64,000 nucleotides of DNA. Origin: Pythium myriotylum (taxonomy: Eukaryota; Oomycota; Peronosporomycetes; Pythiales; Pythiaceae). Positions within the stretch are counted from its first letter, which is position 1, and each line of letters starts with the position of its first letter. Position numbers and translations under genes: made by a program. The notes under the pieces were generated by a model that was given only the letters and a program-made list of their open reading frames with translations, searched no databases and was not told where the DNA came from. Positions 1-64,000 of the stretch are shown here, in pieces. The DNA lies in contig JALJCQ010000030.1 in the NCBI GenBank assembly GCA_023091665.1, positions 870,501-934,500 on the forward strand. The letters are read 5' to 3'.

Positions 1-1
1 A

Positions 2-3000
2 CCCGTCGTTGACGAAGACGCAGACTGTGCCGAAGACCAAAAACTATTTAAAACCAAGACGAGCGAGCTGCGAATCGGATTCGAAAGTGACGAAATCGGG
101 AATGAAATCGAGATGCCAGTAGATCAACGAGCAAATGCAATGAACGGTAAGAACTTTCTGGCGCAGACAGCGAGCTTGTTCATAGAGATTCTGGACGGAG
201 TCTCGCTTTCAAGGATTGGTTCTGCTCGGGTCGATCTGGTTACGCTACTTAAGGGCCCTCAGGATCTCGACATTCGATTGATACCCCCCGAGAATGTAGA
301 CTATTACAAATATGTGGGATCGCTCGCACTTCACATTAACTGCACAGAAACCTCAACAGCAACAGTTCTGAAGTCGGAGCATGCACCCGAGGATGCCGTG
401 AAGGGCGTTAAGAGAAGCGCAGTCTGTGGCGCTACAGTTTGGTATGATATTCGTGAGACAACCGAGACAGTCTCATCTCCTCGATTTTCCAAGGCGAAAA
501 CGCTTAGCCGCATTGGCAGAAGACAACTGTTGCGCTCATCATTGACACCTACAGAGAATGCTCAGATCGATGCTTTCCATGCGGTGTTGGTCATAATCAT
601 GAAGCGAATTGTCAGTATTCTCAACGAAATCCGTCTTTTCGAAGACTTCGAGTCCCTGCCGATAGAAGACTTTCCCAAATTCCGCCATTCCCACGCAGTC
701 AACAGGGACATGAAGAGCGAATGGATTGGCCGTCCAATCAATGAAATCCCGTTGGAAATGCGCAAAACCATTGTGGAAAACCTAGAGTTAGAGCTGTTAG
801 ATATTTCAGCGAGTACGTGGGCACAGCCACCTCGTGCTGAAGGTACAGTCCTTTCTCGAGAAGAATGGCTAAAAGCGAGAAGTATTCGACAACAGGAACT
901 CCAGAAAGTGAATGGGTTCTTCATGCAAGATCGAGCAAGTGCCGTGGTGCTAAATATCCCGTGCTGCTTCACCGGAGAAGGAATGGTGTCGTGGATCTTA
1001 CGTGGTGCACCTGTTTTATGGAACGATGAGTGGATCAAGTACTGCCACGATGCACGCATGAAAGATTCCTGCAAACTGAACTGGAAAGACTCCAAGACTG
1101 TTCCTGATCTGTACGCATTAGATCCACCTCGTGTTGAGAAGACCGCATTGATCTGGCTGAATGCACTAAGTGATGTTGGTCACATAGAGAACATCTCGCC
1201 GTCATTGTCTGTTGGAGACGCGAACAAGAAGTTCTATCGAGTAGAAAGACGTCCTGATCGATTTTATCGACTTCGCGAAGTTGAGCGCTGGGTCCGGAAG
1301 GAACCGCTTTCAAAAAGCCTCTTCCCATTGGATCTCGTCGCTGAAGTGGATTGTTATCACCAGGTTGATGTCGTGCCGAAGGCACCGACGACAGTCTCTC
1401 CATCATCCTCACCGAAAAAGGGAAAATCTGTTCCCCCGCCACCTCCTTCTGTCATTGTTCTGTCAAAGGAAGATATCCTAGTTGCCCAGAAGCGAACCTA
1501 CGCCAAAAAACTCCTTGATCACGTTGAAGGAAAACTGGGTCTGCAGAACTCCCTTTCAGGAATACTTTTCTCGAATGAAGTGCAGAGAAGCTCACTGCTG
1601 AAACCTGTTGCAACGAAGACACAACAACTAGTTGCAGAGCAAGTACTCTGGGACTGGAAATACTGTCTTTTCATCCCTGAGAACAAGAAGATCTACGTCT
1701 ACGAGAGTGAGATATCGCCCACACCGGCAATCATACTTGATATGAACAGTAGTGCATGCCATACTTCGTACAACTTCACATATGAAGCAAAAGGTGGATG
1801 GTTTAATGTCGTCGGTGCCACGATTCTTCACGCATCCACCTTGATTGACGGCACAACAAAGTTTGTCCCGATTAGCGATTGGCTTCGCGACAAGCTTATG
1901 AAGGAGGCAGACGATGGTCAGCTCGTGTTTGAGTTCAAGACCTCAGATGCACAACTTTGGATTCAAGCATTTGTACGCGCCAATGTGCGTGTTGACATGA
2001 AACCTAACCAGCTCGTTGTCCTTAAGCGCCTGAACCCGACAGTTCTACAGCGAAAGTGCATCGATAACGTTGCTAACTTCAACCCGAACGACCTTGAAGG
2101 AAGCTTTCAGCGGATGCTGAACAAGTTCTTCCGCCACAGCGACTCTAACTCCCACCATGATCATGAAAAAAAGATGAGAGAACTGCGATCAAAAGTGCGG
2201 CGTGAAACAAAGAAAGTCGGATCGGTCGGTGATACCGTCATGGCCTATTACAAGAAAGGCCAACGACTCAACCCTGGACCAACAAATCCTCGTATGTTCA
2301 CTGAAGGCGCTCTCTATAGCGGAAGTATTGCTCACATTCGCACTCCATTTACCGACTCGAAATATCGTTTCAAAGATACTTACGACATCAAGAGTGCTCC
2401 TAAACAAATGCAGGAGCTATTAGCTCAGTACAAAGTAACTGACAAAGATTCGTGGCTTAGGTTGCCTGAGTGGAAGCGGGACGTTTTCTTACTTTACGAC
2501 ATCGAATATCGGCACGCCCATGAGATCATCAAAGAAGAGGGAATGCTTCGTGAACATGTCCGCACCAGCAATGGGGATTTGGACCCGTTGAAGGTTGAGG
2601 AACGATGCACTGATCTTAATGTTTGGTTCAAGCCCAGTGATTTGGAGGACTGTATTACTCGTCTCGTGACGCACACTGGTGCACGCAAGCCACTCGGCTG
2701 CTTGAAGATCCCTATCAAAACGGTATCTTCGCATCGCGTGATGGACGTCTGGTATCCACTTGCGCCAGAGAATGAAATGGTTCAGAAAGCGAAGCTCGGG
2801 CAGATTCGTGTGCAGCTTAGACTGACTCCAGTTGAGCATACTTTGCGAAGCAAGAAAATTCCTGCGATGTTGCTAGATGATGTCAAGGAAGCTGCTGCTG
2901 CCGCTGCAGCAGCGAAGCCCCTCGCAATAGCTGTCGCCGCAGCCACCAGCCCACTAAAGATGCTCAAGGACAAATTAAATAAATCGATGCGCCAACCATT

Positions 3001-6000
3001 GACCCCAACAGCCACGGGTGGATTTGTGATGTCCCGGGAGCGCTCGTTTATCACGATCAAGATTCACGAGGGCCGGAAATTAATCGTGGCGGATGTTAGG
3101 ACGAGTGACCCATACGTCAAACTCGTCTTGATTCGTGAAAAAGACAACAGAGAGCACGAAACCAAGCTGAAGACTGACATTAAGTACAGCACTCTAAGTC
3201 CCAAATGGAGCAACCAAGAGTTTGTGCTCGGAAAGACTGAGGACACCGTGCTGAGCGACAAGAAAGCTGTTCTACTTCGCATTATGGATCACGATCTAAC
3301 ATCATCAGATGATCAGATGGGGTGCCTCAAGATCGAATTTCAGCGTGACAAGTCTGGGTATATCAGTGGGCTGACTCTCATCCACGCCGACGAACGAGGT
3401 AACGAAACGAGTCGCCCTCTCCAACTCAACGATAAAATGTGTGCGGACATTGACGAGAAAATTTTGGCGGATGTCGGTATGTCTAAGACAGCTTATGCCA
3501 AAGGAAACAACCCAGCTATAGATGGTAAACTTGGAAAGCTACGATTTACAGTTCAAGTGACGCAGAACGACAATTTCGTCGATCCTAATGGTGTAAGCGC
3601 GGTTCAGATTGCAGCCCTCATGCGAAGCTTGGAGACAAAGTTCTCGCTCGAAGTCAACTTCAAAACGGTGAAAGTTGAGGGCGCAGTATTCTCTGCGGAT
3701 GAATGGAAGATGTATTCTCCAGTGTTTATCCCCAAAGCGGAAGGTGGTCAACGAATAAACTACGACGTGCTGACTGAAGATCTTGGGCACAATAACAAAC
3801 TCCAGCTGTCTGACTTGTTATCGTCTGCGTCGTCACCCTCCCAGTTGAAAGTTCTCGGTCGTACGTTTGACATGAGCCGTGTTACATACTTTGAAGTCGA
3901 ACTACGCCACGTAACAAGTGGCAAGGTCTTCACTGGGCGATTCGGCGAGGCGCTCAATTTGCGAGACCCACGCAAGTATAGCGCACTGGTAGACCAAGTT
4001 GTGACATTAGTCGACAAAGATAACAAGGATATCAGGGTAAAACTGGAAATCGACTTGCGGGTGGTTGCAATCCATCGTGCACAGCGTCTCAAGCGTCTCC
4101 TTGCAGAAACATTCCGCATTGTCGGCGTTGATTTCGACGTACGTCGTATCAACGATGACGAATCACCTGCGGGTTCAACCAGCGTTGACAATTTCTTGTG
4201 GGAAGTATGCAAGACTCATTTCGTACGGGGAAGGAACTTAATCCAAGAGCTCCTAGCGCAGCTTCATCGCATGGGGCAGTGCTCAAAGTTACACTGGAAG
4301 TTCACACCACAGCTTCTTGGGCTTCTATTGGAGCACGTTTTTGCATTTGGTGACCGAGATCGACTCACGTACGAAGACGCAGTCGCGCTGGATGCAATTC
4401 TTTCAAGGTGGTCACTTGTGCTGCAGCATCTAAATGTAGCGAAGACCCAGCTTGTTGGCCACCTTCACGGAAAAGAAACACCGCGACTGATTCATACGCT
4501 CATGAGCGAGTGCGACTGGACAGGCTTCGAGTTCGTTACTAGTCTGGCGTCATCGTCAGAAGGCAGCGGCGAACGGAATGACGGAGCACCTAAGGAGGTT
4601 CTTCTTCGGCAGGGATCAAAGGTGCACGCGAAGTTACCAGCGCGAATGCATGCTGGCGTTTCGGTGGATGTCAAGCTGTCTACTGGGCAGTTCGTCGGAG
4701 GTACGATCACAGCCGAGTACGGTGACGACACATTCGACGTCGCTTTTTGCACTAGTGCAAAGGTACTCGACAACGATGATGAGTATTTCTCTGACGACGA
4801 CGAACTGCCTCCTCTCAAGAAGGATCACAAAGTTTTCGTGTGCCCTCTCACACATAAGGTTGCAGCGTCGAGCATTGACAGCGAACTAAATTCGTATGCG
4901 GGACAGTGCAGACCAAGTCGAATTGGCCGTGTCGTGGACATCGATGGGTCCAGCCACCCTCGCGCACCATACAAGGTAGTCTTCGATGGAGACGATGAGT
5001 CTAAGGCTGTGCAGCTTCCTCGTGAATGGCTGGACTCCCACATCCAAGGTATTGTTGGTGAGTGCCTATTCTCTCAACTGGCCAAGGATGATTTCGTAGA
5101 AGTCTCAAAGGAGTCAAGTTCGAAGGATAGTATGTGCAGCACGCGACTTGGTCGAATTCTCAAGAATCATCGCAACGGGAAGTACGATGTTGAGTACCTC
5201 GATTCACTCGTAGACGACGAACAGTTATCCAGTGAGATTTTGCGCGGTAATGGCGGGGGTGTGAATAAGAGAGTGGAGAAAAAAGTTCCACGGTGTAGGT
5301 TGGTGCCGAAGAACAACGACGTTGTGTTGGAAGCAGAGATCCATCACGCTTACTTAGCACCCGCTCGAGATGACAACTCGAGATACATTGTATCTTACGA
5401 TATTCGACTCCGAAATGGAGATATTGTTGAAGGGGTAGCAAGAGATCAACTTCGTGCGCATGACGAAGCTTTTCCGTCTGATAGATGCATTCTAGCGTCG
5501 ATATTTTCAAGCTCGATGGAGATTGCGGATGACGGTAAGCCGACAAATGATGTAGCTGAGCGAATCAATGAGCTGTATGCCCACGACGAAGTAGTCAAGG
5601 TGTACTTGATGGTACCTGCGACGCCGAAGGAAATCTCTCTTCGTGATCGTGCAAGTGCGAGGTTGCTTCAGTCAAAGCTCAGAGTTCGTGATCCTTCTAA
5701 GCCACGCTTTGTTGAACAGTGTCATGGATACTCGACGACATTCTCAGATGCTGAAGCCGCAAAACTCGCACAAATCTTCGAGACATCTGCGGTGATTCGT
5801 GGCGATACAGCAACACTTAGCAATATGGATGCTTTTGACATCAGCCGTTGCGTATGCCTGTATATGGCTCCTCAGCCCCGGGTCGAGATACATGGGATGC
5901 TGCGGATTACCCCTGGGAAAAACAAGCAATCTTGGTCATTGTTCGACACATTGAACTGCCTAGCCTTGCAGAATCGCTCTCGCCTCGTCATACTCTTTCA

Positions 6001-9000
6001 GAAGCTTTTGCGATCGACTGCAAGTGTTCACGTCCCGCTCAATCGAAAAGAGCGTGTAGTGTTGATTAAAAGCGCTGAAGTTCTCGACTCCCAGCAACTC
6101 GATGTTGATTTCGCAATCGGCGTTCCTCACAAAAACGCCGATAGTCTTGAGCGTGCAGTAAGCGCGGCGTACAAAGATGCAACAGACATCTTGGAGAGAC
6201 TCGAGAGGTTCCACTTCTTGGTCGCTCACGGAGATTACGGCGGGCACGTTGATGACATAGATTGGATGTTTGAAGTTGACAAGACGGAGAGTGAAAGTGC
6301 TTTGATCCTGCAGGTTTTGGACCACAAAGGCAGAGACGCAAGCAAGCCTTCGCTCTCGCTGGAACTGTTGCCGCTTGATGACCAACGACTGAGCGTGCAC
6401 GATGTTAACGGAAAGGTGTGGGACTTGTGTCTCCCCATGGATCGGATACTTGTGGAGGCACAACTTCGCCGCTTCCTGGTGCCATTTCAAGATGCACGAA
6501 TCGCAGACAAAAAATCCCAGCCCGAAGTTGTCGAAGGGAAACCACTGCTGCAACAAGTCAATCGCACGAGTCGCCGCCACAGCCAGCTTCTCACAAACCC
6601 CACGAAGGTGCTCAAGGTAAGGAAGAGTGTTTCGTCTGGTAAATCATACCAAGTGCGCTTCCAAAGAGACCAAATGGAAGCTACCATCTCAGAGCAAGAC
6701 ATTAAACATGATTCGCTCAGTGTAATAGTCAAACAGGCAAGTGAACTGAAGTTGGACGAAAATGTCGGGAACAATGATTTCACGGTGGAGATTCTGCTCA
6801 AGTCATCAGACTTCCGACCTCAAATTGAGGGAGATGTTGCATTGAAGACCCCGTTTGGTGTCATGCTTACCGAGGCTGGTGAAATCAGTCGGGATTACCA
6901 GGGAAACTCTTACCCCCAGCGATCGACACAACGACTCGTGAAAGACAAGAGCTCAATGGACTGGATGGCACAGGAAAGCAGTTCTCCAATCATTTTTGGC
7001 CTGCCAGGAGTCGACCTAGAACGCGTTTCTGGTTTGACGGTTCGAGTGTGGACCAGAGATCGCTCCGTTCTCGTTGGAACAACCGAGATACCCATTGCAG
7101 ACGTCCCGATCACCAGGAGTGCCGACGACAAAAGGGCCAACAGAGGGAAGCAAACATCGATATTTTCTATTCTAACGAGAGGGAAAGACCCCATCTCAGA
7201 TACAGCGGCATCTTTGCCCCTATCGAACGAGCAGACCTTTAGTCTCTATCGATGGGAGCACCATCAGCATAACGCCGTGGGGAAGATCACACTGCAACTG
7301 GAGCGGACACAAGCAGTCAAAAGTGGTGACGTGGTATTAGCGAAGAGATTACTAAGCGATGCTGACGCGTGGAAGATATCCGAATACGAGTTGTTGGCTT
7401 TGACTCTGAAGCAGCACGACGACCATTTGATGCGGGGCTTGCTCGCAACGAGTTCGATCGTCCCTCATGGTGGGCTTAAACTCCTTCTTGATCCGATCGA
7501 ACAGGAGCTACAGCTGCAAAAGATTGCCAGTGTCATGCTTATCTCCCACGCTATGGAGCTGATCTATGCGACAAAGTCACAGCAAAACAGATTACCTCAA
7601 GCACTGCGTGACGGCACTACACCATTATCTTCACCTCGCATGCTTGACCACATCAAACAAGCGCTGAACGATACGAAATGGTTCATCGAGGACACTGCTG
7701 CAGAGTTTGGAATCCGCACGAGCGGAAAACGATTGCCCTGGTCGGCGGCTGACGCGAAGATGGACAGAAACGCGTCAAAGAAACAGTTAGTTGTGATGCG
7801 AGCGAACGTGATAAACTCAGTAACGCGTGTTCGTCGAACAATGCTGAAATTGTATGAAATGTACCGCCACCGATTAATTCCGACACTGCAGCAACTCTAC
7901 GAGATTGACGCAACTGGGAATAGGATTGACATCAAGAAAGGAGAGCAACTACTTGGATTCTTTGAGCAGGAAGTGGAGAGCTTAGACTATGAGGACCAAT
8001 GTGTGTTCCGTCGAGTCTACCAGCGAATTCGCCTGATCAAGATCGCGCAGGTTCTCCAAGAGATCATGCACACTTCGCTGATTGTCACTGTGATGAACTA
8101 TGACCACGCCATGGGTGACGACGAAATCGGTACCGCTTACATCCCTCTCATCGACTTGCTTGACAAAGTTGAGCACGACAACGGCTACGACCTCACCAAG
8201 AAGCGTCGAAGTGCCCGTGGCTATGGACAACCTGGCAGTCCTCTTAGCGTGGTTCAGTTTGCCTCATCGCCATCCCAAGGCAAGGTGCATCTGAGGATCA
8301 AGTTATCGTACTCAGAGAGTTCTCTTTTGGAAGAAGCAACGAGGATATTCAAGATAATGAAGGAAAAATATGTTATTCAGCACGAAGTCGCTCGCCGACG
8401 TATCAATGCTGCAGTTGTTCCAGCACAACGTCGGCGCTGGATGACGATCAAGGGTTACTTGGACGAGATCAAAGCTCAAGCCTCTAGCAAGCTTCACTGG
8501 GAGCGTACCCCAATCTTGCTCAGTCTGGTGTGGGATATCTTTATTCCGTCCCATAGTGACAGTCATCAGCAAGCTGATGACGATGATGAAAGGCATCTCG
8601 AGGGTCTCGCTCAGAAAGCCATTGAGTACCGCTCTGCTGTCGTCGAAGTTCACAACAGGTGGGCTAATCTACAGCCGCTTCTTGAAGAGCTAATCCAGAT
8701 TCAAGGCGCATCCCAAATCAATGCAACGCGGACACCCGAGCTACTCGAAAAGATATCAAGTTCTGTTGAAGGACTCGATTCTGTACTGAGCACTGCATAT
8801 GGTCAGGTCCTCCAGAAGTGGGTCAAATTGAAGCGAGCCCTGGATGAACTGGTTGAAATGAAGGAGCGTAAGAAGATACATTTAGGGCGAGCTCCACAGC
8901 TATTGAAAGACGTTGAGCGGTGGTGCAACAAGGGGCTAAACGAAGTGTACGCTGAGGCGGTTTCCGAAGTGCAGTTCCGGTGGATGGCAATTACGAGAAG

Positions 9001-12000
9001 CGACGGGCCGCTGAACGAACTTCGACTCACAGAGAAGAAGGGACTACACTGGCGGCGCACGCATGAACTTGTGTTGCTTCTGAATGAACAGTGCGAGGGG
9101 TTTGCAGAAGTCGATGCGAAGACGCTTGAGATTGTACAAAAACGTTGGGATCAGGTTCAAGAGTGGCTAAATGACGTTGTCCAAATGCAGGCTCAGCACA
9201 CGATTGACTGCGAAGCGACACCGTTCATTCTCAAGAAGATGCATCTCGTCGAGTCGAAATACAAATCAACTGGTTCAGCTAAACATGCGATCGCATTACA
9301 AAAGCGGATGATGTCTCCAGCGTCGTCTCCGAAGCGTGTCCGATCACCGTCACGAGCAAGTGACCACCGTGTTTCAGACCCTCCATCCCCAAGAATCCAA
9401 ACATCCTCTTCGGTGGGAAATGCATTCGAAGACCCAGTCGATGTCGAGATCGACGTTGATCGCTTAGAAGGTCTTGCTGAGTGGTATGCAATCGAAGAGT
9501 CCAAAAGAGAGTTAGAGCGTGTCCCATTCCATCGTATCACAACTGACTATGACCGCAATAACCGACTGAAGTACTCGCAGGATGGAAAAGACTCGCGACT
9601 CTTCATCACTCAAGAGGAGATGGCGTTTACGGCTCGGAACGTACGAGCGGCCCTTGTTGACCGCGGCGTAATCCCCCTTGCGGCGTCAGCAGATTTGGTG
9701 GATATGATGGCATCACCAAGGTCTCAAGGTGCGACCACGACAATATCGAAGGATCTCTTAGACGAGATCTCCCAATTGGAACAGTCCATCGAGAGTGTTG
9801 CCGCAGGTGATAACAGTTCATCTTCGGCACTGTACGTCAAGTGGAATCCCGAGCGCGTTGCTGAGCTGTACTTGGTTATCGAAAGCTTGGGCAAAAGCGA
9901 TTTGCTTTGGAAGATTGATCACGCAGTGAATACCAATCATGAAATCGAAGTGCCAAACTCGATGAACAAGCTTCTCTCAGAGATGAAAATTCGGCAGATC
10001 CAGACGACCGAGATTGATGATCTCATTCGAACTCTTCTCGTTACCATGCAGAAGGAAGAACTCACGAACATGGGGGTCGACGTTCCTCCGACGGCAAATT
10101 TTACGGCTGTGCTCTCACTCATGCATCGTCACCAGGTCAAAGATGTTGCATTGCCCGCAGATATCACCGAGATTCAGTCGCTGTTGCAGCGGTACCACTT
10201 GGACAAGAAGGGTGAGCCCGTGTACCTTCGTGGTATGCGCATTGGAACCCAAATGTGGAGTCCAGATGACAACCATGGAGCTGGGATCCACACATTAGCC
10301 CACGGAAAAGTCCCGAACACCAAGATCAACGTTGGATTGGGCATCGTAGATTCGAAGATCGAGCAGCTGCGGAAGGTGCTGCTGATAGAGGCTCTTCGAA
10401 AGCGAAATTCGCTCGTTAAAACCTTCCCCGTCGAGAGCAATATTCTATCCGAGGAAGAACTAGCCGAGTGCACGGAAGTTGACATGTCCGGTGACTACAT
10501 GACACTCATCGAAGAGTTCCAACAGCTTCTGATTCACGAATCGTACACTAAGCGGCTCTCAGAATATGCGGCTATGGACAGATGCGTGAGAGCACTGCTA
10601 GGCGTGTCAATCGACCAGATTGTGACGAAAGAGGACATTGCGAAAAAGTTACAAACTCTAGGAAGCCGCTTTCGTTTACCGCTTGAGGCATTCACGCGTG
10701 AGGAACTGTTGGAGGCGGCCAGTCGGGGTAAGATCCGTACACCGACAGAATCCATGCTCGCTCGCTGCCCGGTGGGCAAAAACGAGAAGGCCATGGCGTA
10801 CTACGCTGCTATAAGCCATGCTGCTCTTGTCTTCCAAGAGACTGTACGGTTTCGGGCTCGATTGGATCCGATCTCGACTCGTTTCGTCGATGCATTCCCT
10901 TTTGAACGTGCAAGCAGTGTCGACGGCATGTCAGTGCCTAAGAATCGTAGTCGTATGAGTTTCAAGGAATATGTTGTCGACTGGCTGCTTGGAAGTGAAG
11001 ACTCAGTCGTAAAAATTCAGCGACGGTTAGGGGCATACCATCGTCAGCGGCTTGAATGGGCCACAGCCGCCTTCACACTGCGCAACCGTTGGTATCATAG
11101 AGGCTTCGGTTGGTGCGACGATGCGACGAGGTGCGCTGGCGTCAAAGTGCTTCTACAGAAATTACTGCTCTTCGAAGCAGCTAACAAAATGCACATGGTC
11201 GAGACCGAGGCGTTGCTGAGCGAAGTGAACGACAAGTGCGTCAATCTGCGAACGCGAGAACGAGAGGCCAAAGAGAAACTCGAGCAGAGGTATGCAATCA
11301 ACCTCGAGAGACTCGAAAAACTCGTGATCCACGCCGAGAAATGCATGAACAACCGCAAAATCCATACCGAGGAAGCGCCAGCACTGTTGCACGCAATCGA
11401 GCAGGCCTGTGTGGTGCCGCAAGGTCTCCACGCTCTTCACAAACAGGCGTACCATGTCGTATCGACGCACTGGACCCGCCACCGTGCTCGGCTCTCGGAA
11501 CTCGTGCACATGCAGAAACAAGGAACGTTCAGCATCGAGCGAACGCCAGAGTTGCTCACAGCCATGGAGTTCCACACAGAGGGTATTGCCGGCGCCGAAG
11601 AGTTGAGCCTGGAGAAAGTCATGGCAACCGCTACTGCGAGCAGCACCCCGTTGGAGGTCCAACAGCGCTACGTGGACAAGAAAGTGGATGAAATCCGCCG
11701 CGGACAGCGCAAGCAGAGCAGCTCGCTGAGGCTTAATCTGGACGACCCCAACACCGAAAGGGATGTCGTGCTGGAGGAGCTGAAGGAAGCCGATGAGGAT
11801 AACAACAACAGCCAGTGGCAATCTTTGTCGCCGTCGAAACGGGAGGTGCACCCACTCTCCCCGCATGATAAGCTGACGTCGTGGAAAGTAGTGACGCCGC
11901 AGGCGACTTCAGCCGCACCGTCGATTGTGCTCGAAAAGAAACTCAGCGCAACAGAACAGCGCCGCAAATCGTCGATCGGCGACGAGCTGAAGGAGATGTT

Positions 12001-12154
12001 AAGGTCTCCGTCCAAATGGCTCATCGCAGCCAGCGGACCCCAGGACACGATTCGTCCGGAGGTCTTTTTCCCGCGGGAGGTCAGCATCGACCTCTCGCAC
12101 TCCTCAGCACCAGTATTAGACGCGTCGGCAGCCTCAGGTTCGCCTGTCCAGTAG
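2..12154 (+). CDS. Giant multidomain protein (DEP-like, PH-like, C2, Tudor-like, helical repeats), 5' partial
   Basis: The frame is open from base 2, so the gene probably starts upstream; the first ATG in the window is at 113. At least 4050 residues are visible with no intron needed. Counting from that ATG, a DEP-like segment lies near 288-380 (begins GEGMVSWIL, ends KKFYRVE) and a PH-like segment near 505-630 (begins VLWDWKYCLFIP, ends DAQLWIQAF). A clear C2 domain lies at 978-1076 (RTSDPYVKLVLI, WSNQEFVL, DHDLTSSDDQMGCLKI). Acidic Tudor-like or SH3-like units lie at about 1500-1780, and a second partial C2-like stretch near 2655-2690. A motif with an RW start and a (R)TPELL end recurs about every 54 residues between 2770 and 3050, and again near 3730-3830. 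The C2 and PH-like parts suggest a membrane-linked scaffold, but the biological role is unknown. Domain calls other than C2 are by eye. The gene is convergent with the SH3 gene downstream. Confidence 0.85.
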   Translation, partial: PVVDEDADCAEDQKLFKTKTSELRIGFESDEIGNEIEMPVDQRANAMNGKNFLAQTASLFIEILDGVSLSRIGSARVDLVTLLKGPQDLDIRLIPPENVDYYKYVGSLALHINCTETSTATVLKSEHAPEDAVKGVKRSAVCGATVWYDIRETTETVSSPRFSKAKTLSRIGRRQLLRSSLTPTENAQIDAFHAVLVIIMKRIVSILNEIRLFEDFESLPIEDFPKFRHSHAVNRDMKSEWIGRPINEIPLEMRKTIVENLELELLDISASTWAQPPRAEGTVLSREEWLKARSIRQQELQKVNGFFMQDRASAVVLNIPCCFTGEGMVSWILRGAPVLWNDEWIKYCHDARMKDSCKLNWKDSKTVPDLYALDPPRVEKTALIWLNALSDVGHIENISPSLSVGDANKKFYRVERRPDRFYRLREVERWVRKEPLSKSLFPLDLVAEVDCYHQVDVVPKAPTTVSPSSSPKKGKSVPPPPPSVIVLSKEDILVAQKRTYAKKLLDHVEGKLGLQNSLSGILFSNEVQRSSLLKPVATKTQQLVAEQVLWDWKYCLFIPENKKIYVYESEISPTPAIILDMNSSACHTSYNFTYEAKGGWFNVVGATILHASTLIDGTTKFVPISDWLRDKLMKEADDGQLVFEFKTSDAQLWIQAFVRANVRVDMKPNQLVVLKRLNPTVLQRKCIDNVANFNPNDLEGSFQRMLNKFFRHSDSNSHHDHEKKMRELRSKVRRETKKVGSVGDTVMAYYKKGQRLNPGPTNPRMFTEGALYSGSIAHIRTPFTDSKYRFKDTYDIKSAPKQMQELLAQYKVTDKDSWLRLPEWKRDVFLLYDIEYRHAHEIIKEEGMLREHVRTSNGDLDPLKVEERCTDLNVWFKPSDLEDCITRLVTHTGARKPLGCLKIPIKTVSSHRVMDVWYPLAPENEMVQKAKLGQIRVQLRLTPVEHTLRSKKIPAMLLDDVKEAAAAAAAAKPLAIAVAAATSPLKMLKDKLNKSMRQPLTPTATGGFVMSRERSFITIKIHEGRKLIVADVRTSDPYVKLVLIREKDNREHETKLKTDIKYSTLSPKWSNQEFVLGKTEDTVLSDKKAVLLRIMDHDLTSSDDQMGCLKIEFQRDKSGYISGLTLIHADERGNETSRPLQLNDKMCADIDEKILADVGMSKTAYAKGNNPAIDGKLGKLRFTVQVTQNDNFVDPNGVSAVQIAALMRSLETKFSLEVNFKTVKVEGAVFSADEWKMYSPVFIPKAEGGQRINYDVLTEDLGHNNKLQLSDLLSSASSPSQLKVLGRTFDMSRVTYFEVELRHVTSGKVFTGRFGEALNLRDPRKYSALVDQVVTLVDKDNKDIRVKLEIDLRVVAIHRAQRLKRLLAETFRIVGVDFDVRRINDDESPAGSTSVDNFLWEVCKTHFVRGRNLIQELLAQLHRMGQCSKLHWKFTPQLLGLLLEHVFAFGDRDRLTYEDAVALDAILSRWSLVLQHLNVAKTQLVGHLHGKETPRLIHTLMSECDWTGFEFVTSLASSSEGSGERNDGAPKEVLLRQGSKVHAKLPARMHAGVSVDVKLSTGQFVGGTITAEYGDDTFDVAFCTSAKVLDNDDEYFSDDDELPPLKKDHKVFVCPLTHKVAASSIDSELNSYAGQCRPSRIGRVVDIDGSSHPRAPYKVVFDGDDESKAVQLPREWLDSHIQGIVGECLFSQLAKDDFVEVSKESSSKDSMCSTRLGRILKNHRNGKYDVEYLDSLVDDEQLSSEILRGNGGGVNKRVEKKVPRCRLVPKNNDVVLEAEIHHAYLAPARDDNSRYIVSYDIRLRNGDIVEGVARDQLRAHDEAFPSDRCILASIFSSSMEIADDGKPTNDVAERINELYAHDEVVKVYLMVPATPKEISLRDRASARLLQSKLRVRDPSKPRFVEQCHGYSTTFSDAEAAKLAQIFETSAVIRGDTATLSNMDAFDISRCVCLYMAPQPRVEIHGMLRITPGKNKQSWSLFDTLNCLALQNRSRLVILFQKLLRSTASVHVPLNRKERVVLIKSAEVLDSQQLDVDFAIGVPHKNADSLERAVSAAYKDATDILERLERFHFLVAHGDYGGHVDDIDWMFEVDKTESESALILQVLDHKGRDASKPSLSLELLPLDDQRLSVHDVNGKVWDLCLPMDRILVEAQLRRFLVPFQDARIADKKSQPEVVEGKPLLQQVNRTSRRHSQLLTNPTKVLKVRKSVSSGKSYQVRFQRDQMEATISEQDIKHDSLSVIVKQASELKLDENVGNNDFTVEILLKSSDFRPQIEGDVALKTPFGVMLTEAGEISRDYQGNSYPQRSTQRLVKDKSSMDWMAQESSSPIIFGLPGVDLERVSGLTVRVWTRDRSVLVGTTEIPIADVPITRSADDKRANRGKQTSIFSILTRGKDPISDTAASLPLSNEQTFSLYRWEHHQHNAVGKITLQLERTQAVKSGDVVLAKRLLSDADAWKISEYELLALTLKQHDDHLMRGLLATSSIVPHGGLKLLLDPIEQELQLQKIASVMLISHAMELIYATKSQQNRLPQALRDGTTPLSSPRMLDHIKQALNDTKWFIEDTAAEFGIRTSGKRLPWSAADAKMDRNASKKQLVVMRANVINSVTRVRRTMLKLYEMYRHRLIPTLQQLYEIDATGNRIDIKKGEQLLGFFEQEVESLDYEDQCVFRRVYQRIRLIKIAQVLQEIMHTSLIVTVMNYDHAMGDDEIGTAYIPLIDLLDKVEHDNGYDLTKKRRSARGYGQPGSPLSVVQFASSPSQGKVHLRIKLSYSESSLLEEATRIFKIMKEKYVIQHEVARRRINAAVVPAQRRRWMTIKGYLDEIKAQASSKLHWERTPILLSLVWDIFIPSHSDSHQQADDDDERHLEGLAQKAIEYRSAVVEVHNRWANLQPLLEELIQIQGASQINATRTPELLEKISSSVEGLDSVLSTAYGQVLQKWVKLKRALDELVEMKERKKIHLGRAPQLLKDVERWCNKGLNEVYAEAVSEVQFRWMAITRSDGPLNELRLTEKKGLHWRRTHELVLLLNEQCEGFAEVDAKTLEIVQKRWDQVQEWLNDVVQMQAQHTIDCEATPFILKKMHLVESKYKSTGSAKHAIALQKRMMSPASSPKRVRSPSRASDHRVSDPPSPRIQTSSSVGNAFEDPVDVEIDVDRLEGLAEWYAIEESKRELERVPFHRITTDYDRNNRLKYSQDGKDSRLFITQEEMAFTARNVRAALVDRGVIPLAASADLVDMMASPRSQGATTTISKDLLDEISQLEQSIESVAAGDNSSSSALYVKWNPERVAELYLVIESLGKSDLLWKIDHAVNTNHEIEVPNSMNKLLSEMKIRQIQTTEIDDLIRTLLVTMQKEELTNMGVDVPPTANFTAVLSLMHRHQVKDVALPADITEIQSLLQRYHLDKKGEPVYLRGMRIGTQMWSPDDNHGAGIHTLAHGKVPNTKINVGLGIVDSKIEQLRKVLLIEALRKRNSLVKTFPVESNILSEEELAECTEVDMSGDYMTLIEEFQQLLIHESYTKRLSEYAAMDRCVRALLGVSIDQIVTKEDIAKKLQTLGSRFRLPLEAFTREELLEAASRGKIRTPTESMLARCPVGKNEKAMAYYAAISHAALVFQETVRFRARLDPISTRFVDAFPFERASSVDGMSVPKNRSRMSFKEYVVDWLLGSEDSVVKIQRRLGAYHRQRLEWATAAFTLRNRWYHRGFGWCDDATRCAGVKVLLQKLLLFEAANKMHMVETEALLSEVNDKCVNLRTREREAKEKLEQRYAINLERLEKLVIHAEKCMNNRKIHTEEAPALLHAIEQACVVPQGLHALHKQAYHVVSTHWTRHRARLSELVHMQKQGTFSIERTPELLTAMEFHTEGIAGAEELSLEKVMATATASSTPLEVQQRYVDKKVDEIRRGQRKQSSSLRLNLDDPNTERDVVLEELKEADEDNNNSQWQSLSPSKREVHPLSPHDKLTSWKVVTPQATSAAPSIVLEKKLSATEQRRKSSIGDELKEMLRSPSKWLIAASGPQDTIRPEVFFPREVSIDLSHSSAPVLDASAASGSPVQ
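8430..9260 (+). repeat. Tandem coding repeats of about 54 residues inside the giant protein
   Basis: Five consecutive copies encode a pattern of RW, hydrophobic heptads, then a short polar turn and (R)(T/A)PxLL. W-to-W spacing is 53, 54 and 55 residues in three consecutive intervals. Further degenerate copies occur near 4210-4330 and 11280-11620. Spacing and leucine pattern suggest an all-helical, spectrin-like repeat. That fold is an inference. Confidence 0.6.
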
Positions 12155-12252
12155 TTCGTGTGTGCGTGTTTGTTTCGTTCATGAGGTTCAATACACATTT
12201 CCTATTTGAATAAGCCTTCAACTGGCGATGGCGGAAACTACACGGAGAGTGA

Positions 12253-13904
12253 CTAGGACATCCCCTTCTGCACGCGAAAGTCCAAGTTGAGATAGTATCC
12301 CGACTTGTGCAGATACGTTGCCGGCAGTTCAACTAGTCGATTCTGTTCCATCACCTGAGGCAAACAAAATTTGTGGTCAGTGACGATATCACCAGCGATG
12401 TCATCCCATTAGACGACCTCACCTTCTGACAGTAGACCTCGAAGTCCTCTTCCGTCATAGGGCCGTACAACAAACTCCACTTGCCGTCCACGAGGATGAA
12501 GTAGTATCGCTCGTTCTCGCCGTGCTCGTACCAGCCTTCCTCGCCCTGCACTGTGTTGGGACATGCGTTCAAGATGCCGCTCGAATTCTTGTTGCTGCGC
12601 TCGCTCTTTTTGCCGCCACCCAGCAGCGACCGCATCTTGTCGCCGAGCTGCTTGCCAAGTCCTTTGTTGGTCTGTGTTTCACTCTTCTTATTTTGAGTGG
12701 ACGACTCGACACGGCTCTCATCATCTTTGTTGCCACGAGCAGAGGCTTTCGCATCTTTGTTCGCGGTGGTCGCAGTCGTTGTGGCAGTCGTTGCGGCTTT
12801 AGTCTCTTCTCGCGCTGTGGTCTTCTCGCCTCGGTCTGTGAGCTTACCATCGCCTTTGTCCCGAACAGTCTTGGCCTCCTCGTCTCGCTTGCGCCGCGAG
12901 CTTTTACTACCGGCTTCATCGTTGTCAGAACCGCTCCCTCGATGCTTATGGCGTCGTCGTGACCTGCGCTTCTCGTCATCCGATGCTGGCTCGTCGCTCG
13001 ACGAATGACGGTGTCTTCGTCGCCGACGACGTCGATTGCTCGAGTCATCCGAGCTACCCGTGGAACTGTACGAGTCGCTATCGCTGTGTCGTCGTCGGTG
13101 GCGGTGGCGTCGATGCCGACGATGACGAGACGATCCGTAGCCTTCGTCGCTGTCGCTTGACGCACTAATATCCGAGTGTCTCTTCTTCTTCTTGCGATGT
13201 TTTCGGGGCTTACGCTCGCTCTCGTCTCCATCGACTCTCTTTGCGTCCTCGTCCTCGCCGTCGTGGTGCTTGCGGTGACTCCTCTTCCCGCCGTCTCGAT
13301 GCTTCTTTTTCTTCTTCCTAGGCGAGTCTTCACCTCCTCCTGGCTCTGCTTCGTCGGCAACGTGTGTCGCTTCGCGTTCATCATTAGCTTTTTGGCGGGG
13401 TGACCTTGCGGCCGCCACTGGTTCGTCGCCGTCGCTCGTGATGTCAGCTGCCTTTTCCTTCTTCTTGCGGTCCTTCTTTTTCTTCCGTCTCTCTGTCCTT
13501 GCTGTTTCCAGGGCATCGGCATCGCCTTGGTCGGCTTCCTCGAAGAACTCGAGATACGACGAGGGCACGTATCCAACCTCGTCGTTAAACTCGCACTTTA
13601 AGTAGCCTGTGCGTTTGTTGGACAGCACTTTGACGACATCACCAACTCGCAGAGTGAGTTCCTCGTCTCCCGACGCCTTGCGGTCTCTCACAACGCGAGC
13701 CAACACGGCGCCGTCCTCGTCAATGGCTGGGGTCGCTTTTTTGCCCGTGCTCCTTGCCGTCGTGTTGCCCGACCTGGAGGTCGTATTGTCTGCGTACGTC
13801 GCCGTGCTTGTTGACATGTTCGAGTACGAGTCGATTGAGTCATCCGTGAGTCCTTGGACTTGGCGCACTCCCTGCTTGGGCTTGGAGCTCAGCGCCGGCA
13901 GCAT
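12253..13904 (-). CDS. SH3-domain protein with long Arg/Ser/His-rich middle, two exons
   Basis: Exons are 12423-13904 and 12253-12354, joined across a 68-nt intron (12355-12422, donor GTGAGG, acceptor CTCAG, phase 0). The product is 527 residues. The start is the first ATG in frame; the longer open frame begins at TTG, and no ATG occurs before its upstream stop. An SH3-like domain is near residues 65-125 (ALARVVRD start, VGYVPSSYLEFFE end). The middle, about 135-430, is low complexity: lysine-rich, then RHRR and SDS runs like an SR-type region. A well-conserved-looking C-terminal segment (EEGWYEHGENERYYFILVDG onward) spans the intron and ends LNLDFRVQKGMS. An adaptor in nuclear speckles or signalling is possible, but no function is assigned. 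Its 3' end faces the giant gene, 98 bp away. Confidence 0.8.
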
Positions 13905-14150
13905 CTCGCCGACTACTTTAGCCCCCACAGACAATGCCTGTTGATCGAGTCGATGCAGACACGGATATCGAGTCTAGGCCACGCTACATACGCAAAGCTC
14001 CCTCAAAAATACATCTCCCTACCTCCTGGATTTAGGGCGAGTTCCTGCTCAGAACAGACACAAGTGAGCGTGACAAGAATAGCGTCGGAGAGCGCGGGGA
14101 GAATGCTCTCCATTTCGTATGGTTCGTTTGATCTGCCTACTAAGAACTGT

Positions 14151-15680
14151 TTACTGTCGCAGCGAGTAGTCCTTGTCCATTGCCGTAGAGTGGGGCTCGC
14201 TGATGAGACCGGCGTGGTGGTCGCCCGCAGCGATCAGCGTCACGCGCAGGTTTGCGAGCTCAGCGACCTGCAAGGGTTGGAGCTGGTTCTTGCGGTCGCC
14301 GTGGCCCAAGCAGTTGGAGCTGCCTTTGCCGAACGTGAAGACCTTGCCGTCCTCGGTGAGCACGATCGTGTACAGGCGACCGCACGCGACCTGCACGACC
14401 TTCTCGCCGCGCAGAATAGTCATCTCGTGCGGCTCAAGCCACAACTTGGAGCCCCACATGTACATGCGTCCGTCGTCCGTCACAGCGGCCGTGTGGTCGT
14501 AGCCTGTGTCGAAGTGTGTGATGGTCTTACCACGGAAGAACTCGACGGGTGTCGGGATCGCCTCCATGTTGTAAAAGTCCATCGCAAGGCCGCCGCCGAT
14601 ACCGAGCTGGTTGTCTAAGGTATCACAACGTTCAATGTTAGCGAACAAACCAACCGCACAACCTTGCTACTAAGATGCACGTACTGCTGTTGACGCCCCA
14701 CGCGTACAGCTCGCCGTCTTCGGTTAGTGCGAACGTGAAATCGCGTCCAACGGAGATATCCTTGACGTTCTCCTTGGCAAAGAACTCAATGGGCTCGGGC
14801 ACTTCACACGTGAGCGTCTCGCCGTTGCCAAGGCGGCCGTACTCGCCGTTGCCCCAGGCCCAAATCTCGCCGTCGTCGGACAGCGCAACAGTGTGGAACT
14901 CGCCGCACTCGATCTTGACGATCGGCACACCCTGGTCAACAAGCGTGCGGATCAATCGCGGTGTCGGCTCATCCTGAGCACCTGCGTGGCCGAGGCCACC
15001 GGCGCCCTTCATGGTCGAACCGCCCCAGCCCCACGAGTAGGCCTTGCCATCGCTATCGACCGCCGCGGTAGTGTACTCGCCACACGAAATGTCGACGATG
15101 TTGATACCTTCGAGCGCCTCCACGATGCGAGGCAAGACCTCAATCTCACGCGAGCCAGGACCGAGGCCCAGCTTGCTGTATTCGTTCGAGCCCCACGTGT
15201 ACACCCGGCCTTTCGCGTCAACTGCACATTGCCAGGTCACATCAAAACTCAGCACCTCGCCACTTCTATCCGCGCCATGCGCCAAACTGCATTCACGTAC
15301 TCGCAGCGCTGTGGTTGGTGCCAAACTCGAGCTGCACGATCTCCTTGCCCTCGAAGAACTCGAGCAGCTTGGGCGTGAGCTGTTCGTACGCGCTGCGCAT
15401 GCCCGACTTGACGACCGGCCCGTGGCCCAGTTGGCCCTGCGTGCCTGTGCCCCATGTGTACACTGCACAGGTTCCAAACGCGATGGTCAGCCGAGTGCGC
15501 ACAAAGATCGGCCTCTTTCGGCGCGTACGCACCGCTCGTTTGTGTGGAAAACGCGGCCGCGCGGCTCCAGGCAGCGCGCAGCGCGTGGAGATCGATCTGC
15601 GGACGCGTCTGCGACGTGTGGCGCGCGGCGGCGCGCGACGCGTGGCGCGTGAGAGCGCGCACGAGCAGCATGGTCGGCAT
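14151..15680 (-). CDS. RCC1-repeat beta-propeller protein with mitochondrial-type leader, four exons
   Basis: Exons in transcript order are 15533-15680, 15301-15462, 14685-15221 and 14151-14614. The introns are 70, 79 and 70 nt (donors GTGCGT, GTACGT, GTACGT; acceptors CAG, CAG, TAG). Joining restores one frame of 436 residues. Blade motifs recur: YTWGTGTQGQLGHG, VYTWGSNEYSKLGLG, YSWGWGG, IWAWGNGEYGRLG, LYAWGVNSNNQLGIGGG, MYMWGSKLW and FTFGKGSSNCLGHG. Between them are CGEYTTAAVDSDG-type strands. This is the RCC1 fold. The first 50 residues (MPTMLLVRALTRHASRAAAR...) are rich in Arg and Ala without acids, like a mitochondrial presequence, which suggests an RCC1L-like mitochondrial role. An alternative 40-nt first intron would also stay in frame. 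The gene is divergent from the methyltransferase gene. Confidence 0.85.
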
Positions 15681-15807
15681 AGGGCAACTTGAGCTCCTGA
15701 GCTCTTGGGCCACAGACAAGCAGTGGCCCGGACGCGTACCTTCGCGCAACATTCACCACTCGAATGATGGTCATTTGGTTTCCCTCGTTGGAGTGACTGC
15801 TGCCTCC
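15681..15807. promoter_or_regulatory. Short divergent promoter region between RCC1-like and methyltransferase genes
   Basis: Only 127 bp separate the two ATG codons of genes facing away from each other, so both promoters must lie here or overlap the coding starts. No canonical TATA box was seen. The functional call rests on layout alone. Confidence 0.5.
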
Positions 15808-16874
15808 ATGGAGCTGTCTGTGACAGGGCGACCCGAAGAGACCAGAGCAATGGGGAACCGATACGACGTGGACGCCAACGGCGAGGCCGTGCTGCTGAGC
15901 TCGCGCGGGCAGCAGGTGATGATGCAGTGGGAGCAGCAGTACATGGAGGCCTGCGTCGACGCGCTGCGCGTCACGCCTGGCGACGCCGTGCTCGAGATCG
16001 GCTTTGGGCTGGCGTACTCGGCCTCGCGCATCCAACGCTTCGGTCCGCGACGGCACACGATCATCGAGTGCGACGCGGCAGTGCTCGAGCGTGCGAGGGC
16101 ATTTAGCCAACGGAAAGCGTTTGGCGGGAGAGTAGAGATCACCGAAGGCACGTGGCAGGCCGTGCTGCCGACGCTCGGCCGCTTTGACTGCGTCTTCTTC
16201 GACGACTACCCGTTACCAGAGCTCGAAGGTGCTGCACCAGCGGACGAGACCGGAAACAGGTATGCTGGTCGTGGTTATGTGGATGGCCAGCGATGTGGCG
16301 TGTTGCTGACGCCGTGTGGTTTGGCAGACGATCGCGTTGGCATGACTTTCTGGATGTCGTACTGCACCACGTGCGTGCTGGTGCACGGATCACGGGCTAC
16401 CTCGCTCGCCCGATCGATCTCGAACGTGAAGGCTGCACGGTCGAAATGAGCTCCATGGCTGTGAGTGCGTCCTCCAGCTGCAACTACTACCCACACCAGG
16501 AGGCGTTCGTGCCCGTGATCACTGTGGTAGACCCGGAGCTCGCCCGAACCTCCTCTCGGCACCTCCTTCGTGAACGCCTCGGCCGTGTGCGAGAGCAACT
16601 CGCCGTGCAAGACGTGCTTCTGTCCGTGGACGCTTACAATGGTATCCAAGAAGAGCAGCAAGAGGTGTCCCACGCCCAGGTCGATCCAACTCGCAATCGG
16701 GATGCATCGGGCGATCCAGACGAGCTGCTCGGCAGCTCCAACCACCACCAGGACCGTCTTTATTCAGGCCATTCATCCCGTGCTGCATACCTGGCCTCGC
16801 TGCGAGCACGCCGGCAAGCCAAGCCCCGCATCATCTCCGACGAAGCCAGCCCTGCGAACTTAACACGCACCTAA
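15808..16874 (+). CDS. Guanidinoacetate methyltransferase-like SAM enzyme, two exons
   Basis: Exons are 15808-16259 and 16328-16874, with a 68-nt intron (GTATGC to GGCAG) that falls inside a codon. The joined frame is 332 residues; a second possible ATG lies at 15850. The SAM-binding motif VLEIGFGLAYSASRIQ is followed by HTIIECDAAVLERA, a typical motif of the GAMT/RMT2 family. The segment FDCVFFDDYPLPE and the later CNYYPHQEAFVPVITV also match that family, whose enzymes methylate guanidinoacetate or arginine side chains in the cytosol. The match to the family ends near base 16535. The remaining 110 residues look unlike it, so the true 3' end may involve a further intron or an earlier stop. 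A minus-strand open frame also crosses this tail but has no support. Confidence 0.72.
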
Positions 16875-16936
16875 CGATCCCTCCATACTCTTCGTTTCAA
16901 GTGCAAGAATCCATCGAACCCACGGTGGCGGAGGGA

Positions 16937-18949
16937 ATGCGCGACGGGTTCCGCCGCGCGTCGCCGCCGCGCGAGCACCGCCCGCCGCGGGACTTTCTCT
17001 ACACCAAGCACTTCGTCGCGCTGGCCGACTACGCGCGCGACTACAAGAGCGGGCTCGTCCAGAGCTACGCCAAGCTCTCCAAGGACGAGAAAAAGGCCAA
17101 ATTCGGCGTCTCGATCGTGCCCATTTTCGTGCCGCTCGCGCCCGGCGAGACCGCCGAGCAGTACGAGGCGCGCTTCGTCGCGTGGCTGCAGCGCAAGCAG
17201 GGGCTCTCGCTCGCCGACGTGCGCAAAGACCCGGACGAAACGGCCGAGCGCGTCCTCCGGATCCGCTTCGCCGGGCTCAATGGCACTGGCGCTGAGCGCT
17301 TCCAGCCCGAGACGGCGAGCGATCGGAAGACGAAGCGAGACGGTGCGAGCCACAAGTCGACGCGCTCGCCGTCGCCGTCGTCGTCACGACGAGTCCACTC
17401 GAGCCGTGGCCACAAATCCTCCGACTCGCTCTCCCCGACACGCGCCGTGTCTCGAGACCACGCGGCGAGACGCTCGAGAAACCAGTATTATGTCAAGAAG
17501 TACGTCGAGCTGGATCAGTACATAATCGACTACAAGAATCACAAGATCGATGGGTACATGAAACTGACGGAAGCTGAGAGGCTCGAGCTCTTTGGCTCGC
17601 CGATCGTGCCCATCCACGTGCCACTTGCCCGAGGTGAATCGATGCGGCAGTACGAAGAACGGTTTATTGAGTGGCTTCGAGAACAAGGTGTCAGTCTCGA
17701 TGAGCTCGCGAACGATACGGATCTTTTGCTGGAAAGAAACTACCGTGTCAAGTTCGCTAATCTCAATGCGAAAGGAGTTGTTGGCTTCCGGCTACCGACA
17801 CGGAAGCGCGCACGATCTCCCAGTAAAGCTAGCCCACGCCCAGAAAAAAAGCCCGTTGCGGTGAAAGGTGAAACACAACAGTCTCAGCATGCTTCGGAAG
17901 GTGAAACGCAAAAGTCTTCCCAAACTCCTTCAACAAAATCTCCTATCACAATCTCGTCAACCAAGAAGCCGTTAGAAGACAAAGCCCACGGGGATTGCAT
18001 ATTCGTCGCACCTCCCGCTGATACATCCACGTCGTTAGTCGCAGCGGCGTACATCGAATGTGGTTGCAGGCAATGCCTCGTTCAAGGAATGAGACATCTC
18101 AGCGAGAAGATCTCGGAACTTGATCGAAGCAGCAGCGAGACGAGTGGATCAAAATCACCTGACCATTCGAAGACCCGAAGCGTTGTAGATCTGACTGAAG
18201 ACGACGATCCTCAATCACCCAAGTCCCCAAAGAGCAAGTCATCTTTGTTCGCAGACGCCGTCGCTCGTCTTCTTTCAGCACCGGAAACTGCAGCTGACCT
18301 TCAGAAGCAAGTGTCGATCGATCCAACAAAAACTCGTCCGGAAAGGATTTCTGACGACCCTGTCGAGAACCAGCTTGTCAACGAATACCAGACAATCAAC
18401 GAGCGAGTTCTGAATATGGAAACGCAGCTGAGCGACCTCGCGGCAAGGCTGGCAAGCACGTCGGCGACCCATACCTCTGATATCTCTCGTCTTCAAAACA
18501 GAAGCCAAAAGGTGCGCGATGCGATTCAAAAAGAATGGGATGACCGCAGCGCTGCGCTTGCGATGCTTGTCGTGTACATGTGGCGTCAAAGTCAAGAAGA
18601 TCTCACAAGCATCATCGACAGCGAAAAAGTCGTCAATGTTCTCCACATTCAGCGCTCAAGTCATAAGAAGTGTTCGGTATTGTCTACCACAATCAACGAA
18701 ATACGAACAACAATAATCCGCTTAAAGGCGAAGATTGATTGCGTGATGAACAATCATGCATCACCGAACACGGATACTTTCACCAGCCACTTGGACACGC
18801 TCACTCAACTCGGCGAGCAACTAACAGCGGCAGAGAAGGAACTGTGTGGCCTCGTTGGTTTGCGCAAAAGAGAGATCACAAACATCATTCGTTACGACGA
18901 GAAGCTGCGCTTACTTATCAAGACGCTGCTCACAAGTGGCAGTTGTTAG
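16937..18949 (+). CDS. Array member 1: two type B modules, CGCxxC, SIM-like motif, coiled coil
   Basis: 670 residues from the first ATG; the frame extends 5' only to a GTG. Type B modules lie at about 20-125 (SIVPIFVPLAPGETAEQYE) and 184-290 (SPIVPIHVPLARGESMRQYE). Each ends in ER, then RIRFA or RVKFA, and a GxxxF segment. They are joined by a Ser/Arg/His-rich linker. CGCRQCLVQGM is at about 375 and VVDLTEDDD at about 416 (18182-18208). The last 190 residues are predicted coiled coil with the family signature AALAMLVVYMWR. The VVDLT-acid motif fits a SUMO-interacting motif; this is inference from the motif only. The 5' part to about 17420 is visibly more GC-rich than the rest. It starts 62 bp after the methyltransferase stop. 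I do not recognise the family outside this window. Confidence 0.82.
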   Translation: MRDGFRRASPPREHRPPRDFLYTKHFVALADYARDYKSGLVQSYAKLSKDEKKAKFGVSIVPIFVPLAPGETAEQYEARFVAWLQRKQGLSLADVRKDPDETAERVLRIRFAGLNGTGAERFQPETASDRKTKRDGASHKSTRSPSPSSSRRVHSSRGHKSSDSLSPTRAVSRDHAARRSRNQYYVKKYVELDQYIIDYKNHKIDGYMKLTEAERLELFGSPIVPIHVPLARGESMRQYEERFIEWLREQGVSLDELANDTDLLLERNYRVKFANLNAKGVVGFRLPTRKRARSPSKASPRPEKKPVAVKGETQQSQHASEGETQKSSQTPSTKSPITISSTKKPLEDKAHGDCIFVAPPADTSTSLVAAAYIECGCRQCLVQGMRHLSEKISELDRSSSETSGSKSPDHSKTRSVVDLTEDDDPQSPKSPKSKSSLFADAVARLLSAPETAADLQKQVSIDPTKTRPERISDDPVENQLVNEYQTINERVLNMETQLSDLAARLASTSATHTSDISRLQNRSQKVRDAIQKEWDDRSAALAMLVVYMWRQSQEDLTSIIDSEKVVNVLHIQRSSHKKCSVLSTTINEIRTTIIRLKAKIDCVMNNHASPNTDTFTSHLDTLTQLGEQLTAAEKELCGLVGLRKREITNIIRYDEKLRLLIKTLLTSGSC

Positions 18950-18983
18950 TATAACTGTTGAACGTGAACTTGGGCCTATTCTC

Positions 18984-19866
18984 ATGCTGCCTGCGGCACT
19001 TCCCATCATTTGCGGTTTTGGAGTAAACAAGTTAGACATGAAGCGCGACTTCAACGGCGGAATCCTCCCTTCGAAGAAGAAGCTACTCAGGCAACGGATT
19101 CTGCCCATCGGGGACTACGCAAATGAGCTCACCAGAGGCTCTAAGTTCACCAAACCCATTTGTGCCCAGCTCTACGGCTCAAAGGTTACGCCGATCCCGG
19201 TGCCGATGACTCGTCACGAGAGTTTAGCGAGCTACGAAGAACGTTTTCGTGAGTGGTTGCTGTCTGAAAAGAAGTCGAAGGTGGAAAACTTGAAAGAGAA
19301 TCCGATCCAAGAGCGGAACTATCGGTTGTACTTCGCGCGGATGCAAGTCCGAGATTACAAGGTGCCGATGAACAGGAGCATCAGTCCGAAGTCCTCAACT
19401 GAATCTATCCTAGTTTCTTTCCCTGACGAAGAAGTCGAGGTGACAAATCAAGCCTTGGTAGACAGTCGAAACTCAGCTCTCGATGGAGCTGTTGATGGTT
19501 CCAGTGAGAGAAGCGAGATTGCTGATGATCCGTCAAGAAAGAAGCGCCGTGTCGGTCTGAACGGAGAACATACTAGTTCAGATATTGACGCACTAGAGGG
19601 TCATGTGGTGCCTCATGATCAAGTAGTCAAGTCTCGTGAAGGCCCTGAGATGCCGTCGGAGTCTGAGATTGTGCAGCTAGTTCTGCTACTGTGGAAGAAT
19701 CACGTCGTAGAGTTAGAGGCTTTACTCAAGGACTCCCAGCCCCGAAGTAGAGTCTAGGTCTATGAGGCGTCCTCAAGCAGCGAGGCATACATTAAAATTT
19801 CTCTTGGGCTTCGACGCGCGACTACGTAAGCTGGTTCAAGAAGCCCTCGATGTGGTGAAGGTTTGA
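18984..19866 (+). pseudogene. Array member 2: decayed copy, type A module and frameshifted C-terminal remnant
   Basis: An open frame runs from ATG 18984 (or 19038) to the stop at 19755-19757. It has one type A module (LLRQRILPIGDYANEL, then VTPIPVPMTRHESLASYEER) and a charged linker. It then jumps directly to a short piece of the family coiled coil (VLLLWKNHVVELEALLKDSQ) without the cysteine motif or SIM-like motif. In another frame, 19789-19866 encodes LLGFDARLRKLVQEAL, the expected C-terminal end of the family. So the copy has lost internal sequence and picked up at least one frameshift. The truncated 239-257-residue product could still be made; there is no obvious intron that would rejoin the frames. 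Confidence 0.7.
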
Positions 19867-20043
19867 TTCATTAATCTTGATTCTCAATCTACTCTCTCAA
19901 CAATCTTTACCTTGTATACAACCAACGACAAGTGTGCAGACATCAACCAGTAGCAAGAGAGTTAACCATGCTCGTTGAGTGGCAAAAGCTGTCAATCATT
20001 GTTCTCAACTTACAGTCGCCACCAAAGTACAACGGCCTCAACG

Positions 20044-20514
20044 ATGGTAGAGCCACCCAGAGAGGCATTGCTACGACAGCGAGTGCTGCCGATTCGCGAG
20101 TACATGAACGAAATATGTGGTCGTTCCAAGATAACAAAGGCGGCTTCTCGTGTACTCTACGGGACCCCAACCGTGCCAATCGCGGTGCCTCTCAAGCCTG
20201 GAGAGACAGAAGAACAGTACGAGATTCGATTCCAGCGGTGGGTCTACCGCGAGCAAAGCCATTGGCTTGACGATCTGCGTGACCGACCAAATCTCGAGCG
20301 AGCTTTCCGAATCAGATTCGCTCGCGCGGAGACCAGAGCGTACTTGATGGAACTAGCGGAGCAACAGAACGGCCACGAAGACGGCCCGGACGTCAAAGAA
20401 GAAGAAAATGTAGAAGTGATGAACGAAGGCGAGCGGGCTCATCTTACCAAGCGCAATCGTGAAACGGAGAGCGAAGATGAGCCCCCTCTCCATCGCATCA
20501 AAGTGGAATTCTAG
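20044..20514 (+). CDS. Array member 3: short single type A module protein
   Basis: 156 residues from ATG 20044; the longer frame starts only at TTG. It holds one type A module (ALLRQRVLPIREYMNEI, then TVPIAVPLKPGETEEQYEIR, then NLERAFRIRFAR) and an acidic tail. There is no cysteine motif, SIM-like motif or coiled coil. The tail contains VKEEE and ends in IKVEF, which fits the hydrophobic-Lys-x-Glu consensus for SUMO attachment; this is a motif match only. It may be a natural short member that competes with long members, or a truncated copy. No remnant of the missing C-terminal part was recognised directly downstream. Confidence 0.65.
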   Translation: MVEPPREALLRQRVLPIREYMNEICGRSKITKAASRVLYGTPTVPIAVPLKPGETEEQYEIRFQRWVYREQSHWLDDLRDRPNLERAFRIRFARAETRAYLMELAEQQNGHEDGPDVKEEENVEVMNEGERAHLTKRNRETESEDEPPLHRIKVEF

Positions 20515-21012
20515 TCATCGCTGATGATTTCGGATAAGTCTCGCTGGAGGCAAAGCTTATGGTAGCCTGGAGTTATTTCCAGGAAGAAGAGATATGAGCC
20601 GGACCCATGAGGAACAGTACGGTGCGCTTTGACAATGGTCAGACTGAACGTCTTGATGCGTCTATCTTCGTTGTCGTTGCTTGTTTCTTGTGCACTGAAC
20701 GACGGTTCCTTTTCGAGAATGCTGTACTCAGAGCCACCTTCTATCGTCGTGGGATCTTTCTGACACGCCTTGTCCAAGTCTTCAGTTCAAAGGACGGAGG
20801 AATGGTTTATGGGTGAGAGTGGGTGTTGAGCTCTTCAAGATCACATTCGCACAAAGATGAGACGGATGCGCAGATTATCTGGCCAGATCTCATGTGGTCT
20901 CTCTTGCTCCAGCGTACCCACCCAACGCCATGGTCTCTCTCCTCATTTCTCATTTCTCACTCCTCACTCCACCACCGCTTGAATCACCAGCCAGTTCTAC
21001 ATTTTCTCGCTC
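20515..21012. other. Intergenic, 498 bp, no supported gene
   Basis: A minus-strand frame of 88 codons (20511-20777) reads smoothly but has no ATG, only TTG, and an upstream stop in the same frame. It could be an exon or a relic. Nothing else was recognised. Confidence 0.4.
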
Positions 21013-21441
21013 ATGACTCAAGCTATGCAGCTCCGGTCGCGACTCATCACGCTCTCCGCTTCATCCGGACCAACCCGCAGGCGCCGCATTCACCGATCTA
21101 AGCCGTACCAACGAGCCAATGCCAAAGCTCAAGCTCACGGCCGCGATTTCCCTGACGACACTTTCGCCGTGGTCGCTGGGGCTTTCGCGTGCGGCTGCTT
21201 TGACTGTCTCGCTTGTGCTCTGCGAGCCATCGAGAAGACCAAGTCGACGCGAGAAGGCTGCGCTTTGCGTGAGGATCGCATCGAGGGCTTCGACATGCTC
21301 GTCGCAGCGAGCTTCGTCTGCACGTGCAGAGACTGTCGCGCCCGTGCCATGCACGCGATCGCCGAGCAAGTGACCGCTCAGTGTCGTCCGGGATGCCCCC
21401 CACTCCGATGCACGCGCCTCATGCCCAAAGCAGAGACGTGA
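21013..21441 (+). CDS. Array member 4: small protein with two copies of the family cysteine motif
   Basis: 142 residues, ATG start. It lacks the VPIPVPL module and the coiled coil. It carries two spaced copies of the cysteine motif of the long members: FACGCFDCLACALRAIE near residue 58 and FVCTCRDCRARAMHAIAEQ near residue 100. The first 50 residues are basic. It sits 92 bp upstream of member 5, between family members, so it is best read as a partial duplication of the middle of the family, or a genuine stand-alone metal-binding small protein. A pyrimidine repeat (CT)n follows its stop. Confidence 0.5.
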   Translation: MTQAMQLRSRLITLSASSGPTRRRRIHRSKPYQRANAKAQAHGRDFPDDTFAVVAGAFACGCFDCLACALRAIEKTKSTREGCALREDRIEGFDMLVAASFVCTCRDCRARAMHAIAEQVTAQCRPGCPPLRCTRLMPKAET

Positions 21442-21532
21442 TCTCTCTCTCTCTCTCAGGTGTCTGTAGTCTAGCATTGCGTCATGAGCTAATTTCGAAA
21501 TCTTCCGCCACGGTCTCCGATATCTTGCTGAG

Positions 21533-22855
21533 ATGAGTCTCCACGAATACGAAAACTGCGCACCACGTCGCTCAGACGGCGCACTCGCGCGGCGTGTGCT
21601 CTCGATCGCGACGTACGCGGCTGAGCTGCGCGACGGCGTCAAGCTCACGAGCGCGCAGTGTCTCAAGCTCTTCGGGTCGTCGACGCCGCCGATCCCTGTT
21701 CCGCTGCGACTCGGCGAGAGCGAAGCCATGTACGAAGAGAGCTTCTGCCGCTGGATGCACGACCAGAACAGGACTCTCATGCCGTTGAACGAGCGCAACT
21801 TCCGCACGGCGTTCGCGCAGATCCAGGCACACTACTACGACCAGAAAAACATCCCGTTCCCGTCGCATGCGCCACGCGGCGTCGAGAAGTACGGGCCGCA
21901 AGCCCAGGAGGTCGCAAGCAGCGCGAGGCAGAAACGAGCGCGGCGCTCGGACGCTCTGTACTATGACCACCACGCGGAGCCAGACACGTGTTCTGCCGTG
22001 CTTTCGGACGATGCGTCTTCGGCGTTGAAGATCCGTGCGTTCATTCGATGTGGCTGTAGCAAGTGCCAGCACCAGGGCGAGCACCTGGTTCTCGAGCTGC
22101 AAGAGAAGCTTCGTACTTATGAGAGCCACGACGCCGCTGTGTCTGTGATCGATCTCACGGAGGACGAGGCGACTCCGCGCAGCGTGGCGGAGGCGATCTC
22201 CAGCCTCGTGTGTGAAGACAGAACGAAGGACTTCCTGCTGGACGAAGCGAGAGTTCCCGCAGACAATGAAGAGTTCGAAGACACCGTGGAAGAGAGACTT
22301 CTGCGAGAATATGATCGAAGCAACGAGGAACTGGTAGTGAACCAAGGTGTTCTCGAGAGCTCAGCTGCTCAAGTCCGCGGCAATGACGCTGTTACAAGTC
22401 TTCAAGAACTCATTTCCTTGCAGAGCGACAACCAAGAGCTCCACGACGTGATCCAGGGTGAGCTCAAGCACCGCAACGCGGCGCTTGCCATGGTGATTGC
22501 ATACACGTGGCGCAACAACTCTTTGAAACTGGAGACTCTTCTAAACGACGACCGCGCGGGAAACTCGCCACACGTGCAACAAGCTCTCCACGTAAATCTA
22601 GACCGAATATTGAAGCATGAACGAGTGGTGAGAGCAAATATGGAACAAGTAAAGATACAAAGTGACAAAATTCTGGATTGTCGAGCGGCGGATCGGAGCG
22701 AATCCTTGAGGCAAATGGGAGCCGAACTCGGTCAGTGCGAGCATCAGCTACGAAAACTTCGAGCGGAGAGAATGCAGGACATGGAGAATTTGATCATGTT
22801 TGACAAGAGCTTACGAGTGATGATTCGGACACTGCTTACGAGAGCAAGTGGGTGA
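21533..22855 (+). CDS. Array member 5: type A module, CGCxxC, SIM-like motif, coiled coil
   Basis: 440 residues, ATG start directly in frame. A single type A module lies at about 20-100 (LARRVLSIATYAAEL, then TPPIPVPLRLGESEAMYEE). CGCSKCQHQGEHL is at about 173, VIDLTEDEATP at about 205 (from 22145), and a long coiled coil at 250-438 with the family signature AALAMVIAYTWR. VIDLTEDE is one of the cleanest SUMO-interacting-motif matches in the array. The C-terminal end reads NLIMFDKSLRVMIRTLL, corresponding to TLIHFDERIR in other members. It is the last plus-strand member before the LRR-like gene interrupts the array. Confidence 0.82.
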   Translation: MSLHEYENCAPRRSDGALARRVLSIATYAAELRDGVKLTSAQCLKLFGSSTPPIPVPLRLGESEAMYEESFCRWMHDQNRTLMPLNERNFRTAFAQIQAHYYDQKNIPFPSHAPRGVEKYGPQAQEVASSARQKRARRSDALYYDHHAEPDTCSAVLSDDASSALKIRAFIRCGCSKCQHQGEHLVLELQEKLRTYESHDAAVSVIDLTEDEATPRSVAEAISSLVCEDRTKDFLLDEARVPADNEEFEDTVEERLLREYDRSNEELVVNQGVLESSAAQVRGNDAVTSLQELISLQSDNQELHDVIQGELKHRNAALAMVIAYTWRNNSLKLETLLNDDRAGNSPHVQQALHVNLDRILKHERVVRANMEQVKIQSDKILDCRAADRSESLRQMGAELGQCEHQLRKLRAERMQDMENLIMFDKSLRVMIRTLLTRASG

Positions 22856-23102
22856 CTGATGTGGTAGTAGGTGCCGACGAAAATGTTTGACCCTCTGAGC
22901 CATCGCAGCTGCTTCACGTCCACGATTGTTCACGACGATCGCTGCCTCAACTGCCACGCTCTGCCTAGCGAACGCGTGTATTCCAGCGAGTAACACGTTT
23001 TGAACCTCCTCCTCTTAAGATCAACCTGTCAACTACATGGTCTCCTGAGAAAATCGTAAAAGGATTCAAGCTGCTTAGATGAGTTCGGAAAGCTTCACTA
23101 CC

Positions 23103-25735
23103 TTATTGGCGGAAAGGTGCAGATGAACAGACCACAGTTCTAGTCTGGGGCGTCGCTGCATAAGTGCATATGAGGGACTTGATTTCGTCCGTCACATCGA
23201 GTTGTGGCGATAGCCTGCGAAGTCGAGCCATGCAGCCAAGAAATGCTAGCTTGACATTATTCGGGAGTGCTTGGCTGATGAGTCCGGTAGAGCGCCCGTG
23301 GTTTCGTTTGGCAAGGCGTTCAAACAATCTCTGGTCTGGAAGAACTATTGTGTACTCGAGATGACGTAGACCATAGGGTTGAGCAATTAATGACTCAAGC
23401 TCTTCCAGGATCTCGTCCGATACTGGACCAAGACGAAGGTTCGGTAGTGTGGGTGTGGATGGACCGTCCTCTTGTCCACAGTACCTCCACAGGAATTCCT
23501 TGAGAGAATCATTTGGAACGACCACGTCGTTGAGTTCTAAATAACGAAGTGGGACGCCAGTGTCAATTGCAGTCTGAAATACATTCATCGACGGAAGTGC
23601 CACGCTTCCGATGGCAAGATGTTGGAGATTTGGGCACATTTCAAAGATTGCGTGAACATGCTCTTCACCGAGATTAGGAATCTGCAGACGAAGACTCTGC
23701 GCTGCCCTGCCAGCTCCATATGTGACAAATTCTATGAGCTCTTCCTCCGATGTAGTGTCGTCGGGTGTGGTAGTGAGCTCAATTGATTTTAATAGTGACG
23801 TTGATTCTTCATCAACATCCCGGATGCGCGGGAGAATAATTCTTTCTTCCGGGAGAGCGGACCGAGCAATTGAACAGAACCCGCGCCCGAATATCAATAC
23901 GTGGACGCTGTTTTCGTCTTCGTCGACAACAATACCCTGTAAAAGTGAGTCTGTCGCGACCGAGTACGGCTCATCTTGAATTCCGTAGTGACCTTGCACC
24001 AGAGTTCCTACGGGGATGTTCACAACTGTCGGGTCGTTATGAGATGGAGCTGCGGTCTGACCTCCAGGTACCCAATCTATGTAGTAGGCGTTTAGAGGGA
24101 ACCACTGCGCGGTCATGTCGAATACCTCATCAACATTCTCGGTATTGATAGAGATCCCTCGGACTGAAAGAGACTCAATTGACGTTGTTGAATCCCGGGA
24201 GATCAATGCCAGGCACAAGAGGTGCCACACGCTAGGTGGAAAGGACGCCTGAACTGGGTTCGGTTCGTCATGTCGGCCCTCGATAGCAAGATACTGGACA
24301 CTGCGAGCATGAAAAAGTGCGGAGCAGAGCAAAAGGAAGTCAGCTCGGTAGACAAGATCGGCCGAAATTGTTATCTTCTTCACTTTGGTGGAACTTGATG
24401 CTGGAGTTGACGGAAGGCAACAAAGCGAACACACCAATCTGATCCAGGCTTCTCTCCAAGCCGGAGACTCCCAGTCCCCACCAACGCCTGATCCGTCCGG
24501 CAACCGGATACTTTCCACAGTGATACCATACTCAATAATACGCCGTAAGATCTCTATGGCATCGGAGTCTCGAGATAGCGCTTCCATGTTGAGCACGAGG
24601 GATGAAAGCACAAAGCTTGGACAAGAACTCCTGCTCGCTTGATTGGTAGCGGCTTGAAGGTTCAGAATTACTGAATCAATTCCGTTCATGGCCTCGAGAT
24701 CGAATTGTCCAAATTGGGGATCGACGTGAAAGACTCGGCCATGCAGTTGCAGGTGAGGCCACCACGAGTACTCGTAAATCCCACCCGCAAGCTGGACTGC
24801 TCGTTCCATATCCTGTATGAACGTTTCGCTGTAGTTTTCTATGCCGCACAGATACTGCACAGTCAACTCCCACGTACTCACTCCTGTTCCAGCCACCAAC
24901 AACTGGAAGTTGGGACGTAGCTGCTGGTTCGTGATTTCCATGAACGGTGCTAGCTCAAACCCACTCAGCTTCCGAAGCTTTTGGATCCACGGCGAGTTGT
25001 CGATGTGAGCCAGCACGCTAGTAAGCAACAATGCCTCGTGTACACGTCTCAGTACAACAATTCGGTTACGTGTCTTCAAGTTGTTGGTAACCAGGTCGAA
25101 CCACTTGATGCCAATCCACCAATCGGTCTCAGAGTCTCGTCCGAAGCCGACCTTCCCATCTGAGTCCAAACGAGGTTCATCCTCGACAACAAGAAGGCCA
25201 CGGAGCGCTCGAAAGTGTGGATCCAAGAAGCTCCACGCAGAAGCCACCGTCATTGGCACTGTGTTTGCGAATGATGAGCACAAAGTTGTCGCTACGCATG
25301 GTATGGGGGTCGAAATACGGTGCTTGCAAAACTCGTACAACTGTTAGCGAACTAAAAATATCTGGGTCTCGCAACCAAACCTTCGCTTAAAAATCGAGGT
25401 GTCAGTTCGGATACCTGAGTCCCTCTGAGCAAATGCCATCCAGAAAGGCTTCTGTTTGGCATACCTATTTGGGATGACTCGTCTGAGGTTGCCGCGAATG
25501 CACATACCGACTGATTGGTTTTGATCGCTGGATGAAGCAGATGGAAGACTTTTACATGCTTAGTGAAGTCCCAGAGAGCAGATTCGTTTTCAAAACGGCT
25601 TTGAGGGTAGCTGGTGAACGAGACTGATGAACTGATATTGGGATCAACAACTGAAAATATGACTGGTCGTGACGCGCGATCCTCGATTCGAGCGACAACA
25701 GACGCACCCCGTGATCTTAGTCTATAGATTTGCAT
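23103..25735 (-). CDS. Large LRR-like protein, probably two exons, inserted in the array
   Basis: The main exon (23103-25340) encodes about 745 codons but begins without ATG directly after an acceptor-like TAACAG. A 74-nt intron (25341-25414, donor GTATCC) joins it in phase 0 to an upstream open exon, 25415-25735 (ATG at 25735), giving 852 residues. If that exon is not used, the first ATG is at 25253 and the product is 716 residues. The C-terminal half has leucine-rich strands such as LRYLELNDVVVPNDSLKEFL and LRHLEYTIVL. It ends with a conserved-looking KLAFLGCMARLRRLSPQLD. It is unrelated to the array family. The proposed start is only 7 bp beyond the stop of member 6 on the same strand, which is unusually tight. 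Confidence 0.68.
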
Positions 25736-25742
25736 GAAGAAA

Positions 25743-27224
25743 TCAGATTCGCGCGAGAATGGCACGAACATACTGGCGAAGCTGCGCGTCGAAGTGAAGC
25801 AGCGTTTGGAAGAGCTCTTTTCGCATGGAGATCAATTCCGATATTCGAAACGCGTTGTTTGAGTCCACTGGTCCTTGCTTCCGAGTTGTAGGCAAAGCGA
25901 TTGCATTAGCAATGCGCGCAGCAATGTCGGCGCATTGCTGGTGGCATCGACGCTGGATATGCGGGACGTTGCCTGCGTTCTTAGCGTCGATCATCTTCTC
26001 CAGTTCAACAATTTGATCTCGCCATATCCACACGATAAGCATCGCCAGCGATGCATTTCGACTCGCAAACTCTCCCTCGATCAGCTCATACATCTCTTGG
26101 TTCTCATCCTGCAACTGAGTTGTCGCCTGTATGTCAACAATTGGATTGCTAACGAGTTGTTTCATAGACGCATCCAGAACACGCTCGTTCATCACGATCT
26201 GCTCGTTTACCATGTTGTACCGATCAACAAGCTGGTGTTCGAGGAGATCATGATCTTGGCAGCTGGGCTCCTCGATTCTCTCTTGAGTGAGATCCACTAT
26301 CTCGGGCTGTGGTACCGCTTCACTACGAATTGCAGTTGGTTGCTGCAGTCTGTGTTCGACACCGGAGATCTGCTCCGCTAGATTTTGGATCCCGGAGACG
26401 AGACATTGCTTGCACCCGCACGTGAGTCGCCCGCGTAAAGTCTTCCTTCCTGAACATTCGCGCCTGGCAATCTTAGAAGGCGTCGACTCGATTTTGTCGC
26501 CCAACGCACACTCGTCTCGAGTCGTCTCTTTTTTCGGTGGGGGAATGAACTTTTCAGATCCCTTGGCGTTCGCTGTAGCGAACCTCATCCTCATGAAACG
26601 CTCCCGGATCTGAATTGGGTGATCGATTAGTTCTTGAAGAGTCATGCCGTGCTCCCTCTTCAGCCACCGAAGAAAACGCGCCTCATACATCTCTTTGGAC
26701 TCGCCTTGCGCCAGCGGCACAAAGATCGGAGGGTAGGGCGAGCCGAACAATTCCCGCTTCTCCGAAAAGCTCATACGTCCATACTTTTTGAAGCGCCCTT
26801 GCTTCGAATCTCTCCTGTACTCGTCAATGTCCATATACTCGTGGACCAACATCAGCTCGCGCGTGGATTTCGCGGCCTTCTCGTCATGTAGTTGCTGTTG
26901 ATTGCCGTCAACACTCTTGGATTCTTTAAGTTCCGTCGTCTTCATCGACTGGGCACGGCGAGACGACGGCAGAGGCGCGTCAATATCAATCCTCTCGCTA
27001 CCGCCACCCACAGAATCAGCGCCGCTTGTCGACCTCATCACGGCGTCGTGCCGGGATCGCGCGGACGGCAGCGGTGCATTGATGTCGAGAGCCGGGTACG
27101 ACTCGTCGTAGTCCATAGAGTCGGACTCGCTGCTGGGCTCTGCGACGTGTGAACTCACGGCGCTGACGCGACGCCGCGCGGTCGGCAGCGGCGCGTCGAC
27201 GTCGAGCGTTCTCTTCTTGTTCAT
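25743..27224 (-). CDS. Array member 6: N-terminal DAPLP repeats, type B module, CGCxxC, SIM-like motif, coiled coil
   Basis: 493 residues from ATG 27224. An upstream ATG at 27257 would add 11 residues, but it overlaps the promoter-like element GCGAACCTAAT. That element lies 31 bp before 27224, exactly as it does before member 8. The N-terminus has three spaced copies of a short motif (LDVDAPLPTAR, LDINAPLPSAR, IDIDAPLPSSR). A type B module follows (SPYPPIFVPLAQGESKEMYE). CGCKQCLVSGI and IVDLTQERIEEP come next, then the coiled coil (ASLAMLIVWIWR). It is the only member of the left part of the array on the minus strand, divergent from member 7. The DAPLP repeats are not seen in any other member. 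Confidence 0.8.
   Translation of the reverse strand: MNKKRTLDVDAPLPTARRRVSAVSSHVAEPSSESDSMDYDESYPALDINAPLPSARSRHDAVMRSTSGADSVGGGSERIDIDAPLPSSRRAQSMKTTELKESKSVDGNQQQLHDEKAAKSTRELMLVHEYMDIDEYRRDSKQGRFKKYGRMSFSEKRELFGSPYPPIFVPLAQGESKEMYEARFLRWLKREHGMTLQELIDHPIQIRERFMRMRFATANAKGSEKFIPPPKKETTRDECALGDKIESTPSKIARRECSGRKTLRGRLTCGCKQCLVSGIQNLAEQISGVEHRLQQPTAIRSEAVPQPEIVDLTQERIEEPSCQDHDLLEHQLVDRYNMVNEQIVMNERVLDASMKQLVSNPIVDIQATTQLQDENQEMYELIEGEFASRNASLAMLIVWIWRDQIVELEKMIDAKNAGNVPHIQRRCHQQCADIAARIANAIALPTTRKQGPVDSNNAFRISELISMRKELFQTLLHFDAQLRQYVRAILARI
27178..27208 (-). repeat. First of three DAPLP motif copies in member 6
   Basis: Copies encode (L/I)D(V/I)(D/N)APLP(T/S)(A/S)R, at roughly 27178-27208, 27060-27090 and 26958-26990, spaced about 35-40 residues. 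The function is unknown; the pattern suggests a repeated docking peptide. Confidence 0.5.
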
Positions 27225-27255
27225 ATGCGCCTGTTTGATCTGTGGTGACCTCCTC

Positions 27256-27299
27256 ATTAGGTTCGCTTTTACAGTGTAGCCATCAGTGAAGTTCGCACG
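27256..27299. promoter_or_regulatory. Divergent promoter elements of members 6 and 7
   Basis: On the minus strand, GCGAACCTAAT (27256-27266) precedes member 6. On the plus strand, TGTAGCCAT (27275-27283) and TTCGCACG (27292-27299) precede member 7. The same words recur upstream of other array genes in the sense direction. Binding or initiation function is inferred from recurrence. Confidence 0.5.
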
Positions 27300-27412
27300 A
27301 AGAGCTCCCGGAGCCGGAACCTATTAGGTGCGGTGGCCACTTCTCTGAATATCTGGGACGCCGCTTCTTCTGATCTTGAGGGTCACGTCCGACTCGCACC
27401 TTGAAGAAGCTC

Positions 27413-29269
27413 ATGCAGCTCGTGCCCGGCAGCCGCGAGGTCAGCTGGAACGCCAGTGGCCGCAGACCGACCAAGAGCGAGCTGCTGCGGCGGCGCGTGC
27501 TGAGTCTCGCGGCGTACGCGACGGAACTGCGGATCCAAACCAAGCCCTCGAAAGAAGAGCTGCTCCAGCGATACGGCACCACGATTGTGCCCATTCCGGT
27601 CCCTCTGTACCAGGGCGAAAGCGTCCAAGGTTACAGCGCGCAGTTTGCCGAGTGGGTCAAAGCGAGGAACGAAGATTGGGCGAAGATCAAAGCGAATCCG
27701 AATATGGAGCGAAGCCTGCGCATCATGTTTGCGAGGCAACGAGCCACCGAGCACGACTCGGCGAATGGCGAGACCCGCCAAGAGAGCGGCTCAGCCCGCC
27801 ACGACGCGAGCAAGAGTAGTTTTTGGAAAGCTCTATACACGAAGCGGTATGTTGATCTGGAGACCCACCAGAAAGACCATCGGGAAGGGAAGTTTGCTCA
27901 GGTCAAGACAATGACCAAGGCGGACAAGATAAGAGAGTTCGGCTCCTCGGTCATCCCAATCTTCGTTCCGCTTGCTCGCGGTGAGACACCGGAGGCTTAC
28001 GAAGGTCGTTTCAAGGAATGGCTCGAGAGGGAGCGAGGGATAACTTTCGAAGAGCTGAAAGCTGATCCGGACAAAGCGCGTGAGCGATATGAGCGGATTC
28101 AGTTTGCAAAGGCGAACGCGACAGGCCATGAGAGATTTATCGCTCCGGTTGATGCAACGCGCAAGCGAGAGAGGGCCATTGAGGTGGAGTGTGACGACGA
28201 TAACGACGAAGAGGCTCCACCATCGAAGAAACCCGCAATCTTTGAGAGGCTGGGCCCATCCTCAGTGACAAGCGAAGACGATCGCAGCGATTCTCTTTCT
28301 TTCGATAGGGGAGAAGATATCGCGGCTTTCACTGTTCCGCCGTCTCCGATGAATAAGTGCTCTGTACAGCTTCCCGCTGAAGGCTCTCCGATCCCAGATC
28401 AGATCGCTGCTTTTGTTGCGTGTGGCTGTCAAAAGTGCATGCGAAACGGTTTACTCCGGGTCTCCGAGGCCCTTAGCGAGCACACAGTGAGAAAACAACC
28501 CGAGATAGGCGAGTTCAAGCAAGCAAGCCATGAGGAAACGACGGTGGACTTAAATCGTGATCTAAACCCACAGTCTGCCGCAGCTATCACGAAATTTGTC
28601 ATGTCCAAACCCTCTTTTGCTGAACTCAATAGTGAGATATCTTCAGCGGTAAAACACCAACCGACTCGACTTACTGATGACGCTGTGGAACGACAGCTCT
28701 TTGGTGATTACGATGCGATCAATGAACAGATCCTCGCAAACGAAAACGTTGTCGACGCCTCCGCCACCGAGATTGCGAGCACCAGAATCGACGATATTGA
28801 AGGGACAACCCAGCTTCAAGACGAAAACGAGGAGATGCGTGAGCTAATCGAAGAGGAAGTCAACAATCGCAACGCAGCGCTGGCCTTGATGATCTTCTAC
28901 GTTTGGCGTCACGCACAAGTCGACTTGGAAGGCTTAATAGAGGACGACCGGGCGGGCCACGTGGTCCACATTCAGCGTGCGAGCCATCGAAAGCTGGCCG
29001 ATCTAGCCAAGGAGATCGAAGAATGCCGGACCAGAATTGCTTCGATAAAGAGCCAGCTAGACACTATCCTCGCAGCCGAATACAGCGATGACGACGCAGG
29101 CGAAGCCAATCGGCTGGGTGAGCTTTCTCGCGTCGGTGAGCTCCTCACGAGCACTGAACACGAACTCCACCAGCTTCAGGACCAACGACGACGGGAACTT
29201 GTGACGCTCATCCACTTTGACGAGCGGATACGGCTGCTCGTGCAGGCTTTGCTTGCTCGCGTGCCGTGA
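27413..29269 (+). CDS. Array member 7: type A plus type B modules, CGCxxC, coiled coil
   Basis: 618 residues from ATG 27413; the frame extends four codons 5' to a TTG only. It has the complete architecture. Type A is at about 20-105 (TTIVPIPVPLYQGESVQGY) and type B at about 140-245 (SSVIPIFVPLARGETPEAYE). CGCQKCMRNGL is at about 337, TVDLNRDL at about 376, and the coiled coil at about 420-617 (AALALMIFYVWRHAQ). The motif at the SIM position has Asn where others have Thr (VDLN) and fewer acids after it, so SUMO binding would be doubtful here. The end reads TLIHFDERIRLLVQALLAR. This member and members 9, 13 and 14 define the two-module form. Confidence 0.83.
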   Translation: MQLVPGSREVSWNASGRRPTKSELLRRRVLSLAAYATELRIQTKPSKEELLQRYGTTIVPIPVPLYQGESVQGYSAQFAEWVKARNEDWAKIKANPNMERSLRIMFARQRATEHDSANGETRQESGSARHDASKSSFWKALYTKRYVDLETHQKDHREGKFAQVKTMTKADKIREFGSSVIPIFVPLARGETPEAYEGRFKEWLERERGITFEELKADPDKARERYERIQFAKANATGHERFIAPVDATRKRERAIEVECDDDNDEEAPPSKKPAIFERLGPSSVTSEDDRSDSLSFDRGEDIAAFTVPPSPMNKCSVQLPAEGSPIPDQIAAFVACGCQKCMRNGLLRVSEALSEHTVRKQPEIGEFKQASHEETTVDLNRDLNPQSAAAITKFVMSKPSFAELNSEISSAVKHQPTRLTDDAVERQLFGDYDAINEQILANENVVDASATEIASTRIDDIEGTTQLQDENEEMRELIEEEVNNRNAALALMIFYVWRHAQVDLEGLIEDDRAGHVVHIQRASHRKLADLAKEIEECRTRIASIKSQLDTILAAEYSDDDAGEANRLGELSRVGELLTSTEHELHQLQDQRRRELVTLIHFDERIRLLVQALLARVP

Positions 29270-29315
29270 CGCTTCATGAAAAAAAAATCCCAGTCCACTT
29301 CAATACAAATCTAGT

Positions 29316-29326
29316 GCGAACCTAAT
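29316..29326 (+). promoter_or_regulatory. GCGAACCTAAT element before member 8
   Basis: This is identical to the 11-bp word before member 6 on the other strand. In both genes its last base is 31 bp from the chosen ATG, so it probably marks the transcription start region. This is inference from two identical copies. Confidence 0.45.
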
Positions 29327-29357
29327 AGACAGGCCGCATGGTTAGCATTGCAAATTG

Positions 29358-30944
29358 ATGGTGACCGAGAAAAGGCACAGTGAGGATGACGAGCGCTGGC
29401 TGCCGCCGCGGCGCGTGGGCTCCGCGCCTGCCAACCGGCTTGGCGCAGTGCCCAAAGGCGACTTCTACGCTAAGAAGTTTGTGGATCTCGAGTATTACCG
29501 ACAGGATGTGGCGGCCGGCAAGTACGAGAACCTGAGCGAGGTCGAGACGCGGCGGCTCTTTGGCTCGCCCGTGCTGCCGATCTTCGTGCCGCTCGCGAGA
29601 GGAGAGCTCATGACCGAGTACGAGGACCGATTCATCGAGTGGCTGCGGCGAGAGCGGTACCCGACGTTGAAGGAGCTCGCGTCGCATCGCGACAAACACT
29701 ACGAACGCGACTTGCGCATTCGGTTTGCCAACTTGAACGCTTCTGGGGTGGAACAATTCGTCGCGAAAGGTGAGAAGAAGCGGCCGCGACAAGAGAGCGA
29801 GTCGGCGAGCTCGAAACGAGTCTCGCTCGACCGCGAGAGCGATGCGAGCGACCGCCAGCGGAAGGAAGACACGGGGTGGGAGAGAGATTCAAGTGCTGAG
29901 AGGAGCGTGTCACCAGCGAGGTCTGATAACGCTATAGGACATGATAAAGGTGAAGGCGCGTCGAACAAGGTGGCCATTTGTGAGGAGCTTGCTCGAAGAA
30001 GTGATGGTGATGGATCCGAACGGACTAGCGGCTGTAGACTGAGACCTCCGTCTTCTGGCGATGCTCCTCTGTGCGACGTTGTCTCGGCTCATGTTGCTTG
30101 CGGATGTCAGCAGTGTCTAGTCGCTGCCGTGGCAATGCCCTCAGGAAAAGTCTCGGTGTTGGAGAAGCAGATTCAAGAGGGCTGTGGATGCAGAGCGCAT
30201 GCCCGTCGTGTAAAAAATTACGTGGAGAACACACAAGACAGCGATCAGCAACAGGCGGTCGATGAGAGTGCACAGGGCTCAGATGCAGTAGACTCCATCA
30301 CAAAACTTCTTACCTCACAGCCCCCGCCAATAGAGCCCGTGCATCAAGCAGCTGGGAAGGCTCGTGAAGACGATGGGCCCATCGTGCAACAGCTCGCGAG
30401 TCTCTACGACCAAATTAACAAGCGCGTTGCACTGAATGAGAAGACACTCGAGATATCGTCGGCTCGACTGGCAACTGCTCCTATCGCGGATATTGTGGAA
30501 CTCGCGAGTCTCCACGATGAGAAGGATGATCTGCAAGAGCTGGTACACAGTGACATCGAGAAACGAGTCAACGCAGTCGCGAAGCTGGCCGTGTATATGT
30601 GGAGACGACAACCGAATGAGCTCGAGTCAATGGTCAGCGATCCAGCAGCCAGCCACGTAGCCCATGTACAGAGTCTGAGCCATCGAATGTGTGCTAAGAT
30701 CGCTCTTGAGCTGGACGAGAAGCGCGAGTATACCGAGAAGATTCGACGGCAGCTCGACGAGTCCATGGCGAGTAATTGTGATGAGAGTAAGCGGCTCCTC
30801 GTGATGCAGCGCTTGGGCGAGATGCTCATGAGAGCTGAAGCCGACATCGACGATCTGCTTGCGCAGAGGCGACGAGAGATTTCGACGCTAATCCACTTCG
30901 ACGAGCGCATTCGGCAAGCGATCCGCGAGCAGCTGGCTCCCTGA
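29358..30944 (+). CDS. Array member 8: single type B module, CGCxxC, coiled coil, no SIM-like motif
   Basis: 528 residues from ATG 29358. The N-terminus is basic. The type B module is at about 30-140 (SPVLPIFVPLARGELMTEYE, then LRIRFANLNASGVEQF). A Ser/Arg-rich linker follows, then CGCQQCLVAAV at about 248 and an additional GCGCRAHARR about 20 residues on. No VDLT-type motif is found between it and the coiled coil, unlike most long members. The coiled coil spans about 335-527 and ends TLIHFDERIRQAIREQL. The helix that usually reads AALAMLIVYVWR reads NAVAKLAVYMWRR here. Confidence 0.82.
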   Translation: MVTEKRHSEDDERWLPPRRVGSAPANRLGAVPKGDFYAKKFVDLEYYRQDVAAGKYENLSEVETRRLFGSPVLPIFVPLARGELMTEYEDRFIEWLRRERYPTLKELASHRDKHYERDLRIRFANLNASGVEQFVAKGEKKRPRQESESASSKRVSLDRESDASDRQRKEDTGWERDSSAERSVSPARSDNAIGHDKGEGASNKVAICEELARRSDGDGSERTSGCRLRPPSSGDAPLCDVVSAHVACGCQQCLVAAVAMPSGKVSVLEKQIQEGCGCRAHARRVKNYVENTQDSDQQQAVDESAQGSDAVDSITKLLTSQPPPIEPVHQAAGKAREDDGPIVQQLASLYDQINKRVALNEKTLEISSARLATAPIADIVELASLHDEKDDLQELVHSDIEKRVNAVAKLAVYMWRRQPNELESMVSDPAASHVAHVQSLSHRMCAKIALELDEKREYTEKIRRQLDESMASNCDESKRLLVMQRLGEMLMRAEADIDDLLAQRRREISTLIHFDERIRQAIREQLAP

Positions 30945-30972
30945 AAGCTCTTTATCATAAATGCAGGAAGCT

Positions 30973-31310
30973 GTCTGAACTCTCAAATGAATGGACTAGC
31001 CATTTTTTTTCGTCATGTCAGCACCTGAAAGCATCTCAAGTCCTCCGGTCGAGAGTCACATGTGCTTTTGGAGGACAACCCGGCCATCAGGCTCTTACCT
31101 TGAGCATACTCCTTTTCGTTCAGTTCAATCTGGGACAAGGTGAACATCGATTTCGAGGACCTTCTGAGTGAGTAGCTGGCTATCGCAGCAGCCTGCCGCA
31201 TGGCCAACGAATGTAGTGTTGAACTCTCTCGATGAGCACTCACAGTAGTAAGCAGCAACTTCAAATCTGTTCACGATTGTCGTGGTCCACACACCCTCGA
31301 ATGTAGCCAT
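30973..31310 (-). CDS. Possible small spliced gene between members 8 and 9 (weak)
   Basis: On the minus strand, ATG 31310 opens MATFEGVWTTTIVNRF. GT-AG introns with CTCACTCAG and TGCTTTCAG acceptors and a GTAAGAG donor can be placed so that a frame of about 54 codons closes at TAG near 30987. No database family is claimed. The ATG coincides with the reverse complement of the TGTAGCCAT promoter word of member 9, so the start may be fortuitous. The rest of this 437-bp gap holds no other gene. Confidence 0.2.
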
Positions 31311-31326
31311 GTTGATGCGCACTTAA
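31302..31326 (+). promoter_or_regulatory. TGTAGCCAT / GCGCACTTAA element pair before member 9
   Basis: TGTAGCCAT is at 31302-31310 and GCGCACTTAA at 31317-31326, with the ATG 56 bp further on. The order and spacing resemble those before members 13, 14, 16 and 17. Confidence 0.55.
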
Positions 31327-31381
31327 CCGGCCAACATGGACCTCCTGATAAATTCGCCATTTCGTGGAATATTTGACGAAG

Positions 31382-33049
31382 ATGGCGATGAGCTCGTCGT
31401 CGCCGCCCAGCGGCAGTCGCGACCCGCCGGCCGCCAAGCCCAGCAAGCAAAAGTGGCGCGCGGACATGCTTCGACGCCGAGTGCTGCCGCTCGCGACCTT
31501 CGCGCAAGAGGTCAAAGCAGGCAAAGGCAAGCCGAGTCCTGCCGCTTGCCAGCGACTCTACGGCTCCACGGTCGTGCCGATCCCGGTTCCGCTAGCTGTG
31601 GGGGAGAGCGAGGCTCAGTATGAAGCCAAGTTCATTGCGTGGACCAAGACGAGAGGTATAAAGACCGAGGACTTTGAGAAGTGCGAGCATCCCAATCGTG
31701 AACGCACAGTGCGATACACGTACGCGGTGGACCTCGCAAAGGCGTACAACGCCAAGTCTCCACGAGAACGCATGCTGGTCGAGAAGGACAGTGAGTTGGA
31801 GGAAGGAGAAGAAGTGGAGGATGGAGAGGACCGAGTTCAAGAGAATGATGAAGCAGACAAGGAGATTCTCCCTCGTGACGTTCTGCTCGCGAAGGTGATC
31901 GTGACGCTTGACCACTATCGAGAAGACGTGAAATCCGGACGATTCAGCAAGCTGGCATTCATGAGCTCGGCAGAGAAGAAGCGGCTCTTTGGGTCGGCTA
32001 TAGTCCCCATCTCAGTGCCGTTAGCTCCCGGTGAGACTCCCCAGCAGTACGAACAGCGATTTATCGGTTGGCTCAAGCGAGAGAAAGGCATGACGTTGGA
32101 AGACGCCATAAACCACAGAGTTCGTACTTTGGAACGCTACTTTCGCCTTCAGTTCGCCAGCTTGAACGGAACAGGTGCAGAAAAGTTCGTTCCTCCGGCC
32201 TCCAAGAAACGACCTTTGAAGTCAGTTGATGGGAGTGTAGAATCGAAGAAGGCAAAACAAGGAGAGTCGTCGAAGAAGGACTTGGGAGAACCAGAAAAAC
32301 TCCTCGTGTCTGCTTCGCCAGGAGATGACTGTGTCGGTGGTGGCTCAGTGCGTGAGTGCACTCTGTGTCAGTGCCGGCGTTGTCTGATTCGAGGTATGCA
32401 GTTACTAGCGGATCGGGTGACGTTGAGGGAACAGAGCCACTCGGGTACTACAGAAGGCGCGATGATGGATCTTACTCAAGGTGCAGATGAGTCTACGGAC
32501 GATGAAGGAAGTGTGAGAACTGAAAATGAATCGAAGAAGCTAGTCGTGGATGACGGCTCCGTCTCCAGGGAACTGTATCGTGTGTACGACGAAGTAAACG
32601 AAGTCATCGTGACAAATGAAAAGGTCCTCGAAATCGAAGCAAATCAATTGGCCTGCGTCGCATTGAGTACGAACGTACGGGACGTAACGCGCATTCAACA
32701 GGAGAACGACGAGCTGCGTGAGTTGATCGACCACGAATACGAGCGGCGACGAGTGGCCGTTGCAATGGTCGTGGCGTATAATCTTCGATACGAGAAAACT
32801 GAACTTCTCCGCATGGTCCAAGATCCAAGTGCAAGCAACGTCGATCACGTACAGAGCTCGATCCACCGTTGCTGTGCAAATATCTCGTCTGAAATCGCAA
32901 AACTTGAGCCACTTGAACGGGAAGACAATGTAAACCAGACCATCGAACAGCTCAAGTACCAGCGCTGGAATCAATTCGTCACTTTAGTCCACTTTGATGA
33001 GGTCGTGCGGAATACAATCGAAGGCTTGATCGCCCAGGCTGAAGTGTAG
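31382..33049 (+). CDS. Array member 9: type A plus type B modules, cysteine motif, SIM-like motif, coiled coil
   Basis: 555 residues from ATG 31382; the longer frame begins at GTG. Type A is at about 20-110 (STVVPIPVPLAVGESEAQYE), followed by a strongly acidic linker (EEGEEVEDGED). Type B is at about 165-275 (SAIVPISVPLAPGETPQQYE). The cysteine motif CTLCQCRRCLIRGM has an extra upstream Cys. MMDLTQGADESTDDE at about 362 is a weaker SIM-like match. The coiled coil spans about 395-553, with VAVAMVVAYNLR at the usual position, and ends TLVHFDEVVRNTIEGL. The product is full length for the family. Confidence 0.83.
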   Translation: MAMSSSSPPSGSRDPPAAKPSKQKWRADMLRRRVLPLATFAQEVKAGKGKPSPAACQRLYGSTVVPIPVPLAVGESEAQYEAKFIAWTKTRGIKTEDFEKCEHPNRERTVRYTYAVDLAKAYNAKSPRERMLVEKDSELEEGEEVEDGEDRVQENDEADKEILPRDVLLAKVIVTLDHYREDVKSGRFSKLAFMSSAEKKRLFGSAIVPISVPLAPGETPQQYEQRFIGWLKREKGMTLEDAINHRVRTLERYFRLQFASLNGTGAEKFVPPASKKRPLKSVDGSVESKKAKQGESSKKDLGEPEKLLVSASPGDDCVGGGSVRECTLCQCRRCLIRGMQLLADRVTLREQSHSGTTEGAMMDLTQGADESTDDEGSVRTENESKKLVVDDGSVSRELYRVYDEVNEVIVTNEKVLEIEANQLACVALSTNVRDVTRIQQENDELRELIDHEYERRRVAVAMVVAYNLRYEKTELLRMVQDPSASNVDHVQSSIHRCCANISSEIAKLEPLEREDNVNQTIEQLKYQRWNQFVTLVHFDEVVRNTIEGLIAQAEV

Positions 33050-33248
33050 CTGTATAACTACCACATCAAGTTCGTCGCGTCATTACTACATGGATTCGTG
33101 CTGCACACAGCGTGTTAATATTATCTGCATCCATCGAGTGCAATTTCTTTCGATGTTGGCGAACTTCCAGTTGAAATGTCCGTACTTTGAAGCCATTTCC
33201 ACGAACCGCGTCATCACTCGCGAACGAACGGAAGAGTATCGTGGGAAA

Positions 33249-34301
33249 ATGGAAGTCGGTGGGGCGAACTTGAAGAGAGCATCACGCGAGGCTCTGAATG
33301 CGACCAAGGTCATCGCCCTTGACGAGTTCAAGCGGCTTGTTACCAGCGGTCACATAAGCCGAGCCAGTTCCATGAGCAACGACGAGAAGATCCAACACTT
33401 TGGCTCGACGGTTGTGCCGATCTTCGTGCCGTTGGCGCCTGGAGAGACGGAACAGCAGTACGAAGAGAGGTTCCGACCATTCTTGATGCGGCGCCGAGGC
33501 ATGACGCTGGGCGAGCTCGTGGCCAGCACCAAGTCCCGCACGACCGAGCGCCACTACCGAATGAAGTTCGCGGGGGCCAACGCGCTCGGTGTCGAGCGCT
33601 TCCAACCGGAGACTCGCCCTCCTCAAGTTGGCAGTGAGGAATGCCGTGGCGGAGCGGATCCGGCCGCGTGCCAGGCGTGTCAGTGCCGCCAGTGTCTCAC
33701 TCGGTCGATGCAACTACTGGCTCAGAGGATCACGGTACTGGAGACCATTGCTCGGCTAGCATTGCTCCGATCCAAAGAATCTTGCAATCTTCTAGTGCAG
33801 AATCTGTGGCAAGACTACCACGAGATCAACGAGCTAATCATCATGAACGAGAACGTTCTCGCGGCATCGATGACGACGCTAGCGGGTGAATCGATCGCAA
33901 ATATTGGAGCAACAACTCGGCTCCTCGACGAGAACTACGAGCTGGAGGAAATGGTCCACGAAGAGCACGGCCGACGCAACGTAGCACTCGCAATGGTGGC
34001 TCTTTTCTTGTGGCGATTTAATCCCGAGGAACTGCAACGCATGATCAATGACGAGACGGCTAGTGATGTTCCCTTCATTCAACGTACAAGCCACCACGAG
34101 ATTGCCAAGATCATGGCCGAACTCAAGTCGAAGACCTCGGCATTCAGCCGCAGGCCCAAACCCCAAAAGATCGATCTACTTGATCAGGAGATCGACCAGC
34201 TGAAGTGCTCTCGGAAGAAGCTCGTCGCCGTGCTTGTTCATTTCGATAAGCAGCTACGCAAACTGCTTGGCTCGTTGCTTGCGCAGGCAGACGTTCTCTG
34301 A
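33249..34301 (+). CDS. Array member 10: compact type B member lacking the SIM-like linker
   Basis: 350 residues from ATG 33249. An earlier ATG at 33090 would add 53 residues that look like leader sequence rather than family sequence. The type B module is at about 12-120 (STVVPIFVPLAPGETEQQYE, then RMKFAGANALGVERF). CQCRQCLTRSM is at about 143 and leads almost at once into the coiled coil (about 160-348, VALAMVALFLWRF). The linker that carries VDLT in other members is missing. The end reads AVLVHFDKQLRKLLGSLL. This is the smallest member that keeps module, cysteine motif and full coiled coil. Confidence 0.78.
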   Translation: MEVGGANLKRASREALNATKVIALDEFKRLVTSGHISRASSMSNDEKIQHFGSTVVPIFVPLAPGETEQQYEERFRPFLMRRRGMTLGELVASTKSRTTERHYRMKFAGANALGVERFQPETRPPQVGSEECRGGADPAACQACQCRQCLTRSMQLLAQRITVLETIARLALLRSKESCNLLVQNLWQDYHEINELIIMNENVLAASMTTLAGESIANIGATTRLLDENYELEEMVHEEHGRRNVALAMVALFLWRFNPEELQRMINDETASDVPFIQRTSHHEIAKIMAELKSKTSAFSRRPKPQKIDLLDQEIDQLKCSRKKLVAVLVHFDKQLRKLLGSLLAQADVL

Positions 34302-34453
34302 GTAACTTGAAGCCGATACTTACTTCAATACAAAACCATTCATCATCTTACGCCGAGTAGGTCGCTCTTATCTTCGACCATTTCTTCGACGATGACTGAC
34401 TGAGCCGGTCGCCGAGCTGTCGCGTCGGAGCCCCCGTTACCGATCCCTGGGTT

Positions 34454-35498
34454 GACGACGAGCTACGCCTGGGCAAGTTTACGACCGATCAGAAGATTCA
34501 AAAGTTTGGCACTGAGATCGTGCGGATTCCCATGCCACGACATCCCCGAGTGATGACGACTCTCAACGACTAATAAGGAGTGGTTTATGGACCTAAGGTT
34601 GGATTTGATGACTTGCGAGCAGCGTGAGGAACGGTTTGGGTGTCGTGAGATCCCGATCTTTGTTCCTCTTGCTCCTAGCAAAACTGCAGAGCATTATGAA
34701 AGGCGGCTCACTGCTTGGCTCATCACTTCCCTCCGACAAGACCCAAGCAATACGAAATCGTTGCGCTCTCTTCTTCGAAAGGAGCGCCCACGTCGGGATT
34801 TCGCCAAGCTGAGTGGTTTGGGAGTCGTACGATACGATCCAGAGAACCAGGGTGATGTTGAGGCAACAATCGAACAGCACAAACGTCGGCGATCTCTGCA
34901 CCTGGGAGCTGATCGGTCAGTAGAAGAATTCCCCGTGAAACGCCAAAGGCTTGAAGACCAGGGAAACACGAGTGAGAGCACACCAAACAGTGAGGGGAAA
35001 TCTTCCTCAAGTCATTCGAGTAATTGTCGGTGCTATCAGTGTCTCGTTCGCGATGCTTCTGCATTATCAACTAGAACCGGTGCGCTCGCAACCGCAGGAG
35101 ATACAGGCCAACACCGTTGACGACGTAAACCAGATCTTAGTCGAAAACGCGGTGTTGCTCGAGTACATCAACGGGGAGCGTGGACACCGATGTTCAGTGC
35201 TAGTGGAACTGATCATGGTTGTGTAGAGACACCGCATGGATGATTTGAAGCGAATAGCCGAAAGCAAGGGAGCACAGGACTCCGTGCGTGCGTATGGCAA
35301 CGGTCACTCGAACTGCTACGTGATATTCACCGCAATCTTACAAAAAAGCGAGATAGTATTCATTTTCTCCAGATAACGCACTCCAAGGACTCCGAGGCCT
35401 CGGTTGATACCGAGCTCCGGCGACTCGACGACGAAGTCCATCAACTACGAGACCGCCAGCGACGAGAGATCGAGGCAATGGTTTGCAGTGGTGGCTAG
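34454..35498 (+). pseudogene. Array member 11: decayed type A plus type B copy
   Basis: Family pieces follow each other in the right order but in different frames. A type A remnant at 34454-34573 (LRLGKFTTDQKIQKFGTEIV, stop TAA). A type B module and cysteine motif in an open frame from ATG 34587 to 35120 (REIPIFVPLAPSKTAEHYE; CRCYQCLVRDA). A coiled-coil piece ending at 35226 (VNQILVENAVLLEYINGERG) in a third frame. A C-terminal piece at 35406-35498 (LRRLDDEVHQLRDRQRREIE). At least three frame breaks or deletions separate them. The 177-residue middle frame could be expressed alone. The cysteine motif is closest to members 12 and 13, so this copy belongs to that subgroup. Confidence 0.75.
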
Positions 35499-35745
35499 CT
35501 AAGGGAGCTCATTCGTGCGAGACTGGCGTTGTAGAGGAGTTCAGTGGATGTATTATATCGTGGAATCAAGTATCCATTAGGTGTGTGATCATTCTTGATC
35601 AACGGCATCTCATTTTGGATCCAAAGTCACAAACAAGTCGTGAGAATTCTCAAAAGTTATCTTTTCGAAGAAGCTTCCATGGAAGCATCGAACAAAGGTT
35701 CACGGTCGCACGTGACACAAGGATCCACAATTCAAAGCCACAGCC

Positions 35746-37395
35746 ATGGAAGAGGCGTCGACATCTAATAGCCACGCGGAGACGCGAACGAGCGCGATGG
35801 CAGAGCGTCGCGTGTTGCCGATGGCCGATTATCTGGCCGAACTGCGACATCGCAAGAGATCGGAGGGTCCGCCACCACGAGGGCTGAGCATTCCCGTGCC
35901 TCTGATGCCTAACGAGACCGAAGAGCAGTACGAAGTGCGCTTGTGCGCGTGGGTTGCACATCGATCGAAGGGCCGACAGCTATGAGATCGCGCGAGCGAT
36001 CCCGATGGAAGCTGGGAGCGATCGGTGCGCATCGCGTTCGCACGCAGCGAAGCGAAGCGAGTGTCGAAGGCTCAGCGATGGGTGAGGACCCACCCGACGG
36101 ACGCGAACGACGAGAAGCCACCGCAACCGAGAAGACTGGACTTCTCGGCCAAAGTTCTCATGCAGTGTGGTAACGAGCCGTTGTTCGTCACGTCACTGGC
36201 GGAGTATCGAGACAAGTATTTGGGAGTTGATTTCACGTCGATGTCGCAGAAGATGCTTCAACAACAGTTTGGCTGTCGTGATATCCCCGTGTTCGTTCCG
36301 CTTGCCCCCGGTGAATCGCCAGAGCAGTATGAGCGCCGCTTTTTCACATGGCTCGAACGACAACACCACTTGACACCGGAGCAGTTTGAAGAGAGAACTG
36401 TGCCCCGTCTTCGCAGGAAGTACCGGCGGCAGTTTGCGAAACTCAACGGGCTTGGAAAGACATGCTTCAATCTGCCAGTCGTGAATTCAGTGCAGCCACG
36501 GTTGGTGGTTATGAGCTCGGCCGCAACGAGTGAGAAGCCTTATGGAGCTCCGACCGAGAACGAGATCGAACGAACGAGGGAAACTGAAGTTGATCAGTGT
36601 GTACGCGAAGAAACAAGTCGCAAGCGACCATTAGAAGGTACCACTGAAATGGCCAGTGTTGCTGTGGAGAGCAAACGCCCGCGGATAGATGACAACGAGA
36701 CATTGAATCACGTGGACGTATTGCTGCCTCACTCCCAAACCTGTCTGTGTCATCAGTGCCTTGGTGGGGACGCTCGAGCCTTGGCAACTGAATCTAGTGG
36801 ATCGGGGAAACCAGTCAACTGGCCCAACAGGAAATCAAACGATCTGCGCTCTCCTCATCTAGTTGATCTCACCGGTGCCGACGTTGTCATGATTGAGGAC
36901 CAGTCTCGGTCTTCCCAGCAAGAAGCCGAGCACCATCTCGTGGCCAAGTACAACGGCATCAATGAACAGATCATGCAGCACGAAATGGCTCTAGAGAGTT
37001 CTGTGGCGCGCTTCAGAAGTCATCCGATCCGCGACGCTGCAGAAATGAAGCGCGTTCAAGCAGAGAATACCAGGCTGCTCGAACTGATCAACGAAGAACG
37101 AGTCCAGCGCACGACTGTAATGGCAGAGCTCATCTTGACCATCTATGGGGATCGCCTCGACGAGTTGAGAGAGCTAACTCAGTGCAAACCGAGCCAAGAT
37201 TCTTCCCTCGCGAACGGAGATACCCATCTGCATTTCTTGGAACTGTCAAAAATCATCGCCAAGAAGAGAGAGCTCTTCGGTAGTCATCACAACCCTAACG
37301 ATGAGCTCTCGCTTCTCCACGATCAGCAGCGACGAGTTGTCGAGTCTTTGATCCACTCGGACGCACATCTCCAGAAGAGACTTGCGCAAATGTAG
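35746..37395 (+). pseudogene. Array member 12: otherwise complete copy with one in-frame TGA
   Basis: From ATG 35746 to the stop at 37395 one reading frame is open except for a single TGA at 35983-35985. The stop falls inside the type A module, just after a segment matching QYExRxxxW. The homology continues in the same frame right after it (SVRIAFARSEAKR). The type A core is also shortened (RGLSIPVPL without the preceding YGTT). Downstream are a type B module (RDIPVFVPLAPGESPEQYE), CLCHQCLGGDA, LVDLTGADVVMIEDQ and the coiled coil. If translation restarted at ATG 36160, a 411-residue protein with everything from type B on would result. A recent nonsense mutation, readthrough, an unrecognised intron or a sequencing error are all possible. 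Confidence 0.75.
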
Positions 37396-37400
37396 CAAAA

Positions 37401-37436
37401 TGTAGCCATATCGTGCTCTGCACTCTTCGCACTTAG
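37401..37436 (+). promoter_or_regulatory. TGTAGCCAT / TTCGCACTTAG element pair before member 13
   Basis: TGTAGCCAT is at 37401-37409 and TTCGCACTTAG at 37426-37436, with the ATG 35 bp further on. The first word lies only 6 bp after the stop of member 12. Confidence 0.55.
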
Positions 37437-37471
37437 CTCGAACTTTCGCCCTCAACTGGCGCTCTCGGCGG

Positions 37472-39097
37472 ATGACGACCGAGGGGGATGACGCGCTGCG
37501 GCGGCGGCGCGTGCTGCCCATGGACGCGTTCGTGGCCGAGCTGCGCGAAGGGAAACTCGCCAAGGAGCAGCGAATGGCCAAGTTCGGCGTCGCCGTGGTG
37601 CCGATCCCCGTGCCGCTGCTGCCAGATGAGACCGAGCACCAGTACGAGCGCCGCTTCGTCGAGTGGGTCGCGCTCACGTACCCGGACAAGCGCCTTGAAG
37701 AGATGCACAGCGAGCCACACCGAGAGCGAAGCATGCGCTTTGCATTCGCGCATCTACAGGCGCAGGCCTCCTCGCAGCACGATAGCATCTCGGCGGCTCG
37801 AGAGAAGAGCGACGAATCGCATCCGCAAAAGAAACGTCGCGATGACGAGGAGGACTTGACGAGAGAGATCGATCTGACCTTGGAAGACGAAAGCTCGGAT
37901 GAGCAACTTGCAGAACCGAGGGAGCCGGTCGAAACGTTCATCACGACGCTGGAGGAGTATCGGCAGAGACAGAGCATGAAACAGCTTGCCGAAGAGCTGA
38001 AGAGTAATCCGTTCAGCCCGCCAGTGTTCGTTCCACTCGCTCCAGGAGAGACTGTGGAGCAGTATGAGAGTCGATTCCTCGAGTGGCTTCGTACGGAGTT
38101 CGATATGACGCTAGAGCAAGTGCAGAACCACGCGGTTCACGACCACGAGCGTCTGGTGCGAATCCGCTTTGCGGATCTGAATCGCAGCGGCGTCCAGAAG
38201 TTCGACCCGACGCGCCGCTACTCCAAACGCAAACGATCTTTACCGCAGCAAGATCTTTCGTCATCATTGGAGGTGAAGAGCAAACGATCGCGTCGTAGTG
38301 ATTCGTCAAGTGGACAATCGGAGTTGATGAACGTCTCGAGCAGTATTTTGGCTCACTCGAAAGCCTGTCGGTGTCACAAGTGCCTCGCGCCCGACGCCCA
38401 CGCAGCCTCATCTGTAGCTGTCGTGGTCGATAGACCCTCAACGAGTACGGTTGAGATCTCAAGCTCGCCTGATTTCGTTGATCTCACCGAGAATGATAGC
38501 TTCAATGTCGTTATGGCTGAAGATCCGGTCGAATCCACCCCGCCGCTGTTGGAAGACAAACTCATGGCCGATTACGACGAGATCAACGAGCAGATTCTGC
38601 TTCACGAGACGGCCCTCGAAGCCTCCGTCGTCAACTTCCGCAGTCAGCCGATCCGAGATCTCGCAGACATGAAGCGCACTCAACTGGAGAACGCGAAGCG
38701 GCTCGAGCAGATCAATGAAGAGCGAGTTCAGCGCACACGCATTCTGGCTCAGCTGCTCGTGGTCATGTGGCAAGACGATCCGAGCGCATTGAGTCGGCTG
38801 GTTGAGAGCGAGTCAACTGAAGACTCGGCTTTTATACAACGCTGGGGCCACCACAAATGCCACGAGCTCGCAGTCGCGGTCATCAAACAACGTGCAATCG
38901 TGGGAGGTCTGGTGATGAGCTCTTCACCAAGTCGTCATTTGAGTCTCCAGTCGCGAGCGACTGAGGAGCTCCACCGAGCGAACAGCGAAATCCAACGACT
39001 TCGCAGTGCTCAGCGACGCGCCTTCGAGGCCATCGCGCGCGCAGACACAGAGCTCCAGCAGCTCGTGCGGCGCCACCTCCAGCAGCAACAAGTGTAG
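37472..39097 (+). CDS. Array member 13: type A plus type B modules, two SIM-like motifs, coiled coil
   Basis: 541 residues, ATG start. Type A is at about 5-95 (VAVVPIPVPLLPDETEHQYE). A first SIM-like motif EIDLTLEDESSDE lies at about 133, in the linker between the modules. Type B is at about 152-250 (PPVFVPLAPGETVEQYE), shorter at its start than usual. CRCHKCLAPDA is at about 299, a second SIM-like motif FVDLTENDS at about 336, and the coiled coil at about 355-538 (RILAQLLVVMWQ). Having two such motifs is unique in the array and would suit binding of poly-SUMO chains, if the motifs are functional. Basic KRKR and KSKRSRR stretches between type B and the cysteines could act as nuclear signals. 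It is closely related to members 11 and 12. Confidence 0.84.
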   Translation: MTTEGDDALRRRRVLPMDAFVAELREGKLAKEQRMAKFGVAVVPIPVPLLPDETEHQYERRFVEWVALTYPDKRLEEMHSEPHRERSMRFAFAHLQAQASSQHDSISAAREKSDESHPQKKRRDDEEDLTREIDLTLEDESSDEQLAEPREPVETFITTLEEYRQRQSMKQLAEELKSNPFSPPVFVPLAPGETVEQYESRFLEWLRTEFDMTLEQVQNHAVHDHERLVRIRFADLNRSGVQKFDPTRRYSKRKRSLPQQDLSSSLEVKSKRSRRSDSSSGQSELMNVSSSILAHSKACRCHKCLAPDAHAASSVAVVVDRPSTSTVEISSSPDFVDLTENDSFNVVMAEDPVESTPPLLEDKLMADYDEINEQILLHETALEASVVNFRSQPIRDLADMKRTQLENAKRLEQINEERVQRTRILAQLLVVMWQDDPSALSRLVESESTEDSAFIQRWGHHKCHELAVAVIKQRAIVGGLVMSSSPSRHLSLQSRATEELHRANSEIQRLRSAQRRAFEAIARADTELQQLVRRHLQQQQV

Positions 39098-39118
39098 CCA
39101 TCTTATCGGCGAACTTAG
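39093..39118 (+). promoter_or_regulatory. TGTAGCCAT / GGCGAACTTAG element pair before member 14
   Basis: TGTAGCCAT (39093-39101) overlaps the stop codon of member 13. GGCGAACTTAG is at 39108-39118. Spacing from the first word to the ATG in members 9, 13, 16 and 17 (62-84 bp) favours ATG 39169 over ATG 39121 as the start of member 14. Confidence 0.55.
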
Positions 39119-39168
39119 CCATGCGTACTTTATGGAGAGCTACGCAATGGCCAGTTCTTGAGCTGCTG

Positions 39169-40917
39169 ATGATCCCGATGACAAGGGCGCCCAAGGACGG
39201 CTTCGTGCGCGTGAATGGCATCCTGCAGCCGCCGCGCGACGTGATGTTGAGGCGGCGCGTGCTCTCGCTCGAAGAGTTCGCGCAGGAGCGGCGCCGCGGG
39301 AAGCTCTCGGCCGCCGAGCGCACGCGCCTCTTCGGCACGCCGACCGCGCCGATCCCCGTGCCGCTCGCGCCCGGCGAGACCGAGGACGAGTACGAGCGCC
39401 GCTACCGCGCGTCGGTCGGCGAGAGCGTGATCGCGTCGTTCGTGGACAACCCGAACCCGAACCGCGAACGCGTGTCGCGCTCGTCGTTTGCGATCCAACA
39501 GGTCAACTTGTACATCAGTTCATCGCGAAAGCAAAAGCTGGAGGCTCCGAAACAACAAGAGAAGCCTCCGAAGCAACAGAAACAGGTCGCTACAGCAGAG
39601 CAACAGCCTGCCAAGCAGAAGAAGCAGGTCGCTAAAGCGCAGCAACAGCCTCCCACGAACCAGCAACAGGTCCCTAAACCACTGCAACAGCTTCCCAAGG
39701 AGTCAGAGACCAAGGTTGAAGGCCCGCAGACCACCAAGGGACATTCGCGCGAGGTGCTGAACAGAAGCAAAGTGGTTGGACTGGAGCAGTTCCGAGAGTA
39801 CGTGGAGGACGGTACGCTCGACAAGTATCGTGCGATGGATGCAGCCGAGTGCATGGCGGTATTTCAAGCGCCTATTATGCCGGTTTTTGTGCCACTGGCG
39901 CGTGGCGAGTCGAGGCAGCAATACGAGGACCGATTCGTGGCGTGGCTCAAGCACAAATACGACACGACGTTGGAAGAAATCGAGAAAGATCCGAAGCTGT
40001 GTCGAGAGAGGAATCTGCGTCTCTATTTCGCTACTCTCAACGGCAAAGGATTTGAGAAATTTGTTCCTCCACGAGAAATGAAACGAGAGCGTGACGAAGA
40101 GCCAAAGTTCGAGATATCGGCTAAGAAGCCAAAGCCAACTGAAGAAATACCCAGTAAGACGACAGTCATGGAGACTTGCACGGGCCATGCAACAATCGAC
40201 GGCTGCACGACGTGCCGGTGTCGCCAGTGTCTCCTCAAAGGTATCGGGCTCCTAGCAAATAAGATCTCCGAGCTTGATGCGACTCGAGTGTACCACGACT
40301 GCCCATGCAGGTCAGAGCCCAGCAAAAAGCCATCTCCTCGGATCGTTGATGTATCGAGCGACGAGGAAACCTCTCCTGTGAAGATATCCTTCGAGGAAGA
40401 TGCCATTGAAGAATCGTTGCAACGAAACTACGACGAGATCAACGAGCAGATCGTGATGAACGAGAAGGCGCTCGAGGCATCAATAGCTCGACTGGTGAGT
40501 GAGCCAGTCGCAGATATACAAGAGAGTAGCCGTATTCAGGACGAGAACAACGAGTTTCGCGAGTTGATACTAGAGGAGTACGGCAATCGAACGACCGCGT
40601 TGGCGATGTTGATCCTGTACAGGTCGCGCCATGATCTCAACTCACTGATAAAAGCCGTTACCAACACGCGTGCGGTTGATGTCCCTCACATCCAGCGTTC
40701 AAGCCACTGGAAGTGCGCCGAGTTGACAGCTTTGATCACCGAAAAGCAAACCCAGAGCGACCAAACGATCGGCGATGAAATTCGTCGCTTGTGTACAATT
40801 CGTCAGAGGGAGTTCGTTACGCTGATCCATTTTGATCGACACCTGCGGGAAGTGCTCCAGTCGCTGCTTGACCGAGTCAGACGCAGCGAAGCCATAATCC
40901 GTACTTCCTCGAGCTGA
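39169..40917 (+). CDS. Array member 14: type A plus type B modules with Gln/Lys/Pro repeat linker, coiled coil
   Basis: 582 residues from ATG 39169; an in-frame ATG at 39121 would add 16. Type A is at about 20-110 (TPTAPIPVPLAPGETEDEYE). A linker of four 14-residue Gln/Lys/Pro repeats follows, then type B at about 205-305 (APIMPVFVPLARGESRQQYE). CRCRQCLLKGI is at about 350. The SIM position reads IVDVSSDEETSP, a plausible phospho-dependent variant. The coiled coil is at about 415-570 (TALAMLILYRSR) with the end TLIHFDRHLREVLQSLL. It has a further Cys pair (DCPCR) after the cysteine motif. Confidence 0.82.
   Translation: MIPMTRAPKDGFVRVNGILQPPRDVMLRRRVLSLEEFAQERRRGKLSAAERTRLFGTPTAPIPVPLAPGETEDEYERRYRASVGESVIASFVDNPNPNRERVSRSSFAIQQVNLYISSSRKQKLEAPKQQEKPPKQQKQVATAEQQPAKQKKQVAKAQQQPPTNQQQVPKPLQQLPKESETKVEGPQTTKGHSREVLNRSKVVGLEQFREYVEDGTLDKYRAMDAAECMAVFQAPIMPVFVPLARGESRQQYEDRFVAWLKHKYDTTLEEIEKDPKLCRERNLRLYFATLNGKGFEKFVPPREMKRERDEEPKFEISAKKPKPTEEIPSKTTVMETCTGHATIDGCTTCRCRQCLLKGIGLLANKISELDATRVYHDCPCRSEPSKKPSPRIVDVSSDEETSPVKISFEEDAIEESLQRNYDEINEQIVMNEKALEASIARLVSEPVADIQESSRIQDENNEFRELILEEYGNRTTALAMLILYRSRHDLNSLIKAVTNTRAVDVPHIQRSSHWKCAELTALITEKQTQSDQTIGDEIRRLCTIRQREFVTLIHFDRHLREVLQSLLDRVRRSEAIIRTSSS
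39541..39708 (+). repeat. Coding minisatellite of four 42-bp units in member 14
   Basis: Units start at 39541, 39583, 39625 and 39667. They encode EAPKQQEKPPKQQK, QVATAEQQPAKQKK, QVAKAQQQPPTNQQ and QVPKPLQQLPKESE. No other member has this linker. Confidence 0.7.
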
Positions 40918-41189
40918 ACTGGAAGCAGTGTAATTTCTACCAAGAAGGAAGCATGAACGAGCCATTCACAAGCCGTCCGCAAAAGAAACTTTGGAACGCT
41001 GGGAGTTCGTATTGCAGTACGAATACATCCAAGGGGGACTGAAGCCCTGATGGTTCCGTTCTTGTCCTTGCGAGGACCTTGCGAGGTCTCACTCTCGTCA
41101 AGCCCTGTGAGCTTGGCTTGAGTAACCCTTGTGAACCATCGACGAGAGTGACAAGTGAACAAGCTGGGCAACTCAGCCTTGCTGCAGAA

Positions 41190-41751
41190 ACAGGAGATGA
41201 TCCGATCGAGAAGCAACCTCGCGTTCACTACGACGAAATCAATGATTCTGTGGCCTCGGAACTCCATCAACTGGACGAGTTGCCATCGCACCGTGTCGCG
41301 ATTGAGATTTCACCAATGAGCCCCTATGCGAGCTGTCTAAGAAGACAAGGCAATACTGCCCCGACCATGCTCATTGTCTACTTGCGGCACCACCGCGCAG
41401 GAGACTGGAGGCAGCGTGTTCAGAACGCCTCGTCCACCGACGTGGCCCACGTTCACCGAGCCTGGTACCGCAACCTCCACTTCACGGCCATGAAAGAAGA
41501 CTGTCCGCAGACTCAATTGACCACGTCGTGGAAGCGACAGCTCGACCTAATAGTGTGCTTCATGCACCTCCAGAGTCTCAAAGTGAGGACGTTGAAGTTG
41601 TTCGTATCGAGAAGCTACAACGTCTCGGCGAGGAGCTCAACGCGAGTGGAAGCCCTCCAGGACCACGATTTGCTCAGCTCCAGCCCGCGAGCTCACGACG
41701 CTGCGACATTTCGACCACGAGACCATTGGGCTGCTCGGGAGCGAGACGTAG
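41190..41751 (+). pseudogene. Array member 15: C-terminal coiled-coil remnant
   Basis: Only the C-terminal part of the family is recognisable, in more than one frame: DDPIEKQPRVHYDEIND, then APTMLIVYLRHH and DVAHVHRAWYRN, then VRIEKLQRLGEELNA in another frame, and finally ELTTLRHFDHETIGLL ending at TAG 41749-41751. The longest open frame across it starts only at TTG (41079). The wording is closest to members 16 and 17, which lie beyond the two inserted genes, so this remnant may mark an old array edge. No modules or cysteine motif were found upstream. The 270 bp between member 14 and this remnant hold nothing recognisable except a short direct repeat of CTTGCGAGG. Confidence 0.7.
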
Positions 41752-42471
41752 TGTCCCGAAAGCTCGCATGTTGCGAAGGACAATGATACGGCGGACAAAA
41801 CAGAGTAACCTCTTGATTGGGATGGGCGTAACCTCATCAACGGATAGACTCATGTCAGTCAACCGTACCCACAGGACTAAACCTCGTTGATAGACCGTCG
41901 GAGCTGCAACATTGCACTTGCACGGCAAGAAGAAAATAAAAAACCATGCGAGGAAAGAAAAAAGGAAGAAAAGAAACGACAGTTTCCCAGTTTCGTGGGG
42001 CTCAGACAGAGGACAGCAAGTCGCCATTACGCGAGAACCCGACGGGTCGGACTTTTTAGTCGAAATCTTCCCAGCCGACACATCCCATCAGCAGACGCCG
42101 CTCCAGCTGGTGATGACTGCAGGGGGGTTCAGTCTGCAAGTAATTTATCTCGTCTCGGATTGGTCGAAATTTGTGTCAACTGTGCCAACTCCTGCTGAAC
42201 CCCAACCACTTCTATCACGCGTTTCGTGGGCGCGGGCAGGGGGTCCAGTTCTTCCCCACCAATCACACTCGCGCATGCAGCTAAATACAATACCTACGAT
42301 TTTAATCGGTCGGCGAGTAGGGTTCCGGACCCCTTTTCCCTCCCGTGGCTGGAAATATTCGCGATGTGTCTGCAACATTCGGGCGGTATTTTATGTCGTG
42401 TCGCAGACTTTGCCCCACGCCCACCGGGGGTTCCTTCCCCATACAGCGTCGACCGCCTGCGCCGCTCACTC
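41752..42471. other. Intergenic, 720 bp, no supported gene
   Basis: A purine-rich tract (about 41930-41985) and GC-rich sequence lead into the membrane-protein gene. Long open frames here are expected from composition; none resembles a protein. Confidence 0.4.
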
Positions 42472-44028
42472 ATGGCCCGGCCGGCTTCTCCGTTCGCGGC
42501 GGAGAGCGCGCGCGCCGACTGCCGCGCGGCGGCCGAGAGCACGGCGTCGCGCTCGCTCACCACGCACTCGTCTCCGTGCGACGTCGGCGACGACGACGAG
42601 CTCGTCGTGCGGCTCCACGACGGCGCCAAGCGCGACGCCGCGCTCTACAACTACCAGAGCGTCGAGACGCCGCGCGCCGCCGCCGCCGAGCGCGCCAGCA
42701 TCCGCTCGCTGCAGATCCAGATCGAGGGCGCGCGACAGCTCTCGGGCGACTTCCCGACGCCCACGCGACGCCGCTGGTGCGCGCGCCGACGCGACAAGCC
42801 CTCCGCCGCGGCGCCCGAGAGACGACGCCTCCTCGACCTGCTCGTGCCCGCGCTCGTGGTCGTCGGACCGCCCGCCGTCGTGCTCGTGCTGCTCCACTTC
42901 TCGGTCGCCTACACGATGATCCTCGTGCTCAACGTCGCCGTCGCGCTCGCCGGCTGGGAGTGGAGCTGGTGGAGCTTCCGGATACGACAGAGACTGCTCG
43001 TGCCCTTTGTCTACGCTGACACTAGCACGGCCTTGGAACACCACACCAGCATCGACGAGTTACAGGACGACATGCTCAACCAGGAAGTGCTCGCGGTGAA
43101 GAAGATCGCCGCCAAGTGGTGTCGCGGCAGGAAATATTTGGCGGCGTTCGCCATCGCCCTGGTCACGAGCGCGGTCGTCGTCGTCATCGTCGCGTGCTGC
43201 GCCGACTGGATCATCCCGGAAAAGAAATCGACCATCGGCCGACGAGTTCTCATCAGCAGCACGACCACGGGAATGCTCTCGGGGGTTTTCTGTGCGTGTC
43301 TCACGCCCACAGCCGCCGACGGGTTCATCGTCGTCGTCTACATGGCCTGCTTCGTCGTCTCGAGCCTCAACTCGTTCCTCGCCCACCACGAACACCTCGT
43401 CCACGATCCCGAACTGCTCGACTCGCTCTACGTGCTGCTGGTGGGTGCCTGCGCGATCGTCGTGGCGCGGATCGTATCCAGCAAAGAAGTCATGGAAAGC
43501 ACCATGATGGCCATGCTCGACATTCTCGGCCTCGCGTACCTCGTGGCTCCGATGATGGCGATGGCCGATTTCCTGGGCCACCCCACGGTCAAAGATTACG
43601 GAGACGTCGTCGGCACGTTCTTTGTCGTGGTCAGCGCCGCCGAAGCGGCCTATTGGCTCAACCTGACCATCAAGGAGGCGTATCCGCATTTCCTCCAGGG
43701 TTGTCGACGCCCCGTCGTGAAGAACATGTCGACTTCGCTGGGCGTGGAAAGCTTGATCCTTTCGTTTACGTTCGGTATCGTAGGCTCGATCATCTCGGTT
43801 CTGTGCTACCACGGGTACATTATCGAGTGGCAAGACGCGCTCGTCTATCTCGGTGCGATCTTCATGTCCCAATTTTGTCGCCTGGCGGTGGAGTCGATGA
43901 AGGCTATGGCCAAGTTAGAGAGCGCCAAGTATAAGCCGTGGGTCGGCGGGTTCATCGAGCTCGTCAACCCGTATATGCTCGCGATGATCGTCTTCCACCC
44001 GTATGTCAAGGCACTGATCAAGAAGTAA
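42472..44028 (+). CDS. Multi-pass membrane protein resembling CDP-diacylglycerol synthase (CdsA family)
   Basis: 518 residues from ATG 42472. The frame is open further 5' (ATG 42364, then GTG 42226), but that part looks like leader sequence. The first 115 residues are hydrophilic and Arg/Ala-rich. About nine hydrophobic segments follow, starting with LLVPALVVVGPPAVVLVLL. The stretch VALAGWEWSWWSF resembles the EW motif early in CdsA enzymes. The end (QFCRLAVESMKAMAKLESAK, then VNPYMLAMIVFHPYVK) sits where the CdsA signature should be, but the usual SxxKRxxxxKDxxxxxPGHGGxxDRxD residues are mostly absent. So it is either a diverged CDP-DAG synthase-like protein or a different membrane protein of similar layout. 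It lies between array members 15 and 16 and is unrelated to them. Confidence 0.6.
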   Translation: MARPASPFAAESARADCRAAAESTASRSLTTHSSPCDVGDDDELVVRLHDGAKRDAALYNYQSVETPRAAAAERASIRSLQIQIEGARQLSGDFPTPTRRRWCARRRDKPSAAAPERRRLLDLLVPALVVVGPPAVVLVLLHFSVAYTMILVLNVAVALAGWEWSWWSFRIRQRLLVPFVYADTSTALEHHTSIDELQDDMLNQEVLAVKKIAAKWCRGRKYLAAFAIALVTSAVVVVIVACCADWIIPEKKSTIGRRVLISSTTTGMLSGVFCACLTPTAADGFIVVVYMACFVVSSLNSFLAHHEHLVHDPELLDSLYVLLVGACAIVVARIVSSKEVMESTMMAMLDILGLAYLVAPMMAMADFLGHPTVKDYGDVVGTFFVVVSAAEAAYWLNLTIKEAYPHFLQGCRRPVVKNMSTSLGVESLILSFTFGIVGSIISVLCYHGYIIEWQDALVYLGAIFMSQFCRLAVESMKAMAKLESAKYKPWVGGFIELVNPYMLAMIVFHPYVKALIKK

Positions 44029-44155
44029 GCACTTCATCTCACAGCTCACGTTCATATTTATTTATCAGGTTGTCAGATGTCGTGCGGCCCAGAAGCTTAG
44101 CAATAATATATAAGCAATAGCTGGCTTGACTGCAATCAATTACTCGCGGACTCAT

Positions 44156-45313
44156 TTACTCGGCCTCATCTTCTTGGTCATCCGAATCGGCATCTTCGTC
44201 CTGCTCTTGCTCTCTTTGACGCTCGCGTCGTTCTCTTTCACGCGCTCGCAGCGACTCGGCCGCCTTGAACACGCCATTCGTCTGCTTCTTGCAGTTGAAA
44301 CACCGAGACGACTTTTTAAAGTGCTTGAGCGCACACGTCTCGCAAAAGAAGTGGCCACAGAGCGTCTCCACTGCGTCCTTGAATGGCTCACGACAGATTG
44401 TGCATGCGAACTGGCCGCCAGCTTCATCGTCTTCGTCGTCGCTGTGGATCACGTACTTGTCGGGATCGTCGTCGTCGTCGTCGTCCACGCCACCTTTCGC
44501 ATCCAATCCCTGAGCGAGGCGCTGCTGCTTCTTCCGTTCCTTCTCGGCATACTCGCGTTCGATTTGCCAGCCGCTCTTGTAATCACCGCGGTCGTGGAGG
44601 AACTTGCAGCTGTCGCCGTAGCCGCAAAAGCCTGTTTCCTTGTAGTCCTTGCAGATATCAGGCTGGTAGTCAAAGCGAGAGATAGCTCGCGCCCACGTCT
44701 GTGCGCGGATCGGGCCCTGCGTTCTGTACAACAATTCGTCAGTGCACATCCATCCATCCATCCATCGGTCGTCCATATCTCGCACGTACCCCGTGTACTT
44801 GTTCATGCCGATCTGGGCCTCGTTCTTGGTGATGTAGTTCTTGTACCCCGCCTGGCCCTTGTACACCTTGCCGCTCTCCTGCTCGGCCGAGCCGTCCGCG
44901 TTGGCCTTGAGGTTGCGCTCCATGATGGCGCGCGCGTCGCGGTCGCGCTCCGTGTCGATTTGGCTCTCGTACGTCGCGTCGCCGGCGTATTTCTTGGGCA
45001 CGATCTCGCGCTCGGACTCGATCTGCCGCGCCTCAGCCACGACGTTCTTCATGCGCTTGCCAGTGCCAGTCTAACGCCACCAGAACCTCAGTCTCCTCTC
45101 CGCGACGGAGCTGCTCAAGCAGAGCGAACAAAAACGTACCGAGAAGGTGTTGACTTTGCGGCGGTCGTTCGCGGTCGGCAGGACGAGTTCGTCGTCGCTT
45201 CCTTCGCGACCGCCACCGCCAGACGCCGAAGCCTTGCCCGATCCATCGTCCTCGTCCTCCGCGACGCGGCGGCGCTTGTTCTTGTTGGCCTTTGGTGCAC
45301 GCGTCGCGAACAT
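44156..45313 (-). CDS. CWC24: Spliceosomal CCCH plus RING protein CWC24/RNF113, three exons
   Basis: Exons in transcript order are 45140-45313, 44790-45070 and 44156-44723. The introns are 69 nt (45071-45139) and 66 nt (44724-44789), both with GTACGT donors. The product is 340 residues; in-frame ATGs at 45358 and 45397 could extend it. The basic N-terminus (MFATRAPKANKNKRRR) is followed by the family segments YESQIDTERDRDARAI and GTQGPIRA. Next come a CCCH zinc finger (C-x8-C-x5-C-x3-H inside YQPDICKDYKETGFCG...) and YKSGWQIEREYAEKE. A C3HC4 RING follows (CTICREPF, CGHFFCETC, CFNCKKQTNGVF) and then an acidic tail. This is the Cwc24/RNF113 family: a ubiquitin-ligase-type splicing factor that acts on the spliceosome near U2/U5 in the nucleus. 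The second intron contains a (GGAT)n microsatellite. Confidence 0.92.
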
Positions 45314-45419
45314 GTCGGGTCGGCGGCGTGGGCAACTTGATCCACTGAACAGCTCCATGGGGCAAAACTCCTCTTTAGTGACATACTTTACTGACATGGC
45401 TGGGATCGCAGAAGCTCAC

Positions 45420-47321
45420 TCAGGTCTCGCTGAGCAGCGTGACAACGAGTTCTCGCACGTGGGCGTCGAAGTGGATGAGCGTCGTGAGCTCTCGCCTCCG
45501 TGCCGAGTGGGCGGTGGCCACAGACTGCTCGGCTGCAGTGAGTTCGTGGCCGATTTGCTGTAATTTCTGAAGCCGCACTTTCTCACCGTCTTCGTGAGCC
45601 TCGGACGGTTCACTGAGCACATCGTCCAACTGCTGCTTCAGAGAGGCTGCGTGGGTCTGGTAATGGCTCAGCTCTAATGCAAGTGTGTGGCATTTAAGAT
45701 GGCACGCTCGCTTGACGTGGACCACGTCTGTTGCCGTGGGACTCGTGACTCGCTCCTGGAGTTCCTCAGGCGCATGACGCCACACGTAGACGATAAGCAT
45801 GGCAATCGCAGCGTTACGGTGGTCCATCTCGTCCTCAATGAGCCCTCGGAGCTCTAGGTTCTCGTCCTGGCTCAGCGTGGCCTGCTGGATATGGTCCGAG
45901 GACATGTCCTGCAGCTGGACCGCCGAGTGTTCGAGTACTCGCTGGTTCATTACGATACGGTCATTGATTTCGTCGTATTGAGCTTTCAGCTGCTGCTCAA
46001 TCGGATCGTCAGACCCACGAGAAGCCTCTCGCTGTCTCCGACTTCGGATCAGCGAGGTCACCTGCAACATCCTAGCGACGTCCACACCTTTGACTTCCCT
46101 CAGTGGTGGTGGTGGAGTGTCTGTGTCCCGCGTGAGGTCCATGACGGGTTTCGTCGACTCGTTCACCGTAGTCGGAGCATTCTGCTGTAGCTCTGCGACC
46201 ACTCGTACAAGTCGACTCGTACATCGTAAGAGGCGTTTGCGACAGCCACATGCGAGGTATGCTTTTGGCACGGCCCCATCCGCTGAGCCAGGCGGTGGAG
46301 ACTTAAACGAGCACCGCGTCGGGAACTCGAGCGCCGGGTCCGCTCGCTCGGGAACTGGCTCCACTGTCGCTGTTGGAAGAGAACGGGACGATATTCCCAA
46401 CGAGAGAGTTTCAGAGTCACGGTCATCAACACCACGACGCACATCGCCAACTCGGTCGAGTACACTGGGTTTTGCAGTGGTGACCTCTACCTCCCTACCC
46501 GTTGGAGCCACTGGTGTTGGGATCTTCCCCGTGAGCCTCTTCCTTGCAAACAACATGCGCTTCGATCTTTCAGTGTTTGGCTCGTCAGCAAGGCGAGCTA
46601 GATCCATGGACACTGACGACAGCGACGCTAGGAACTTGCTCTCGTACTGTTCAAATGTCTCGCCTGGGAACAGCGGCACGGGGATTGGCTCGGTCGTCGT
46701 GCCGTAACGCTGTCTGCGCTCTCCCTCGGTGAGCTTGGGGCCTTTCGCCTCCCGACGGTACTCACTGACACTGAGAACTCGCTTGCGAAGCAGAATATCC
46801 GCGCTCGCAGGCGCCCTATCCTTCCGCACGCGCTTGATCTCTGCCTCCTCTGCATCTTCCTCCAGCACGGTGCGGCTGCGCTTCGCACCCGACGATGCAG
46901 AGCTGCTCGCGTGGTCTTTCATCCACGACGTCGTCTTGTGCTTCGCAAACGACGTGCGCAGACTGCGTTCTTTGTTCGCATCGCTTCGGAGATCGGCCAG
47001 CGCGTAGCCTCGCTCGCGCAGCCATTCCACGAAGCTCCGCTCGTGGTCGTGCTCGCTCTCGCCAGGCAGCAGCGGCACCGGGATCGAGATCGTGTTGCCG
47101 CCGTAGATCCGGATCCGGTCGGCGGCCGAGAGCGACGCGTTGCCCCCTCGACGCAGCTCGTTCGCGTGCTTGGCGATCGGCAGCACTCGCCGCTTGAGCA
47201 GAACGCTCCGCGCAGCGCTCGAGCCACGCGACGAGCCCGCCGAATGGGACGACGAGACGCTCGCCGTGTCGCTGTAGCCCACGACGCGGCTCGCGCGAGG
47301 AGGCAGCTCCAAGTTGTCCAT
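45420..47321 (-). CDS. Array member 16: two type A modules, altered cysteine motif, SIM-like motif, coiled coil
   Basis: 633 residues from ATG 47321; the longer frame begins at TTG. Type A modules lie at about 35-125 (LLKRRVLPIAKHANEL, then NTISIPVPLLPGESEHDHER) and 175-260 (LLRKRVLSVSEYRREA, then TEPIPVPLFPGETFEQYE). The cysteine motif reads CGCRKRLLRC: the third Cys of CGCxxC is replaced by Arg, although a Cys follows four residues on. PVMDLTRDTDTPPP is at about 393, then the segment GVDVARMLQVTSL shared only with member 17. The coiled coil spans about 440-632 (AAIAMLIVYVWRH) and ends TLIHFDAHVRELVVTLL. It follows CWC24 on the same strand. Confidence 0.83.
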   Translation of the reverse strand: MDNLELPPRASRVVGYSDTASVSSSHSAGSSRGSSAARSVLLKRRVLPIAKHANELRRGGNASLSAADRIRIYGGNTISIPVPLLPGESEHDHERSFVEWLRERGYALADLRSDANKERSLRTSFAKHKTTSWMKDHASSSASSGAKRSRTVLEEDAEEAEIKRVRKDRAPASADILLRKRVLSVSEYRREAKGPKLTEGERRQRYGTTTEPIPVPLFPGETFEQYESKFLASLSSVSMDLARLADEPNTERSKRMLFARKRLTGKIPTPVAPTGREVEVTTAKPSVLDRVGDVRRGVDDRDSETLSLGISSRSLPTATVEPVPERADPALEFPTRCSFKSPPPGSADGAVPKAYLACGCRKRLLRCTSRLVRVVAELQQNAPTTVNESTKPVMDLTRDTDTPPPPLREVKGVDVARMLQVTSLIRSRRQREASRGSDDPIEQQLKAQYDEINDRIVMNQRVLEHSAVQLQDMSSDHIQQATLSQDENLELRGLIEDEMDHRNAAIAMLIVYVWRHAPEELQERVTSPTATDVVHVKRACHLKCHTLALELSHYQTHAASLKQQLDDVLSEPSEAHEDGEKVRLQKLQQIGHELTAAEQSVATAHSARRRELTTLIHFDAHVRELVVTLLSET

Positions 47322-47361
47322 GGGAGATCGAGTCGCACGTGGCAACCATGTCGTGATCCAA

Positions 47362-47426
47362 CTAAGTACGAAACAACCTTGACAAATTGAGCCAGTGAAT
47401 GGCTACAGTGCACTCGACTAAGTACG
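47362..47426 (-). promoter_or_regulatory. Promoter elements of member 16
   Basis: Read on the minus strand: TTTCGTACTTAG (from 47426), then TGTAGCCAT (47399-47407), then TTTCGTACTTAG again (from 47373 down to 47362), then the ATG at 47321. The duplicated ACTTAG word on both sides of TGTAGCCAT is seen only here. Confidence 0.55.
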
Positions 47427-47441
47427 AAAGACCATGGTTTG

Positions 47442-49502
47442 CTACGAGGACTCGCGCAGCAGCGTCTCTACGAGCTCGCGGACGTGGGCGTCAAAGTGGA
47501 TCAGCGTCGTGATCTCTCGTTTCCTTGCAGCGTAGAGAGAAGCGATCTCTTGCTCGGCCTGGGTGAGTTCGCGGCCGATGCTTTCGAGCTTGGCCAGTCG
47601 CGAGGTCTCCTGCTCCGTCTCAGCTGCCTCTCCTGTCAACACGTCTTCAAGCTGCTTCTTAAGCGTCACGACATGCGTCCGCTTCTGAGACAGTGTAGTT
47701 GCTAAAGTCCTAACTTTGGCGTGGCACACTCGCTGCACGTGGGGGACGTTGGACGCTTGGGGACTGTGTACGCGCTGCAAGAGCTCGTCACGCTCGTTGC
47801 GCCACATGTACACGACGAGCATCGCAAGGGCAGCGTTACGGTGGTCCATCTCGTCTTCGACCATCGCTTCCAGCTCCTGCGTGGCTCTCTGAGTCGATGA
47901 CACTTCGCTGATTCGGTCCACAGGAGTGCCTTCAAGCTGAGCGGTCAAGTTTGCCACAGTGAGCTCGTGGAGTCCCACACGAGCGTTGATCTCGTCATAC
48001 TGGGTTTGGAGTTGCAGCTCGATGGGATCGTCACGAGGCGCAGATTCAGATGGCCTTCCTGTTGTGGCTTGGCGACTCCGGCGGGTTTTCATCAGCGAGG
48101 TGATCTGAATCATTTTCGAGATATCGACGCCAGTGCTCTTCGTCTCTTTGGTAGGATCTTGTGTTCCAGTTACTGAAGGCGTGACTGTGCGCGCAGGAGT
48201 ATTCTCAAGCGCCTCAATTTTATCAACTATCTGAGAAGTGCACTTGACCAGGCAGTCTTGACAGCCACACGCGAGAAACGCGCGCAGTGCACTGGATGTG
48301 CCTGAGCCTTTTTCGGTTTTCAGTGAGCACACAATGGGCACTCCACGTGACTCGTGGTAACCTCTTTCCGTGGCCGGTGGAGAATGATAACTCACTGGTG
48401 GATCACTGATAGGCTCAGCCTTAATCACAGCCGGCTCCTCCTTCTTGAGATCGGCTTTGGTTCGCAAACTCGTAATAATATCGCGTGCATCTTGAAAAGG
48501 CTCAGGTTTGACAGCGACAAATACACGCCTATCGCTGTCGTCATCTGTCACGCTTACCCGATTTCTCATCTCATGGTTAGAGAAGAAGGTACGAGTTAAG
48601 CGGCTTCTCGCGAACCTGATACGAGCTGATCGTTCGACGTTAGGCTTGTTCTCGAAAATGGCCGGATCCATTTTTAGCGACCGGTAGAAGTCACGCTCGT
48701 ACTCATCGATGGTTTCGCCTGCGTAAAGAGGAACGGGGATCGGTGCGACTGTTGTGCCATAGAGCCGTTTCAAGTCTGCCTTGGTCGGTTTCGTGCCGCG
48801 ATCCCGCTCTTCCTCTGCCTGGAACTGTTCAATGGACACCACGCGCTTCCGCAACAGAAGATCGGCACCAGGAACATTCGGCGGGACGTTTCTTTGGCGC
48901 TTTGGGCGCGATCCCTTTTCCACGAAGTCATCATCTTCCTCATAGTCATCGTCGTGTTCTTGAACTTCGTCATCTTCCTCGTCTTCCAGTTCATCGCGCG
49001 AGTCCTCATTGTCTTCTTCATCTTCCTCTTCGTACTCGTCGCGACGACGCTTGCCTCTTAGCCTGTCCTTCACGAGACTTCCATTATCGTATCGACGCAC
49101 TTTAAAACGCGCAAACTCCATGCGCAATCGCCGCTCGTCGGCAGCGTTGACGAGGTCAATCTCGATGCGTCGGCTCGCGAGCCATCCTAGAAACCTCTTC
49201 TCGTGCGAGGCTTCGGTCTCACGTGGCTCGAGCGGCACGGGAATTGGCACGATTGGCGTGCCAAACTCCTCTGTACGTTCTTCGTCTCGCCAGCGCTCGG
49301 GCCCGCCGTTGACCAGCTCGTCGGCGAACTCGTGGATGGTCAGGATCCGGCACTTGAGAAACGGGTTCCCATAGGCGCGGCTACTTCGCGACTCCACTGA
49401 GGACGCCGAGTCGCTCGTAGAATGTCGCACCGGCGGTCTTTTGGAGCTGCTGGGCCGACCCGACGGACGCGGCGGCATCACGAAGTCGTCGATCGAGCTC
49501 AT
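47442..49502 (-). CDS. Array member 17: two type A modules, acidic linker, CGCxxC, coiled coil
   Basis: 686 residues, ATG start; the longest member. Type A modules lie at about 42-125 (TPIVPIPVPLEPRETEASHE) and 218-305 (TTVAPIPVPLYAGETIDEYE), separated by a very acidic linker of Glu/Asp runs. Between the second module and the cysteine motif are VAVKPEPF and AVIKAEPI. Both fit the hydrophobic-Lys-x-Glu consensus for SUMO attachment. CGCQDCLVKCTSQIV is at about 411. There is no VDLT motif; instead GVDISKMIQITSLMKTRR, shared with member 16. The coiled coil spans about 495-684 (AALAMLVVYMWR) and ends TLIHFDAHVRELVETLL. So this member may be a SUMO target rather than a SUMO binder (inference). Confidence 0.84.
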   Translation of the reverse strand: MSSIDDFVMPPRPSGRPSSSKRPPVRHSTSDSASSVESRSSRAYGNPFLKCRILTIHEFADELVNGGPERWRDEERTEEFGTPIVPIPVPLEPRETEASHEKRFLGWLASRRIEIDLVNAADERRLRMEFARFKVRRYDNGSLVKDRLRGKRRRDEYEEEDEEDNEDSRDELEDEEDDEVQEHDDDYEEDDDFVEKGSRPKRQRNVPPNVPGADLLLRKRVVSIEQFQAEEERDRGTKPTKADLKRLYGTTVAPIPVPLYAGETIDEYERDFYRSLKMDPAIFENKPNVERSARIRFARSRLTRTFFSNHEMRNRVSVTDDDSDRRVFVAVKPEPFQDARDIITSLRTKADLKKEEPAVIKAEPISDPPVSYHSPPATERGYHESRGVPIVCSLKTEKGSGTSSALRAFLACGCQDCLVKCTSQIVDKIEALENTPARTVTPSVTGTQDPTKETKSTGVDISKMIQITSLMKTRRSRQATTGRPSESAPRDDPIELQLQTQYDEINARVGLHELTVANLTAQLEGTPVDRISEVSSTQRATQELEAMVEDEMDHRNAALAMLVVYMWRNERDELLQRVHSPQASNVPHVQRVCHAKVRTLATTLSQKRTHVVTLKKQLEDVLTGEAAETEQETSRLAKLESIGRELTQAEQEIASLYAARKREITTLIHFDAHVRELVETLLRESS

Positions 49503-49561
49503 CGCGAGACCATCAATGCCTCGTTTCGGAACTGCACAGAGAAGAACAAGAGGAGCTCCTC

Positions 49562-49595
49562 CTAAGTACGCATCGAACTTAAGGACATGGCTACA
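49562..49595 (-). promoter_or_regulatory. TGTAGCCAT / GCGTACTTAG element pair before member 17
   Basis: On the minus strand, TGTAGCCAT (49587-49595) is followed by TTAAGTTCGATGCGTACTTAG (ending at 49562), then the ATG 59 bp further on. It lies in the 108-bp gap between the 3' end of member 18 and member 17. Confidence 0.55.
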
Positions 49596-49610
49596 TTGTG
49601 GCGAAGCTCT

Positions 49611-50486
49611 CTAAGATCCATTGGCTGTCGGCCGTTCCTCAATGGTGGCCAGCTTGGCCGTCAGCTCTGCGACACACTGATGGAGGCACTCGTCACAGCC
49701 GCAGTCAAGGCGCCACGCGACAGTTGCAGTGTGTGTGGTAGATTGGCATCGTGGAGTCGTCTCGGATGCGTCGCTGACTTCGCCACTCTCCATTGATGAC
49801 ACGTCGCTCGCGTCCTCAGTGACTTGCGTGCTGGCAGCCAATTGCGGTTGCCAAGGAATGAACCGCTCAATTCCCTTTGCATTGAGTCGAGCAAAGCGCA
49901 GGCGCCACCCTCGCTCTGCATATTCGTTACGATGGGTTTGCAGTTTGGCGAGCGACCTGCCGCTCCGTCTCAACCAAACGGCAAACCGCCGCTCATACTC
50001 CTCTTCGGTCTCGCCAGGAGCCAGCGGCACAGCGATAGGGACAATTGTCGCACTAAAGAGTCTGATTTTGTCGTCACGTGAGAGAGCCTGGTAGTCCATC
50101 GTCGCGAGCTCGTGCTTGTAGTCGTCCAAGTGCACCACCCGGGTCCGGTAAAGCACATCTCGAGGCGGCCGGACCCGAAATGGTGATCTACTTCGCGACT
50201 GTCTGTATTTCCGGCGATCTAAACTTCTGCTTCGACTTCGATCTCGACTTCGGCTTCGGCTTCTGCTTGTGCCTCTGCTTCTGCTTCTGCTTGTACCTCT
50301 GGTTCGGCTTCGGCTTCCATTTAGACCCCGACTTAAACTTCTGCTTCTGCTTCTGCTTCTGCTTGGGCTTGTGCTTCTGCTTGTGCCTCTGGTTCGGCTT
50401 CGGCTTCTACTGTGGCGCAAGCGTGGGTGGAAGTCTTCATCTCTATCGAATCGACTTAACGAATAATTGTAGCGCCGCCCGTGCAT
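49611..50486 (-). CDS. Array member 18: SR-rich N-terminus, type B module, CGCxxC, no coiled coil
   Basis: 291 residues, ATG start. Residues about 25-105 are runs of RS, SR and RT dipeptides, like the RS domain of splicing factors. A type B module is at about 115-215 (SATIVPIAVPLAPGETEEEYE, then LRFARLNAKGIERF). The cysteine motif CGCDECLHQCVAEL is at about 263, and the protein ends 25 residues later. There is no SIM-like motif or coiled coil. The RS region comes from a hexanucleotide-like repeat in the DNA. A nuclear-speckle location is plausible from the RS domain but not shown. Its 3' end is 108 bp upstream of member 17. Confidence 0.8.
   Translation of the reverse strand: MHGRRYNYSLSRFDRDEDFHPRLRHSRSRSRTRGTSRSTSPSRSRSRSRSLSRGLNGSRSRTRGTSRSRSRGTSRSRSRSRDRSRSRSLDRRKYRQSRSRSPFRVRPPRDVLYRTRVVHLDDYKHELATMDYQALSRDDKIRLFSATIVPIAVPLAPGETEEEYERRFAVWLRRSGRSLAKLQTHRNEYAERGWRLRFARLNAKGIERFIPWQPQLAASTQVTEDASDVSSMESGEVSDASETTPRCQSTTHTATVAWRLDCGCDECLHQCVAELTAKLATIEERPTANGS
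50218..50412 (-). repeat. Low-complexity repeat encoding the RS region of member 18
   Basis: On the plus strand it is a run of imperfect CTTCGG / CTTCTG hexamers, which code for Arg-Ser pairs on the minus strand. It is likely to vary in length between strains. Confidence 0.65.
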
Positions 50487-50712
50487 GGTTTCGAGGAAAT
50501 CGGAGAATCGGAAGCACCGCTTTAATCCTTCTTTGTGATGTGAAGGAGCTGGTTCAGTCGGCTTTTTTTGCTGGGAATGAGCTCAAGAGGCCCGCGCAAT
50601 CCAAGAGGGAAGATGATGATGCGGTACAGCTGCACATCTCCCATTGAACTTAACGTGCGACAGAAACATTCTCCCGAGATGGCTAAACCGTGTTGGCATC
50701 TCGCAATGGAAA

Positions 50713-51582
50713 CTATTGATTAACAACTCGTGGCGACTGAGTGTCGTCATCCAGTGTGAGATCTACAACTCTATGCGCCGTCTTGGCAACTTTCGACTTG
50801 GATTCAAGCTGCTGGAGCCTCTTGTCCATCAATCCCATAGCAGCGAAGAGGCACGGAGAACATCCGCACTCCAAGTGAGCAGCGATCGCACTTGCAGGTG
50901 ATGTGCCTGTGAGATCCTGCTTGAGCACACAAGTGCTGAGTGGTTTTGTACCGCTAGACAGCTTGGCTTTCGTTGCTTCGCTTTTGTCTTCCTTCACTGC
51001 ACTAGCCTCCAGCTTTGTGTTGGGTTTGGAATCGCGAGTTCCGTCCTCTTCAACTCTATTCGACTTGCGACCGTCTCGATCGTCATAGCTGTTCCTCTCC
51101 CGAGACCGCGACCTCGATCGCGACCTGGACCTTGTCAATTTTGAAGGCGACCGCGACCTGGATCTGGTCGATCGAGAAGGTGACCGCGATCGTCTCGAGC
51201 GACATCTCTTCTGATCAGCCTTCCAGTCGTCGTACCGCTCGGCGCCGACCGAGTTTGCGTTCGCGAACGCGATGCGCCTCGATCGCTCCTCGTAGAAGTG
51301 GCTGTCCCTCAGCTCTTCGAGGCTCTCTCCTTGGCCATGCAGCCACTCAATGAACCGCTCTTCGTACTCGTCCATAGTCTCACCCGACGCGAGCGGCACG
51401 AAGATGGGCATCGTGCCCGTGCCGAACATGGCCACTTTGTCATTGTACGTGAGGTTGGCGAACTTGCCCGCGCGAAAGTCGGCGCGGTACTTGTGCAGAT
51501 CCACGGGCTGCAGCACGTACATCGCTGGATGGCTCACGCCGCGCACGGTACGTGGCGATGGCGGTCGGTCACGCCTGCTCAT
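50713..51582 (-). CDS. Array member 19: type B module, RS stretch, CGCxxC, C-terminal SIM-like motif
   Basis: 289 residues from ATG 51582. The frame is open further 5', but that part crosses the promoter-like element and looks non-coding. The type B module is at about 22-120 (GTMPIFVPLASGETMDEYEE, then RRIAFANANSVGAERY). An RS-rich stretch lies at about 125-165. CGCSPCLFAAM is at about 238. VVDLTLDDDTQSP is at about 271, close to the C-terminus. The coiled coil is absent: the protein stops right after the SIM-like motif. VVDLTLDDD is among the best SUMO-interacting-motif matches here, with three following acids and a possible phospho-Ser. It forms the right edge of the array. Confidence 0.8.
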   Translation of the reverse strand: MSRRDRPPSPRTVRGVSHPAMYVLQPVDLHKYRADFRAGKFANLTYNDKVAMFGTGTMPIFVPLASGETMDEYEERFIEWLHGQGESLEELRDSHFYEERSRRIAFANANSVGAERYDDWKADQKRCRSRRSRSPSRSTRSRSRSPSKLTRSRSRSRSRSRERNSYDDRDGRKSNRVEEDGTRDSKPNTKLEASAVKEDKSEATKAKLSSGTKPLSTCVLKQDLTGTSPASAIAAHLECGCSPCLFAAMGLMDKRLQQLESKSKVAKTAHRVVDLTLDDDTQSPRVVNQ

Positions 51583-51636
51583 GGTGGATAAGGTCACCAC
51601 GTTCCGTGGTGGGAATGGAGACCATTGTTTCCGTGG

Positions 51637-51665
51637 TAAGTTCGCTTTCATCGTCTTAAGTACGC
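51637..51665 (-). promoter_or_regulatory. GCGTACTTAAG and GCGAACTTA elements before member 19
   Basis: On the minus strand, GCGTACTTAAG (51655-51665) and GCGAACTTA (51637-51645) lie 72 and 54 bp before the chosen ATG. TGTAGCCAT is not found here. Confidence 0.45.
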
Positions 51666-51943
51666 ATGACTTGGGTGGACACATCAAAAGATTCGTCAAT
51701 GGGGGAGCCCGCTCATGAGCTTCGAAGATCGAGGCGCGCGTGCTGGTACAGTGTAGCGACACCTTCATGGCCTGGGAGGATGGATACCGTTGGACACGAA
51801 GTTGGACCTCTTCTTGCAGCAAGTAGATAGACAAAACGAAAGATTGGGAGACTAGTTTGAATAGAGATTTTTGTTATTTCTTCTTCGTCATGAATCAGAT
51901 GCACAATGTGGATGCCGAGTCACTGCACAGGAAAGCGCGCCGC

Positions 51944-52334
<391 letters not shown>

Positions 52335-52906
52335 AGTGGTGGCTTGAACAGAGGGGGAGAGCGGAAGTGTTTGCTAGTCGGCAAAATGGGGAATGATACC
52401 GAAGAGGATCGAAGCTGCTGAGGAGGTACTCTCGTGTGTAATTGGTTGAAACATTGGACCAATAGACGGCTGATTCGTTAAAAGTCAGCAGCTCGATCGC
52501 GCTGATTGGTCGAATCTGGGTCGAGTGGTCCGAAGATGATGTCATCACGCAGTCCTGATCCCATGTCCGCTGTTTACGACGACGAAGCGATGTTTAGATC
52601 CGTTCGGAGACACGCCGACGAATGGCGCCGACGACATCATCAACCGCGAAAGCCGTGTTCGCAAACGCGCGAGCGGACGCTTTCGGGGACTCGCTTCCGT
52701 TCTAATATTACGAAGTAATATTGGACTTCCCATGAGCTCTTTTTCGACGAGGCGACATGTCAAGGACAAAGTTCGTCAATGCATCTCGTGCGGGAGGAAG
52801 ATAATGTCGATTTACCGGTAAGTAATCGGTATTTCGTATTTCACAAAGGACCATCACTCTGTTGCGTCAAGAGCTCTTCAAGAGATTCGAGAGATGAAGA
52901 GGCACG
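52335..52906. promoter_or_regulatory. Divergent 572-bp region with CCAAT boxes between glutaredoxin and the 1299-residue protein gene
   Basis: ATTGG at 52441-52445, the inverted pair ATTGGACCAAT at 52453-52463, and ATTGG at 52505-52509. These fit NF-Y-type CCAAT boxes for the glutaredoxin gene; the plus-strand gene may share them. No gene was found inside. Confidence 0.5.
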
Positions 52907-55900
52907 ATGAGTTCGGGCAGCCACGAGAGCTTCCCGCTGCGCCACCGCGGCGTCCACGTGCCCGACCACCTGCGGCGTCTGGAGCTCATCGCCGCAGGAC
53001 CAAGTCCGCGTGCTCGCGGACGCGGCGGCGGCTTGTTCCACGCGCTGGCGCCGCCGCAGTCGCGTCGCGATCTCTTTAGCCGACGAGATGATCAGCTCGC
53101 GACGTTCTTCGGGAACCTCTCCGTGTGGGTGGACCACGCGATCAAGTCCGTGGTTGCACACGCCGGGTACGATAAAGTGCACTTGTATGTCACGATCTTG
53201 CGAACGGTCGTGGACGAGGTCGCGCCGCACGATGAGCTCAAGCGAGTCGTGGAGAACGTCGCCGCGTACGTCGCCTACCTCAGCTCGCATGAGACTTTCG
53301 CTCACAGTCCGATAGCAGATGCAAAGCCTCGGCGCCCACTTGACCGATCTCATGCAGTTGTGTCCCCTCGGTCCAAGGGAGTTGTTTCGCCTCGTGCGAT
53401 GCGTGCCATGGCCAAGGAAGTTGAAAAGGAAGCTACGTTGAACTCCCCCCGAATCACAACCAAGCGACCAAAGAAGTTCATCGAGCTCAGTGATCATGAA
53501 GAATCTATACTAGAAATCGCGCTCTTCTACAAGGAAGCAGTGACGCAACTCCATTCGGCAAGGCAGCCAGGGAAGCGTCATACCAAGCTGCATAAGGAGG
53601 TGGCATTGACCCGCCAGTGGCTACTGCTGTCGATGGAGGAACGCACGCGAGTGCTGAAGAAGATCAAGACCAAGATCAGAAAAGGTAATTTGTTCCCGCC
53701 CGCGACTTCTCAAACCTCTACGATACCCATGACCCCATCAGGCGCGCGAGTCACAGGCAACGTCGTACAACCGACTCCGCTGCCAGGAGCACAGCATCTC
53801 GACCTCAGCAGCTACTTCTCTCTTGTAACTCTCTGTCTCCAAGAAACAACCCGACGAATTAGCGTCTTCTCCGCTGAAGTCGCTGCCTTTGTGTGGACTG
53901 TGCTTTGCCAGGAGACATTTCGAGCTGTTGAAGCCATGTTTGAAGAGATTCTAACCAGGCAGCAACTCGCCCACGATGAGCTCGAACAGCTCAAAATGTC
54001 CCGGACGAGTGTCCACGATGAGATCACACGTTGTGAACAGGAAATTCAGCGTCTCCAAGCCCAGAATATACGTTCTCTAGATGTGTGGGAGTTGGAGAGG
54101 CAGGAAATGGTCATGCTTGAGCAGGAGGAAGAGTGGCATGCCAACTGCAAGTCGCTGATACTCAAAAGCCTATGCTGTTTACAGAAAGAAGTTCGCGTGG
54201 CAACATGGCTACACATTCACTCAAAGAACGAACAGGAAGAAGAAGACAAGGAGAACACGGAAGATGAGTCCTCGGTGCCGTTGCCCACAGAGCAGCAGCT
54301 AGCGTCCGTCGACTATCGACGCCTTCCGCTTGGTGCGGCACTGCTTCACACAAAACTTCGCTCACGAGTGATTTACATTGCGCATTTAATCACGCTGTGT
54401 CGCAGCTTCTTGCACTTACACGAGAAGCGAGGGCTCCGTGAGGTTATGGAGGCGACATCGACGAATCCTCGATGGTCTGAACCGCATTTGAGACCCTCTA
54501 TTCAATCTGACATGCACGATAGCAGTAACGCAATCCCCGTGACACCACACCACCAACACACGAATGCGATGGAGCGGATCTCGGTCAGCGAGCTTCTCAC
54601 GCTAAAAGACATCAACGGAGTGTTAAGGGCAGTCGAGGAGCTATACGTTTCTATAGGCGGATCCGGCGATCACTCCAGTTTACCATCGTCGTTATTGGCA
54701 GCGGGTCGTAGTATCGGCACTCAATTCCCAGTGGTCGGTTCCGGCGATTTGACTGCGCATGGATTTCTACGATCTCTTTCGTACTCCACTGTCGCGGCAG
54801 GACGACTTGCTAACGGACCAGCATTTATCCGCACAGGCAAACGTCGAAACGCTGAACTTGTCGTCGCAAACTTGCCGATGGGGAGCGGGCGTCGTCGTGG
54901 CAGCGCTACAGCGATGAATGACGAAACCGCCGGTCCAGCTCAACCACTTATTCGTCTGCACAAAGCATATACGAAGCTGCCTCGTCACTTTGTTGCGGTG
55001 CTAGTTCTCCCGATTCTGCAGAGTGACCCGTTCCATCCAGAGGACAAGGCCTCAATCGTCGAGGCGCTCACGAAAGATGAGATCCTTGCTAGAATACAGT
55101 GGATCTATGGCAAGGTCGACGAGGCCGCGTTAAGTCCGGTATCTTCTGATAGCTCACACATGGGGAGCAACCGATACAACAGTGGATCGGGTCCGACGAA
55201 CACCACCTCGATCCCACTTGCGCGCCATCTGTGGAAACCGTGGAGAAGTGAAGAGTTCGTCGCCTTTATTCATGCGGCCTTCGTCGAGAAATTTAACAAC
55301 GATATCACCACAGGCGAGCGCGAGTTTGTGCGCTTCGTCGCGAGCACACAACTTCTCTTCTCGGGCTTGAACGCAGCTTTGAACCCTTCTGCTGGTGGAT
55401 CGGGTCCTTCGCAGGCCATGGAGAAGATATATTTCTTTTCCTGTATGACAAGGCTGTTCGCTCTCGAAGCTCCCGATCGAATGATGAAGCACCGACTACC
55501 TGCACAGCTATTCCCCGTCTTCTTTTATTGCGCACATGTCCTTCAGACTGTCGTCGTGACAAAGAAGCATATTGAAGAAGACGGTCTTGTCATGGACGTT
55601 TGGACTGTGCCTACCACCTCCCTTGGTGCTCTCCGTACCCCATCATCACCTCGATCGAAGTCAAAACGGTTCGCACAGCAATCGCTCTTCCCGAGTCATA
55701 CACAGCACGCCAGCCAGTTCGTCCTGCTCGAATCCGTCAAGACATTGCTGATGTATCTTCTCGAGTCAACTTCGCCCGACGCTTCGGTAGTTGTTGACGA
55801 ACAGATCCGGTTCCTGACCGAACGAGCGGCATTAGCGAAAGTTTCACTGATGTCGCCGATCATCCCAGGCGCTTACGAGATGAGCTCAGTCCAGTATACA

Positions 55901-56806
55901 AGCCACGGTAGTCCCAACAGTGCTCCCCCGGTCGTGAACGGCGAAATTGCTGACGCCTTCATACTGCCACTTGATTTCGTCGTTCAGACCATCTCGAATG
56001 CTTGGCTCCAGCAACACCGATCGTTGGTGGAACGCTTGAGCGTATCCATGCGAGCCGCCATTATCTCACCGACGGGAGAAATGACGTTTGATGAGTTCAC
56101 CCACGTGATGCTAGTCGGGGCAGCGTCGTCTGCCGCATCAAATATTAGCCCCGGGCAGCTCACTCAAATCTATGCGTCACTCATCTCCAGTGGCAACGGC
56201 GTGCACAAGTCCCGAGACGGCGTCAACTGGAAAGAGCTTCTTGTCGCCGTCGCTGACGAGGTCGACCTACTTGGTATGAACGAGAAGTTCCAGAACATGG
56301 ATTTCCGCAGCATTCAACAGGCTCTGATCCGCGGAACGCGAGGAGCTGGAGCCTCCCCGTGGGTTCTACGCCCCGCGTACTGTGGCGGTGACATCGCTGT
56401 GCTGCGACGAACATGGGAGGCAAATCACCCCATGATGCAAGAGAATTTTGCCCTGACGTTCCAGGCCGAGAACGCCCTCGAGGGTATCTCACTTTGGCAA
56501 ACTGGCTTCACTCGATTGGAGCGTATGGAGAAAGTGTTTCGCGATGGTAGATCACGCCAGACTCGAGCAACTCGCTCACGAACGCGACGTCGGTCGGTCT
56601 TGTCTATCGACTTGACGGTGAAAGCTAGCGAGGTGGACGAGATCGAACTGAACCAAGACGAGTTGGCTGTCGCCTGGCGCGCGCTGTTTTACCTGCAGCT
56701 CGACCACACACAGGCCCACCACGTGGCCGACCACGTCCGAGTCAAGCAGCAGCGAGCACAGAAAGCCAACGAGATCCGTGGTCAGCAAGTCACGCACTTA
56801 ACTTAG
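52907..56806 (+). CDS. Large protein of unknown function, 1299 residues, helical with EF-hand-like segment
   Basis: Single open frame, ATG start. The first 60 residues are basic; an earlier ATG in another frame nearby is not used. Helical segments predominate. Coiled coil is likely around 340-430 (EEILTRQQLAHDELEQLKM, EQEIQRLQAQNIR). Acidic and Ser-rich loops lie near 445-460 and 540-560. At about 1045-1125 two segments resemble weak EF-hand helices (GEMTFDEFTHVML; SRDGVNWKELLVAVADE), but the calcium loops are poor. The C-terminus is basic (RSRQTRATRSRTRRRS) and then acidic. No transmembrane segment. I do not recognise the family; a cytoskeletal or flagellar protein is one guess without direct support. 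Confidence 0.82.
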   Translation: MSSGSHESFPLRHRGVHVPDHLRRLELIAAGPSPRARGRGGGLFHALAPPQSRRDLFSRRDDQLATFFGNLSVWVDHAIKSVVAHAGYDKVHLYVTILRTVVDEVAPHDELKRVVENVAAYVAYLSSHETFAHSPIADAKPRRPLDRSHAVVSPRSKGVVSPRAMRAMAKEVEKEATLNSPRITTKRPKKFIELSDHEESILEIALFYKEAVTQLHSARQPGKRHTKLHKEVALTRQWLLLSMEERTRVLKKIKTKIRKGNLFPPATSQTSTIPMTPSGARVTGNVVQPTPLPGAQHLDLSSYFSLVTLCLQETTRRISVFSAEVAAFVWTVLCQETFRAVEAMFEEILTRQQLAHDELEQLKMSRTSVHDEITRCEQEIQRLQAQNIRSLDVWELERQEMVMLEQEEEWHANCKSLILKSLCCLQKEVRVATWLHIHSKNEQEEEDKENTEDESSVPLPTEQQLASVDYRRLPLGAALLHTKLRSRVIYIAHLITLCRSFLHLHEKRGLREVMEATSTNPRWSEPHLRPSIQSDMHDSSNAIPVTPHHQHTNAMERISVSELLTLKDINGVLRAVEELYVSIGGSGDHSSLPSSLLAAGRSIGTQFPVVGSGDLTAHGFLRSLSYSTVAAGRLANGPAFIRTGKRRNAELVVANLPMGSGRRRGSATAMNDETAGPAQPLIRLHKAYTKLPRHFVAVLVLPILQSDPFHPEDKASIVEALTKDEILARIQWIYGKVDEAALSPVSSDSSHMGSNRYNSGSGPTNTTSIPLARHLWKPWRSEEFVAFIHAAFVEKFNNDITTGEREFVRFVASTQLLFSGLNAALNPSAGGSGPSQAMEKIYFFSCMTRLFALEAPDRMMKHRLPAQLFPVFFYCAHVLQTVVVTKKHIEEDGLVMDVWTVPTTSLGALRTPSSPRSKSKRFAQQSLFPSHTQHASQFVLLESVKTLLMYLLESTSPDASVVVDEQIRFLTERAALAKVSLMSPIIPGAYEMSSVQYTSHGSPNSAPPVVNGEIADAFILPLDFVVQTISNAWLQQHRSLVERLSVSMRAAIISPTGEMTFDEFTHVMLVGAASSAASNISPGQLTQIYASLISSGNGVHKSRDGVNWKELLVAVADEVDLLGMNEKFQNMDFRSIQQALIRGTRGAGASPWVLRPAYCGGDIAVLRRTWEANHPMMQENFALTFQAENALEGISLWQTGFTRLERMEKVFRDGRSRQTRATRSRTRRRSVLSIDLTVKASEVDEIELNQDELAVAWRALFYLQLDHTQAHHVADHVRVKQQRAQKANEIRGQQVTHLT

Positions 56807-57858
56807 CAAAACCTCAGAGAAATTGCTTGAATCAGCTTTACGCTGAGTATGCCATCCTAGAGTTGTGCATGCGTGGCGAATACTGGGAAAGTGTGCTGTA
56901 AGACGTGCTCGAACACTTTGACCATCACAATAAAGCCATCCTTCAACTCTTCCAGAGACCCACACGATCACATTTCGCAAGAGTACCGGTATCCTCCAAC
57001 ACAACAAGACGATGTTGGTGTGAGCTGACACTCCCATCCCGCGCGATCGTAGCTCTCTTCCCACTCATACTTCCGGGGGAAGGTAAGAGACATGAATGCG
57101 GCCTAGGTAGGGATGTCTTCGACGAATGCTTTGGCACTAGATACTCTCGCGGACTCGATTCGACTGCGAGCATCCATAAATGAGGCGCTGAAGTTGTGAT
57201 TCGTCTTCACACAACTGAGCATTTGCAACCTTCTTCTCTTGTTTGACACTTCCACAATCAACCTAGCAAACCTCGAAGTTTTCACCAAGATTTGTGCGGC
57301 ATTGCGTCTTTGTTTTGTAAGGCTCATCGCCGCTTCCACGTCATCGAGTCGAGCTGACGAAGAAAAGTATCGCATCTGTGTAGGCCGTCTACCACTAAGG
57401 ACATCGCAACACAAGCGTGTGCTGTATGTTTCGAAAAGCCAGCTTCTCTTCGATAGCTTCAATCACTCGACTAGTGAGTCCTGGGACTTCGCGGGCCACG
57501 GAGAACATCAAATGTTCTGTGGCAAATTTTAATCACTCTCTGTTGTTCAAGCCGTTTGGATCGGAGACTCTGGACCGAAACTCACAGCCAAGACCACCCA
57601 TCTCACTGTTTGTCTCTCACATACCGTGCATACATTGAGTTGTCGTGGCCAAGATAAAAGAGTAGGCAACCTTGTAGTACGTATGATCAAAGTCGCGTTG
57701 GATGGATCACCTGAGTGCGTCCATCACGGCTGCTAGCATCTTTCGTGTACAAGGATACTCTTCGCACTGAGTGGCGAGATTTGATCTGCGTGATGTCCAC
57801 AGAAAGCCTCCACATTTCTGAAGAATTGGTGTCTTACTACTGAAAACGAGGCCCCTTT
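56807..57858. other. 1.05-kb gap with possible minus-strand exons or relic
   Basis: Minus-strand stretches read like protein. About 57415-57510 reads MFSVAREVPGLTSRVIEAIE. About 57103-57380 reads MRYFSSSARLDDVEAAMSLT onward, and could follow the first in frame through a 44-nt intron. About 56855-56955 reads LEELKDGFIVMVKVFEHVL. They do not close into one confident gene model, and ATG support is weak. It may be a small intron-containing gene or a decayed one. Nothing else was recognised. Confidence 0.3.
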
Positions 57859-58510
57859 CTAGGCCTCGTGGGTCGCGTTGAAGTTGATCGTCGACGGCGC
57901 CATGCCGTAGTCCTCGGGCACGCGCACTTGCGGGAAGTGCTCGCGCAGCAGCACTTTGACGAGCGCGTTGTGGTGGATCGCGTGGTGCACTGCGAACGCG
58001 AGCTCGCGGCTGAGCGTCGACGCGAACGCGAACTCGTGGCCGTCGCCCGAGAGCATGAACGCCGCGTCGACGCGCGCATGCAGCGCCTTCTCGTCTACAC
58101 AGTGTGCGCGTCAGCCACGATTGCTGCGGACCCATTGAGGAGCTACTCGCACCAATGGCGTCGAGGTTGCGCTGGATGGTGTCAATCTGCGCGAGCGCCG
58201 CGCGGCGGTCGGTCTCCACGGCGGTCTGCCGCGCGCGGCGGTCGTACCGGATGGTCGCGGGCTCGTCGTTGGCCAAGACGGCCTCGAGGGGCTTGCGCAG
58301 GTGGTCGAGCGCGTGGCGCGTGTGGCCGCCGACCGTGGCCTGCAGCAGCGGACTCGCGAACGTGTACTGCGCGTCGTCGAGCGACTGCAGCAGCGCGCGC
58401 TGCTGGCACAGCATGGCGCCCACGCAGGCGCGCACGCCGCGCTCGCCGCGCGAGAGCGTCGCGAGCCGCCGCGTCCACGGAGCGAGGGGGCTTCTCGCGA
58501 CTAGCTGCAT
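57859..58510 (-). CDS. DinB-like four-helix protein, two exons
   Basis: Exons are 58153-58510 and 57859-58094, with a 58-nt intron (donor GTGCGA, acceptor TGTAG) inside a codon. The product is 197 residues, ATG start. An N-terminal helix holds GGHTRHALDHL, and later helices hold AVHHAIHHNALVKVLL. These are the places where DinB-superfamily proteins have their metal-binding histidines. The end EDYGMAPSTINFNATH resembles the DxGxAPST end of bacterial DinB-like proteins. Such proteins bind a metal and include thiol-dependent transferases; the substrate here is unknown. The Arg-rich N-terminus (MQLVARSPLAPWTRRL) could be a mitochondrial leader. Confidence 0.75.
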
Positions 58511-60416
58511 GGTGAGCTCAAGATCCGGGAGAAGTTATTGACGCGAGTGAGAATATTATTGGAGTAGTAGTACTATTCCTTCTTTACTAACGGCAGTTAT
58601 GCGCGTGGGCATTTTCTTTCCATAATTTTATTCGTTGGGGGCGGTCGCAAAGACGCGCTCACCCCGTGTGCAAAAGGGTTCGGAGAAAGGGAAAAGGGTT
58701 GCGATTGGCTTGGGGCGGGGATGGGGGAAGCCCTTGTTTTTGTGCCTTGTTTTTGCGTGATGCAAAGCTCGAGTCAGCAAAGATCCGCAGGTCCAAAAGT
58801 GTTTCGTCGACGGCAAAGGTGTTTCCTCCCTTTGTGTCCAGAAAAATTGACGATCAAGACAAAACCATTGGGGGAAGAGACGAAATAGATCGAACGTGGG
58901 GAGGGATGACCCCACCTGTTTCATTCTGTACGAGGGTACTGTATTACAAGATCTTCGTCGCCATTTCGCGCATCCTGCCAATCGCGAGTGCGCGTTTGTC
59001 CACAACGAGTTGAACGAAGCAACTCAAAAGCCCAGCGACACGCTTGCTGTCTGCGGCTTTCAGTCGCCACCCTGCTGTTTCCAGATCTCAGTCGATGCTC
59101 CCAATGCACGATCGACGTTTGCTACGTTTTCTTTGTATCAAATGTCCCAACCATATCGCCTCGATGTGTAGCCCAATGCATGTGTTTCCCAGACAGTCGT
59201 CTAACTGTATACTAGGCACGTCGTGATCGACAAACGCGCCGGGAATGCAGTACTGAGGGGGGGGGGGGGGGGGGGGGGGGGGAAGGAGAAGATACGGCAT
59301 TTCTGGTTTCATCAGAGCGAGTAATATGTCTGGATCCGATTGAGCCGAGCTACGAATTGTGGAGACCTCCCCGCATGCTTTTACACGTGTCTGTGATCGT
59401 CCAACCAGCGCAACTTCAGCGAAAGATGTGGCTCAACTGCAGTACTGTACGGTGTTCATCATTCACATCAGGCGCGACGCACTCGCCACTGCGCTGTCTG
59501 CACGAGGTACACAAGCGAGTCTCAACGCCACGACTGGCTTCCAATCACGTCACCAAGGCGTGTCTTAGCGAACGACGTCGCCCCGCCCGTTCACTGCCAG
59601 GTCATCACCAGACACATGGAACTTGCCGCAATCATCGAGCGACCATCTCAATGCCCTAACCCGAAAAGTAGAAATCACGAGGACAACAAAATTGCACGCC
59701 CCGGTGCTACTGTATCGGAATAGTGCCGACGAGCACGGAGGACTTCGAACGACTCGGCGTGCTGATCGGGTGATCGGATGATCTCCGTTTCTCGGCTGCC
59801 CTCCCATAACAGCCCTGCTCTGATTTGGCGGGGGCTTCTGTTTTCATAGCTCCTGAGGAGTGTCACGAGACACCTCCTCACTGTACCAACGCCGCCCCTT
59901 CCCCTGCGCTCGCCCAGCCAACCAACCAGCTGTGTTTCTTGGCTCGGGGGCGCACGACCCCACCGTGCTGCAAGAGTTTTATTCATCCAGTTATAGCTCC
60001 CCCAATCTCTTCTCGTCATTCGAGGTTTTACTCCGCATCTGCGATCCGACGAACGAGGTGCAATCTCTTCCTCTTGGCGTTTGTATACTCGCGCGCCACG
60101 AGGTTTTACCACCCGCCAGAAAAACTGAAACAATTGTTGCGTCGGCCCCCAGCCCCTTCCCCTTCCTCGCCCACGCTTTGCTGGCTCGTCTGCCGGGCCA
60201 CGACCGGACCCGACCCTCCCCCTCTTTCCGACCGTTGTTCATCCGACCCCTCCCCACTCACACACAAAGCGGCGGCGGTGCCCACGCCATTTCTGTGAGC
60301 TCCTCGGCAGAGAGAACAGCGGCGAACGAGGACGCGACACAGAGCGTCCGGCTTCGCTTCCCTCCCCTCCCCTCCCCTCGCTCGCCACTCGGCTCCTTTC
60401 CCCTTCCGACGCCCCC
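58511..60416. other. 1.9-kb gene-poor gap upstream of the bZIP gene
   Basis: No open frame resembles a protein. It contains the G26 run (59257-59282) and, from about 60130 on, a strongly pyrimidine-rich stretch with repeated CCCCT words that runs to the bZIP ATG and is probably its promoter and 5' leader. Confidence 0.45.
59257..59282. repeat. Homopolymer run of 26 G
   Basis: The run is uninterrupted, flanked by CTGA and AAGG, and lies in the gene-poor gap. Confidence 0.85.
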
Positions 60417-61658
60417 ATGAGCCTCCGACGCGGCGGCGCCGGCGCGGCGCGTGACCAGAACTCGCTCCACCGCTGCGCCATCGCCTTCTGCTCGCATCCG
60501 GCGGTCGCCGAGGGCGTCTGCGAGCTCCACCACTCGAGCTCGCGCGGCGGCAGCTCCGCCACGCCCGACGTGGCCCCTCGCGGCGGCGGAGGGTACATGG
60601 CCTCCGGGGGCGGCTCCTACATGTCGTCCTCGCCGTCCTCGGCCGGCTACCCGGACGACATGGACCGCTACCGTGGCAACGGCTCGAACCTCGCGGTGCA
60701 GCCCCCGTCCCGTGCGACCAAGAAACAGAAGACCTCTCCGGACAGTGGGCGGGGCTCCTTGTCAGGACCCAGCATGGGAGCCATGCAGCCCAGCCGACCG
60801 GGCGCCACCAAGCAGTACCAGACGCTGACCCAGGAGAGTCTCAACCAAATGGCCAACCGCCTCAAGTACTCCAAGGGCCCGACCACGATGTCGGCGTACG
60901 ACGAGAACCCGTACCTTCAACGTAACCGTCCTGGTCAGGGCCCCTCGACCGGGTCCGTGCACTCGGAAGGCTCGGAGCACTCGGGAGATGCCGAGACCAA
61001 CCTCCGACGAGAACGGAACCGCATCGCCGCCCGCAAGAGCCGTCAACGCAAGTTGGACCGCATCTCGAACCTGGAAGAAGAGAAGATGCGGCTCGAGCAG
61101 CACCGGGACATGCTTGTTCAAGAGATCCGCTCGCTGGAGAAGAAGGACTCGGGCATTGCCTCGAACGCCGTCATGACCATCACGGACAAGGAGTACGCGA
61201 GCCTACAGAACGTCCGTGTGCGGATCATCAAGGCCGTCGAAGACGCCTACAACAGTGGCGACATCTTCTCGACCATGCAGTACTTCCGCGACGACTCGAT
61301 CGTCAGCGGCCCACAGAACTCATCCGTCCACCTTCGAGGTAAGGACGCACTGGTGCTGGACTACTTGTGTACGACGTACCTTTTCCGCGACGTCCAGCTC
61401 CAGCACGTCAAGGTCGACAGCGGAGGCCCACGCAGCCAGCACTTCCGCGTGCACTGGGTCTTTTCGGGCATCGTGAAGAGCGCCGGAGTGAGCATGAACA
61501 AGGAGTTCCTCGAGCTCATCGAGAGTGTCAAAGGCAAGCGCGTCAAGATCGAGGGCGTGAGCAACTTCTCTTTCAGCGGCGACAAAATTGTATATGTACA
61601 CCGGACCGCAGACCAGGCCAAGTTCTTGTCGGCCCTTGTGAACCTAAGTAAAGAATAG
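60417..61658 (+). CDS. bZIP transcription factor fused to an NTF2/SnoaL-like domain
   Basis: 413 residues, ATG start after a long pyrimidine-rich leader. The basic region is at about 195-225 (LRRERNRIAARKSRQRKLDR, with the N-x7-R spacing of NRIAARKSR), followed by leucine heptads (ISNLEEEKMRLEQHRDMLVQ). After it, residues about 265-410 look like an NTF2/SnoaL-type fold (IIKAVEDAYNSGDIFSTMQYF, then HFRVHWVFSGIVK). The N-terminus has a compact Cys/His cluster (RCAIAFCSHPAVAEGVCELH) that could bind zinc. The middle is Gly/Ser-rich. It should bind DNA as a dimer in the nucleus; the C-terminal domain may bind a ligand or mediate dimerisation (inference). Single exon. Confidence 0.88.
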   Translation: MSLRRGGAGAARDQNSLHRCAIAFCSHPAVAEGVCELHHSSSRGGSSATPDVAPRGGGGYMASGGGSYMSSSPSSAGYPDDMDRYRGNGSNLAVQPPSRATKKQKTSPDSGRGSLSGPSMGAMQPSRPGATKQYQTLTQESLNQMANRLKYSKGPTTMSAYDENPYLQRNRPGQGPSTGSVHSEGSEHSGDAETNLRRERNRIAARKSRQRKLDRISNLEEEKMRLEQHRDMLVQEIRSLEKKDSGIASNAVMTITDKEYASLQNVRVRIIKAVEDAYNSGDIFSTMQYFRDDSIVSGPQNSSVHLRGKDALVLDYLCTTYLFRDVQLQHVKVDSGGPRSQHFRVHWVFSGIVKSAGVSMNKEFLELIESVKGKRVKIEGVSNFSFSGDKIVYVHRTADQAKFLSALVNLSKE

Positions 61659-61828
61659 TTACGGAAAAACAAGGCATACTTCGCGAAGACGTGACCGAAT
61701 ACGTTTTGAATTTATTCCACCCACCCCCCTCAATATATTCCTTAAGTTTGTGTTGAGAACATCTTGGGTGTCCCTGTCGGTCCTTCTTCTAAAATGCATG
61801 TCATCAAGAGAAATCTACAACCAATCTT

Positions 61829-62637
61829 CTAGAGCTCCTGCTTCGCCTTAGCCTTCTTCGGAGCTTCGCCATCGCAGTTGATTGGCTCGGCTGCAGGCAA
61901 CGCGTACAAGTCGCGCAAGTAGTCGAAGATTTCCGAACAATTGTCCTCCTGCATGTCATGTGAGACCAATCAGCAACCATTCCTCCTTTTGCCTCACCCA
62001 GTTGAACATCACTCACTCCGCTGAACTTGCAAGCATTGAGCGCGAAGGGCTCAACGTGCTGCACAAAATGCTTGGCGCGTGCTGTTGAAAATGCAAAGCT
62101 CAATACTCATGGCCACCACGATAGCAAATACTCTGCCAGCTTACAGAATCCAGGGAACTCTTTGTAGAAGCGGTCGCTGAGGAGACCCATACGATGGAAG
62201 TAGACGATCTTCTGGTACCTAGATGATCGACGGAGAGTTAGCCCGGCGTGGCCACTGCGAGGACTCCCCCCTGGACGAATGATTCTTACCAGTGGTGGAG
62301 ACGCTGCCAGTCGCGGTCCAGCTTCTTGTCCCAGAGACGCTCGTCGGCCTTCTTGCACACAATCTCGTGCGCTGTCAGCGGTGAGGAGTGCGCGAAGTCC
62401 TCGACCGAGCTGCGATCGCAGGCGTTAGTGTGCTTCCTCGCAGAGCCAGCGGCGTCGATCGTACTGAAGCGCGTCCACGAGCTGCGGCGTCGCGTACTCG
62501 GCGTAGAGCGTGTTGAAGAGCGTGGCCTCGGTCGTGAGCTCCGTGAGCACGACCATCTTATAGTAGTAGATGACCGTGGTCACGAGCGTCGTCACGCCGA
62601 CCGCCAGCGACAGGTGCGAAGCGTTCACGTTGCCCAT
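61829..62637 (-). CDS. Small membrane-anchored protein of unknown function, five exons
   Basis: Exons in transcript order are 62465-62637, 62290-62409, 62145-62218, 62017-62081 and 61829-61948. The introns are 55, 71, 63 and 68 nt, each with GT-AG ends (donors GTACGA, GTAAGA, GTAAGC, GTGAGT). Joining gives exactly 183 residues with no frame break. The N-terminus (SLAVGVTTLVTTVIYYYKMV) is a likely membrane segment. The rest is soluble and helical (HEIVCKKADERLWDKKLD, WYQKIVYFHRMGLLSDRFYK) with a Lys-rich end (APKKAKAKQEL). I do not recognise the family. It is the most intron-rich gene here. Its exact splice sites are predicted from the sequence only. Confidence 0.75.
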
Positions 62638-64000
62638 GGTGGTGTAGCTATCTCGTGATCTGCCAAGTGGCGAGGCTGCCGGTTCACCATGAATTGATGA
62701 TGAGTTTATAGTCGAATGGGGTGGGCCACATCAATTTGCACTGAGGAGAATCCATTCGGAAGATCTGGTCCACGAGTCGAACAGGATTGCTGCTTGTTAT
62801 CCATGCTGGACGACTTCCGTGGCTCATCTTAATGCAGAGGGCTAACGTCAACCAGACGAACAATTGCATCCCTTAGAAAGCAGGCAGCTCTGTAGAAGCC
62901 GATGGTGAGAACTGGTCTGGGACACTTAGGTCATATCGTAGCACTCGTCGATCTTTCGCGGCGGCAAACTGAGTAAAGCGGCCCCTAATCAGACCTTCTC
63001 AAGAGCTAACGCACTGAGTAGACCCCGAATCAGCTCTAGTTGGGACCTTACTCACTGGGTGAACTGCCACGAATCGTTGATGGCTTTGAAGGTGAGCTCC
63101 CACGAAAAGCTGATTCGGAGAGGTGGTCGAGGGGGCAGCATCCCCGTGAACTCGGCGTGTTCAGAAACGGCTCGATGCTTTCTGAACCACGGCCAGAGCG
63201 TTTGCTCCATCCCGGGCCTCGAAATAAAACCACCACCATGAGCTAAAATGGGGGGCTGATACCACATCCACGAGTCCTCCGCGCCTCAGGATATTTCTCA
63301 CTGACGACCGAGCTCGCATGTTTGCACAAACTCATTGGGAAGCCTTCTTCGCATCGAAAGAAATGTGGCAAAGGACCGGAACGATGCTGAGGATTTTCCC
63401 GCTCGGGATCCCGTCGAGCTGATGAGTTTCGGTCACACCTATCCAAATCCGGGATCTTATCGCTTCCAGTGGTCAACTTAGCGGGAAACGTCCTTTTTCG
63501 TCCTGTTTTAACCTGCTGGAAGCCATCCAAGACGTCATTCTGGCCACCTGTCACAGGTGGGTGATCACGACCACTCGTTTCTGATTGTTTGCCACTTCGC
63601 GTGGAGAGGATCCGGGCGGTCGGAGGCTGAGAAAAGATTCCTCGGGGCCTCCGACGACGGGCACGCCATCAGTCGCTTGCTGCTGAGACCAGGCGCGCCT
63701 CGCGTGCGTGCGCCCGCCTCCGCGGGGCTCCCACTGCGCTCGCCCTCGCGGCCACGACGTCGTGGCCCCCCCCCCCCCCCCCCCCCCCCCCCCGCAAATC
63801 GGATGCGTCACCTGGGAAGGTGCTCAACTCAAGCTGGACAGTCTTTTGGACCACCAGGCAACACACGCGTCCTCCAATTGGCTCATTCCTTGCAGACGCA
63901 AATCTCTTTTCAGCCACTCCGAAGCGTGTTCTTCCGCCCCATCCCTGAGAAAACGCTTCGATTGGTCCAATCGACAACTCATGATCTATTTCCGACCAAT
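62638..64000. other. 1.36-kb gene-poor window end
   Basis: There is no convincing gene. A minus-strand frame of 61 codons (62684-62869, ATG start) has a signal-peptide-like beginning (MQLFVWLTLALCIKMSHG) but no other support. The C28 run is at 63766-63793. CCAAT boxes occur at 63874-63881 (CCAATTGG), 63961-63971 (ATTGGTCCAAT) and 63996-64000, suggesting a promoter of a gene beyond the edge. Confidence 0.4.
63766..63793. repeat. Homopolymer run of 28 C
   Basis: The run is uninterrupted and flanked by GTGG and GCAAATC. It is the counterpart of the G26 run 4.5 kb away. Confidence 0.85.

Follow-up and report, generated by a model that had tools for sequence, protein, structure and literature searches.

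What does a tandem array of related genes in the oomycete Pythium myriotylum encode, and what might its products do? The window, that is the whole 64,000-nucleotide stretch of DNA that was analysed, contains 18 loci of one modular family at 16,937-51,768. A full-length member comprises a putative recognition head of one or two domains of about 95 amino acids (the module, of A or B type) with an unrecognised fold, a linker that is presumably disordered and holds basic stretches resembling an NLS, then a Cys knuckle and a motif of the form of a PIAS-type SUMO-interacting motif (SIM), and, at the end of the protein, a predicted bundle of long helices.

Organization of the array

Scanning all six frames of the window with profiles recovered 23 intact module copies (each E <= 3e-24), two damaged copies at 34,572 (E 3e-13) and 35,797 (E 5e-9), and 12 full C-terminal domains. 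Weak C-terminal remnants were found at about 19.7 kb (E 0.012), at 35.0-35.5 kb (E 0.0004-0.003) and at 41.2-41.7 kb (E 2e-6), and a base-shuffled window gave no module match and one chance C-terminal match (E 0.63). The original prediction of a tandem array over 35 kb is upheld, as are the mixed orientation of its loci and the positions of the modules, the CGCxxC and VDLT-acid motifs and the helical C-terminal part; its count of 19 loci becomes 18. The nineteenth may be a free-standing 142-aa frame on the forward strand (21,013-21,441) that carries two CxCxxC motifs and is possibly part of locus 3. A division into 15 intact, three decayed and one single-stop locus had also been proposed, of which the single-stop locus stands; the others are 11 full-length genes, two short open genes without a C-terminal domain (loci 18 and 19), two truncated open frames (loci 2 and 3) and two decayed loci, and to arrive at 15 intact loci one has to count all four short or truncated frames as intact.

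The array starts 62 bases beyond the end of a methyltransferase-like gene (15,850-16,874, forward strand; 318 aa; weak Methyltransf_25), in which three stop-free introns are possible and that at 16,260-16,327, which fits the relative, is the most likely. Locus 1 (16,937-18,949; 670 aa) has two B-type modules, a Cys motif, the SIM VVDLTEDDD and the C-terminal bundle. It is followed by locus 2 (18,984-19,863), with an A-type module in a frame open to 19,757 and a weak C-terminal remnant at 19,732-19,860, and by locus 3 (20,044-20,514; 156 aa), which consists of an A-type module only. These three loci lie on the forward strand, as do all others below unless the reverse strand is named.

A Cys motif and the C-terminal bundle are common to locus 4 (21,533-22,855; 440 aa; A module; SIM VIDLTEDE), locus 5 (25,743-27,257, reverse strand; 504 aa; B module; SIM IVDLTQE), locus 6 (27,413-29,269; 618 aa; A and B modules; TVDLNRD motif), locus 7 (29,358-30,944; 528 aa; B module; two Cys motifs, no clear SIM), locus 8 (31,382-33,049; 555 aa; A and B modules; MMDLTQ) and locus 9 (33,090-34,301; 403 aa; B module; no SIM). 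The first decayed locus (34,448-35,489) retains a damaged B module, a Cys motif and C-terminal remnants across several frames. In the next (35,797-37,395) an in-frame stop separates modules 1 and 2, of A and B type, and the open part at 35,986-37,395 holds the B module, a Cys motif, the SIM LVDLT and the C-terminal bundle. Complete architectures resume with locus 13 (37,472-39,097; 541 aa; A and B modules, Cys motif, bundle), where the SIM FVDLTEND is accompanied by a second EIDLTLEDESSDE between the modules, and with locus 14 (39,121-40,917; 598 aa; A and B modules, two Cys motifs, IVDVSSDEE, bundle), whereafter the second decayed locus (41,196-41,666) preserves C-terminal domain remnants only.

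The last four loci occupy the reverse strand. Locus 16 (45,420-47,321; 633 aa) has two A modules, CGCxxR, the SIM VMDLTRD and the bundle; locus 17 (47,442-49,502; 686 aa) has two A modules, a Cys motif, four psiKxE sites, no clear SIM, and the bundle. RS-rich stretches mark two array genes, at the N-terminus of locus 18 (49,611-50,486; 291 aa; B-like module and Cys motif, neither SIM nor bundle) and in the linker of locus 19 (50,713-51,768; 351 aa; B module, Cys motif and SIM VVDLTLDDD, no bundle). Three further open frames also lie inside the array (23,103-25,253; 42,364-44,028; 44,156-45,052), the last of them with CCCH and RING fingers.

Age and homologues

No two copies are more than 53% identical in either the module or the C-terminal domain, which argues against assembly duplication, and an assembly artefact was rejected because the copies are too diverged. 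Homologues were found in Pythium insidiosum (P0002, P0003), in P. oligandrum (P0004) and as a metagenomic protein (P0001); the lineage-specific family that had been supposed is, taken strictly, not supported. The hypothetical proteins P43SY_004836, ATCC90586_003687 and Poli38472_005910 of Pythium share the module, SIM and C-terminal domain with the array and differ in that each has a single module; both P. insidiosum models, in addition, lack the Cys motif and are fused to the adjoining methyltransferase, a family member and the same methyltransferase-like protein forming one gene model. The methyltransferase-like protein next to the array is 58% identical to P0002 over 228 aa. A precomputed tag, PF27704.1, is attached to P0002 and P0003 and absent from P0001 and P0004, and it therefore probably covers the methyltransferase half of the former two.

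Locus 17 is the orthologue of P0001: support for the pairing is 100 and 98 in the two modules and, from two trees, 89 and 92 in the C-terminal domain. A clade of all array genes plus P0001 that excludes P0002 and P0004 was rejected by an AU test (p = 0.027), a result of one test under LG+G4 on trees that were built from at most about 200 columns and whose deep nodes are weak. The best paralogue pair, at 53% identity, has a dS of 1.5, and synonymous sites are near saturation, dS not being computable in 44 of 66 pairs. A recent expansion was rejected on the grounds of saturated dS and cross-species orthology, and the birth-and-death evolution originally described as rapid is not supported. Judged from these sequences, the array is old, and its monophyly is rejected by the AU test.

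The module

The AF2 model of the module has a pLDDT of 91.6 (from 23 alignment rows, all from the window), and Foldseek matched it to nothing in the PDB or BFVD, viral folds included. It is a confidently predicted domain of unrecognised fold, with invariant Arg residues near or in its last helix, and it merits a structure. Sequence comparison with solved chains gave no match below E 0.05 for the module or the C-terminal domain. A Pfam scan of 10 array proteins returned matches below the curated cut-offs only. In scans of the 23 modules and 12 C-terminal domains, any one family was matched by at most three of the former or one of the latter, and NCBIfam returned seven families with one member each (best E 0.0019) that leave the array family unexplained. 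The earlier remark that no named domain with this core is known is supported: a strong profile match to a described family was sought in Pfam and NCBIfam and not found, and no family in either explains the modules. Every module match in searches of the own genome fell inside the array; these searches score the best candidates only, so that their counts are lower bounds.

Linker motifs

Of the 17 linkers examined, 14 from window genes and three from relatives, 13 carry a SIM-like motif (10 of the former and all of the latter), whereas 2000 shuffles averaged 0.2 and never exceeded 3; loci 2 and 3, in which such a linker is absent, were omitted, and both the SIM and the B-box pattern were drawn up once the motifs had been seen. 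By this post hoc pattern, a hydrophobic core of VIDLT type with flanking acids is present in 13 of the 17 linkers. The four window genes lacking it are loci 7, 9, 17 and 18. Seven other frames of the window (7,810 aa) contain the pattern once, without flanking acids. According to two sources, VIDLT and its flank form the core of the PIAS SIM, which is among the tightest SIMs (PMC3901395, PMC4907222). In sequence, the VDLT-acid motif conforms to this PIAS type, [VI][VIM]DLT followed by acidic residues, and VVDLTEDDD and VIDLTEDE of the array resemble it down to the flanking acids, whereas a scan of 10 array proteins found neither an SP-RING nor a SAP domain.

Among 19 proteins, 15 have an NLS-like K[KR]x[KR] motif in their linkers, as compared with 3.9 in shuffles. 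Sites of the psiKxE type are only mildly enriched in the array linkers (9 against 3.2), six of the nine being in two genes. In most cases the Cys knuckle reads C-x~20-CxCxxC and leads into a helix-like stretch; as a possible decayed B-box it has a spacing that departs from the B-box pattern applied.

The C-terminal domain and its dispersed relatives

The C-terminal domain is modelled as an all-helical bundle (pLDDT 93.5; 12 alignment rows, all from the window) with generic helical matches only in structure comparison; its profile has eight matches at E <= 1 in the PDB, no TRIM chain among them. On sequence evidence it is not confined to the array, since a homologous domain occurs in three dispersed genes of the same contig, L060, L061 and L062 (hhalign E 2e-10, 3e-12 and 2e-6). 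Own-genome searches linked it to the dispersed relatives with E down to 7e-11, and the search with L062 itself gave a weak array match (E 0.0038). Upstream of the domain, all three genes have a B-box-like pattern that is found in no frame of the window; Pfam scored an ANCHR-like B-box in L060 (E 0.002) and L062 (E 0.0006), both below cut-off, and found no RING in the translated pieces scanned. SIM-like motifs are present in two of the three: L060 carries VVDLTGDDDEDD together with five psiKxE sites, a number reached in none of 5000 shuffles, and L062 carries VICIDDDSSDAE. Neither a SIM nor a psiKxE site was found in L061. The genome also contains a SUMO gene.

A proposed function

The logic of PML/TRIM proteins combines an oligomerising helical region, a SIM and SUMO acceptor sites. 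The best explanation of the array, and one that we regard as moderately probable, is that it encodes nuclear, oligomeric SUMO-binding scaffolds that work like PML/TRIM proteins, with a new domain in place of the B-boxes. The helical bundle would assemble the proteins, the SIM would bind SUMO and so collect SUMO-modified partners, and members would differ in the targets that their heads recognise. The array may be a duplicated and re-headed branch of a wider family, whose three dispersed members have B-box-like motifs instead. The two open genes without a helical bundle count against the scaffold reading, as do the four window genes that lack the SIM pattern, the post hoc choice of the SIM and B-box patterns, the mild psiKxE enrichment in the array, the lack of a SIM and of psiKxE sites in L061, the B-box scores below cut-off and the weak array match of L062.

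PML/TRIM proteins assemble through RING, B-boxes and coiled coil, as one source describes (PMC11589706). The array would share the functional logic of these animal (RBCC) proteins, and L060-L062 also the B-box-like motifs, but its head is a different domain, its host is an oomycete, and no RING was found by Pfam in 10 of 16 open array frames; the likeness is likely to be convergence. A more far-reaching and rather doubtful extension would be an oomycete PML-body-like SUMO/SIM condensate system of its own, based on a C-terminal helical bundle and including members with B-boxes, SIMs and SUMO-acceptor sites; one branch would have exchanged its B-boxes for the new fold and diversified into an ancient array of heads for recognition inside the cell, for instance in genome or virus defence. 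An undescribed family, so far represented by Pythium 'hypothetical proteins', gains a cheap and concrete question: does the conserved motif bind SUMO? If it does, oomycetes would have a SUMO scaffold family with B-box-like relatives, with a bearing on whether PML-like SUMO bodies have more than one origin.

The array could instead encode transcription regulators that bind DNA or chromatin through the module and dimerise through the bundle, the VDLT-acid motif serving as an activation or co-factor motif. The NLS-like motifs, the RS-rich stretches and the invariant Arg residues are in keeping with this, but no DNA-binding family scored above cut-off, the module has no confident fold of that kind, and the acid motif has the PIAS-type form and recurs as SIM-like motifs in two dispersed relatives, so that this reading is considered unlikely. 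DNA binding and SUMO binding are not mutually exclusive.

Secreted, host-targeted effectors under fast birth-and-death are brought to mind by a tandem array with decayed copies in a Pythium-like oomycete, yet are very improbable: the motifs of RxLR and CRN effectors are missing from each of 16 window proteins (RxLR from the first 80 residues, LxLFLAK from the first 120), an N-terminal 10-residue hydropathy of 2 is reached by one truncated frame only (18,984-19,757), the paralogues are old and NLS-like motifs are common, and the candidate was rejected since a secretion signal is not evident by hydropathy. A domesticated transposon or viral gag-like gene, locally amplified, would suit the decaying copies and the loosely gag-like pairing of a helical region with a Cys knuckle but is scarcely credible and was rejected, all module matches among the best candidates lying in a single 35-kb locus, IMG/VR giving no relative in a single-protein scan that detects close relatives only, the module matching no viral fold, and the relatives being dispersed genes with B-box-like motifs.

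The mating-specific M96 family of Phytophthora is likewise an oomycete tandem family with broken copies; as described, its members carry signal peptides, are rich first in His (about 14%) and then in Gly/Ser/Tyr (about 50%), and fall mostly in species-specific clades (PMC5999078). Measured against that description, the array proteins are neither evidently secreted, as judged by hydropathy only, nor His-rich and then Gly/Ser/Tyr-rich: His makes up 0-3.4% of the N-terminal third and Gly/Ser/Tyr 9-21% of the rest, and their orthology crosses species.

Organization of the array

The genome assembly spans 58.7 Mb in 55 contigs, and the window belongs to one of 3.36 Mb (C30). The array predicted within the window (16,937-51,768) is real, but it comprises 18 loci counted in the profile scan and not 19. 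Two profiles, one of the module (a domain of about 95 aa) and one of the C-terminal domain, were run against all six-frame open stretches of at least 20 aa in the window. They recovered 23 intact modules (E ≤ 3e-24), two damaged modules, and 12 full C-terminal domains plus weak remnants of three others; the shuffled window gave no module match and one chance match to the C-terminal profile (E 0.63). Among the loci are 11 full-length genes, one gene with a stop between its two modules, two short genes without the C-terminal domain, two truncated frames and two decayed copies.

Modules are of two types, A (PIPVPL) and B (PIFVPLA), and are combined within genes as A, B, A+B, A+A or B+B. Because the module is the duplicated part and occurs in several combinations, a recognition role is suggested for it. 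In most genes the Cys motif (CGCxxC) is preceded, about 20 residues upstream, by an extra Cys and followed by a helix-like stretch. The homologues found, hypothetical proteins from Pythium insidiosum and P. oligandrum plus a metagenomic protein (P0001), point to a Pythium-like oomycete as the source, and the family is undescribed as far as the tools used reach.

Age and evolution

The rapid birth-and-death of the original prediction is not supported by the divergence of the copies, and the array is older than that reading implied. The best paralogue identity is 53% for both the C-terminal domain (median 33% across every pairing of 15 sequences) and the module. The closest pair has an NG86 dS of 1.5 and a dN of 0.38, and dS is not computable in 44 of 66 pairs; since dS is high or not computable while dN stays below it, long purifying selection fits. 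Copy death is visible in the two decayed loci and the internal stop, and no recent duplicate is visible among the array copies. Open reading frames, the pattern of substitution and the conserved motif speak for function in most copies.

P0001 pairs with locus 17 (47442..49502, minus strand) in both modules (tree support 100 and 98) and in the C-terminal domain (support 89; 92 in a tree rooted on the dispersed relatives). In the rooted tree locus 16 (45420..47321, minus strand), locus 17 and P0001 are grouped with P0002 of P. insidiosum and P0004 of P. oligandrum (support 83), and a topology that unites the array plus P0001 in a single clade fails the AU test (p = 0.027), so that part of the duplication is older than the split from these two species.

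Compared with the methyltransferase-like gene at the array edge (window 15850-16874), the family seems to change more rapidly: that gene shares 58% identity with its P. insidiosum counterpart over 228 aa (50% with a second model over 306 aa), whereas the family C-terminal domain reaches at most 40%. One P. insidiosum gene model holds both the methyltransferase and a family member, being either a real fusion or an annotation merge, which suggests that the genomic location is shared.

A SIM-like motif and its setting

The linker that joins the Cys motif to the C-terminal domain holds a VDLT-acid motif resembling a SUMO-interacting motif (SIM). Its forms in window genes are VVDLTEDDD, VIDLTEDE, IVDLTQE, TVDLNRD, MMDLTQ, LVDLTGAD, FVDLTEND, IVDVSSDEE, VMDLTRD and VVDLTLDDD, and in relatives VMDITRD, VVDLTEDDD and VMDLTQE. 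Of the 17 linkers examined (14 window genes, P0001, P0002 and P0004; loci 2 and 3, which have no Cys motif, were left out), 13 carry the motif, against a mean of 0.2 and a maximum of 3 in 2000 shuffles, the pattern having been written after the motif was seen. Among the 14 window genes it is absent from loci 7, 9, 17 and 18, and a search of seven further window frames (7,810 aa) gave one match, without an acid flank. Two studies describe the VIDLT core of the PIAS SIM as tuned, together with its C-terminal flank, for high affinity, with flanking acids mattering too (PMC3901395), and (I/V)DLT cores as preferring SUMO2/3 (PMC4907222).

The genome encodes a SUMO: there are 26 matches to PF11976 (ubiquitin/SUMO-like family), many of them ubiquitin-like repeats, and the one at 1.858 Mb on another contig, C17, its exons joined by eye, comes nearest to SUMO chains of known structure (best E 4e-25). 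NLS-like K[KR]x[KR] sequences occur in 15 of 19 linker sets versus 3.9 in shuffles. The sumoylation consensus psiKxE is mildly enriched in linkers (9 versus 3.2 expected; four in locus 17, two in locus 3), and the longer folded parts hold 6.

Dispersed relatives

When six family proteins were searched against their own genome, all module matches among the best candidates, to which scoring was confined, fell inside C30:887,446-922,112. C-terminal domain matches were found at C30:1,023,346-1,023,921 (L060, E 1.9e-8), at C30:1,323,666-1,324,232 (L061, E 1.3e-5) and, reached from L061, at C30:399,268-400,005 (L062, E 1.5e-6), all on the array's contig, which is 6% of the genome. Reverse searches recover array members (E 6.9e-11, 6e-6 and, weakly, 0.0038, respectively), and aligning the array profile to the three proteins with hhalign yields E 2.2e-10, 3.3e-12 and 2.1e-6 over 156, 181 and 177 columns.

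Upstream of the C-terminal domain, on the same strand, a B-box-like pattern occurs twice in L060 and once each in L061 and L062; composed after two of the three genes had been seen, it has no match in the 64-kb window or in 50 shuffles of 20.5 kb. A Pfam scan of L060 and L062 placed an ANCHR-like B-box below cut-off (E 0.002 and 0.0006). Exon structures were read by eye. L060 (C30:1,020,500-1,027,500, minus strand, about 4580-2820 of that piece) carries the SIM-like VVDLTGDDDEDD and five psiKxE sites (VKQE, IKME, IKSE, IKTE, VKSE), a number reached by none of 5000 shuffles. Its layout of B-box-like motifs, sumoylation-consensus sites, SIM-like motif and C-terminal domain is PML-like, in an oomycete. 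L062 (C30:396,500-403,000, minus strand, 4416-2367 of that piece) carries the SIM-like VICIDDDSSDAE and has a glutamine-rich tail. L061 (region C30:1,320,500-1,327,500) has neither a SIM-like motif nor a psiKxE site; beside it lie two identical, divergent 139-aa frames (1092-1511, minus; 1930-2349, plus) that resemble histone H2A.

Comparison with PML and TRIM proteins

The C-terminal helical bundle and SIM-like motif would appear in two settings, in dispersed genes with B-box-like fingers and in array genes with the new module. PML has a SIM and SUMO sites, and the combination of helical bundle and SIM-like motif follows the same logic as such SUMO-dependent scaffolds. Array proteins may work like TRIM/PML proteins; however, they are not filed there, because neither the RING (Pfam scans of 10 of the 16 open array frames) nor the B-box (pattern search of the window) that define that group was found. 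PML is described as assembling via its RING, B-boxes and coiled coil (PMC11589706). A SUMO-linked function of the array family is testable.

Other genes in the window

Two further open frames lie inside the array, at 23103-25253 (716 aa) and 42364-44028 (554 aa, apparently membrane-spanning by eye), neither with a Pfam match at E ≤ 0.01. Outside it, a 4,013-aa open frame at 113-12154 has a single C2 domain match, and a bZIP protein is encoded at 60417-61658, its second half with a weak SnoaL-like match.
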